The position numbers were made by a program, and so were the translations under genes. Below the pieces are notes generated by a model that worked only from the letters and a program-made list of their open reading frames with translations, was not told where the DNA came from and did no database searches. 41,064 nucleotides of DNA from Thiothrix sp. (GTDB lineage Bacteria > Pseudomonadota > Gammaproteobacteria > Thiotrichales > Thiotrichaceae), in the NCBI RefSeq assembly GCF_028714775.1, contig NZ_JAQTLS010000028.1:1-41064 (forward strand), in the 5' to 3' direction. Shown piece by piece: positions 1 through 41,064 of the stretch (position 1 is the stretch's first letter; the number at the start of each line of letters is the position of its first letter).

Positions 1-1
1 A

Positions 2-136
2 TGGTGTTTTTTTGCAGGGGCAAATTCAATTTTCTATGGTGAACGATTGCTGACAACTGATAATCCATCTGAGGAAGGGGATCAGCAACTGTTTGCAAGG
101 TTGGGACTCCAAGTAGAGGCTATGCCTCATCACTAG
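2..136 (+). CDS. bioB: Biotin synthase, C-terminal end (5' part lies outside the window)
   Basis: Reading from base 2, the frame gives [19 protein letters not shown] and continues to a TAG stop at 134-136. BioB is the radical SAM enzyme that inserts sulfur into dethiobiotin. The segment [13 protein letters not shown] followed by an acidic stretch and a QLFARLGL-like tail is the characteristic end of BioB, which is why this short fragment can be named. The catalytic cysteines are upstream of the window and cannot be checked. The gene converges on moaA, with only 31 bases between the two stop codons. It has no visible link to denitrification and marks the border of the island. Confidence 0.85.
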
Positions 137-137
137 G

Positions 138-167
138 AGTACCGCTCATAGTCCTGATGCGGTATTT
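138..167. terminator. Possible bidirectional terminator between bioB and moaA
   Basis: Arms TACCGC (140-145) and GCGGTA (159-164) can pair, and TCA/TGA inside them extend the stem with one bulged base. A short T run follows on the plus strand. The position between two convergent stop codons fits a shared terminator, but the stem is short and the T run weak. Confidence 0.4.
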
Positions 168-1154
168 CTAGCCGCCAGTCATCGACATAAAACGCATTAC
201 TTGTGAATGCCCGTTATTGAAAACATGCTGGAGTGGTTTCAATGCCAATGCTTGTTGGATAGTCGCTTGTAATTCCCTGTCACTGATCCCGGCGCGTAGT
301 AGTGGACGCAGCGCAACACTGTGTTCATGACCTAAGCACAAGTACAGTGTGCCATCCACTCCCAGCCTGACCCGGTTGCAGGTTTCACAAAAATGCTGCG
401 AAATCGGGGTAATGAAACCAATCCGCAAGCCAGTATTTCCAATCGTGAAATACTGCGCTGGCCCACCTCCGTCCATAATTGACGGCAGTAAGTTGTAGCG
501 TTCCGCCAAGCGTGCCTTGACAGTTTGTAAGCTAAGGTAGTGGGAATCGCTGGTGCTGCGCCCAGTTTCTCCCATGGGCATGGTTTCGATGAAACGCAGG
601 GTGAAGCGGTGTTCCAGACAAAATTCCACCATATCCAGCACTTCGTCATCATTGATACCCTTCATCACCACCATATTGAGCTTAATAGGAGCAAACCCGG
701 CAGCTTTGGCAGCCATCAGGCCATCCATGATTTTACCCAATTTACCTTTGGTGATGAGTTGGAAACGCCGTGGCTGCAAGCTGTCTAAACTGACGTTGAG
801 GCGTGTTATCCCTGCCTGCTTGAGGGTTTGGGCATCCTGTGCAAGGCGGTTGGCATTAGTACTTAGCGAAAGGTCGGTAATGCCCGGAAGGGCAGAGAGG
901 CGACCAGCCAGTTCGGGCAAGCCTTTGCGCACCAGTGGCTCACCGCCAGTTAAGCGGATGCGGCTGACCCCCAACGTGGCAAAAGCTCCCGTAACCCGCT
1001 CAATTTCATCGAAAGTCAGCCAGTTATCCGGCACTGTATAATCGTGGAAGTGTTCTGGCATACAGTAGAAGCAGCGTAAGTCACAGCGGTCAGTGACCGA
1101 TACCCGTAAATAGCTGATAGTACGTCCAAATGGGTCAACCAATCCCTTGCCCAT
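168..1154 (-). CDS. moaA: GTP 3',8-cyclase MoaA (molybdenum cofactor biosynthesis)
   Basis: MoaA is a cytoplasmic radical SAM enzyme that, with MoaC, converts GTP to cyclic pyranopterin monophosphate, the first step of molybdenum cofactor synthesis. The N-terminal cluster is CDLRCFYC (C24, C28, C31), the C-terminal [4Fe-4S] cysteines lie in CETCNRVRLGVDGTLYLC near residues 254-274, and the protein ends in the Gly-Gly pair typical of MoaA. I chose the ATG at 1154 because GAGGT lies just upstream and the protein then has the usual length (328 aa). A longer frame reaching 1211 would overlap moeA by about 50 bases. It lies 7 bases after moeA, so the two are probably cotranscribed. NarG needs the cofactor, which explains the location beside the nar operon. 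Confidence 0.95.
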   Translation of the reverse strand: MGKGLVDPFGRTISYLRVSVTDRCDLRCFYCMPEHFHDYTVPDNWLTFDEIERVTGAFATLGVSRIRLTGGEPLVRKGLPELAGRLSALPGITDLSLSTNANRLAQDAQTLKQAGITRLNVSLDSLQPRRFQLITKGKLGKIMDGLMAAKAAGFAPIKLNMVVMKGINDDEVLDMVEFCLEHRFTLRFIETMPMGETGRSTSDSHYLSLQTVKARLAERYNLLPSIMDGGGPAQYFTIGNTGLRIGFITPISQHFCETCNRVRLGVDGTLYLCLGHEHSVALRPLLRAGISDRELQATIQQALALKPLQHVFNNGHSQVMRFMSMTGG

Positions 1155-1161
1155 AAATACC

Positions 1162-2418
1162 TCACAATAATTCCCTAAATGGAATGATACTAATGGTAGA
1201 GCCTGTTTCAAGATTTCCCATAAGCAGCGGCAGCACGATAAAGCAATTTGCCATACTCATAGAACGCAGGATGTGTGAACCCTGCATCCCGGTACTGCTG
1301 ACTCGCCATTGTCCTTGCCCATCCAGATGGCAAATACCGCGCTGGTAGTCTTTTCTGCCCGGTGTTTTGTAGATTGGTGTATCGCAAATGGCTTGGTATT
1401 CCGGCAAATCTGTCACGGATTCCCCACGTAATTTCAAAATGGCAGACCGGGCAAATAGCAGGAAGGTTGCCATCACTGATACGGGGTTACCCGGTAATCC
1501 AAAGAACAGGCAATGGGCATTGAGTTTGCCAAATGCCAAGGGCTTGCCCGGTTTGACAGCAATTTTCCAGAAATCCACCGTGCCTGTTGTACGTAAAGTA
1601 TCGGTTACATAATCTGCGTCACCCACGGATACGCCACCACTGGTAATCACTACATCAGCAAGCTGGCTGGCTCGTGTGAATGCACTTTCTACTGCCTGTG
1701 GCTGGTCAGGAATTACACCCATGTCTAGGATGTCTACTTCTAATTTACTGAGCATCCCGTACAGGGTGTAGCGGTTGCTGTCATAAACATCGCCTGGTTG
1801 CAGGGTCTCGCCAATACCTTTGAGTTCATCACCAGTGGAAAAAAAGGCAATGCGTGGGCGGCGCAATACATCCACTTCACCAATCCCTTGTGAAGCCAAT
1901 AGGCCAAGGTCAGCCGCATTCAGTTTTCGCCCAGCAGGTAGCAGGGTAGTTTGTGCACGAAGGTCTTCCCCCGGATGGCGGACATTTGCGCCGGGCTTGG
2001 GGATACGTTGCAGGGTAATCAGATCACCTTCATGGGATACATGCTCCTGCATGATCACAGTATCAGCATCTGTAGGTACAATAGCCCCCGTCATGATGCG
2101 TACACATTGCCCTATATCCAGCGTATCGTGGAACGGATGTCCCGCCAACGATACACCGGCCACGTAGAATGCTGCGTGGATGTCAGTATCAATATGGCGG
2201 AAGGCGTAACCATCCATTGCTGAATTGCGGTGGGAGGGTACGTCCTGCCGTACCTGTACTTCACAAGCAAGGATACGTCCCAAACTCTGCCGTAAATCTA
2301 CCCGCTCGGTAGCTACCAATGGCTGGATACTTTGCAAAATATGAGTTTGAGCTTCTTCCACGCTGCGCATGTGCTGTTCGGTGTTGTCATTACAGTAAGC
2401 TGAATCAGATTTCGGCAT
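1162..2418 (-). CDS. moeA: Molybdopterin molybdotransferase MoeA
   Basis: MoeA inserts molybdate into adenylylated molybdopterin, the last general step of molybdenum cofactor synthesis, in the cytoplasm. The 418-residue length is normal for the family. Visible hallmarks are PSHRNSAMDGYAF near the N terminus, the MTGAIVPTDADTVIMQE stretch, the MogA-like fold segment FFSTGDEL, the TSGGVSVGDADYV loop, and KPGKPLAFG followed by FGLPGNPVS. The start ATG at 2418 has GGAGAT about seven bases upstream. That ribosome-binding site lies next to the T tract of the nar operon terminator, so moeA-moaA must be read either from a promoter hidden in the terminator region or by read-through from nar. moaA follows immediately. 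Confidence 0.95.
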   Translation of the reverse strand: MPKSDSAYCNDNTEQHMRSVEEAQTHILQSIQPLVATERVDLRQSLGRILACEVQVRQDVPSHRNSAMDGYAFRHIDTDIHAAFYVAGVSLAGHPFHDTLDIGQCVRIMTGAIVPTDADTVIMQEHVSHEGDLITLQRIPKPGANVRHPGEDLRAQTTLLPAGRKLNAADLGLLASQGIGEVDVLRRPRIAFFSTGDELKGIGETLQPGDVYDSNRYTLYGMLSKLEVDILDMGVIPDQPQAVESAFTRASQLADVVITSGGVSVGDADYVTDTLRTTGTVDFWKIAVKPGKPLAFGKLNAHCLFFGLPGNPVSVMATFLLFARSAILKLRGESVTDLPEYQAICDTPIYKTPGRKDYQRGICHLDGQGQWRVSSTGMQGSHILRSMSMANCFIVLPLLMGNLETGSTISIIPFRELL

Positions 2419-2430
2419 AAATTATCTCCA

Positions 2431-2462
2431 AAATAAAAAACGGGCGGTATCGCTACCGCCCG
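2431..2462 (-). terminator. Rho-independent terminator of the nar operon
   Basis: A perfect 9-bp stem (CGGGCGGTA at 2441-2449, TACCGCCCG at 2454-2462) with a four-base loop is followed on the minus strand by a T-rich run (complement of 2432-2440). It lies between the decayed DsrC-like gene and moeA and should stop most nar transcripts. Confidence 0.85.
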
Positions 2463-2516
2463 CCCCTCTCAGCCAGTGGCTTACTTCCGGCTGCTTACGG
2501 AGGGTGTAACTAAATT

Positions 2517-2917
2517 TCAGTGTTCGCCCTTGGTGCGGCGCACACCCGCCAGCCGGTTGCCCTGCTTTTGCGGCCCGCCCTTGGGGAAGATTTCATGCAG
2601 GTAATGGTTATTACCCTTTTCTTCCCCCCACGCATGGCGGAAATGCTTGAGCATGTCACGCACCGGGGCTTGCACCCCGTGTTCGTGCTGGTAATCGCGG
2701 ATGAAATGGATCACTTGCCAATGCTCATCAGTCAGTTCCAAGCCTTCCTTGGCGGCGAGGGCTTCGACGAAACCCTCGCTCCAAGCGTCCATGTCTTGGA
2801 TGTAACCTTCTTGGTCGATCAGCACTTCCTTGCCTCCACCATCACCGACAGGTTGTAGATGGCGTAAGGGTTGGTGTGCATCTTGGCTTTGATTTCCTAG
2901 GTAATTTGCACGGTCAT
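2517..2917 (-). pseudogene. Decayed DsrC/TusE-like gene at the end of the nar operon
   Basis: From the ATG at 2917 the frame reads MTVQIT, then a TAG stop at codon 7, then continues in frame as EIKAKMHTNPYAIYNLSVMV. The match then jumps to another frame (GGKEVLIDQEGYIQDMDAW...) near 2836-2842, consistent with loss of one base. The rest, to the TGA at 2517, is intact and closely resembles the DsrC-like protein encoded at 9506-9898, including the ending GGPQKQGNRLAG. Two independent lesions argue for a pseudogene. A GTG at 2825 could still give a 102-residue C-terminal product, but it lacks a good ribosome-binding site. Like its intact paralogue, it has neither of the C-terminal cysteines that DsrC uses. 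Confidence 0.8.
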
Positions 2918-2939
2918 GATGTGTATCACCTTAAGTCAA

Positions 2940-3635
2940 TTACAGGCCGCGTTTGGTGCGCACAATCTGGTAAGCACGGAACAGGTACGGGATGGGGGCA
3001 CTCCACACATGCACCAGCCGGGTGAACGGGAAGAACAGGAACACTGACATCCCGAAGAACACATGAACCTTGTAAACGGTGTCCACATTGCGGATCAGTT
3101 CCGGTTCGGGTTGCAGGATCAAGATGCTACGAATCCACTCACCCAACACCAACATGGTGGTGGCATTACCACCCACGGCATGACCGATGGAGAACGGGAT
3201 AGTCAATAAGCCAAAGCAGGCGGTAATCACCAACCAACCGAGGATATTGATGTCCATCCAGCGGCTGGCAGCACGCACACGCGGGTTAAACATGCGCCGA
3301 TGCCACAGCATTGCGCCACCCGCAACCACTGCGCCACCAAACACCAAACCCGCCAAGATCGCAATCCACTGGTGGGCGATGTCGGAAATACCCAACCCAA
3401 CCCACAAGCCATGCGGGAACACCATCCCGGCGATATGCCCAAAGAAAATTCCCAGTATCCCCACATGGAACAAATTGCTCATCAGGCGCATGTTCTGTTT
3501 GGACAGCAACTGGCTGGAATCACTTTTCCACGTGTATTGCTCATGGTCGAAACGTATCCAGCTTCCCAGCAGGAACACCACGGTGGCGATGTAGGGGAAT
3601 ACCCCGTACAAAAACGTATGCAGATCAAAGTTCAT
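2940..3635 (-). CDS. narI: Respiratory nitrate reductase gamma subunit (cytochrome b)
   Basis: NarI is the membrane-embedded dihaem cytochrome b of NarGHI. It oxidises quinol at the periplasmic side and passes electrons to NarH. The protein has five hydrophobic segments. The haem-ligand histidines are visible as H57 and H67 in NLFHVGILGIFFGHIAG, and near 187 and 205 in YKVHVFFGMSVF and FTRLVHVWS, matching E. coli NarI positions closely. I start it at the ATG at 3635 (231 aa), which gives the normal N terminus MNFDLHTFLYG and has GGAGG upstream. A longer frame would overlap narJ. It is the last intact gene of the nar operon. Confidence 0.96.
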   Translation of the reverse strand: MNFDLHTFLYGVFPYIATVVFLLGSWIRFDHEQYTWKSDSSQLLSKQNMRLMSNLFHVGILGIFFGHIAGMVFPHGLWVGLGISDIAHQWIAILAGLVFGGAVVAGGAMLWHRRMFNPRVRAASRWMDINILGWLVITACFGLLTIPFSIGHAVGGNATTMLVLGEWIRSILILQPEPELIRNVDTVYKVHVFFGMSVFLFFPFTRLVHVWSAPIPYLFRAYQIVRTKRGL

Positions 3636-3651
3636 CAGGTCATTCCTCCCT

Positions 3652-4170
3652 TCAGGCCGCTTTTGCAGTAACAAGCTGGCTGCGTTGTTCAATCAGGCGG
3701 ATCAGCGGCGCGTAGGGGCTTTCCACCTTCTCCAGATTCAGGGCAAGCTGGCTGAACACCTTGGCCCATTGGCTCAGGAATACCTTGGCCTCCACCCGGC
3801 TCAATTGGTCGGCAAATTCCAGCACCAGCGGCAGGAAGTCTGGCAACTCGTTGGAATCGTTCGCCGCGAGTTCTAGGCCGTATTCCTTGTAGAATTCGCT
3901 CAGGTCAATCAGTGCTGGCCCCCGGTTTTTGTCATCCCCAAACAGGTGATGGGTCAGGTGTAAGGCATTGTCAGGAACCATGTCGAAAGTGCGCACGTAT
4001 AAGGCTTGCCATTCGGTCATATCCTCCCAGTGCAGGTGGGCAAGGAAGTTGCCCACGACTTTGCGTTCCCCTTCCGGCAGGTTGTCCAGTTGCGCCCAGA
4101 TTTCCGGCAGTGCGGCCTGTAATTCGGCAGTGGGGTAATCCAGCAACCTTGCGAGTAAACGGTAAAACAT
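3652..4170 (-). CDS. narJ: Nitrate reductase assembly chaperone NarJ
   Basis: NarJ is a cytoplasmic chaperone that holds apo-NarGH until the molybdenum cofactor is inserted and the complex docks on NarI. It is not part of the final enzyme. The 172-residue, mostly helical protein begins MFYRLLARLLDYP and carries the family segment NELPDFLPLVLEFAD near residues 107-121. GGAGG precedes the ATG at 4170. It begins 10 bases after the narH stop and is followed by narI after 16 bases, the standard narGHJI order. It is shorter than E. coli NarJ at the C terminus, which is common in the family. Confidence 0.93.
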   Translation of the reverse strand: MFYRLLARLLDYPTAELQAALPEIWAQLDNLPEGERKVVGNFLAHLHWEDMTEWQALYVRTFDMVPDNALHLTHHLFGDDKNRGPALIDLSEFYKEYGLELAANDSNELPDFLPLVLEFADQLSRVEAKVFLSQWAKVFSQLALNLEKVESPYAPLIRLIEQRSQLVTAKAA

Positions 4171-4180
4171 GGCTTGCCTC

Positions 4181-5731
4181 CTATGGCTTCATCTTCGCGA
4201 GGGGTTGGATAACGCAGACTTCCACTGTTTCCTTGCGCCGTTCCGGGAACAAGGAGGTTTTGGAAATGCCTGCGGAAGAGTCATTGCCGAAGGTAAAACC
4301 GTTCTGCCCCTGGAAGGCGTAGAAGTCTTCCAGCCGCACTTCCTCATGCCCGGTGGGGATGACGAAACGGTCTTCGTAATTGGCAATCGCTAGGTAACGG
4401 TACATTTCCTTGGCCTGATCTTCGGTAATCCCGGCTTTGTCGAGGGCGCGGGTATCGGCAATGCCTTCCACATGCACGGAACGCTGGTAACTGCGCATCG
4501 CAATCAGGCGGTTCAGGGCGCTTTCCACCGGGGCGGTTTTGCCTGCGGTGAGTAAGTTGGCAAGGTACTGGATCGGGGTACGCATCGTGCCAGCCAACGG
4601 AATTGCACCATCGGGGCCGACGGGCAAATTGCCTTGGTCGATCTGGGATTGCACCGGGGAAAGTGGCGGTACATACCACACCATCGGCAAGGTGCGGAAT
4701 TCAGGGTGCATCGGGAACGCAATCTTCCAGTCAATCGCCATCTTGTAGATCGGCGACTTTTGCGCGGCGATAATCCAGTCTTCGTTGATGCCTTCGGCGC
4801 GTGCTGCTGCAATCACTGCCGGGTCGTTGGGGTCGAGGAAAATGTTACACTGGGCTTCGTACAAGTCCTGCTCGTTCTGGGTACTCGCCAGCGTTTCGAT
4901 CTTGTCGGCGTCGTACAGCATGATACCGTTGTAACGGATACGCCCGACGCAGGATTCGGAACACACGGTCGGCATCCCGGATTCCACCCGTGGGTAGCAA
5001 CCGATGCACTTTTCAGCTTTGCCGGATTCCCAGTTGTAAAACACCTTTTTGTACGGGCAGGAGGAAATGCACATCCGCCAGCCCCGGCATTTGTCCTGAT
5101 CCACCAGCACGATACCGTCTTCCTCGCGCTTGTAGATCGAACCGGATGGGCAAGCCGCCACACACGCAGGGTTTAGGCAGTGGTTGCAGATGCGCGGCAG
5201 ATACATATGGAACGTGTTCTCGAACTGGCTGTACATCTCTTTCTGGATGCCATCCATGTCCACATCCATGCTGCGCTTGGAATACTCGCCTGCGAGGTCA
5301 TCTTCCCAGTTTGGCCCCCAATGGATTTTTTCCATCGTCTCACCCGTAATCTGCGATTGCGGGCGGGCGGTCGGGGTCGCTTCCAGCAACGGCGCGTTCT
5401 GCAAATGCGCGTAGTTGTAGGTGAACGGCTCGTAGTAGTCGTCAATTTCTGGCATATCCGGGTTGGCGAAAATGTTCAGCAGTTTGGATTTGCGGTCGCC
5501 GGATTTCAGCTCCAGCTTGCCGCCTTTAAGTTCCCAGCCACCTTTCCACTGGTTCTGGTCTGCCCAGTTTTTGGGGTAGCCGATGCCCGGTTTGGATTCG
5601 ACGTTGTTGAACCAGGCGTATTCCACGCCCTTACGGTTCGTCCACACGTTCTTGCAGGTCACGGAACAGGTGTGGCAACCGATGCACTTGTCCAAGTTGA
5701 AGACGAATGCGAATTGTGCTCTTACTTTCAT
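4181..5731 (-). CDS. narH: Respiratory nitrate reductase beta subunit (iron-sulfur)
   Basis: NarH carries four iron-sulfur clusters that relay electrons from NarI to NarG on the cytoplasmic face of the membrane. Cysteine groups are visible as CIGCHTCSVTCK (C16, C19, C22, C26), CNHCLNPACVAACP near 184, CRGWRMCISSCP, where tryptophan replaces a cysteine as expected for the [3Fe-4S] site, and CIGCYPRVESGMPTVCSESC. I start at the ATG at 5731 with GGAGA upstream, giving 516 residues, close to the E. coli length. A longer frame would run backwards into narG. The gap to the narG stop is 10 bases. Confidence 0.97.
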   Translation of the reverse strand: MKVRAQFAFVFNLDKCIGCHTCSVTCKNVWTNRKGVEYAWFNNVESKPGIGYPKNWADQNQWKGGWELKGGKLELKSGDRKSKLLNIFANPDMPEIDDYYEPFTYNYAHLQNAPLLEATPTARPQSQITGETMEKIHWGPNWEDDLAGEYSKRSMDVDMDGIQKEMYSQFENTFHMYLPRICNHCLNPACVAACPSGSIYKREEDGIVLVDQDKCRGWRMCISSCPYKKVFYNWESGKAEKCIGCYPRVESGMPTVCSESCVGRIRYNGIMLYDADKIETLASTQNEQDLYEAQCNIFLDPNDPAVIAAARAEGINEDWIIAAQKSPIYKMAIDWKIAFPMHPEFRTLPMVWYVPPLSPVQSQIDQGNLPVGPDGAIPLAGTMRTPIQYLANLLTAGKTAPVESALNRLIAMRSYQRSVHVEGIADTRALDKAGITEDQAKEMYRYLAIANYEDRFVIPTGHEEVRLEDFYAFQGQNGFTFGNDSSAGISKTSLFPERRKETVEVCVIQPLAKMKP

Positions 5732-5741
5732 GTAAATCTCC

Positions 5742-8700
5742 TCACTTGCTGCCGATGCCATTGGGGTTGCGTTGCGCTTCGCGGGCTGGGGTGAGCGGGC
5801 GTTCCAGCCAGTCCACATCTTTGTCCGCGATCTTGTGCAAGGCCACCATCGTGTCGCGTTGGCAACCGACCGTGCCGTAATAGTTGAAGCTGTACGCCAA
5901 CTGCGCGTAACCACCGATCATATTGGTCGGCTTGACCAGCACGCGGGTCACGGAGTTCAGGATACCGCCGCGTTTGCCAGTGGAAGGCGAACCCGGTACG
6001 TTGATGTTCTTCTCCTGTGCGTGGTACATCATCGCCATCCCGCGTGGGATACGCTGCGAAACGATTACCCGTGCAACGGTCGCGCCGTTGTGGTTGACCG
6101 CTTCGATCCAGTCGTTGTCTTCCAGCCCGATACTCTTGGCATCGTCTTCGGATACCCACACGTAAGGCCCACCCCGACCCAAGGTCAGCATCCGCAGGTT
6201 GTCCTGATAGCTGGAGTGGATGCCCCATTTGGAGTGCGGGGTAATCCAGTTCAGGCTCAGGTGCGGCTTGTTGAGGACAGCAGCAGGCAGACCCTTGAGT
6301 TCGCCCAAATCCACCATCGGCTTGTAGGTACAGAAACCTTCACCGAAATCCAGCATCCATTCATGGTCTTGGTAGAAATGCGCCCGTCCGGTCAGGGTAC
6401 GGAACGGGATGTGTTCGTGGATATTGGTGTAACCAGCGGTGTAAGACACGTGTTCGGACTCAATCCCCGACCACGTAGGTGCGGTGATGATCTTGCGCGG
6501 CTGGGCTTGGATGTCGCGGAAGGTGATCTTGTCCTCGTGCCGTCCGGCGTACAGGTGATGATGGTCAATGCCGGTCTTTTTCGACATCGCTGACCATGCC
6601 TTGTGCGCCACTTCACCGTTGGTTTCCGGTGCCATGCGCATCACGGAATCACACACGTAGATGTCTTCTTCCAAGGAAGGCATCCCGAAGGAAACACCCG
6701 GCTCTTTCACCGTGTAATTGCACTTCTTCAGCTCTTCGTATTCCTGTTCGGTGTTCCAGTCCACGCCCTTGATGGTGTTGCCGAGCTTGACCATCAAGGG
6801 CCCTAGGGCGATGTACTTTTTGTAGGTGTCACCAAAATTGCGCTCGACCACTTTCAGGATCGGCATGGTCTTGCCGGGAATGGGGGCAACGCCGTCACGC
6901 TTCCAGTCCACCACTTGACCAAACGGTTGCGCCAGTTCCATTGGGGAATCGTGCTGCATCGGCAGGGCTACCACGTCCTTGCGTGTACCCAAGTGCTTTT
7001 CTGCCAGTGGCGAGAAAGTCTTGGCAATCGACTTGAAGATTTGCCAGTCGGACTTGGATTCCCAACCCGGTGATACCGCTTCTGCCAATGGGTGGATGAA
7101 GGGGTGCATATCCGTAGTATTGAGGTCGTTTTTCTCATACCACGTCGCGGTCGGCAGGATAATGTCGGAGTAAGCCCCAGTGGAATTGAGGCGGAAGTTA
7201 ATGTCCACCATCAGGTCGAGCTTGCCGATGGGCGCATCTTCGTGCCATTTCACTTCCTTGTTGCCGCGCCCCGCGCCGCTTTCTTGCAGTACGCCATTTT
7301 GCGCACCCAGCAGGTGTTTGAGGAAGTATTCATGGCCTTTGGCGGAAGTCCCAATTAGGTTGGCACGCCACACGAACAGGTTGCGCGGCCAGTTGACCGG
7401 GTTATCCACGTCGGCGAAGGCCACATCCAGCGAGCCGTCTTGCAGCTTGCCGACAATGTGCTTGCCGATGCTGGCTTCATCCGTTGCCCCGGCTTTTTCA
7501 GCTTCAGCGACCAGTTCCAGCGGGTTCATGTTCCAGTGCGGAGCGGTTGGTAGCCAGCCCATGCGCGAGGCGGCAACGTTGTAATCTGCCAGTGAGTAGC
7601 CCTTGTTCTTGGCTTTCCCAGCAGGTGTCAACAGCGTGTCAGCATCAAGGGTTTCGTAACGCCACTGGTCAGTGTGGAAATACCAGTACGAAGTGGAGTT
7701 CATGTGGCGTGGCGGACGCTGCCAGTCGAGTGCGAAGGCAATTGGTGCCCAGCCTGCTTGTGGACGCAGCTTTTCCTGCCCGACGTAATGCGCCCAACCA
7801 CCACCGGATTGCCCGACGCAGCCGCACATGTGCAGCAGGTTCATGATCGAACGGTAAGCGAGGTCGTTGTGATACCAGTGGTTGATCGCCGCACCCATGA
7901 TGACCATCGACTTGCCTTTGGTTTTGGAGGCGTTGTAGGCAAACTCGCGCCCAGTGCGCTCAATGTCCGCCGCTTTCACGCCAGTGACTTTTGCCGCCCA
8001 CGCGGGGGTGTAAGCTACACTGTCATCCGCGTAATCGGTGGCAACGTTATCACCACCCAAGCCCCGGTCGATGCCGTACTGGGCAATTTGCAGGTCGAAC
8101 ACCGAAGCCACCAGCGCGGTTTCACCATTCGCCAGTGTTACCTTACGCACGGGTACATTGCGGAACAGTAGGTCAGGTTCGTCATGGTTGAAGTGCGGGA
8201 AGCCAACGGAAACGATGTCGTCTTTGCTGCCAATGCAAGTCAGTTCAGCTTGGATGTCGCTTTGGTCAGCGGCATTTTTCGGCAACAGATTCCACTTGCC
8301 TTCCTCACCCCAGCGGAAACCAATCGAGCCGTTAGGGGCAACAAATGCCCCACTTTTGGCATCATAGACGATGGTTTTCCAGTCAGGGTTATTGGTTTCA
8401 CCCAATGCGCCGTCGAAATCGGAAGCGCGTAACAGGCGGTCAGTGACAAAGGTTTGTTTGTCATGCTGGCGCAACATCACCTGCATCGGCAGGTCGGTGT
8501 AGGTGCGGGCGTATTCTTGGAAGTACGGGTCTTGATTGTTGATGTAGAACTCTTTCAGTGCTACATGACCCATTGCGAGGAACGCAGCCGCATCCGTGCC
8601 TTGGCGTACTGGCATCCATAAGTCGGCGGCTTTGACGTATTCGGCATAGTCAGGAGCCATTGAGACGATCTTCGCACCCTTGTAACGCACCTCGAAAGCA

Positions 8701-9500
8701 AAATGCGCATCCGGGGTCCGGGTCATCGGCAGGTTTGCGCCCGCAATGATGATGTAAGTGGAGTTGTACCAATCGGCTGATTCCGGTACGTCGGTTTGTT
8801 CGCCCCAAGTCTGCGGGGAAGCCGCTGGTAAATCGCAATACCAGTCGTAAAAAGAACCGCAAGCTCCTCCTATGAGGGATAAATAGCGGGAGCCTGCGGC
8901 GTAGGAAATCATCGACATGGCAGGAATGGGGGAGAAGCCGTAAATCCGGTCTGGCCCCCATTTCTTGATGGTGTGGACATTGGCGGCAGCAATGATTTCG
9001 GTCATCTCCTCCCACGTTGCCCGCACGAAACCGCCCAAGCCGCGCACTGCCACATATTTCTGGCGTTTGTTTTCATCAGCTTGAATGCTTGCCCACGCTT
9101 CCACGGGGTCTTTGCCCAGCTTACGTTCAGCGCGGTACAAATCCAGCAAACGACCCCGGATCAGGGGGTATTTGATGCGGTGCGGGCTGTACAGATACCA
9201 CGAAAACGAAGCCCCGCGCTGGCAGCCACGCGGTTCGTGGTTCGGCAGGTCTTCGCGGGTACGCGGGTAGTCGGTTTGCTGCATTTCAAATGCAACCAAG
9301 CCATTTTTGACGAAAATTTTCCACGAACAACCGCCCGTGCAGTTCACCCCGTGGGTGGAACGCACCACCTTGTCGTGCTGCCAGCGGTGACGGTACGAAT
9401 CTTCCCATTTGCGGTCTTCGATGGTCATCACCCCGTGACCGTTAGAGAAGCTTTCCTTCGGGCGGGTGAAATACATTAAGCGGTCTAAGAAATGGCTCAT
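5742..9500 (-). CDS. narG: Respiratory nitrate reductase alpha subunit (molybdenum catalytic)
   Basis: NarG reduces nitrate to nitrite at a bis-MGD molybdenum centre in the cytoplasm. The N-terminal FS0 cluster motif HGVNCTGGCSW (His ligand rather than Cys) with the later cysteine in NHEPRGCQRGA is intact. YDWYCDLP near residue 217-224 holds the aspartate that binds molybdenum. There is no Tat signal, only the short MSHFLDRLMYF start resembling E. coli NarG. The ATG at 9500 has GGGGAG upstream. A TTG three codons earlier is the only alternative. At 1252 residues it matches the family. It sits 5 bases after the DsrC-like gene, so the two are tightly cotranscribed. Confidence 0.98.
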   Translation of the reverse strand: MSHFLDRLMYFTRPKESFSNGHGVMTIEDRKWEDSYRHRWQHDKVVRSTHGVNCTGGCSWKIFVKNGLVAFEMQQTDYPRTREDLPNHEPRGCQRGASFSWYLYSPHRIKYPLIRGRLLDLYRAERKLGKDPVEAWASIQADENKRQKYVAVRGLGGFVRATWEEMTEIIAAANVHTIKKWGPDRIYGFSPIPAMSMISYAAGSRYLSLIGGACGSFYDWYCDLPAASPQTWGEQTDVPESADWYNSTYIIIAGANLPMTRTPDAHFAFEVRYKGAKIVSMAPDYAEYVKAADLWMPVRQGTDAAAFLAMGHVALKEFYINNQDPYFQEYARTYTDLPMQVMLRQHDKQTFVTDRLLRASDFDGALGETNNPDWKTIVYDAKSGAFVAPNGSIGFRWGEEGKWNLLPKNAADQSDIQAELTCIGSKDDIVSVGFPHFNHDEPDLLFRNVPVRKVTLANGETALVASVFDLQIAQYGIDRGLGGDNVATDYADDSVAYTPAWAAKVTGVKAADIERTGREFAYNASKTKGKSMVIMGAAINHWYHNDLAYRSIMNLLHMCGCVGQSGGGWAHYVGQEKLRPQAGWAPIAFALDWQRPPRHMNSTSYWYFHTDQWRYETLDADTLLTPAGKAKNKGYSLADYNVAASRMGWLPTAPHWNMNPLELVAEAEKAGATDEASIGKHIVGKLQDGSLDVAFADVDNPVNWPRNLFVWRANLIGTSAKGHEYFLKHLLGAQNGVLQESGAGRGNKEVKWHEDAPIGKLDLMVDINFRLNSTGAYSDIILPTATWYEKNDLNTTDMHPFIHPLAEAVSPGWESKSDWQIFKSIAKTFSPLAEKHLGTRKDVVALPMQHDSPMELAQPFGQVVDWKRDGVAPIPGKTMPILKVVERNFGDTYKKYIALGPLMVKLGNTIKGVDWNTEQEYEELKKCNYTVKEPGVSFGMPSLEEDIYVCDSVMRMAPETNGEVAHKAWSAMSKKTGIDHHHLYAGRHEDKITFRDIQAQPRKIITAPTWSGIESEHVSYTAGYTNIHEHIPFRTLTGRAHFYQDHEWMLDFGEGFCTYKPMVDLGELKGLPAAVLNKPHLSLNWITPHSKWGIHSSYQDNLRMLTLGRGGPYVWVSEDDAKSIGLEDNDWIEAVNHNGATVARVIVSQRIPRGMAMMYHAQEKNINVPGSPSTGKRGGILNSVTRVLVKPTNMIGGYAQLAYSFNYYGTVGCQRDTMVALHKIADKDVDWLERPLTPAREAQRNPNGIGSK

Positions 9501-9505
9501 GGCAA

Positions 9506-9898
9506 TCAATGCTCCCCTTTGGTTCTACGGATACCCGCCAAGCGATTGCCCTGCTTTTGCGGGCCGCCCTTGGGGAAAATTTCGTGTAAGTAATGGTTGG
9601 TGGCGAACTCTTCACCCCATGTCTTTTTGAAATGCTTGAGCATATCGCGCACTGGGGCTTGCACCCTGTGTTCCTGATGGTAGTTACGCAGGAACTCGAT
9701 GATTTCCCAATGCTCGTCGGTCAGCACCAAGCCCTCACGTTCAGCGAGGGCTTCCGCAAAACCTTCGCTCCAGTCATCCATGTTCTGGATGTAACCCTCT
9801 TGGTCGGTGAGGATGGACTTGCCATCGACCTCCACCGACAGGGTGTAAATTGCGTAAGGGTTGGTTTGCAGGTTTTCGTCGTATTGTTGAATTGCCAT
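9506..9898 (-). CDS. DsrC/TusE-family protein lacking both active cysteines
   Basis: A 130-residue member of the DsrC/TusE fold family encoded directly upstream of narG. Family features are DQEGYIQNMDDWSEGFAEALA, LTDEHWEIIEFLR and VRDMLKHFKKTWG, ending in FPKGGPQKQGNRLAGIRRTK and GEH. In sulfur-carrier DsrC the last segment has a cysteine after KQG or KQA and a second one next to the C terminus. Here those places are Asn and Glu, so it cannot carry a trisulfide or persulfide in the known way. Cysteine-less relatives have been proposed to be regulatory, and this fold contains a helix-turn-helix-like element, so a role in regulation or Nar assembly is an inference. The ATG at 9898 has a strong GGAGA site. 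A decayed copy lies at the other end of the operon. Confidence 0.88.
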   Translation of the reverse strand: MAIQQYDENLQTNPYAIYTLSVEVDGKSILTDQEGYIQNMDDWSEGFAEALAEREGLVLTDEHWEIIEFLRNYHQEHRVQAPVRDMLKHFKKTWGEEFATNHYLHEIFPKGGPQKQGNRLAGIRRTKGEH

Positions 9899-9922
9899 GT
9901 TTATCTCCTTGGACAAATCACT

Positions 9923-10129
9923 TTAGCGGGACATCAAGGCATAGATGCCGTAACCCGCTACCAATAGCCCAACCAGAAGGTTCAATGGTCGGGTGTTTTC
10001 CGTATATCCCTTGATGAACAGCGCGTCGATGCGGAGGGCTTCGGTGAGGTTGCTGCGGATAAATACCGCAGCAACCAACAACGCGCCGTACAGGATGCCT
10101 ATTACATTAACCAGTACGTCGGGGTTCAT
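9923..10129 (-). CDS. Small two-helix membrane protein of the nar operon
   Basis: A 68-residue protein with two hydrophobic segments (about residues 5-23 and 49-66) separated by a charged loop containing RSNLTEALRIDALFIKGY. It begins 2 bases after the narK2 stop and ends 24 bases before the DsrC-like start, so it is certainly within the operon. I do not recognise a family. The size and setting suggest a small accessory subunit of NarK2 or of the Nar complex, but nothing in the sequence proves this. Its ribosome-binding site (AAGGC) is weak, which fits translational coupling to narK2. Confidence 0.7.
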   Translation of the reverse strand: MNPDVLVNVIGILYGALLVAAVFIRSNLTEALRIDALFIKGYTENTRPLNLLVGLLVAGYGIYALMSR

Positions 10130-10131
10130 GT

Positions 10132-11841
10132 TTATGCCTTGTGCAAGTCAACTTGGCGCATATGTTCCTTTTCGCGTTCGCTGAGCTTGTCCCACCATGT
10201 GCCACCCGCGTTGCCATAGTCGAAGCGTTCCGCGCCTTTGCGGGTGTAGTAGTACCAGTTCACCAAGAAGGAATAGGCGTAGAACACCGCCACCCCGATG
10301 AAGAACAGCTTGGCATTACCCGTGGCAGTGATGGCAGCACCCACCAGTGAAGTCCACACAAACGGGCCGAAAGCTGCCCAAGCCCCTGTCCAGCCGAGCA
10401 TTTGTGCGCCCTTGGCAGGTGAATAAGCAAACACGATGGGGTATTGGCGGAAGGTGGCAGCGTTATTGATGCCCGTCATCAGGAAAATCCACAGCATCCC
10501 GTACAGGAAGCTTGAGAACTGCTCAGTGCCTGTTGGAGTAAGCGCACCGCTAAGCACCAGATAAACACAGCCTGCAATTTGCCCCAAGGTTGTCCAGTGC
10601 ATCCCTTTACTGCCGCCAATCTTGTCGAAGAAACCACCGGACAAAGCACGCACCGCACCACCGATCAAAGGGCCAAGGTAAGCGTAAGCCAGTGGGTCGG
10701 GCGCACCGTCAAAACCACCGTAAATGGTCTTAATCATCATCGGGAAAGCGGCGGCGAAACCCGCAAATGAACCGAAGGAGCAGATGTAGGTGATGGTGCA
10801 GTTCCACGTATGGACGGCAGCGCGGTTACGCATACTCAGGATTTCAAACTGCCCCATGAAACCGCGTGACGGCACCGAGATGCTTTTCAAACCGAACACG
10901 GCAAACAGGAAAGCCACCACGAGGAATGGTATCCAGATGAAGGCAGCGTTCTGTAACCACATCCCTTTCTTGACCACATTTTTGAAAGTTACATCAGTGA
11001 TAGCCCCTTCTGGGTTTTTCACCACGTCCAGCTTGACCCCTTTGGTCGTCACCACTTCAGTGATAACGCCATTCGCATCCTTCTTGACATCCGGCTTGAT
11101 GGCTTTGTAGGCATCGGTTTCCTTGAAGATAACATCCTTGATGACACCGTTTTCCTTCACCACCTCAATGGAAGAGGCAAATTCTGGTTTGACCACCACA
11201 TCCCTGACAATGCCCGCTTCCTTGGTCACGGTGATCGCACCCTTGACCGCATCACCCTTGGTGAACACTTGCGGGCCACCCGCTACCATACCAATTGCCG
11301 CAAAACCGATGATCCACGGTGCGACGAACTGGACGATGCTTACCCCAAAGTTACCCAAGCCTGCTTGGATACCCAATGCCAGCCCTTGTAGGCGTTTCGG
11401 GAAGAAGATACTGGTGGAAGGCATAAAGGACGAAAAGTCACCACCACCCATGCCGCACAAGAAACCGATGACCATGAATGTTTCCCATGAGGTGTTCAGG
11501 TCTTGCACGGCAAACCCCAACCAGATCATCGGGAACACCTTGATAATGGTGGAAATGCTCACCACTGGACGTGTCCCCAATACAGGGATAAAGTTGGAAT
11601 GAATCAGGCGCAAAATACCCGAAGCCAAGCCTGGAATCGCCGCCAGCCAGAACAGTTCCATGGTGGTGAACTTGAAGCCAATGGCAGGCATTCGTACCAC
11701 TACTGCACTCATCACGAACCAAGTCGCAAACGAGAAAATCAGTGAAAAGGTGGTGATGGCGCAGGTACGCCATGCAATGGCTTTGCCGGTTTTTTCCCAG
11801 AAATCCGGGTTTTCCGGTTCCCATTTGGGCAGTTTAGACAT
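10132..11841 (-). CDS. narK: Nitrate/nitrite transporter, NarK2-type, with an extra loop
   Basis: An MFS transporter of the nitrate/nitrite porter family in the inner membrane, probably a nitrate/nitrite antiporter. The nitrate signature regions are visible as GFLCGMGGGDFSSFMPSTSIFFPK and GLGNFGVS in the first half and GINNAATFRQYP in the second. The first is split by two glycine-rich turns. The 569-residue length is about 100 more than E. coli NarK. The excess lies at residues ~190-292 between helices 5 and 6, a loop expected on the periplasmic side, and is made of imperfect repeats of a V-K-x-G-V-I-x-D-V type. AGGAG precedes the start. It follows the NarK1-type gene, a common pairing in denitrifiers. 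Confidence 0.92.
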   Translation of the reverse strand: MSKLPKWEPENPDFWEKTGKAIAWRTCAITTFSLIFSFATWFVMSAVVVRMPAIGFKFTTMELFWLAAIPGLASGILRLIHSNFIPVLGTRPVVSISTIIKVFPMIWLGFAVQDLNTSWETFMVIGFLCGMGGGDFSSFMPSTSIFFPKRLQGLALGIQAGLGNFGVSIVQFVAPWIIGFAAIGMVAGGPQVFTKGDAVKGAITVTKEAGIVRDVVVKPEFASSIEVVKENGVIKDVIFKETDAYKAIKPDVKKDANGVITEVVTTKGVKLDVVKNPEGAITDVTFKNVVKKGMWLQNAAFIWIPFLVVAFLFAVFGLKSISVPSRGFMGQFEILSMRNRAAVHTWNCTITYICSFGSFAGFAAAFPMMIKTIYGGFDGAPDPLAYAYLGPLIGGAVRALSGGFFDKIGGSKGMHWTTLGQIAGCVYLVLSGALTPTGTEQFSSFLYGMLWIFLMTGINNAATFRQYPIVFAYSPAKGAQMLGWTGAWAAFGPFVWTSLVGAAITATGNAKLFFIGVAVFYAYSFLVNWYYYTRKGAERFDYGNAGGTWWDKLSEREKEHMRQVDLHKA

Positions 11842-11892
11842 AAACGTATACTCCTCAATTAACTAACTTGGGTTGTGCGCGAGCCTTGCCTT

Positions 11893-13158
11893 TCATTCCA
11901 TCGGGTCAGCAGCGGGGATACGCCTGCTTTCCCGTTCCTTGTCCAGTGGGCGTACTTCCGTCCAGTACATCCACATCAGCGACACCCATACCACCCCGAA
12001 CATCAGCATGAAGGCGGAGGAACGGATACCAGTTAGGTCAACCAGCGCCCCGAACATGATTGGCATCAGGAAGCCACCCAAGCCACCTGCCAAGCCCACC
12101 ACGCCGGAAATCACTCCGATGTTGTGCGGGTAATCATCCGAGATGTATTTGAAAACCGAGGCTTTGCCGATGGCGAACACCACGCCCAAGCTGAACAGGA
12201 TGATGGTGAAAACTGTGGGGGTCAGGCCGAAATGGAAGGTGGAAGGGCCATTGACCGTCTGGATGGTGATGTCACTTTGCGGGTAAGACAGGAAGAACAG
12301 GCACACCAATGAAATCCACAACACCCACCAAGTGATGGTGTGTGCCCCGAATTTGTCAGAGAAATAGCCGCCGATGGCCCGCAAAATTCCGCCGGGGATG
12401 CTGAATGCGGCTGCCAGCAAGGCGGCAGTCTTGAGGTCAAAGCCGTATTCGCTGACGTAATATTTTGTCATCCACAGTGCCAGCGCCACGTAGCCGCCGA
12501 ATACGATGGAATAATATTGACTGTACCGCCACACCTTGGGGTCTTTGAACGCCGCAAGCTGTTCGCGCACGGTGACAGATTTGCCAACCACATGGGTCGG
12601 GTCACTGAAGGTGAAAAACCAGAAGATGATTGCCGTGACCAGCATAAGCACCGCGTAGACTTGCGGAACCATTGTCCAGCCGTACCCCACCACAATGATG
12701 GGTGCGAGTAACTTGGTGACAGCAGCGCCAGTATTGCCCGCGCCGAAAATCCCCATCGACAGCCCTTGGCGTTCCTTAGGGAACCAGCGGGCGCAATAGG
12801 CAATGCCAACGGTGAATGAACCGCCTGCCATCCCGACGAACAAACCCGTTACCAAGAAGTGCCAGAATTGGGTTGCCTGCGAGATCATCCAGATCGGGAT
12901 TACCGTGGACAGCATCAGGATGAAAAACACGATGCGCCCGCCGAATTTGTCCGTCCACATCCCCAGCGGGACACGGATCAGCGAGCCTGTCAGCACCGGG
13001 GTGGCGATCAGGATACCGAACTGGGTTTCGTTCAGCCCCAGCAGTTGTTTGATGGGAATGCCGATGACCGCGAACATCATCCAAATCATAAAGCACACTG
13101 TGAACGCCAGTGTACTCATGATAACGACCGACCAAGCTTTGTAGTTCTGCGTTGCCAT
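11893..13158 (-). CDS. narK: Nitrate/proton symporter, NarK1-type
   Basis: A 421-residue MFS protein of the nitrate/nitrite porter family, shorter and distinct from the next gene, resembling NarK1 proteins thought to import nitrate with protons. Twelve hydrophobic segments can be traced. Signature pieces are GLFVGMAGGSFTVGIAYCARWFPK (two adjoining motifs), GNTGAAVTKL and, in the second half, GVVGLAGGLGGFLMP. The ATG at 13158 has GAGGT upstream. It is the first gene of the nar operon and faces the narX-side control region with its NarL palindrome about 100 bases upstream. The spacing to narK2 is 51 bases, with no terminator. Confidence 0.92.
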   Translation of the reverse strand: MATQNYKAWSVVIMSTLAFTVCFMIWMMFAVIGIPIKQLLGLNETQFGILIATPVLTGSLIRVPLGMWTDKFGGRIVFFILMLSTVIPIWMISQATQFWHFLVTGLFVGMAGGSFTVGIAYCARWFPKERQGLSMGIFGAGNTGAAVTKLLAPIIVVGYGWTMVPQVYAVLMLVTAIIFWFFTFSDPTHVVGKSVTVREQLAAFKDPKVWRYSQYYSIVFGGYVALALWMTKYYVSEYGFDLKTAALLAAAFSIPGGILRAIGGYFSDKFGAHTITWWVLWISLVCLFFLSYPQSDITIQTVNGPSTFHFGLTPTVFTIILFSLGVVFAIGKASVFKYISDDYPHNIGVISGVVGLAGGLGGFLMPIMFGALVDLTGIRSSAFMLMFGVVWVSLMWMYWTEVRPLDKERESRRIPAADPME

Positions 13159-13258
13159 AAATCACCTCATAACAAAACCATGAGTGGTTTCAAGGTGGTT
13201 TCTACGCTGTTGTAAAAACGGTTTCTAGTGGGGTAATTAGTGTTCTGGATACGCCGCA

Positions 13259-13274
13259 TACCACTAAAGTGGTA
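13259..13274. promoter_or_regulatory. NarL/NarP 7-2-7 binding site
   Basis: TACCACT AA AGTGGTA is a perfect inverted repeat in exactly the 7-2-7 arrangement bound by NarL and NarP dimers. Each half differs from the consensus heptamer TACYYMT at one position. The perfect symmetry extends one base further on each side (13258-13275). It lies about 100 bases upstream of narK and about 205 bases upstream of narX, and the matching regulators NarX-NarL are encoded next door. Confidence 0.75.
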
Positions 13275-13286
13275 TTGGTGGTACTC

Positions 13287-13303
13287 AATAACATGTTGTT
13301 ATT
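13287..13303. repeat. 17-bp palindrome in the nar control region
   Basis: AATAACA TGT TGTTATT is a perfect 7-3-7 inverted repeat located 13 bases from the NarL palindrome. It does not match FNR, NarL or IHF consensus. It could be an operator for another regulator or a weak hairpin. Confidence 0.5.
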
Positions 13304-13479
13304 TAATGTGTTGTTGTTGTCGGTGGTGACGTGTGTCAGTTGTTTGTATCTTGAGGTGGTACACCTTTTAATTCATCAAGCTACATAAGTGGGTATCCCT
13401 ATTTTCTTTAACCTTGGTTTGGCAAATACTTACATCATGCTAGGAAGCCTATTGGCTGACTCAAAATGGGAGACGAACG

Positions 13480-15363
13480 TTGGTAAGCCGCTTACTGTGG
13501 AGAAAGTTACAAAACTCCCTGTTGCTACGGTTGGGGGGGATGATTGCTGCTATTACTGTCTTGGCAGTAGCCAGTATGTCCACCTCTTGGATGGTGGCAG
13601 AAACCACTCAAGGTAATGGGGGGGCTATTAATATTGCCGGTAGCCTGCGAATGCAAAGTTGGCGGATGGCCTCCCTTTACCAGCGTATATTGCAGGATAA
13701 TAAACCAGAACATCACCACAGTCTGGCACAGGCTATCAAACGGTTTGATGCTGACCTAACAGCAGAGTCTATCCTGTCTGTTTTGCCAAAAGATGAAACA
13801 ACCCCACTGAAGTACACTTATCGGCAGGTTGAGACAGGCTGGCGTACACAGATCAAGCCTAGCCTCCAGTCTACAGATACCTATAACGCCACGGTGTTAG
13901 ATGATATTTCGCTGTTCGTTGCCCATATCAATGATCTGGTCAAGCAGATTGAAGAAGCGACTGAGGCTAAAATTTTTGTCCTGCGGGTTATCCTTGGCGT
14001 TGCTGTTATTGGTACGATTCTTGTGGTTATCCTGTCAATCTATTTAGTTAACAGTATTCTGGTGAACCCCTTGCGTGGGCTATTGGGACTGACTGACCAA
14101 ATCCGTCAAGGGAACCTTGCCGTGCGTACTAATTTGATGGGGGAGGATGAAATTGGGCAGTTGGGGCAAGCTTTTAACCTCATGGCAGAGGACTTGTCCA
14201 AACTCTATCACGACCTTGAAATACGGGTTGAGCAAAAAACTGCCGAACTCACCCGTAGCAACTGCTCACTGGATTTGCTGTACCGTTCTATTACCCGGCT
14301 ACATGGCACGGCTCCTGACCGTGAGGTATTCCATCATGTGTTGCAAGATGCTGAAGCTGTCTTAGGTTTAGGCAATGGTACGATTTGCCTGAAAGGGGAT
14401 AATGACCAACAAGGGCATGTTGTCGCCACTACCGCCAGCGACAACATCAGCCCACTGTGTCGGCACGCCAACAATTGTACAGAATGTCATGACTCCCGCG
14501 TTGTCCGTATGGATGCGCTCCCAGACGGCAGACAAATCATGAGGATGCCGCTGACTGATGCCGAAAAACGCTACGGTATGTTGGCTATCGACATTCCTCC
14601 CAACACCCATGCGGAACTTTGGCAGGTGCAATTACTGGAAGCTTTGTCGCATCACATCGGTGTTACCATCGCTTCTGAACAACGTAGTGAGCAACACCGT
14701 CGTGTCTCCCTATTGGAAGAGCGTGCTGTTATCGCCCGTGAATTGCATGATTCATTGGCACAATCCTTGGCTTACATGAAAATTCAAGTCAGTCGTTTGC
14801 GTAATGCCCTAACGCATCCCGATGATGGTGGGGAAATTGCCGCTGCGCTGGAAGAGTTGAGGGATGGACTGAACAGTTCCTATCAGCAATTACGGGAACT
14901 GCTTTCCACTTTTCGTCTGCGCATGGAAGATGCTGACCTTGGAATGGCATTGGCGCAAACGACAACCGAGTTTGCTGAGCGAGGTAGTCTCCCTGTTGAG
15001 TTGGTTGTTAATCTGGGGAGTCTCAACCTCGGCCCTAATGAAGAAATTCACTTGCTGCAAATTGTGCGCGAGGCTCTGTCCAATACCTTGAAGCACGCCC
15101 ATGCGAGCCATGCTTGGGTGATACTGCAACGGCAGAATAACGGTCATGTACTGCTACGGGTGGAAGATGATGGCATAGGCATCAATAAATCTGCTGCCAT
15201 GCACCATTACGGCATGGCTATTATGGATGAGCGTGCCCGTGCTTTGCGCGGCATAATCCAGTGCTTGCCACGAGTAGGGGGGGGGACTTGTGTGCAACTG
15301 GATTTCTCCCCCGTTAATGGCGACCGACCGATTCTGAATACGAGGATTTCCTATGCCGCATGA
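13480..15363 (+). CDS. narX: Nitrate/nitrite sensor histidine kinase NarX
   Basis: A 627-residue inner-membrane sensor. TM1 spans about 17-40 and is followed by the P-box NIAGSLRMQSWRMA, the nitrate-binding signature of NarX/NarQ. TM2 is near 168-195, followed by a HAMP domain and a central GAF-like module with a cysteine group CRHANNCTECH near 326-336. The HisKA_3 phosphorylation site is ARELHDSLAQSL (His about 423), and the ATPase domain has LSNTLKHAHA and VEDDGIGI. The start is probably the TTG at 13480, which has GGGAGA at good spacing. An in-frame ATG at 13540 would cut into TM1. It overlaps narL by 11 bases, so the two are cotranslated. It senses nitrate and phosphorylates NarL. Confidence 0.95.
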   Translation: MVSRLLWRKLQNSLLLRLGGMIAAITVLAVASMSTSWMVAETTQGNGGAINIAGSLRMQSWRMASLYQRILQDNKPEHHHSLAQAIKRFDADLTAESILSVLPKDETTPLKYTYRQVETGWRTQIKPSLQSTDTYNATVLDDISLFVAHINDLVKQIEEATEAKIFVLRVILGVAVIGTILVVILSIYLVNSILVNPLRGLLGLTDQIRQGNLAVRTNLMGEDEIGQLGQAFNLMAEDLSKLYHDLEIRVEQKTAELTRSNCSLDLLYRSITRLHGTAPDREVFHHVLQDAEAVLGLGNGTICLKGDNDQQGHVVATTASDNISPLCRHANNCTECHDSRVVRMDALPDGRQIMRMPLTDAEKRYGMLAIDIPPNTHAELWQVQLLEALSHHIGVTIASEQRSEQHRRVSLLEERAVIARELHDSLAQSLAYMKIQVSRLRNALTHPDDGGEIAAALEELRDGLNSSYQQLRELLSTFRLRMEDADLGMALAQTTTEFAERGSLPVELVVNLGSLNLGPNEEIHLLQIVREALSNTLKHAHASHAWVILQRQNNGHVLLRVEDDGIGINKSAAMHHYGMAIMDERARALRGIIQCLPRVGGGTCVQLDFSPVNGDRPILNTRISYAA

Positions 15364-16000
15364 AGCACTGCAACGCCTATTAATTGTTGATGACCATCCA
15401 CTATTCAGAAAAGGTGTGCGTTACCTTGTCAATATGGTTCCCAGTTTTACCATTGTCGGCGAAGCCTCCTGCGGGCAAGAGGGTATCGACATGGCGCTGT
15501 CCCTAGCCCCTGATATGATCCTGCTTGACCTGAATATGAAGGATATGAGTGGCATTGACGTACTGAAAGTGGTTAAGGCATCTGCGCTGGATGCGCGGGT
15601 TGTGATGTTGACAGTTTCCGATCAAGTCGATGATCTGGTAGCGGCCTTGCGTGCTGGGGCGGATGGCTACTTATTGAAGGAGATGGAGCCAGAAGAATTA
15701 GTGGAAAAGCTGGGGGAAGCCGCTGCTGGACGTATCACGCTGACTGAACGTTTGATTAATTTGTTAGCACATGCCATGCGCTATGATGCCAACCCCAAGA
15801 CCAGCATGGAGGCTGGCTTGACCGAACAGGAGCAACGTATCCTTGAACAGGTTGCTGCTGGCAAGAGCAACAAGTTGGTGGCGAAGGAGCTAAGTATTGC
15901 CGAAGGTACGGTCAAGGTGCATATCAAGCACATACTGCGCAAGCTCAACCTGCGTTCACGGGTGGAAGCCGTAGTATGGTTTGCAGGCCAGCACAAGTAA
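15353..16000 (+). CDS. narL: Nitrate/nitrite response regulator NarL
   Basis: A 215-residue response regulator. The receiver domain begins LLIVDDHPLFRKGV, and the phospho-acceptor is D59 in MILLDLNMKDMSG. The C-terminal LuxR-type helix-turn-helix runs about 150-195 with AAGKSNKLVAKELSIAEGTV. Its first codons overlap the end of narX. Its likely targets are the heptamers in the adjacent nar control region. NarP would look similar, but pairing with NarX and the nar operon favours NarL. No terminator is seen before norC, so read-through into norCB is possible. Confidence 0.94.
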   Translation: MPHEALQRLLIVDDHPLFRKGVRYLVNMVPSFTIVGEASCGQEGIDMALSLAPDMILLDLNMKDMSGIDVLKVVKASALDARVVMLTVSDQVDDLVAALRAGADGYLLKEMEPEELVEKLGEAAAGRITLTERLINLLAHAMRYDANPKTSMEAGLTEQEQRILEQVAAGKSNKLVAKELSIAEGTVKVHIKHILRKLNLRSRVEAVVWFAGQHK

Positions 16001-16013
16001 GGGAGTAGCTCCC

Positions 16014-16027
16014 TTGATTCAGGTCAA
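16014..16027. promoter_or_regulatory. FNR/DNR-type box upstream of norC
   Basis: TTGAT-TCAG-GTCAA, nearly the CRP/FNR-family consensus TTGAT-N4-ATCAA, is flanked by CCC and GGC so that the symmetry reads CCTTGA...TCAAGG. If it sits at -41.5, transcription would start near 16062. A weak -10 (TTTAGT, 16049-16054) lies where required, and norC begins at 16100. Such boxes bind FNR or its NO-sensing relative DNR. Confidence 0.85.
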
Positions 16028-16099
16028 GGCGGCTTCCCCCACGATTCATTTAGTCTCGACTCGTATTCCACACTTTACAAATACGGAGGGACTTATACC

Positions 16100-16534
16100 A
16101 TGCAGGAGATATTCACCAAAAGCATGGCAAGGAACATTTACTACGGCGGCTCAACTTTTTTCATTTTGCTGTTCCTTGCCCTAACGCTCGACACGCACCA
16201 AGCTTGGCCTGCGCGTGACAACCATCAAAACCTCACTGAACAGGTTGCCGCAGGCAAGCGCCTGTGGGAGCGCAACAACTGTATCGGTTGCCATACCCTA
16301 CTAGGTGAAGGTGCGTACTTTGCGCCGGAGCTGGGCAATGTCTACAAGCGTTTCGGTGGCAGTAAAGATGCCCTCAAAGCCTTCATCCGTAGCCGTCCGG
16401 TAGAGGGTGTTCCCGGTCGACGCAGTATGCCGCAATTCAATTTTACCGATGCGGAACTGGATGAAGTCGTTGAATTCCTGAAATACACCAGTGAAATCAA
16501 TACCAACAACTGGCCACCAAATATTCAGGGTTAA
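16100..16534 (+). CDS. norC: Nitric oxide reductase cytochrome c subunit NorC
   Basis: NorC is the membrane-anchored monohaem cytochrome c of cNOR. It accepts electrons in the periplasm and passes them to NorB. One N-terminal membrane anchor spans about residues 12-31, the haem site is CIGCH (61-65), and the segment TLLGEGAYFAPELGNVYKRF is typical of NorC. A methionine in RSMPQFNF is the likely sixth haem ligand. GGAGG-like bases (ACGGAGGGAC) precede the ATG by about 8 bases. norB follows after 12 bases. It is under the FNR/DNR-type box at 16014-16027. Confidence 0.96.
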   Translation: MQEIFTKSMARNIYYGGSTFFILLFLALTLDTHQAWPARDNHQNLTEQVAAGKRLWERNNCIGCHTLLGEGAYFAPELGNVYKRFGGSKDALKAFIRSRPVEGVPGRRSMPQFNFTDAELDEVVEFLKYTSEINTNNWPPNIQG

Positions 16535-17920
<1,386 letters not shown>

Positions 17921-17986
17921 ATTTTTCGTTAACTGAGCCGCTGACTCCTTTGGTGGTAGACGTGTACTAAAAGGCGGCATTATCTT

Positions 17987-18014
17987 CCGGCAGGGGAATA
18001 CCCTGCCGGTTTTT
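17987..18014 (+). terminator. Rho-independent terminator after norCB
   Basis: A perfect 9-bp stem, CCGGCAGGG (17987-17995) and CCCTGCCGG (18001-18009), with a five-base loop is followed directly by TTTTTC. It closes the norCB unit and separates it from the amidotransferase gene. Confidence 0.92.
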
Positions 18015-18039
18015 CTATTTTTGACCAAGGAGTTTTTCC

Positions 18040-18759
18040 ATGCCTAGAAAAAAGGTTGTTGCCATTCGTCATGTGGCATTTGAAAATATTGGGACGCTCA
18101 AGCCTGTACTGGAAAAACGTGGTTATGAAATTCAGTATTGTGATATTGGTGTCGATTCGTTAGCGGCACTTAGTAATGCCCGCATTGGTTTGTTGGTGGT
18201 ATTAGGCGCACCGATTGGCGCTTATGACGATGCCTTATTTCCTTTTTTAGGGGATGAAGTTGCACTGATCTCCCAACGCTTAGAGGAGGGATTACCTACG
18301 CTGGGCATCTGTTTGGGGGCACAATTGATGGCTCGGGCATTAGGTGCGCAAGTTAGCCCGATGTCAAAGAAAGAAATCGGCTTTGCTCCGTTGACCTTGA
18401 CGGCGGCGGGTAGATACTCGGTATTGCAAAATTTGCCAGCGGATTTTCCCGTCCTACATTGGCATGGTGATCAGTTTGAGGTTCCTGCTGGCCTTGATTC
18501 ATTGGCACAGACCCCCCTCTGCCCAAATCAGGCATTCAGTTTGGGCAACTATGCATTGGCCTTCCAATTTCATTTGGAAGCAGATACCCGCTGTATTGAG
18601 CAATGGTTGATCGGTCATTCGGTAGAGTTATTGAATAATGGGATTGATCTAACGCGCCTGCGCAGGCAAGCAGAACAACACGGTGAGGCACTTCGACAGG
18701 CAGGGGAGACGGTGATTGGAGCATGGTTGGATGAGCTTGATTTTGGTCAAGGCGCGTAA
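18040..18759 (+). CDS. Class I glutamine amidotransferase (GMP synthase-like)
   Basis: A 239-residue stand-alone GATase1 protein. The nucleophile is C91 in TLGICLGAQLMARALG, and the rest of the triad is H177 and E179 in FQFHLE. Such proteins hydrolyse glutamine to supply ammonia, or act on other gamma-glutamyl substrates. The actual substrate cannot be read from the sequence. It has its own ribosome-binding site (AAGGAG) and lies after the norCB terminator. No synthetase partner is adjacent. It may be an unrelated passenger between nor and nnrS. It starts at 18040 by spacing to the ribosome-binding site. Confidence 0.85.
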   Translation: MPRKKVVAIRHVAFENIGTLKPVLEKRGYEIQYCDIGVDSLAALSNARIGLLVVLGAPIGAYDDALFPFLGDEVALISQRLEEGLPTLGICLGAQLMARALGAQVSPMSKKEIGFAPLTLTAAGRYSVLQNLPADFPVLHWHGDQFEVPAGLDSLAQTPLCPNQAFSLGNYALAFQFHLEADTRCIEQWLIGHSVELLNNGIDLTRLRRQAEQHGEALRQAGETVIGAWLDELDFGQGA

Positions 18760-18828
18760 TAGTTGCTTTCCTTAGTGTGTTACTCAACAATTGTCATGAG
18801 ATTTTTTGGTTAACTTTAGGTGTTGAGT

Positions 18829-19776
18829 ATGCAGTATTACCGCACTTTATCCCGACTGGCTTTTTTTCTGCTATTCATGCTTGCCCCGCCGCTGGATTTA
18901 TTTCGCTTTGACCTGAATGCTAACCACCTATTTTTTCTAGGGGAACCGTGGCGGCTGGGTTTCACCGCACAGAGTGACAGTATGCAAATGGTGGGCAGCA
19001 TTTTCTTGCGTATCTTCATGCCGATCTTTTTGGTTGTGAGTATTGGTGGCTGGATTTCATGGAAATATGGACGCTTGTACTGTGGTTGGCTTTGCCCGCA
19101 TTTTGCGGTGGTGGAAATCATCAATAGTCTGATGCGACGTGCATCAGGCAAACCCAGCTTATGGGAGAAGCAAAGCTTGCCAGAACAGCAGTCGGATGGT
19201 AAGCACATTCCGCGTAATCCTTGGTATTGGCCTGTAACGGTGCTGGTGGTCGGGCTGATTTCTTTTTTCTGGGCGGTGGTGCTGCTGACTTACCTGCTGC
19301 CTCCCAAAGAAATCTACGGTAACCTGCTGTTATTTTCCTTGACCCGCAATCAAGCTATTTTTATTGGGGTGGGTACGTTGCTGTTCATCCTTGAGTTTAC
19401 CTTAGCACGCCATTTGTTTTGCCGCTTTGGCTGCGCTCTTGGTGTCGCCCAAAGTTTTGTCTGGATGACGAACCGCAAGGCATTGGTGGTGGGGTTCGAC
19501 AGCCCACGCGCCAAACTATGCAGTGATTGCGATGCTTCCTGCGAACACGCCTGCCCGATGCGCCTAAAACCGCGCACCATCAAGCGAAATATGTTCACCT
19601 GCACCCAGTGTCATAGCTGCATTGATGCTTGCGGAAAGGTACAAGAATATGCCAGCGGGATTTCCCTGCTGCAATGGGTACAGGGCGAATGTGCCCAAGC
19701 AGTGGCAAAGGATGCTGGGGTGGCGGCGAACCCTCCGGCAAATTGTTTTCAACATGGCAAGAAGAAGTCCCTATGA
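18829..19776 (+). CDS. CcoG/NapH-like membrane ferredoxin
   Basis: A polytopic membrane protein of 315 residues with [4Fe-4S] motifs. Hydrophobic segments lie near 10-25, 60-80, 130-160 and 175-195. CGWLCPH (C85, C89) and CRFGCALG resemble the CGxxCP pairs of CcoG/RdxA and NapH. The C-terminal part has CSDCDASCEHACPM and CTQCHSCIDAC, two ferredoxin-type groups. It lacks the FMN domain of NosR. The ATG at 18829 is preferred over a GTG nine bases earlier because AGGTG then has normal spacing. Its stop overlaps the nnrS start (ATGA), so it probably works with NnrS. A role in metal or redox handling for NO or copper enzymes is inferred. Confidence 0.82.
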   Translation: MQYYRTLSRLAFFLLFMLAPPLDLFRFDLNANHLFFLGEPWRLGFTAQSDSMQMVGSIFLRIFMPIFLVVSIGGWISWKYGRLYCGWLCPHFAVVEIINSLMRRASGKPSLWEKQSLPEQQSDGKHIPRNPWYWPVTVLVVGLISFFWAVVLLTYLLPPKEIYGNLLLFSLTRNQAIFIGVGTLLFILEFTLARHLFCRFGCALGVAQSFVWMTNRKALVVGFDSPRAKLCSDCDASCEHACPMRLKPRTIKRNMFTCTQCHSCIDACGKVQEYASGISLLQWVQGECAQAVAKDAGVAANPPANCFQHGKKKSL

Positions 19777-20984
19777 TCAAATTGAATAGTAAACCGCCCG
19801 TGACGGGCAAATATGCCCTTTCCCATCTCGGTTTTCGGCCTTTTTTTCTCGCTGCCGGATTATTTGCGGTGATAGGTATGGTGTTGTGGACAGGCATTTA
19901 TGGCTTTGGTTGGGGTGGTTTACATAGCGGGTATCCAACCGTTACTTGGCACGCCCATGATATGGTATTTGGCTATGCGGTGGCGGTTGCTGCGGGCTTC
20001 CTGCTGACCGCCATCAAGAATTGGACGGGGCAACAGACCTTGTACGGTTTGCCTTTGCTGGGGCTGGCGGGTGTCTGGTTGCTGGCACGTATCCTGCCTT
20101 TCACAAGCTTGCCGCTGGCGTTTACAGCATTGGCGGATACGCTGTTCTTGCTGTGGCTGCTGGCGGCAACAGGGCAGCCGATTGTCCGGGTAAAACAGTG
20201 GCAGCATATGGCTATTGTTAGTGAGGTTGCCTTATTGCTGGCAGCTAATGCATTGTTTTACCTTGGCTTGCTGGGGTATTGGCCTGCGGGGATGCAAGTG
20301 GGGCTGTATGCTGGTTTTTACACCATTCTGGCACTGGTTTTCACGATGGGGCGACGGGTTATTCCGTTTTTTATTGAGCGGGGTGTGGGTTGCCCATTTG
20401 AGGCACGTAACAACGTATGGGTAGACCGCTTCAGTATGGGGCTGTTTGTGGCCTTCGCTTTGGCAGATTTGCTGGCGTTGGGGACGGGCAGTGCTATTGC
20501 TGCTTATTGCGTTGCCGCGTTGGCACTGGGGCAAGTTGGGTTACATGGCATCCGTCTGGCAGGCTGGTATCATCCCAATATCTGGCAAAAACCATTGCTG
20601 TGGGTATTGTATCTGGGCTATGGCTGGCTGTTGTCAGGGTTCTTGTTGAAATTCCTTTCGGTGGCGGTGGGTGTTTCCCCGTGGCTGGCGGTACATGCTT
20701 TTGCCTATGGTGGTATTGCGATGATAACGGTTGGCATGATGGCGCGGGTGACGTTGGGGCATACCGGACGCAATGTATTTGACCCGCCGCGCATTGTGAT
20801 CCCGGTCTTTCTGCTGCTTTTCATGGGTGCATCCATTCGGGTATTGGCTGTGTGGCTGCTTCCGCAGTTCCATACTGTCTGGATAGTGGCAGCGCAACTT
20901 TTGTGGATAGCTGCCTTTATTTTGTTCGTTTGGCAATACGGGGCAATGCTAGTTCAAGCAAGGGTTGATGGGCATTATGGTTGA
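19773..20984 (+). CDS. nnrS: NnrS family haem-copper membrane protein
   Basis: NnrS is a 12-helix haem- and copper-containing membrane protein found with NO-metabolising genes, where it protects cells from nitrosative stress. The exact chemistry is not settled. The 403-residue protein shows FRPFFLAAGLFA near the N terminus, WHAHDMVFGYAVAVAAGFLLTA, the GRRVIPFF segment, and HAFAYGGIAMITVGMMARVTLGHTGR (broken by family-typical small residues), all hallmarks of the family. I use the ATG at 19773, which overlaps the stop of the ferredoxin gene by four bases. A longer in-frame extension lies within that gene and is unlikely to be translated. Confidence 0.93.
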   Translation: MIKLNSKPPVTGKYALSHLGFRPFFLAAGLFAVIGMVLWTGIYGFGWGGLHSGYPTVTWHAHDMVFGYAVAVAAGFLLTAIKNWTGQQTLYGLPLLGLAGVWLLARILPFTSLPLAFTALADTLFLLWLLAATGQPIVRVKQWQHMAIVSEVALLLAANALFYLGLLGYWPAGMQVGLYAGFYTILALVFTMGRRVIPFFIERGVGCPFEARNNVWVDRFSMGLFVAFALADLLALGTGSAIAAYCVAALALGQVGLHGIRLAGWYHPNIWQKPLLWVLYLGYGWLLSGFLLKFLSVAVGVSPWLAVHAFAYGGIAMITVGMMARVTLGHTGRNVFDPPRIVIPVFLLLFMGASIRVLAVWLLPQFHTVWIVAAQLLWIAAFILFVWQYGAMLVQARVDGHYG

Positions 20985-21005
20985 GGGTTTATCACAATTT
21001 TTGGC

Positions 21006-21019
21006 TTGACTCAGGTCAA
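21006..21019. promoter_or_regulatory. FNR/DNR-type box upstream of nosZ
   Basis: TTGAC-TCAG-GTCAA is a perfectly symmetric CRP/FNR-family half-site pair, sharing 13 of 14 bases with the norC box. At -41.5 it would place the start of transcription near 21054, and CATAGT at 21042-21047 is a fair -10. nosZ begins at 21130. Confidence 0.85.
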
Positions 21020-21047
21020 GGCAGGTTTTCCTGCAAAACAGCATAGT

Positions 21048-21083
21048 GTGTGAAATCACACACCACCACGTGTGAAATGACAC
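21048..21083. promoter_or_regulatory. Tandem palindromic operator-like pair before nosZ
   Basis: GTGTGAAATCACAC (21048-21061) and GTGTGAAATGACAC (21070-21083) are two near-identical copies whose starts are 22 bases apart, two turns of DNA. The first is the core of a longer palindrome, TGTGTGA-AA-TCACACA (21047-21062). They overlap the start point predicted from the upstream box, so a repressor binding here would block nosZ. No regulator is identified. Confidence 0.6.
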
Positions 21084-21129
21084 ATCGTATTGACGCAGGT
21101 TTCCAAAAATTGTTGAGGATAAAATTACC

Positions 21130-23550
21130 ATGAAAGTTATACGTAAAACCATGCTGGCATCCTGCATTGCCTCGCTGGTCACACTTGCCGCCCCGGTGCA
21201 GCAAGTGTGGGCAGAAGGCAATTTGCAGGATGTCATGAAAGCACGTGGGTTAACCGAGAAAGATATTCTCGCCGCAGCCAAAACCTATACCCCTACTGGT
21301 GGGCGCGACGAATACCTTGCGTTCAGTTCTGGCGGGCAAAGCGGACAGGTGATCGTGTACGGTATCCCGTCCATGCGCATTCTCAAATACATCGGGGTAT
21401 TCACCCCTGAACCGTGGCAAGGCTACGGCTTTGATGACGAATCCAAGGAAGTCCTTGCCCAAGGCAAGATCAACGGCAAGGACATCAACTACGGTGACAC
21501 CCACCACCCGGCCTTCTCCGAAACCAACGGGGATTACGATGGGCGTTACCTGTTCATCAATGACAAAGCCAACCCGCGTATTGCCGTCATTGACCTGAAA
21601 GACTTCGAGACCAAGCAGATTGTGGTCAACCCTTTCATGAAATCGGCACACGGCGGCGCATTCGTCACCACCAACACCGAATACGTGATGGAAGCCAGCC
21701 AGTATGCGGCACCCTACAGCAAGGATTTCGTGCCCTTAAGCAAGTTCAACGACGAATACCGGGGGGCATTGACCTACTGGAAGTTCGATAAGGAAAAGGG
21801 GCGGATTGACCCGGAAAAGTCATTTACGTTTGAGCTTGCCCCTTACAGCCAAGACTTGTCCGATGCGGGCAAAGGGCCATCTGAAGGCTGGGGCTTCACC
21901 AACTCGTTCTGTTCCGAGCGTTATGTCGGCGGTATTGAGAAAGGCCGCCCGCCCTATGAGGCAGGTTGTTCCGCCAAGGACACCGACTTCATGCACGTCA
22001 CCAACTGGAAAAAGGCTGCTGAACTGGTGGCAGCGGGCAAAGTCCCCAAAGTCAATGGCGCTTACCTGATTACCCTGAAGCAAGCGACTGAGGAAGGTTT
22101 GCTGTACCTGATCCCTGAACCCAAAAGCCCGCACGGGGTTGATGTCGTGCCAACCGGCGACAAGATTGTGGTAGGTGGCAAACTGGACAGCAATACTTGG
22201 GTATATGACTGGAAGAAAATTCAGGATGCCATTGCCAATAAGAAGTTTGAAGGCAAGGATGACTACGGTGTACCCATTATTTCGCTGCAAGACGCGCTGC
22301 ACAAATCCGTGCCAGTGGGCTTGGGGCCATTGCATACCCAGTTTGACTCCAAACCGTGCGTGGCCTACACCTCCATCTACGTCGATTCGATGATCACCAA
22401 ATGGGATTACTGCGAAGGCAAGGTGCTGGATCAGTTGGCCATCCACTACAACGTCGGTCACTTGATGACGATGGAAGGCGATACCGTTAGCCCGGACGGC
22501 AAGTACTTGGTTGCCCTGAACAAACTGGCGATTGACCGCTTCAACCCGGTCGGGCCGTTGCATCCACAAAACCATCAGTTGATCGACATTAGTGGCGACA
22601 AGATGCAACTGTTGTATGACATGCCCATCCCACTGGGGGAACCGCACTATGTGGCAGCGATCAAGGCTGACAAGCTCAAACCTGAAATCCGTTACAGGTC
22701 TGGCTGGAACTCACGTACAGACACAGAATCTCCCTACAAGACCCGTGCCGGTCAGGAAAAGACCGTGCGTGAAGGTACCGATGTGCATGTTTATGGCACA
22801 ACCATCCGTTCCCACATCACCCCTGAAACCATTGAGGTACAGGAAGGCGATACCGTGCATATCCACCTGACCAACTTGGAGCGGGCGGAAGATGAAACCC
22901 ACGGTTTTGCGATGTACGGGCAGAATGTCCAGCTTTCCCTCGAACCGGGCAAAACCTCCTCCGTTACTTTCAAGGCTGAGAAAGCGGGTGTTTACCCTTA
23001 CTACTGCACCGAGTTCTGTTCCGCGCTGCACTTGGAAATGCAAGGCTATTTGTTAGTCCAGCCTAAGGGTTACGTCGCACCAGCAGGTGAAGGCGAAGTG
23101 ACCGACGGCACGCAATACACCCAAGCGGACTACGACAAGCAAACCAAGACCAACGTTGAAACTCAGGCGGTTATCGACTCGGTGGTGGGCTTCATTACCA
23201 GCCACAACTACAAGGACTTCCCTGAAGTGGTGGCACTGGTTGAGGACGCAACCGACCAGCTTGGTTTCGCTAAGGATGCCAAAACCAAGGGCGAAGAGTT
23301 CGCGGCAAAAGGCGACTGGAACAAGGCAATGGGTTGGGCGAACCAGTGGTGGCAGTATCAGGTGAAAACGGCTGACATGGGCTTGCGTGCCAAGACCTTC
23401 CTTGAGGAACATGGCGCGAAAGCGGCTGATCCGGCGGCGGCTCCAGCTCCGGCGGCAGCGCCTGCACCAGCAGCGGCTCCAGCAGCAGCTCCGACAGCAC
23501 CTGTGCCAGCGACTCCAGCAGCGCCCGCACCAGCTCCAGCAGCCAAGTAG
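21130..23550 (+). CDS. nosZ: Nitrous oxide reductase NosZ, clade II (Sec-exported)
   Basis: NosZ reduces N2O to N2 in the periplasm. The signal peptide (about residues 1-29, ending QVWA) has no twin-arginine motif, the mark of clade II enzymes. CuZ histidines are visible in DTHHPAF, SAHGGAF, SPHGVDV, GPLHTQFD, NVGHLM and GEPHYVAA. The CuA site is YYCTEFCSALHLEM near 624-637. After the cupredoxin domain (about residue 650) an unusual tail of ~155 residues follows: a helical, Trp-containing stretch to ~762, then a low-complexity Ala/Pro segment. There is no CxxCH in it, whereas Wolinella-type NosZ ends in a cytochrome c domain. It is the first gene of the nos cluster, behind the box at 21006-21019. 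Confidence 0.97.
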   Translation: MKVIRKTMLASCIASLVTLAAPVQQVWAEGNLQDVMKARGLTEKDILAAAKTYTPTGGRDEYLAFSSGGQSGQVIVYGIPSMRILKYIGVFTPEPWQGYGFDDESKEVLAQGKINGKDINYGDTHHPAFSETNGDYDGRYLFINDKANPRIAVIDLKDFETKQIVVNPFMKSAHGGAFVTTNTEYVMEASQYAAPYSKDFVPLSKFNDEYRGALTYWKFDKEKGRIDPEKSFTFELAPYSQDLSDAGKGPSEGWGFTNSFCSERYVGGIEKGRPPYEAGCSAKDTDFMHVTNWKKAAELVAAGKVPKVNGAYLITLKQATEEGLLYLIPEPKSPHGVDVVPTGDKIVVGGKLDSNTWVYDWKKIQDAIANKKFEGKDDYGVPIISLQDALHKSVPVGLGPLHTQFDSKPCVAYTSIYVDSMITKWDYCEGKVLDQLAIHYNVGHLMTMEGDTVSPDGKYLVALNKLAIDRFNPVGPLHPQNHQLIDISGDKMQLLYDMPIPLGEPHYVAAIKADKLKPEIRYRSGWNSRTDTESPYKTRAGQEKTVREGTDVHVYGTTIRSHITPETIEVQEGDTVHIHLTNLERAEDETHGFAMYGQNVQLSLEPGKTSSVTFKAEKAGVYPYYCTEFCSALHLEMQGYLLVQPKGYVAPAGEGEVTDGTQYTQADYDKQTKTNVETQAVIDSVVGFITSHNYKDFPEVVALVEDATDQLGFAKDAKTKGEEFAAKGDWNKAMGWANQWWQYQVKTADMGLRAKTFLEEHGAKAADPAAAPAPAAAPAPAAAPAAAPTAPVPATPAAPAPAPAAK

Positions 23551-23563
23551 GGAAATCTCCCCC

Positions 23564-23577
23564 TTGATTTGAGTCAA
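23564..23577. promoter_or_regulatory. FNR/DNR-type box between nosZ and nosC1
   Basis: TTGAT-TTGA-GTCAA with flanking CCC and GGC resembles the norC box, including its outer bases. It starts 13 bases after the nosZ stop. A start at +41.5 would fall near 23612, about 50 bases before nosC1, so the accessory nos genes may have their own oxygen- or NO-controlled promoter. Confidence 0.75.
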
Positions 23578-23603
23578 GGCGGGAATATAAGTAATAGTTG
23601 ATA

Positions 23604-23634
23604 AAGGGGGCAGTCTACCTGCCCCTTACTTTTG
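23604..23634 (+). terminator. Hairpin after nosZ (weak or partial terminator)
   Basis: AAGGGGGCA (23604-23612) can pair with TGCCCCTT (23620-23627) around a seven-base loop, followed by ACTTTT. One G is bulged and the T run is short. It would partly terminate nosZ mRNA and give the enzyme a higher transcript level than the accessory genes. Confidence 0.55.
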
Positions 23635-23662
23635 GGCTAACCCAATTCGAGGAGAACCGTTC

Positions 23663-23986
23663 ATGTTCAAGTTTACCAAAACCGCTTTGCTGACAGCCGT
23701 GGCACTGACAGCCTTTTCCAGCGGAGCGTTGCAAGCAGCCGATGGCGCAGCACTGTACACCGCCAAAACCTGCGTTGCCTGTCACGGTGCGGATGCCAAA
23801 ACCCCGATCCTGCCCGCTTACCCCAAAATTGCGGGGCAAAATGAAACTTACGTCCTGCAACAGTTGAAAGACATCAAGTCCGGGACGCGCAGCAATGGCA
23901 TGTCAGCAGCGATGAAAGCGGTCATGGCGACTGTTTCCGATGAAGAAATGGCAGCCTTGGCAACGTATGTTGCTGGCTTGAAGTAA
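23663..23986 (+). CDS. nosC1: Monohaem cytochrome c of the nos cluster (NosC1-type)
   Basis: A 107-residue periplasmic cytochrome c with a Sec signal peptide (about 1-25, ending LQAA) and one haem site, CVACH, near residues 37-41. It resembles cytochrome c553-type proteins. In clade II nos clusters such as that of Wolinella, NosC1 and NosC2 are thought to carry electrons from menaquinol oxidation to NosZ. The mature part is clearly homologous to the first domain of the next gene (shared QLKDIKSG or QMKDIKSG, SDEEM and TYVA-type ends). GAGGAGAA lies upstream of the ATG. It is 16 bases before nosC2. Confidence 0.88.
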   Translation: MFKFTKTALLTAVALTAFSSGALQAADGAALYTAKTCVACHGADAKTPILPAYPKIAGQNETYVLQQLKDIKSGTRSNGMSAAMKAVMATVSDEEMAALATYVAGLK

Positions 23987-24002
23987 TACGGGGAGAACCA
24001 TC

Positions 24003-25277
24003 ATGACAGGAATCAACAAAATCACCCTCGTGCTGGTGGCGCTGTTTGCCAGCACTGCGGGCAGCCATGCACTTGCCGCCGATCTGGATGGCGCAAAACT
24101 GTTTGCCGACAAGACCTGTGTCACTTGCCACGGTAAGGATGCCAATACCCCGATCATGGCAGGCTACCCAGCGATTGGCGGTCAAAGCGCCGAATACGCC
24201 CTCCAGCAAATGAAGGACATCAAAAGCGGCGCACGCAAGAATGGTCAGGCAGAAGCCATGAAGGTCGTCATGCAACTCGTCAGCGACGAGGAAATGGTAG
24301 CCTTGGCAAAATACGTTGCCACCTTGGAATACAAGCCGGGGATGGCGGTTTCTAGGCTGGAAAAGAAAGATGCAGCCCCTGCTGCTGCGGCTACCCCAGC
24401 GGCAGCAGCACCAGCTACGCCTGCGTCCGCACCCACGGCGGAAGCCAAACCCGCCGACAGCATGGAAGAGCAGTTGAAAAAGATTGCAGCGGCAGGCAAA
24501 ACCGATGCACCAGCGGCTGCACCCGTAGCAGCAGCAATGCCCGCAGCGGCAACCACCACCCCATCCGCAGCCCCCGCCACGGGTGAGAAACCCGCCGCCG
24601 CCATGACTGGCAAAAGCGGTGAAGGCAAGAACGTGTGGATGGCGGAAGGCTCGGAGCGCGAAGCGGTCATGGACTTGAAACCCGACCTGAAAAATGGCCT
24701 TGAAGTCTACGAAGTCTGTTCCGGCTGCCATCTGGGCGAAGGCTGGGGCAAACCAGACGGCACCTTCCCGCAACTGTCCGGGCAACACAAGGAAGTGCTG
24801 ATTAAGCAATTAGCGGACATACGCGCCAAAAACCGCGACAACCCCACCATGTACCCGTTTGCCCTGCCCGAAGCCATCGGCGATGAACAGGCATTGGCGG
24901 ATGTGGTCGGTTACATCGAAAGCCTGCCCATGAACCCGGACAATGGCAAAGGCGAATGGGCGGAAGGTACACCCGAATTTACCAAGGGCAAGCAACTCTA
25001 CGCCGACAACTGCGTGAAGTGCCACGGTGAGGACGGCATGGGCAAGGCCGACAAGTTCTACCCGCGCATTGACGGGCAGCATTACAACTACATGCTGCGC
25101 CAGTTTGAATGGATTCGTGATGGCAAGCGCCGCAACGCCAACCCGGAAATGGTGGATCAGATCAAAGTGTTCACTGACATGGACATGAAGATGGTGGTCA
25201 ACTATGCCTCGCGCCTGCCAGTTCCCAAGGATGACGTAGCGCCCTCGACAGACTGGAAAAACCCTGACTTTAACTAG
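24003..25277 (+). CDS. nosC2: Tri-haem cytochrome c (NosC2-like fusion)
   Basis: A 424-residue exported cytochrome with three haem sites: CVTCH (39-43), CSGCH (239-243) and CVKCH (337-341). A signal peptide covers about residues 1-26. The first domain (27-110) is a near copy of NosC1. A low-complexity Ala/Pro/Thr linker of ~100 residues (about 118-205) follows, then a dihaem cytochrome c4-like pair. NosC2 proteins as I know them are dihaem, so this looks like a NosC1 duplication fused to NosC2. It would give a long, flexible electron carrier for NosZ, which has a similar Ala/Pro tail. The nosB start follows after 12 bases. Confidence 0.87.
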   Translation: MTGINKITLVLVALFASTAGSHALAADLDGAKLFADKTCVTCHGKDANTPIMAGYPAIGGQSAEYALQQMKDIKSGARKNGQAEAMKVVMQLVSDEEMVALAKYVATLEYKPGMAVSRLEKKDAAPAAAATPAAAAPATPASAPTAEAKPADSMEEQLKKIAAAGKTDAPAAAPVAAAMPAAATTTPSAAPATGEKPAAAMTGKSGEGKNVWMAEGSEREAVMDLKPDLKNGLEVYEVCSGCHLGEGWGKPDGTFPQLSGQHKEVLIKQLADIRAKNRDNPTMYPFALPEAIGDEQALADVVGYIESLPMNPDNGKGEWAEGTPEFTKGKQLYADNCVKCHGEDGMGKADKFYPRIDGQHYNYMLRQFEWIRDGKRRNANPEMVDQIKVFTDMDMKMVVNYASRLPVPKDDVAPSTDWKNPDFN

Positions 25278-25289
25278 GGATGGAACATC

Positions 25290-26477
25290 ATGAGCATTGG
25301 CAAAAATCGGGTGCTGTTCGCCAACCTGTTAATCATCGGGGCGATTGTCACGCTGGTGGCAATCTATTTTACCCCGGTGTGGTGGGTATCGCTGACCGCG
25401 CCCAATTACCCTGAGGAAGCGTTCCCCGATGGGGTGCGCATCCACTTCGGCATGAGCGGCGTGACCAACGGCTGCCAAAAAGTGGAAAAGGCCGAGATCA
25501 GCGAAGGCGAGGCACTCGATTGTGTGCATGAGATGGACACCATCAACCACTACGTGGGCATGTACCCGATTGCCGCAGGCGGGGTGGTGGAAAAAGCCTT
25601 TTCCCCGTTCCTGACAGGCTTGCTGGTGGTGATGTTACTGGGCTTTTTGTTCTCCAACCCGAAAGCACGGGCTGGGGTCATGGCTCTCGGATTTGGCGGC
25701 ATTGTGGTGTGGATGGCGATGACATGGTACGGGGCAGATGGCTTGAAGTACCAAAGCACCGGCTACGTCTACGCTTTGGTCACGTCACTGGATCAGGACA
25801 CCTCCAAGGATGAAGGTGCGGCGGATGCGGAATCGGATGGGGGGATTGTGGCACGCCTCAAGGCTTCAATGGCGAAAAGCACCGGGGAAGCCGCTCCCGC
25901 TGCTGCTGCCCCCAAGGCAACTCCGGCGGAAGGGGTGGAAAAGGACGGTTACATCCAGCATTTGCAGGTGATGTTCGAGAAAGCGCAGGAACGCAAACCC
26001 GCCAATGAGCGCCAGACTTGGGATGGCAGCGGCTCACAGGTGATGTCGTGGCATTATGGGCAGAGTCTGGGGCGTTACTTCAACAACCCGGCGGAAATCC
26101 TGCCGATGGTAAGTACCATGTCGGTGGTTGCCCAAGTGGTGTTCTGGGGCATCCCGCTAGCCATGCTGCTGTTGCTGTGGGGGGCTTGGAAAGGTATCCG
26201 CCCGCTGTACTGGTTGCTGATTCTGGTGCCGCTGGCATTGCCGCTGTTTTTCATCATCGAGTATTCCGGCTGGCTGTGGTGGTACGGGCATAGCCTGAAT
26301 GCAATGGGTGCGTTTACTGTCAAGCCGTTTATGCCGACGGTGTTTGGGCAGGGCAAGGTGGCGCAATTCACCACCCATTCCTACCCCTACATCGGCTTCT
26401 TCCTGATGCTGTTGTCGGCGGGGATGCTGAGCTTGGCGGCCTTGTTGCGGCGTAAGCAAATGCAAGCGGGGGAATAA
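25290..26477 (+). CDS. nosB: NosB-like polytopic membrane protein
   Basis: NosB is a large membrane protein found only in clade II nos clusters. It is needed for N2O respiration but its chemistry is unknown. The 395-residue protein has about six hydrophobic segments (near 8-30, 100-120, 127-148, 275-298, 303-325 and 360-385). A first outer loop holds two cysteines (GCQKVEK and LDCVHEMD). A second large loop (about 165-270) includes an Ala/Pro-rich stretch and ends in WHYGQSLGRYFNNPAEI. The name rests on position between nosC2 and nosD, size and topology. The gene starts 12 bases after nosC2 and is followed by nosD after 3 bases. Confidence 0.8.
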   Translation: MSIGKNRVLFANLLIIGAIVTLVAIYFTPVWWVSLTAPNYPEEAFPDGVRIHFGMSGVTNGCQKVEKAEISEGEALDCVHEMDTINHYVGMYPIAAGGVVEKAFSPFLTGLLVVMLLGFLFSNPKARAGVMALGFGGIVVWMAMTWYGADGLKYQSTGYVYALVTSLDQDTSKDEGAADAESDGGIVARLKASMAKSTGEAAPAAAAPKATPAEGVEKDGYIQHLQVMFEKAQERKPANERQTWDGSGSQVMSWHYGQSLGRYFNNPAEILPMVSTMSVVAQVVFWGIPLAMLLLLWGAWKGIRPLYWLLILVPLALPLFFIIEYSGWLWWYGHSLNAMGAFTVKPFMPTVFGQGKVAQFTTHSYPYIGFFLMLLSAGMLSLAALLRRKQMQAGE

Positions 26478-26480
26478 GGT

Positions 26481-27770
26481 ATGAAAATCGGGGGGATGCT
26501 TCTGGTTCTCTTGCTGCTGTCACCCCTGCCAGCACTGGCAGCCTTCCCCTCCTTCCAAGCCTTGGTCGATGCCACCGCAGAAGGCGGCATCCTGACCCCA
26601 CCCGCCGGAACGTATGCAGGCCCAGTGGTGATCAACAAACCCATGCAAATCGACGGGCGCAATGAAGTCACCATTGACGGCGGCGGCAAAGGCACGGTGG
26701 TATTGCTGGACACCGACAATGCTACCCTGAAAAACCTGCACCTGACCAACTCCGGCGTATCCCACAATGACATTGATTCAGGGGTGCAAGTGCGCGGCAA
26801 AAACAATGTCATCAAGGACAGCGTGATCGACAATTGCCTGTTCGGGGTGGACTTGCAGCAGTCGGAAAGCAATGTGGTGCGCCGCAACCACATCAGCTCC
26901 AAGCCGTTTGAACTGGGCTTGCGCGGCGATTCGGTACGCCTCTGGTACAGCTTCTACAACAAGATTACTGACAATATTGTGGAGGACAGCCGCGACATGG
27001 TGGTGTGGTATTCCGCCAATAATGAAATCAAGCACAACAAGGTGACAGACAGCCGCTATTCGCTGCATTTCATGTACTCCAAGACCAATCTGGTGGAAGA
27101 CAACGAGTACTACAACAATGCGGTCGGCATTTTCCTGATGTACAGCGACGGGGTGGTGGTGCGCAACAATTCGATCACCCATGCGGCAGGGCCAACCGGG
27201 GTGGGGATTGGTTTCAAGGAAACCTCCGACCTGATGGTCGAAAACAACAAGGTGTTGTATTGCGCCAGTGGGTTTTACATTGATATGTCGCCGTTCCAGC
27301 CGGACACCACCAACCAGTTCAGGAACAACCTGCTGGCGTATAACGACATCGGGGTGCGGTTTTTGAATGACTGGCGCGGCAATACCTTCCAGCAGAACCA
27401 GTTTGTGGACAATATGACCCCAGTGGTGGTGTCCGGGCGCGGCACTGCCAATAACAATGTCTGGGATGATAATTACTGGAGTGATTATCAGGGTTTTGAC
27501 CGTAACCATGATGGGGTCGGCGATACCCCGCATGAAATTTATTCCTATGCCGACCGGCTGTGGCAGCAAGTCTCGGATGCACAATTCTTTAAAGGATCGC
27601 CCCTGCTGGAGGCGCTGGATTTTCTGGAACGCCTTGCGCCATTTTCCAAGCCCACCCTGTTGATCCGCGATAAAACCCCACGCATGGCGATGCTGCAAGC
27701 GATGCCTGCGGCAGCCGCTAAACCGCAGAAAAAAGATGCACTGGAAATGTTACTGGAGGCACAACAATGA
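26481..27770 (+). CDS. nosD: NosD, copper-site maturation protein (beta-helix)
   Basis: NosD is an exported right-handed beta-helix protein that works with the NosFY ABC transporter to mature the CuZ centre of NosZ. The signal peptide is MKIGGMLLVLLLLSPLPALA (1-20). The body contains many NxxV/NxI rungs, for example GNNVIK-type turns NNVIKDSVIDN, NKITDNIVED, NEIKHNKVTD and NVWDDNYWSDYQGFD, the last being the conserved NosD ending. The 429-residue length is normal. The stop overlaps nosG by four bases (ATGA), so translation is coupled. Confidence 0.95.
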   Translation: MKIGGMLLVLLLLSPLPALAAFPSFQALVDATAEGGILTPPAGTYAGPVVINKPMQIDGRNEVTIDGGGKGTVVLLDTDNATLKNLHLTNSGVSHNDIDSGVQVRGKNNVIKDSVIDNCLFGVDLQQSESNVVRRNHISSKPFELGLRGDSVRLWYSFYNKITDNIVEDSRDMVVWYSANNEIKHNKVTDSRYSLHFMYSKTNLVEDNEYYNNAVGIFLMYSDGVVVRNNSITHAAGPTGVGIGFKETSDLMVENNKVLYCASGFYIDMSPFQPDTTNQFRNNLLAYNDIGVRFLNDWRGNTFQQNQFVDNMTPVVVSGRGTANNNVWDDNYWSDYQGFDRNHDGVGDTPHEIYSYADRLWQQVSDAQFFKGSPLLEALDFLERLAPFSKPTLLIRDKTPRMAMLQAMPAAAAKPQKKDALEMLLEAQQ

Positions 27771-28576
27771 GTGTCCTGAACCCGCTGATAAAACAGAAAC
27801 AACGCCGCCAGTTCCTGCGGTCTGCCTTGCTGATGGTAGGCGTAGTGGGCGTGTCCCTGCTGGGGGCAATACCCGTGCTGGGGCAATGGGCCAAACGCCT
27901 GCGCCCGCCCGGTGCGTTGAAGGAACGGGAATTTCTGGCCTCCTGCATCAAGTGCGGACAATGCGTACAGGTCTGCCCGGTCAATGCCATCAAGTTGGCA
28001 GATTTGGATGAGGGCTTTGGGGTCGGTTCGCCCTATATTGATGCCCGCGCCCAAGCCTGCGATTTTTCCTGTGACGGGCTGCAATGTGTGCTGGCGTGTC
28101 CTACCGGAGCCTTGACCCACCACATCAATTACCCGCATGAAGCCAAGATGGCAGTTGCCAAGGTCGTTTCCCCGCAAACCTGCCTTGCTGTACAGGGCAA
28201 AGGCTTCAAGGGGCTGGCACGCGGGGCGGATTACAGCGGGAAACTACGCTTTGAAGAAATCGACCGCTGGAACCCTATCCCGCTGGCAGAACACCCCTTC
28301 GACCTAGAAATCTGTGACCTGTGCGTGCGTTTATGCCCCATCGAAATCCGTGCCAACCAGTGCGATGCAGGCAAACCACCTTCCGGCGACCCCGGTCAAT
28401 GCCCGCCACGCCACGCTATCCGGCTAGTGGATATTGATCAGGATGGCAGCACCAAAAAGATGCGCCCCGAAATACTCGACGGTTGTGTCGGCTGCGGGGT
28501 ATGTGAAATGGTTTGTCCGGCAGAACCCGCTGTCATTGTGATGGACAGTACTGCCAGCCGGGGGTTATCCGCATGA
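27767..28576 (+). CDS. nosG: NosG, NapG-like periplasmic ferredoxin
   Basis: A 269-residue protein with four [4Fe-4S] motifs: CIKCGQCVQVCP, CDGLQCVLACP, CDLCVRLCP and CVGCGVCEMVCP. The N terminus, RRQFLRSALLMVGVVGVSLL, has a twin-arginine motif and a hydrophobic stretch, so Tat export to the periplasmic face is likely, as for NapG. With NosH it is proposed to form a menaquinol dehydrogenase that feeds cytochromes c and NosZ. The gene overlaps both neighbours by four bases (ATGA). Confidence 0.92.
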   Translation: MSVLNPLIKQKQRRQFLRSALLMVGVVGVSLLGAIPVLGQWAKRLRPPGALKEREFLASCIKCGQCVQVCPVNAIKLADLDEGFGVGSPYIDARAQACDFSCDGLQCVLACPTGALTHHINYPHEAKMAVAKVVSPQTCLAVQGKGFKGLARGADYSGKLRFEEIDRWNPIPLAEHPFDLEICDLCVRLCPIEIRANQCDAGKPPSGDPGQCPPRHAIRLVDIDQDGSTKKMRPEILDGCVGCGVCEMVCPAEPAVIVMDSTASRGLSA

Positions 28577-29547
28577 AACTGAAAGACTCATTACTGGAGC
28601 TGCTGGGGCGTGACCCGATAAAGCCTGTCAAAGAGGATATTTCCGCGCCCGCGCAGGTGATCCACAAGTTGCACCGCGAGGACAAAAGCCGCATCACCCA
28701 AATCCGTGCCGAACTGGCACACAAAGCTGCACATGATGCGCCCCAGAAATGGCGGCGGCGGCGCTGGGCAGTGTTGATCGTGGTCAACTTGCTGTTCGTG
28801 CTGTCCTACTGGCTGGACATCCAGATGCTGGAAGGCGCGTTGACTGGCTCACGTTTCGTCGGTTTCCACATGGCTGACCTGAATTCTGCCCTGCAAGTGA
28901 TGTTGGCGTTCAAGGAGGTGGTGATCAACCTGCTGATCGGCATTGTCACCGTGGCACTGATGTGGTGGCTACTGGGCGGGCGCACCTTCTGCTCGTGGGT
29001 TTGCCCTTACCATCTGCTGGCGGAATGGGCGGAAATCCTGCACCTGAAGCTGGCGGATAAAAAGCTGGTCAAAGACCACCCATTCGACCGCCGTACCCGT
29101 ACTGCCTTCTGGCTGGTGTTTGCCTTGCTGGCGCTGGTCACGGGTTACACCGTATTTGAAACCATTTCACCCGTAGGCATTTTGAGCCGGGCGCTGATTT
29201 ATGGCCCCGGAGTGGCGCTGGCATGGGTAGCCACCCTGCTGCTGTTTGAAATTTTCTATTCACGCCGTGCATGGTGCCGTTACGCCTGCCCGATTGGGCT
29301 GACTTACGGGTTGGTCGGTTCCACCTCGCCGCTGGTTGTCACCCACAAACTGGAAAACTGTTTCCACGAGGGCGAATGCCGCAAGGTTTGCCTCGTCCCG
29401 CATGTGCTGGATACGGTGATCAAGGGACGGGCGAAAGACGTGCAGACTGAAATCGGCGCAGATTGCACCCGTTGCGGGCGCTGCGTGGATGCTTGCCCCA
29501 CCCAGTCGCTGACCTTCAAATTCAAGGGCATCGGAAAACATCTATGA
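28573..29547 (+). CDS. nosH: NosH, NapH-like membrane ferredoxin
   Basis: A 324-residue polytopic membrane protein related to NapH. It has four to five hydrophobic segments, cytoplasmic-side CxxxCP motifs CSWVCPYHLL and CRYACPIG, and two C-terminal ferredoxin-type groups (CFHEGECRKVC and CTRCGRCVDACP). With NosG it probably oxidises menaquinol and passes electrons to the periplasm. The ATG at 28573 overlaps the nosG stop (ATGA). A longer frame inside nosG is not needed. Its C-terminal end overlaps nosF in the same way. Confidence 0.92.
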   Translation: MKLKDSLLELLGRDPIKPVKEDISAPAQVIHKLHREDKSRITQIRAELAHKAAHDAPQKWRRRRWAVLIVVNLLFVLSYWLDIQMLEGALTGSRFVGFHMADLNSALQVMLAFKEVVINLLIGIVTVALMWWLLGGRTFCSWVCPYHLLAEWAEILHLKLADKKLVKDHPFDRRTRTAFWLVFALLALVTGYTVFETISPVGILSRALIYGPGVALAWVATLLLFEIFYSRRAWCRYACPIGLTYGLVGSTSPLVVTHKLENCFHEGECRKVCLVPHVLDTVIKGRAKDVQTEIGADCTRCGRCVDACPTQSLTFKFKGIGKHL

Positions 29548-30413
29548 CGAATCCAATTTCCATCCAGTTTGACAAGGTGTCGAAAACCTTCCGGGGCAAC
29601 AAGGTGCTGGACGACATCAGCCTTGGCATCCAGCAGGGCGACCGGGTGGCCTTTGTGGGTTCCAACGGCGCGGGCAAAACCACCCTGTTCCGCTGTTTGC
29701 TGGGTGAATATCTGCACGGCGGCACGGTCAGCGTCAATGGCAAAGCACCGCGCAATCACCGTCAGGAAGTGCTGAAACAGATCGGTTTCGTGCCGCAATT
29801 GCCGCCACCGCTGAAAATGCCGGTTGGGCAATTGATCCAGTTTGCCGCAGGGGTGTGTGATAGTGATGCCGGGCGCATGTTTGCGGTTGCCACCCAACTA
29901 GGGCTGGATGCCCATGCGATCCGCCGCCAGCCTTTCGTCAAATTGTCCGGCGGGCAAAAGCAGAAATTGCTGATCAGCATTGCGCTGGGACGTGACGCTG
30001 ATCTGCTGGTGCTGGACGAACCTGCCGCCAACCTCGATCCCGCCGCCCGCCATATTTTTTTCCAGTTGCTGGCACAAAAGCAGCGCGAGGTGGCAATGAT
30101 CATTTCCAGCCACCGTCTGGATGAGGTCGCCGCATTGGTGAACCGGGTGGTGGAACTGGATCAGGGGCGCATTGTGCTGGATGACCACGTTGCCGACCAA
30201 GTGGCGATGGACAGCTTGCTGGATTGCCGCATTACCCTGAGCAGCGCCAATAGTGCCTTTGCTGAAACCGTGCGTGAATGGGGTTTCCAATCCACACCCG
30301 CAGGTAATGTCTGGGAAGGCAAGGTGGCAGGGCCAGACCGGCTGCGGTTTCTGGGGGTGCTGTCGCGTTATGCAGGGTTATTGAAAGGGATCAGCATGGA
30401 GGAGAAGAAATGA
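29544..30413 (+). CDS. nosF: NosF, ABC transporter ATPase
   Basis: NosF is the cytoplasmic ATPase of the NosDFY system that matures the copper sites of NosZ. The order of motifs is complete: Walker A GSNGAGKTT near 39-47, signature LSGGQKQK, Walker B DLLVLDEPAANLD, and the H-loop SSH. The 289 residues are typical. I start it at the ATG at 29544, which overlaps the nosH stop by four bases. The upstream in-frame extension lies inside nosH. Confidence 0.95.
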   Translation: MTNPISIQFDKVSKTFRGNKVLDDISLGIQQGDRVAFVGSNGAGKTTLFRCLLGEYLHGGTVSVNGKAPRNHRQEVLKQIGFVPQLPPPLKMPVGQLIQFAAGVCDSDAGRMFAVATQLGLDAHAIRRQPFVKLSGGQKQKLLISIALGRDADLLVLDEPAANLDPAARHIFFQLLAQKQREVAMIISSHRLDEVAALVNRVVELDQGRIVLDDHVADQVAMDSLLDCRITLSSANSAFAETVREWGFQSTPAGNVWEGKVAGPDRLRFLGVLSRYAGLLKGISMEEKK

Positions 30414-30895
30414 AACAGTGGTGGTTGGTATTAATGCTGCTATTCCTCACTGCCTGTTCCGGCAAACCCGACACAGGGCCGGAGAAAGTCCGCTGGGATA
30501 GCGATACCTGTGTGCGCTGTGCAATGGCAGTCAGTGATCGGCATTATTCGGCGCAAATACGCGGCAGTGTGCCGGGGGAAAAAACCAAGGTCTACAAATT
30601 TGATGACATTGGTTGCGCCGTCATCTGGCTGGATGAGCAGGCGTGGAAGGATAACCCGGCGGTGGAAATCTGGGTGACAGATTTCAAAAGTGGGGAATGG
30701 ATTGATGCCCGCAAAGCGTGGTATGCCCCGAACAAGATTACCCCAATGGCCTACGGGCTGGGTGCGCAAGCTGAGCAACAGCAAGGTACGCTGGATTTCA
30801 CCCAGGCCAAGGCACACGTCTATAAAGTTGAAGAAAAATATAACATCCACGGAGGGGCAGCACACCCCCCACCCGTTGAGGAACCCGCCCGATGA
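30410..30895 (+). CDS. nosL: NosL, copper-binding lipoprotein
   Basis: NosL is an outer-leaflet lipoprotein that delivers Cu(I) to apo-NosZ with the help of NosDFY. The lipobox is LTAC (Cys16). The copper motif CVRCAMAV (C34, C37, M39) is the NosL C-x2-C-x-M signature. Later segments KFDDIGCAVIWL and GEWIDARKAWY also fit the family. The C terminus ends in a His/Pro-rich stretch. It overlaps nosF (ATGA) and nosY (ATGA), placing it between the ATPase and the permease, an order different from Wolinella. Confidence 0.92.
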   Translation: MKQWWLVLMLLFLTACSGKPDTGPEKVRWDSDTCVRCAMAVSDRHYSAQIRGSVPGEKTKVYKFDDIGCAVIWLDEQAWKDNPAVEIWVTDFKSGEWIDARKAWYAPNKITPMAYGLGAQAEQQQGTLDFTQAKAHVYKVEEKYNIHGGAAHPPPVEEPAR

Positions 30896-31827
30896 AAGCC
30901 CTGAAAGCCCTGAAAGCCCTGAAAGCCCTTAACCTGCCTAACTTTGCCATGATGACCAACAAACATCTGCGCTTGCCCAAGTGGCCGGACAGTGGGCAGT
31001 TGCATCACCTGCGCTTGACGGCGATGGCGGACATTAACGAATCGCTGCGTTCGCGCTGGTTTATTGTTTACAGCCTGATCTTTGGCGGCATTGTGGTGGC
31101 ACTGTTCATGACGGGCTTAACCGAATCGCGGGTGATGGGTTTCACCGGGCTGTCGCGCTTGCTGGTGACTTACCTGCAAATCACGATGGCGATTTTGCCG
31201 ATTTTTGTGTTGCTGACCACGGTGCGCTCGGTGGCAGGCGACCGGGAGGCGGGGATTTTTGAATACCTGTTGTCGCTGCCAGTGTCCTTGTCGGCGTGGT
31301 ATTGGGGCAAGATGGCGGGGCGTTTTCTGGTGGTGTTCCTGCCGGTGGTGCTGGCTATGCTGGTGGCGGTTGTCTGGGCAGCACTCAAGGGGGCAGACAT
31401 TCCGTGGACGCAAGTGTTGTTTTACACCGGATTTTTGCTGTCGCTGGCGTGGTGCTTTTTGGGCATTGGCATGTTGATTTCCACTTTGGTGAGGGCGGCG
31501 GATGTGGCGCAAGGCGTGGCTTTTATCTTGTGGCTGGTGTTGTTGCTGTTCCTGGATTTGATCCTGCTGGGGGCATTAGTCAATGGTGGGATGGAACCTG
31601 ATAACGTGATTGCCATTGCGCTGGCGAACCCACTGCAAGTGTTCCGCACTGCGTCGATGATGTTGTTTGACCCGCAACTGGTGATGCTGGGGCCTTCGGC
31701 TTACCTGATTCTGGATATTTTTGGCAATACCGCTTATTTGCTGTGGGCGCTGTTTTACCCGATTGCGTTGGGGATGGGGTGCGCGGGGCTGGGGTATTGG
31801 TTGTTCCAGCGTGGGGATTTGCCTTGA
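30892..31827 (+). CDS. nosY: NosY, ABC transporter permease
   Basis: NosY is the membrane part of NosDFY, with six predicted helices. The conserved start of the family is near residue 45 (MADINESLRSRWFIVYS), followed by the typical long second segment with RSVAGDREAGIFEYLLSLP. The 311-residue product is therefore extended by about 40 residues. The first 13 are MKALKALKALKAL, encoded by a 9-bp tandem repeat. Translation might instead begin at a downstream ATG (residues 20-21 or 45). The ATG at 30892 overlaps the nosL stop, supporting coupled translation. menF begins 2 bases after its stop. Confidence 0.9.
   Translation: MKALKALKALKALNLPNFAMMTNKHLRLPKWPDSGQLHHLRLTAMADINESLRSRWFIVYSLIFGGIVVALFMTGLTESRVMGFTGLSRLLVTYLQITMAILPIFVLLTTVRSVAGDREAGIFEYLLSLPVSLSAWYWGKMAGRFLVVFLPVVLAMLVAVVWAALKGADIPWTQVLFYTGFLLSLAWCFLGIGMLISTLVRAADVAQGVAFILWLVLLLFLDLILLGALVNGGMEPDNVIAIALANPLQVFRTASMMLFDPQLVMLGPSAYLILDIFGNTAYLLWALFYPIALGMGCAGLGYWLFQRGDLP
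30893..30928 (+). repeat. Four tandem copies of a 9-bp repeat at the nosL/nosY junction
   Basis: TGAAAGCCC is repeated four times without change. The TGA of the first copy is the nosL stop codon, and the nosY start codon overlaps it. Each copy encodes one Leu-Lys-Ala (KAL) unit in nosY, so changes in copy number alter the NosY N terminus without shifting frame. Confidence 0.95.
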
Positions 31828-31829
31828 AG

Positions 31830-33233
31830 ATGTTGCCGGAACTGCCGTTGCTGGCGTGGTTGCGGCGGCGGTTGGCTGAGGAGGGTGTTGGGGAGGGCGC
31901 ACACGGGGGTGCGCCCCTACGGGAGGATGCGCTGTTCAGTGTTACGTTGGTCGTGCCGTCGGGATTGTGTCCACTGCCTGATTTGCGTACCGATTTTCTC
32001 CAATCCTGTTTTTACTGGCATCGGCCTGAGCAACAGCATGGTGTGGTGGGGCTGGGCGAAGCTGTACGCTGTGTGGCAACGGGGGAAAGCCGCTTTGCTG
32101 ACCTGAAACAGCAGTTTGCCCAACTGGATAGCAACTGGCACAAGGTCGGGGAGGCGATGCCCATTGCTGCCATGACGGGCTATGCGTTTGATGCCACAGA
32201 TACAGATGGGGATGGCTTGTGGCAAGGGTTTCCCAATGCCCTGTTATATGTGCCGGAACTGGTGATGGAGCAGCGGGGGCAACGCACGACGTTGACATTG
32301 ACGGTGCGGCTTGGTGGCAAGGCATGGCAGGAGGTGTTGGTGCGGTGGCGGGAATTGGTGGCAGGGTTGGATGTAGGGTGGGTGGAGCGAATGCGATACC
32401 CACCGCTCCGAATGGTGGGTATCGCTACGCTCCACCCACCCTACGTATCTTCCTCCCAACAAGACTGGTTTTCCTTGGTCAACCAAGCCAAAGCCGCCAT
32501 CCACAACGGTGAACTGCACAAGCTGGTAGTCGCCCGCCGCACCCGCCAGCCGCTCCTGCCCGGTGTTGATGCCGCCGTGCTGATGCGCCGGATGCAGCAA
32601 CATTACCCCTCCTGCACCCTGCTGGCAGTTTCCTTTGGCACTAGCTGGTTGCTGGCAGCCACCCCCGAACGGCTGGTATCGCTGCGTGATGGCAGGGTGA
32701 GCTGCGACGCGCTGGCTGGAACCATTGCCCGCAAGCCGGGACGGGCGAATTTCCCCGCCCGGATGCGCGAAGCGGAACACCCGCCCGTAATCGCAGCTAT
32801 CCGTCAGGCACTCACCAAGGTGTGTAGCGAAGTCAGTGTCGGCCAGCAGATGCAGACCCTTTCCCTGCCACATTTGCAACACCTGTGGACAGAAATCAGC
32901 GGCAAGGCACTACCGGGTATCCGGGTACTGGACTTGCTGGAATGTCTGCATCCCACCCCCGCCATCAACGGTTTCCCCGCAGCCCCGGCGCGGCAATGGC
33001 TGCGCACGCATGGCAACCACCAGCGTGGCTGGTACAGCGGCGGGGTCGGCTGGTTGCGGCATAATGGGGAAGGCGAACTGTCGGTGCTGTTGCGCTGCGC
33101 CCTGCTGCAAGATGGGGAAGCCCACCTGTTTGCCGGGGCAGGCATCGTGGCGGATTCCGACCCCCAGCAGGAATGGGATGAAACCGAACTGAAACTGGAC
33201 ACGCTGCGGAGGCTGCTGGATGCAGGCAACTGA
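31830..33233 (+). CDS. menF: Isochorismate synthase (menaquinone)
   Basis: MenF converts chorismate to isochorismate, the first step of menaquinone synthesis. The chorismate-binding domain begins near residue 215 with VNQAKAAIHNGELHKLVVAR and includes ATPERLVSL, ALAGTIARKPG, HPTPAINGFP and GWYSGGVGWL, all family marks. The ATG at 31830 gives 467 residues, about 35 longer than E. coli MenF. The excess is accounted for by two in-frame palindromic repeats (residues ~22-31 and ~182-205) that lie outside the conserved core. It starts 2 bases after nosY, so it appears to be in the nos transcript, and it overlaps menD. Confidence 0.92.
   Translation: MLPELPLLAWLRRRLAEEGVGEGAHGGAPLREDALFSVTLVVPSGLCPLPDLRTDFLQSCFYWHRPEQQHGVVGLGEAVRCVATGESRFADLKQQFAQLDSNWHKVGEAMPIAAMTGYAFDATDTDGDGLWQGFPNALLYVPELVMEQRGQRTTLTLTVRLGGKAWQEVLVRWRELVAGLDVGWVERMRYPPLRMVGIATLHPPYVSSSQQDWFSLVNQAKAAIHNGELHKLVVARRTRQPLLPGVDAAVLMRRMQQHYPSCTLLAVSFGTSWLLAATPERLVSLRDGRVSCDALAGTIARKPGRANFPARMREAEHPPVIAAIRQALTKVCSEVSVGQQMQTLSLPHLQHLWTEISGKALPGIRVLDLLECLHPTPAINGFPAAPARQWLRTHGNHQRGWYSGGVGWLRHNGEGELSVLLRCALLQDGEAHLFAGAGIVADSDPQQEWDETELKLDTLRRLLDAGN
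31895..31923. repeat. In-frame GC-rich palindrome in menF (first)
   Basis: GGGCGCAC (31895-31902) and GTGCGCCC (31909-31916) form an 8-bp hairpin followed by CTACGGG. It encodes GAHGGAPLR in the variable N-terminal part of MenF. Sequences of this style occur as dispersed repeats in many bacterial genomes. Copies elsewhere in this genome cannot be seen from the window. Confidence 0.6.
32373..32444. repeat. In-frame 72-bp palindromic element in menF (second)
   Basis: Two arms of about 31 bases, 32373-32404 and 32414-32444, are near-perfect inverse copies (outer part GTAGGGTGGGTGGAGCG, inner part GCGATACCCACC) around a short loop. The element is 24 codons long, reads through as DVGWVERMRYPPLRMVGIAT-like sequence and sits in the linker just before the conserved chorismate-binding domain. 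The structure is that of a REP/MITE-type repeat inserted in frame. Confidence 0.85.
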
Positions 33234-34893
33234 TACCGGAACCGTCAACCTGCTCTGGTGTGCTGCCTTGTTGGCAGGGCTGGTGGAGGCAGGGGTGGAA
33301 GAAATCGTCATTTCCCCCGGCTCACGCAACACCCCGATGACGCTGGTAGCCGACCTCAACCCCGACTTGCGTTGCTGGGTACAGATTGATGAACGCAGTG
33401 CTGCCTTTTTTGCCCTTGGCATGGCAAAAGCCAGCTGCAAGCCCGTAGCCTTGCAATGTACTTCCGGCACGGCTGCGGCCAACTGGTTCTCTGCCGTGGT
33501 CGAAGCCAGCCAGAGCGGTATCCCGCTGATCCTGCTGACGGCTGACCGCCCGTGGGAATTGCAGCAGTGCGGCGCAAACCAGACCATCGACCAGATCAAG
33601 CTGTTCGGCTCCCATGTGCGGGCTTTCCACCAACTCTCCGAAGCAGACGGTTCGGACAAGGCATTGCGGCGTGTCCACCAACTGGCAGTACAAGTGGTGC
33701 AGGAAAGCCTGTGGCCCAAACCGGGGCCAGTGCATATCAACGTGCCGTTGCGTGAACCATTGCTACCTACAGGTAAAATCCCTTCCCTCTTGCCCCCTTC
33801 ACCCCTTGCGGGGGAAGGGCTGGGGACGCGGGGGAATGCGTGTGGTACGGTCTATGCCCCACCCGCCCAATTAACCCACATCTGCGACACCATCAGCGGC
33901 AAGCCGGGATTGATCGTGTGCGGTGAAGGTGTTTACGACGACACATTCCCCGCCGTACTGATGCATCTGGCGCAAACACTGGATGCCCCGGTGCTGGCTG
34001 ACCCCCTTGCCAATCTGCGTTTCGGGGGGCATGTCAGTGGACACTTGTTGTCCCGTTACGATGCTTTCCTGCGGGATGTCACCTTCACAGGTAGCCATAT
34101 ACCGCAATGGGTGCTGCGTTTCGGCACGATGCCCGTATCCCGTGCTTTGCAGCAATACTTGTCGGGCAGCCAGCTCCCTTTGCACATTGTGGTGGATGGG
34201 CAAGGTGGCTGGTCTGACCCGCTTTTCCAACAGTCACTGATGGTCAGGGCTTCCCCGAAGGCTTTTTGCCAGCAGCTTGCCACACTGAAACCCCAGCCTG
34301 CCGCAAGGTCGTGGCTGGAAAGTTTCAGGCAGGCGGAACAGGAAAACGGGGCAGTACTGGATGCTGACCCACGAACCGAAGCCGTTATTATCCGCCAGAT
34401 GCTCAATACCTTACCGGAAGGTTCGCTGCTGTTTTCCGGCAATTCCATGCCCATCCGCCACCTTGACCATTATTCGGGTAAGGGAGTAAAGGGGTTGAAA
34501 GTTGCCGCCAACCGTGGGGCAAGCGGGATTGATGGCAATATTTCCACCCTGCTGGGGATGGCTGCGGTGCATCCCGGCAAAACCGTGGCTTTGCTGGGCG
34601 ATCTGACCTTTTTCCACGACATGAATGGCTTGCTGTTGGCGAAACAGGCCAATGCGGTCATCGTGTTGCTGAACAATAATGGTGGGGGGATATTCCGCCA
34701 ACTGTCGCAAGCCAAACTGGAACAAGCGCAGTTTGAACGTTACTGGCTGACCCCGATTGGGTTGGATTTCTCGCTGGTGGCGCAACTGTATGGACTGGGG
34801 TTTGAGCGCATCCACGGCGCGGACGGTTTTGCGGCGGTATTCGACCATGCGCTGGGGCAAGAACGGACGTGTGTGATTGAAGTCATGCTTTAA
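33220..34893 (+). CDS. menD: SEPHCHC synthase MenD (menaquinone)
   Basis: MenD is a thiamine-diphosphate enzyme that joins 2-oxoglutarate-derived succinic semialdehyde to isochorismate. Visible features are [12 protein letters not shown] (31-42), [11 protein letters not shown] with the catalytic-domain glutamate near 58, the [18 protein letters not shown] stretch, and the ThDP/Mg site [12 protein letters not shown] with NNNGGGIF. At 557 residues it matches E. coli MenD. A segment at about residues 187-206 ([17 protein letters not shown]) has the composition of a common dispersed repeat and falls in the variable linker. It overlaps menF by 14 bases. menB follows after 11 bases. Confidence 0.95.
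33780..33836. repeat. In-frame repeat element in menD
   Basis: A C-rich stretch (CCCTTCACCCC) facing a G-rich stretch (GGGGGAAGGG) forms an imperfect hairpin near 33795-33819, with further purine-rich sequence after it. It encodes [14 protein letters not shown], the typical translation of a dispersed repeat found in many proteobacteria. It keeps the menD frame. Confidence 0.6.
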
Positions 34894-34904
34894 AGGAAAT
34901 AGTT

Positions 34905-35729
34905 ATGGAATGGATACCCGTAGCGGGTAAGGTGTTTGAAGACATCCTCTATCACCACAGCGGTGATGGAATTGCTAAAATTACCATCAACCGCCCGGAA
35001 GTGCGCAATGCCTTCCGCCCGGAAACCGTACTGGAACTGATGCAAGCTTTCCACCATGCGCATGTGTCGTCGGACATCGGCGTCATTATCCTTACCGGGC
35101 AGGGAGACAAGGCGTTCTGTTCCGGCGGCGACCAGAAAGTACGCGGTGAACACGGTGGCTACTGCGACGGGCAAGGGGTGCAAAGCCTGAACGTGCTGGA
35201 TTTGCAGCGCCAAATACGCACCCTGCCCAAGCCGGTGGTGGCAATGGTGGCAGGCTACGCCATCGGCGGCGGGCATGTGCTGCATTTGGTCTGCGACTTG
35301 AGCCTTGCGGCAGATAATGCCCGTTTCGGTCAGACTGGCCCCAAGGTGGGCAGTTTCGATGCCGGGTTGGGTGCTGGGTTGTTGGCACGGACTGTTGGTA
35401 TGAAAAAGGCTAAGGAAATCTGGTTCCTGTGCCGCCAGTACGGGGCGGATGAGGCTTTACAGATGGGGCTGGTGAATGCGGTCGTGCCACTGGCGGAACT
35501 GGAGGCCGAAACCGTGCGCTGGTGCAGGCAGATGTTGCAGCATTCGCCGACGGCTTTGCGGATGCTGAAAGCCGGTTTCAACGCTGACACCGACGGGCTG
35601 TCTGGAATCCAGGAACTGGCGGGCAATGCCACCGCGCTGTTCTACATGTCGGTGGAGGCACAGGAAGGGCGCAATGCCTTTGTGGAAAAGCGCCAGCCGG
35701 ATTTTTCAACTTTCCCGCGCCGTCCCTGA
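34905..35729 (+). CDS. menB: 1,4-dihydroxy-2-naphthoyl-CoA synthase MenB
   Basis: MenB is a crotonase-fold enzyme that closes the naphthoquinol ring from o-succinylbenzoyl-CoA. Marks are [25 protein letters not shown] (oxyanion-hole segment), [31 protein letters not shown] and [16 protein letters not shown]. The 274-residue length is usual. AAAGGA precedes the ATG at a suitable distance. It is 11 bases after menD and its stop overlaps menA. Confidence 0.95.
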
Positions 35730-36598
35730 TGATGCAGTTGCAGGCGTGGCTGCTGGCAGTGCGCCCCAAAACACTGGGGATGGCGGTGATCCCGGTGGTG
35801 GTGGGGAGTGCGTTGGCGTTTGCCCAAACCCACGGCTTCCAGTGGTTGCCTGCCTTGGCTGCGTTGCTGGTAGCGGTGCTGATCCAGATGGGAACCAACC
35901 TGCACAATGATGTTGCCGACCATGCCAATGGGGTGGATACAGCCAATCGGTTGGGACCATTACGGGTGACGGCTGCGGGGCTGTTGATAGCGGCACAGGT
36001 GATGCAGGGGGTGAAACTTTGTTTTCTGCTGGCTTTTTGCCTTGGCGTTTATCTGGTGGCGGTGGGTGGCTGGGTGATACTGGTAGCGGGCTTGTTGTCG
36101 CTGGCGGCTGGGGCTGCTTATTCAGGTGGAAAATACCCCATTTCCCATTCACCGTTCGGGGAAGTGTTTGTGCTGGTATTTTTTGGCGTGGTGGCGGTGG
36201 TCGGTAGCTATTACCTACAAACCTTGCAGGTGGACAGTAAGGCATTGCTGGCGGGCTGTATCTTGGGTTTGCCCGCAGCGGCGGTGCTGGTGGTCAACAA
36301 TACCCGTGATCGGGAGTCTGACCAGCAGGCGGGGCGACGCACCTTGGCGGTGATCATGGGTACGGCCTTTTCCTGTGTGGAATATGCCAGTTTGCTGCTG
36401 TTGCCGTTTGTTATGGTTGCTGCTAGCGGGTTGGGGAAATATTTGCCCTTGCTGGTTTTGCCGTGGGCAGTTTATCTGGTCAGGGCTTTTTGCCGGGTGC
36501 AGCAGGCGGGGGAATTTAATCCCCTGTTGCCGCAGACGGCGCAGTTCCAGTTAGTGCTGGGTTTGTTACTGGCTGTAGGGGAGGTTCGCTACGAATGA
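35729..36598 (+). CDS. menA: 1,4-dihydroxy-2-naphthoate polyprenyltransferase MenA
   Basis: MenA attaches the polyprenyl tail to dihydroxynaphthoate in the membrane, giving demethylmenaquinol. The UbiA-type Asp motif is NLHNDVADHANGVD near 52-65, followed by NRLGPLRVTAAGLL, and the second motif is NNTRDRESDQQAGRRTLAV near 191-209. Eight to nine hydrophobic segments are visible, in 289 residues. The start overlaps the menB stop by one base (TGATG), with a second ATG right after it as an alternative. The stop overlaps menC (ATGA). Confidence 0.94.
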   Translation: MMQLQAWLLAVRPKTLGMAVIPVVVGSALAFAQTHGFQWLPALAALLVAVLIQMGTNLHNDVADHANGVDTANRLGPLRVTAAGLLIAAQVMQGVKLCFLLAFCLGVYLVAVGGWVILVAGLLSLAAGAAYSGGKYPISHSPFGEVFVLVFFGVVAVVGSYYLQTLQVDSKALLAGCILGLPAAAVLVVNNTRDRESDQQAGRRTLAVIMGTAFSCVEYASLLLLPFVMVAASGLGKYLPLLVLPWAVYLVRAFCRVQQAGEFNPLLPQTAQFQLVLGLLLAVGEVRYE

Positions 36599-37614
36599 TA
36601 AAACTGAAACGCATCATGCTACGCCCTTATGCCCTACCGTTGCAGATACCATGGCAGAGCAGCCGGGGGAACATGGCCTGTCGACGGGGTTGGCTAGTTT
36701 GCCTAAAAACGGCGGATGGTCATGTGGCTTACGGTGATTGCCCTCCCATGCCGGAAGCGGGGACAGAAACCGCCGCACAAGCGTGGGTAAGCCTGCAACA
36801 CTTGCAACGGCAGTTAACTGGCTTACCCGTGGTGACTGCGTTGGAAGAAATGGGGCATGTTACACCTGCTGCCCGCTACGCAGTTGAAACCGCTTTATTG
36901 GAACTATGTGCTCGGCAACGGCAGATACCAATTGCCCACTTACTCAACCACGCAGCACCGATGGCTATTTCGGTCAATACGGTATTGGGTGGCTTAGGGC
37001 AGGGGGGGCTTACTCAGGTTATTCAGGCTGTCGAAGAGGGATTTAGTATTCTTAAATTCAAAGTTGGTTTGCAGAGTGTACGGCAAGAACTGGATGGGCT
37101 ACATCAGTTAGTGGATTCTCTGCCTCCTAATGTACGCTTGAGGCTGGATGCTAACCGGGCATGGCCTTTACCGCTGGCGCGTCAGTTTTTGCGGGAGATT
37201 GCAGATTTGCCCATTGAGTCACTGGAAGAACCTTTACAACAAGCTGATGCGGACGATTGGTTGGGTTTGCAGGCATTGGTGTCTTTCCCATTGGCATTGG
37301 ATGAGTCTTTGCCCCGGTGGCAACACGGTATTACTGCCCATCCTGCCCAACGGTTAATGCTTAAACCGACGGTATTGGGCGGGCTAGTTCCCGCTTTCCG
37401 GCTGGCACAGCGGGCTATAGATGCTGGCAAGGAATGTGTGGTGACAACGGTAGTCGACAGCGCCGTAGGGGTGAGGGCGACTGCACATCTAGCCACAGCA
37501 CTAGACAATGGTCTGGCACATGGTTTGGCAACGTCTTCTTGGTTATTAAAGGATGTGACCCAACCACCCCAAATTATGGGGGGGATGCTACGGTTAAACC
37601 ATGATGTTTCCTGA
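36595..37614 (+). CDS. menC: o-Succinylbenzoate synthase MenC
   Basis: MenC is an enolase-superfamily dehydratase that makes o-succinylbenzoate. Catalytic pieces are FKVG with its lysine (ILKFKVGL), the metal ligands in RLDANRAW, ESLEEPL and LALDESL, and the second lysine in LMLKPTVLGG. The 339-residue length is normal. The ATG at 36595 overlaps the menA stop, and the end overlaps the thioesterase gene by 14 bases. Base composition is slightly more AT-rich than in the nos genes, as in the following thioesterase and the minus-strand genes. Confidence 0.92.
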   Translation: MIKLKRIMLRPYALPLQIPWQSSRGNMACRRGWLVCLKTADGHVAYGDCPPMPEAGTETAAQAWVSLQHLQRQLTGLPVVTALEEMGHVTPAARYAVETALLELCARQRQIPIAHLLNHAAPMAISVNTVLGGLGQGGLTQVIQAVEEGFSILKFKVGLQSVRQELDGLHQLVDSLPPNVRLRLDANRAWPLPLARQFLREIADLPIESLEEPLQQADADDWLGLQALVSFPLALDESLPRWQHGITAHPAQRLMLKPTVLGGLVPAFRLAQRAIDAGKECVVTTVVDSAVGVRATAHLATALDNGLAHGLATSSWLLKDVTQPPQIMGGMLRLNHDVS

Positions 37615-37990
37615 AACTTTCATTTACCGTTTCCGCGTGCCGTTTCATCAGGTTGATAGGGCGGGAATCCTATTTTTTGCGCATGTATTTACTCATGCCC
37701 ACGATGCCTATGAAGCCTTTATGCGGCAAGAAGGGTTGGAACTGGGTGAGGTCGTAGATGCTGGGAAGGTTAGTATTCCGTTAGTACATGCGCAGGCAGA
37801 TTATCATTATCCCTTACGGCATGGGGATGACATTCGGGTGGAATTATCGGTTGGGGCGACGGATAAAACTTCAGTGGCAGTGGAATATGGCTTCTTTAAT
37901 GCTGAGAATATCCGTTGTGTCACGGTCAATACCGTGCACGTGTTTGTTAGGAAAACAACAGGTGGTAATCCGGCTTATGTTGGGCATTGA
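37601..37990 (+). CDS. menI: Hotdog-fold thioesterase, probable DHNA-CoA thioesterase
   Basis: A 129-residue 4-hydroxybenzoyl-CoA thioesterase-type hotdog protein. The family start YRFRVPFHQVDRAGILFFAHVF, with the catalytic aspartate D20, and HDAYEAFM are clear. In this operon it should release 1,4-dihydroxy-2-naphthoate from the CoA ester made by MenB, the MenI step. The assignment is by position and fold, because hotdog thioesterases vary in substrate. Its last 44 bases overlap the end of menE on the other strand. Confidence 0.83.
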   Translation: MMFPETFIYRFRVPFHQVDRAGILFFAHVFTHAHDAYEAFMRQEGLELGEVVDAGKVSIPLVHAQADYHYPLRHGDDIRVELSVGATDKTSVAVEYGFFNAENIRCVTVNTVHVFVRKTTGGNPAYVGH

Positions 37991-39203
37991 GGGGAAGGCT
38001 ATCCAGCTTGATAAAGTGGCGAGGCCGGAATGCGCCATGTAAATGTTGCTTGCTCCAACTTGCCAGTTCAGTTTCCTCTATTTGTCCGGTGAAGGCTGCC
38101 ACCAGTGTTTCCCCCCACGTAGCATCTGGTTTGCTGCCAACCATGACATTTTCCACACAAGGATGTTGTAACAGGGATTCCTCTACCTGCCGTGGATGGA
38201 TGTTTTCACCGCCGCTAATGATGATATTATCCAGCCTGCCTTGCACCACCAATTGCCCTTGGGTATCCAGATAACCAGCGTCCCCACTTTCCAGCCATAC
38301 ACCTGATGGCTGCGGTATAAAAGGGCTGTCCGGGTAAGCGTAACCCTCCATGATGCTATTGCCGCGCACGAGGATGCGTTGTTCTTCCCCAAAACCAATG
38401 TCCAAATGTTCCAGTGCTTGCCCTGCCTGACCTGCCATCCAGCTTTTAGGGGGAGGATAGCAAACTGCCACCATGGAGCAGGTTTCGGTCATGCCATAAG
38501 TTGGGCAAATCGGCCAACCGGATTTGATAGCCTGTTCCGCCAATTTTTCTGGCAGCGCGGCTCCCCCAATTAAGGCGATACGAAGGGATTTGGGGAGCGG
38601 GGAACAGTCTTGTGCTTCCAATAAGCGTTGTAACATACTGGGAACCAAGGAAATGCAGGTAACGTGGTAACGCTGGATGTCCTGCAAAACCCTTAATGGG
38701 TCAAATTTATCGTGCAGTAACAGGGATGCACCACTAACAGCGCAACGGTGTAGGATGGCAAGCCCACCAATATGAAATAGTGGTAGGCAGCATAGCCACA
38801 TGTCATTGGCAGATATTTCAAGGCGTTGGCAAACTGCGCGGGCACTGCTGTGGATTGCATTTTCTGTTAGCAGCACAGCTTTGGGTTGGCCTGAGCTACC
38901 GCTGGTTGCCAGCGCCAGCCGAATGTCTGGATGGGTTGGGGAGCAACGGATGCGGGCGGCGCTGATAAAACCTTCACGCTGGGTTTCAAGCCAGTTCGGG
39001 TCGAAACTCGCCAAACGGCAATCCAACCGTTCGGCGGCATAGGTCAGTAGGACGGTAGGTAGTGGGGAAGCGTCGGTTATCAACGTGTCCCCAGCTTTGA
39101 TCCCGTCTTGTTGTAGGTCTTTGCACAGTGTTGCTACCCGTCGGTTCAGCCAAGCCGGGCTTAGTGACACGCGCTGATAAATGATGCCGTGGCGGATAGC
39201 CAT
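37947..39203 (-). CDS. menE: o-Succinylbenzoate-CoA ligase MenE
   Basis: MenE is an acyl-adenylating enzyme that activates o-succinylbenzoate with CoA. Signature segments are LALATSGSSGQPKAVLLT (P-loop), CPTYGMTETCSM, and the C-terminal hinge GDAGYLDTQGQLVVQGRLDN with ISGGENIHPRQVEESL. At 418 residues it is a little shorter than E. coli MenE. I prefer the ATG at 39203, with GAAGG upstream, over a TTG at 39212 that overlaps the ubiE stop. It follows ubiE by 5 bases and ends inside the thioesterase gene of the opposite strand. Confidence 0.94.
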   Translation of the reverse strand: MAIRHGIIYQRVSLSPAWLNRRVATLCKDLQQDGIKAGDTLITDASPLPTVLLTYAAERLDCRLASFDPNWLETQREGFISAARIRCSPTHPDIRLALATSGSSGQPKAVLLTENAIHSSARAVCQRLEISANDMWLCCLPLFHIGGLAILHRCAVSGASLLLHDKFDPLRVLQDIQRYHVTCISLVPSMLQRLLEAQDCSPLPKSLRIALIGGAALPEKLAEQAIKSGWPICPTYGMTETCSMVAVCYPPPKSWMAGQAGQALEHLDIGFGEEQRILVRGNSIMEGYAYPDSPFIPQPSGVWLESGDAGYLDTQGQLVVQGRLDNIIISGGENIHPRQVEESLLQHPCVENVMVGSKPDATWGETLVAAFTGQIEETELASWSKQHLHGAFRPRHFIKLDSLPLNAQHKPDYHLLFS

Positions 39204-39208
39204 GCCCT

Positions 39209-39946
39209 TCAACCTTTCAGTGGCTTGACGCCGCTATGAATGCAAGCAATACCAAAACTCAGGTTATGGTAGCTAACCTGTTCTAGTCCGGCCTGTTCCA
39301 TGATGTGGCAAAGTTCTTGTTGGTTGGGGAAACGACGGATGGATTCTACCAGATAGGTGTAGGCAGTAGGCTGGCGGCTGATCCATGCCCCTAGTCTGGG
39401 GATGATGTAGAAAGAATGGAAATCGTAAAAAGGCTTGATTAGCCAGTGCGGATGGGAAAATTCCAAGCACCAATAACGCCCGCCTGGTTTTAATACCCGC
39501 ACAATCTCTGTTAGGGCGGTTTCCATACGGGTCATATTGCGGATACCGAAAGCGATGGTTAGCACATCCACAGAATTGTCCTGCAATGCTAAGTTTTCGC
39601 CTGTACTGGCAATGCAGCGCAAGTTTGTTGCCTGTGGGGCATTGCCTGCCCGCATCATGGCTAAGCTGGGGTCTATCAGTAGGGTGTTATGTCCACTACC
39701 CGCCAGTTTCAAAGCAATGTCACCCGTTCCCCCTGCCAGATCAACAACTGTTTGCCCTTTTTGAGGTTTGACCCGCTGGGTAAAACGGTGTTTCCACAAG
39801 CGGTGGATACCAAAACTCATGACATCATTCATGAGGTCATAACGGGGGGCAACTTTATTGAATACGTCGCGGATACGTTGCTCCCGCTCTACGTTTGAAA
39901 CTTGCTGGTAGCCAAATGTATCATCCAGTTGGTGTTTCTCCGTCAT
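39209..39946 (-). CDS. ubiE: Demethylmenaquinone/ubiquinone C-methyltransferase
   Basis: UbiE/MenG methylates the quinone ring with SAM, the last step of menaquinone synthesis and also a ubiquinone step. SAM motif I is VVDLAGGTGDIALKL, followed by LTIAFGIRNM, VLKPGGRYWCLEFS and the C-terminal YHNLSFGIACIHSG. The ATG at 39946 gives 245 residues with the normal N-terminal NVEREQRIRDVFNKVAPRYD. The start overlaps the stop of the upstream anchored protein by four bases (ATGA). Placement with menE suggests a copy serving menaquinone, possibly in addition to a general ubiE elsewhere. Confidence 0.94.
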   Translation of the reverse strand: MTEKHQLDDTFGYQQVSNVEREQRIRDVFNKVAPRYDLMNDVMSFGIHRLWKHRFTQRVKPQKGQTVVDLAGGTGDIALKLAGSGHNTLLIDPSLAMMRAGNAPQATNLRCIASTGENLALQDNSVDVLTIAFGIRNMTRMETALTEIVRVLKPGGRYWCLEFSHPHWLIKPFYDFHSFYIIPRLGAWISRQPTAYTYLVESIRRFPNQQELCHIMEQAGLEQVSYHNLSFGIACIHSGVKPLKG

Positions 39947-40419
39947 TTGCCAGTCCAAAAACGGTAAGGGACAGCAATGATGCCATTTGGGGTATGCAAT
40001 AGCACCTTGGCTTCCCACTCCATGCTGTCACGGATACAGACGGGGATGGTGATCGTGCCGTTGAACTTGCCCTCCCCCGCAGCGGGTAACTCGGCATGGT
40101 TCAGCCCCATGTTCATGTCTACGCCATTGAAATTGGCTTCAACCCGGCGGGTTATCACCCCTTCGACGCTGACGCTGAGGGCAAGGGGTTTCAGCACTGG
40201 CAGGGTGCGGGGTTCGATGCCGAATGTGACCTTGCCGCCTTCCGGCAAATTGCTGGTACAACTGCCCAGACGCAGGTCGCAGGCAGGGTCATGCGGAAGT
40301 TCGAGCAGGATTTCCGGTTGTAAGCGCCCGGACAGCCAATGCCCCGCTATGACCAGCAGAAAACTGCTGACCAGTACAATCATGAAAACCCATCGGGATG
40401 AAATTTTGACCATGAGCAT
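39943..40419 (-). CDS. Membrane-anchored protein of unknown function, FixH/YtkA-like in outline
   Basis: A 158-residue protein with one N-terminal membrane segment (about 10-27) and a soluble part that should face the periplasm. The soluble part is mostly beta-type sequence. It contains C47 and C54 (ACDLRLGSC), a Met/His group DMNMGLNH (M102, M104, H108) and PVCIRDSMEW (C128, M133), which together look like a possible copper or haem-metal site. The overall plan recalls FixH or YtkA-like domains, but I cannot assign it firmly. It is first in the operon with ubiE and menE, and lies behind an FNR/DNR-type box. A Met-Leu-Met start leaves two codons of doubt. Confidence 0.7.
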   Translation of the reverse strand: MLMVKISSRWVFMIVLVSSFLLVIAGHWLSGRLQPEILLELPHDPACDLRLGSCTSNLPEGGKVTFGIEPRTLPVLKPLALSVSVEGVITRRVEANFNGVDMNMGLNHAELPAAGEGKFNGTITIPVCIRDSMEWEAKVLLHTPNGIIAVPYRFWTGK

Positions 40420-40480
40420 AACCCCACTCTTTCAGCTATACCAACACGCCCCATCAAAACATGGGGAGGGGGGCTTATCC

Positions 40481-40494
40481 TTGACCTGAATCAA
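40481..40494. promoter_or_regulatory. FNR/DNR-type box upstream of the anchored protein-ubiE-menE operon
   Basis: On the minus strand this reads TTGAT-TCAG-GTCAA, identical to the norC box. It is centred 68 bases upstream of the start codon at 40419. A start site at the usual -41.5 spacing would fall near 40446. The -10 (TTTGAT near 40453) is weak. Confidence 0.75.
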
Positions 40495-40697
40495 ATACCC
40501 AGCAACTCCGGCGCAGGGCATATTCGAGCTAGTGCCGGAAAGGGTGGTGGGGTTGCGGGTGAGGCCAATTAGAAATTATTTGCCTGCTCTCTGTACACGA
40601 CAAAAACATAACCCATTGATTTTATAGACGCCAATACCAAGGCTTGAAAGCCCGCCGCTAACCTGTTCCACTCTCTTGCGACCAAACAGGAGATGAT
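40495..40697. other. Gene-free stretch before the transposase
   Basis: This stretch has no supported gene. It holds the upstream flank of the FNR/DNR-type promoter and probably the left end of the insertion sequence. A TCCGGC/GCCGGA pair with a loop of about 20 bases lies near 40506-40539. No other structure is convincing. Confidence 0.5.
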
Positions 40698-41064
40698 ATG
40701 GAACTGGGCGACGGGCTGCGGGACAGTCTAAAAGTACGTCTGGATTGGGGTAAGCCCCGTCTGGAATGTTTTGTGGGCATGTTGTTGGGGCTGTTGCGGC
40801 TCAAGCAGGTGAATTTGACGCAATTGGCACTGGGTTTTGCGGGTGATGCCGGGGTAAAATCGCGTTACCGCCGCCTGCAACGGTTCTTTGCGAGGGTGTG
40901 GTTTGATTACGATGCCATCGCCCGCCTACAGATGGACTTGTTTGATTTTCCAAGACAAAAATACTACCTGACACTCGACCGGACTAACTGGCAATGGGGC
41001 AAGACGGACATCAACATCCTCACCTTGGGTGTTGTGTACAAAGGTTCGGCGATCCCCGTGTATT
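40698..41064 (+). CDS. IS4-like transposase, N-terminal part (cut by window end)
   Basis: An open frame from the ATG at 40698 (AGGAG upstream) runs off the window after 122 codons. It contains YRRLQRFFARVWFD and YYLTLDRTNWQWGKTDINI. The TLDRTNW-G segment carries the first catalytic aspartate of a DDE transposase of the IS4 superfamily. The protein is incomplete, so intactness cannot be judged. The left end of the element must lie between 40495 and 40697, but I could not fix a terminal inverted repeat without the other end. Confidence 0.85.
   Translation, partial: MELGDGLRDSLKVRLDWGKPRLECFVGMLLGLLRLKQVNLTQLALGFAGDAGVKSRYRRLQRFFARVWFDYDAIARLQMDLFDFPRQKYYLTLDRTNWQWGKTDINILTLGVVYKGSAIPVY

Follow-up and report, generated by a model that had tools for sequence, protein, structure and literature searches.

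A clade II nitrous oxide reductase operon running on into menaquinone genes in Thiothrix sp.: a putative denitrification unit with its own quinone

Why should a nitrous oxide reductase operon continue directly into genes of menaquinone biosynthesis in a gammaproteobacterial sulfur bacterium that has the usual ubiquinone genes? The window analysed here is a whole contig of 41,064 nt from Thiothrix sp., in which a clade II nos operon is followed by menF-D-B-A-C-menI; nar and nor genes are present in the same window. Genes were called from profile matches judged against curated NCBIfam and Pfam cut-offs. NosZ, NosD, NosH (as NapH/MauN family), MenF, MenD, MenB, MenA, MenC and UbiE passed their NCBIfam cut-offs. 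The nos part comprises the following genes:

21130..23550, plus strand: nosZ, clade II (Sec-type) N2O reductase (TIGR04246, 873.8 bits, cut-off 625)
23663..23986, plus strand: cyc1, monohaem cytochrome c, nosC-like (PF00034, one CxxCH)
24003..25277, plus strand: cyc2, nosC-like cytochrome c carrying three CxxCH motifs
25290..26477, plus strand: orfX, NosB candidate
26481..27770, plus strand: nosD (TIGR04247, 388.2 bits, cut-off 300)
27767..28576, plus strand: nosG, NapG-like ferredoxin-type protein (PRK09476, 127.1 bits, below the cut-off of 269; Fer4 domains)
28573..29547, plus strand: nosH, NapH-like quinol dehydrogenase subunit candidate (TIGR02163, 245.7 bits, cut-off 213)
29544..30413, plus strand: nosF, ABC ATPase (below the cut-offs of the families listed)
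30410..30895, plus strand: nosL-like (PF05573, 22.5 bits, just below the cut-off of 24)
30892..31827, plus strand: nosY, ABC permease (PF12679, 78.9 bits)

The Sec-type NosZ, which scores above its curated cut-off and carries the CuA motif CTEFCSALH at residue 626, places the locus among the clade II nos clusters. The cluster holds nosD, F, Y, L, G and H and c-type cytochromes, NosG, NosF and NosL being sub-cut-off matches. The reading frames of nosH and nosF open at 28513 and 29463, ahead of the called starts. The orfX product matches no NCBIfam family and no significant Pfam family; in relatives the gene also sits between cyc2 and nosD and is conserved in such nos clusters, and the name NosB is one that we infer. 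The clade II nos cluster of the Wolinella succinogenes type has the order nosZ B D G C1 C2 H F Y L. It shares with the window the clade II NosZ, nosD, G, H, F and Y, a nosL-like gene, two cytochromes c and the NosB candidate, but in the window the operon runs on into six men genes. These genes and those beyond them are:

31830..33233, plus strand: menF, isochorismate synthase (TIGR00543, 261.6 bits, cut-off 224.75)
33220..34893, plus strand: menD (TIGR00173, 438.8 bits, cut-off 244.2)
34905..35729, plus strand: menB (TIGR01929, 438 bits, cut-off 342.7)
35729..36598, plus strand: menA (TIGR00751, 184 bits, cut-off 102.15)
36595..37614, plus strand: menC (TIGR01927, 137.3 bits, cut-off 130.55)
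37601..37990, plus strand: menI candidate, hotdog thioesterase (PF13279)
37947..39212, minus strand: menE, OSB-CoA ligase (TIGR01923, 292.6 bits, cut-off 330; PF00501)
39209..40018, minus strand: ubiE-like menG (TIGR01934, 250.5 bits, cut-off 158)
39943..40419, minus strand: orfZ, nos-linked, next to nosY in other genomes
40698..41063, plus strand: beginning of an IS4-family transposase gene, truncated at the end of the contig (NF033591, 64.8 bits, E 7e-18, cut-off 152 not reached by the fragment; no Pfam match)

The layout given in a preliminary description of this DNA was borne out. Two bases separate the end of nosY (31827) from the ATG of menF (31830), and the men genes after menF follow at -14, +11, -1, -4 and -14 nt; over the 15 genes from cyc1 to menI the largest gap is 16 nt. 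The menE, ubiE and orfZ genes lie on the opposite strand, facing the nos-men run. The pathway beside nos is nearly complete, as had been claimed, with MenF, D, C, E, B, A and G present; MenE remains below its cut-off, its profile match omitting the N-terminal part, the MenI candidate was assigned only as a 4HBT-type thioesterase, and no MenH was found among the window ORFs scanned. The ubiE-like menG belongs to a lineage separate from the housekeeping ubiE in a quick tree with long branches, and a second ubiE lies at G000:C1. The orfZ product matches no known family; three Cys residues and an MNMG motif are invariant across five aligned sequences. A ubiE resembling that of the window also adjoins nosZ in G040 and G045, yet without MenB/MenD.

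The window was scanned with the motif of the FNR/DNR-type box. Seven exact boxes were found against 0.86 expected, a number reached in none of 100 shuffles, and five of them sit 61-110 bp upstream of gene starts (no strand assigned):

16014..16027: FNR/DNR-type box, 72 bp upstream of norC
18737..18750: FNR/DNR-type box, 69 bp upstream of fer45, within the last codons of the preceding gat ORF
21006..21019: FNR/DNR-type box, 110 bp upstream of nosZ
23564..23577: FNR/DNR-type box, 85 bp upstream of cyc1
40481..40494: FNR/DNR-type box, 61 bp upstream of orfZ-ubiE-menE

With one mismatch allowed the excess is less striking (26 boxes against 16.2 expected, with 3 of 100 shuffles reaching 26), and promoter and terminator scans gave site counts no higher than in shuffles. 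The exact boxes ahead of the operons, being beyond chance, point to a putative FNR/DNR regulon. Comparable boxes occur elsewhere. In G372, G279, G314 and two Sedimenticola MAGs, nosZ and the men genes are divergent and have a box between them; in G280 and G166 a box lies about 40 bp upstream of menA. In G186, where a menF-to-menI run stands separately, that run lacks an exact box. The Lamellibrachia symbionts show two boxes close to menF, which were left uncounted because they fall within a reading frame.

Judged from gene content and arrangement, the locus would be a denitrification unit making its own low-potential quinone, to which we give a probability of roughly 60%. An FNR/DNR-type regulator would turn on nosZ and cyc1, transcription would most likely carry on past nosY into menF-D-B-A-C-menI, and the matching box would drive orfZ-ubiE(menG)-menE from the opposite side. 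Menaquinone would thus be made while N2O is respired, and electrons would pass from menaquinol through NosH/NosG and the two cytochromes c to the clade II NosZ. Other anaerobic quinol users would probably be fed by menaquinol too.

The genome of the window has a single MenD/MenB locus, and the check for another route, which the preliminary description had proposed, revealed neither a second men set nor MqnA. In the genus, MenD and MenB exceed the cut-offs in two of 16 genomes, the same two that have clade II nosZ; the other 14 show no MenD or MenB above cut-off and no MqnA, which supports the earlier interpretation. This affects an assumption made in two Thiothrix reviews, which in the passages concerned draw or discuss menaquinone as carrying electrons in the genus. 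Menaquinone could also substitute for ubiquinone, whose synthesis needs oxygen. The second Thiothrix carrier, G006, fits this explanation in giving no UbiU-like match at E 1e-15, but the genome of the window possesses oxygen-independent ubiquinone genes (two ubiU-ubiV sets, with UbiT confirmed in one), and we regard such substitution as very improbable.

Across 369 genomes sampled from the class, 12 of the 21 that have clade II nosZ also have MenB, compared with 13 of the remaining 348 (Fisher's test, p 1e-10, uncorrected for kinship). By family the counts were 9/17 versus 7/153, with the number of families (170) assumed from handle numbers. G136 (MenB present) and G195 (MenB absent), whose clade II nosZ is cut or split, were excluded from the 21 and counted as having neither clade, and sub-cut-off MenB matches of G070 and five class genomes were left uncounted. 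The two genes lie within 20 kb of each other in eight of the 12 clade II genomes having both, and in the remaining four no single contig carries the pair within that distance. Neither MenB above cut-off nor MqnA was found in nine of the 21 clade II genomes, and six of these nine carry nosGH, the contigs of the other three being too short to tell; menaquinone is therefore not needed in general for clade II nos. NosGH was ruled out as a menaquinone marker, since it is also found without menaquinone markers. Within the family of the window, G016, G040, G045, G046 and G059 (completeness 84-100%) have clade II nosZ without MenD/MenB above cut-off.

The presence of nosGH in these six genomes would also be expected if menaquinone served anaerobic respiration generally (nitrate, sulfur compounds, fumarate), with nos as a convenient FNR-controlled address and NosGH accepting either quinol. 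The nar and nor genes of the same window are consistent with this, as are men genes directly upstream of norCB in G069 and a menB 5.6 kb from norQ in G163. MenB, however, tracks clade II nosZ only: with clade I nosZ alone it was found in 2/35 genomes versus 11/313 with neither clade (p 0.63), showing no association. We consider this general role unlikely, while giving it more weight than the other alternatives to a quinone made for N2O respiration.

The search for nosY-men junctions in other genomes, also proposed earlier, showed the linkage to be real and broader than first described. Men genes follow nosY at operon distances in G000, G006 (again with a 2-nt junction), G186, G314, Sedimenticola G084 and G374, G280 and G166, spanning several families with differing gene orders. 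This recurrence suggests that nos and menaquinone synthesis are made to work together. The two could instead have been joined once and inherited or transferred together, men hitchhiking without functional coupling. The MenD and NosZ trees agree with such a history in that both put Thiothrix near G314 and Sedimenticola, and the linked MenD/MenB sequences all fall within one proteobacterial men clade. Against it, the link is kept while order and orientation vary (divergent, embedded, downstream), boxes precede separate men operons in several genomes, and the nor-linked men genes of G069 and G163 are of another type. Hitchhiking thus appears improbable.

Chobert et al. (2024; PMC11707229) report that Men has been gained repeatedly by transfer in Pseudomonadota and that the phylum lacks the futalosine route; neither 'nitrous' nor 'nos' appears in the main text. 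With the classical Men locus of Pseudomonadota the window shares the grouping of MenF, D, B, A, C, E and MenG, and it differs in that men is joined to nos. For the Thiothrix sp. 207 MAG (PMC9455678), nosZ was reported as missing in other Thiothrix and probably acquired, and men genes are not mentioned in the passages concerned. This MAG is probably G006, whose nos-men island is the same as that of the window.

We tentatively extend the argument, with somewhat more doubt than trust: clade II N2O respiration in many ubiquinone-based Gammaproteobacteria may be accompanied by a menaquinone pathway of its own, and fused nos-men operons may be a portable respiration-plus-quinone unit that arose more than once, with men found beside nor as well. 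One quinone would then be tied to one N2O reductase clade, which would shed light on the settings in which clade II NosZ, as a biological sink of N2O, is able to work. Through the linkage, a menaquinol requirement of NosGH can be tested directly by genetics.

The transferable module put forward in the preliminary description finds partial support. Two of the 16 genus genomes carry it, and the two Thiothrix carriers are sisters in 0/200 bootstrap trees of two markers; on the other side, two origins are not required by any strongly supported branch, and the NosZ of the window groups with other members of its family. As for genes of transfer, an IS4 fragment was noted at the contig end. G081, whose gene is interrupted by Ns, was left out of the NosZ tree, and the bootstrap of the MenB tree had not settled. 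A plasmid search for MenD returned 65 records, all below 60% identity. The neighbourhoods of two were inspected: no nos gene is annotated next to the Azospirillum menD, and the Halomonas record is unannotated. The island of G006 borders nirS and nor genes, not IS4.

The window is one complete contig of a 4.30-Mb genome (G000). Its left end carries, on the minus strand and in this order, moaA, moeA, a DsrC-like gene, narI-J-H-G, a second DsrC-like gene and two MFS transporter genes. These are followed by narXL-like and norCB-like genes, genes for a glutamine amidotransferase (gat) and a ferredoxin-type protein (fer45), nnrS and then the nos-men locus. The nos genes are arranged as nosZ, two cytochrome c genes, orfX, nosD, nosG, nosH, nosF, a nosL-like gene and nosY. 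NosZ is assigned to clade II (TIGR04246, 873.8 bits vs a cut-off of 625). The men genes are arranged as menF, D, B, A, C and a thioesterase gene, the menI candidate, with menE, a ubiE-like gene and orfZ in the opposite orientation.

Features lying beside the main gene series:
2517-2825, minus strand, DsrC-like gene on one side of narGHJI
9506-9916, minus strand, second DsrC-like gene, on the other side of narGHJI
39943-40419, minus strand, orfZ, of no known family, found downstream of nosY in a number of clade II nos clusters, whether or not these carry men

The linkage of nos and men claimed in the preliminary description is correct, as the nosY stop codon ends at 31827 and the menF ATG lies just past it at 31830. 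From cyc1 to menI the gaps do not exceed 16 nt, and most neighbours overlap. Pattern scanning of 29400-41064, which is weak evidence, gave no excess over shuffles for promoter-like sites (5 vs 6.5) or terminator-like sites (17 vs 14.6); the nosY-menF junction had no promoter-like match, and one terminator-like match fell inside nosY. The exact motif TTGAN6TCAA, which we take to be an FNR/DNR-type box, occurs 7 times in the window vs 0.86 expected, a count reached in 0 of 100 shuffles; with one mismatch there are 26 matches vs 16.2 expected (3 of 100 shuffles get that many). Five of the exact matches stand 61 to 110 bp upstream of norC, fer45, nosZ, cyc1 and orfZ, four being intergenic and the fer45 box overlapping the end of gat; the other two are within cyc1 and nosH. 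With boxes before both the nos operon and orfZ, the men genes would thus be under the same type of signal from both sides.

In the genus, MenD and MenB exceeded their cut-offs in 2 of 16 genomes, the same two that have clade II nosZ over the cut-off. In the whole order, only G000, the other Thiothrix carrier G006 (inferred to be Thiothrix sp. 207, JAHJJD010000055.1) and G069 had MenD over the cut-off (3/63), and the same three had MenB. The suggested check for a second men or futalosine route was made in the order as well, and the futalosine marker MqnA was found in 0 of 63 genomes, including G000. UbiA was present in all 11 genus genomes searched and a housekeeping-type UbiE in 16/16, one genome in each case having it as two pieces. 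A second UbiE over the cut-off, the men-linked copy, occurred only in G000 and G006, and a quick tree placed it outside the housekeeping lineage. The menaquinone route therefore looks like an addition to ubiquinone in these genomes. A rhodoquinone pathway is reported for Candidatus Thiothrix singaporensis in PMC11707229, and STA 22 is a second Thiothrix MAG with nosZ according to PMC11355018.

Among 369 gammaproteobacterial genomes, each at least 80% complete, 21 had clade II nosZ over the cut-off, 25 MenB and 12 both. MenB was thus present in 12/21 genomes with clade II nosZ vs 13/348 others (Fisher p 1e-10, or 9e-10 with G000 left out, both ignoring kinship). By family, the proportions were 9/17 vs 7/153, the 170 families being assumed from handle numbers. 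No such association was seen for genomes with clade I nosZ only, recognised here by their weaker scores with the clade II model (2/35 vs 11/313 with neither, p 0.63; one of the 11 is G136, in which MenB occurs with a clade II nosZ that is cut). MqnA at E 1e-15 was found in one of the 369, a genome without clade II nosZ. In 8 of the 12 genomes having both genes, representing five families, nosZ and menB are 3.7 to 18.9 kb apart, vs 0.22 such pairs expected by random placement if shared ancestry is ignored. The two genes are far apart on one contig in G189 and on separate contigs in G151, G163 and G357. In G163 menB lies 5.6 kb from norQ (contig C6); the quinone genes of this genome and of G069 are linked to nor, not nos.

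A MenD search of named genomes retained 80 loci, of which 7 are gammaproteobacterial. Six of these seven genomes (Thiothrix sp. 207, three Lamellibrachia symbionts and two Sedimenticola MAGs) have clade II nosZ, with nos adjoining men on at least one contig each. The seventh, MO_103.B15, has men, and no clade II nosZ match was found in it at E 1e-20. The junction sought in other genomes does recur: by candidate starts, nosY precedes menF by 2 nt in both Thiothrix, and elsewhere nosY runs into men genes in other arrangements. In G186 nosY overlaps ubiE by 4 nt and menE follows; in G314 and Sedimenticola G084 the order is nosY, orfZ, menF; in G374, G280 and G166 a cytochrome gene stands between nosY and menC (all by candidate starts). 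The nos operon of Sedimenticola G084 is embedded among men genes, with menE, menI and menC on one side and orfZ-menF-D-B-A on the other, after nosY. In G372, G279, G314 and both Sedimenticola, nosZ and the men genes diverge around a box; in G280 and G166 one is found about 40 bp upstream of menA, and G006 has two between nirS and orfZ. In G186 the separate run from menF to menI lacks an exact box. Among 13 men loci without clade II nosZ over the cut-off (12 from the class sample, G136 excluded, and MO_103.B15; some ended by contig ends), only G170 has a box shortly upstream of menF. Two further genomes, G040 and G045, carry a ubiE 61-62% identical to that of the window adjoining nosZ, with no MenD or MenB over the cut-off.

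The nos-linked MenB and MenD fall within one proteobacterial men clade (support 94/98 and 100/99, respectively), which also includes genomes without clade II nosZ, such as G267, G396 and MO_103.B15; inside it they do not form a single branch. Five class genomes, or four in the MenD tree, fall outside the clade, as does the men type represented by G069, G163 and G300. Thiothrix MenD clusters with G314 and Sedimenticola (96/96), and the neighbourhood of Thiothrix in the NosZ tree is similar, which would suit an old nos-men locus. Against this stand five family members with nosZ and without MenD or MenB, as well as G069, whose men genes are of another type and lie immediately upstream of norC-B-E-Q-D (contig C213). 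G000 and G006 were sisters in 0 of 200 bootstrap trees for two markers, although no strongly supported branch forces two origins.

The observation of nos-men linkage is correct, and of sufficient generality to be important. No earlier report of it was found among the open-access listings, abstracts and passages covered. According to a passage of PMC10300362, nirS, norBC and nosZ are present in all vestimentiferan symbionts and Sedimenticola, and one tubeworm symbiont lacks these genes and the men genes too; the joint absence fits the linkage, although the passage itself draws no connection. For Wolinella, PMC11102522 states that the cytochromes NosC1 and NosC2 were predicted to pass electrons from menaquinol on to NosZ. 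The proposal that menaquinol is the electron donor of Nos is a good hypothesis, but it is weakened because no menaquinone route was found in some genomes with clade II nosZ.

Menaquinone would not be required in G000 merely for lack of oxygen, judging from two ubiU-ubiV sets over the cut-off. In one set ubiT was confirmed, and a similar ORF follows the other. The set on contig C13 adjoins a second norCB, and that on C38 adjoins a second moaA and narI-J-H-G; the NarG and NarH pieces encoded there share 98-99% identity with those of the window. Three denitrification modules of G000 are thus accompanied by quinone genes. In G006 a UbiU-like match was absent at E 1e-15. A clade III lactonase-type NosZ on contig C42 of G000 (595-2430 of locus L155; NF052460, 734.5 bits, cut-off 700) adds to the clade II enzyme, so this genome has two kinds of N2O reductase. 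The orfZ product has invariant Cys residues and an MNMG motif, from which a copper role might be guessed.
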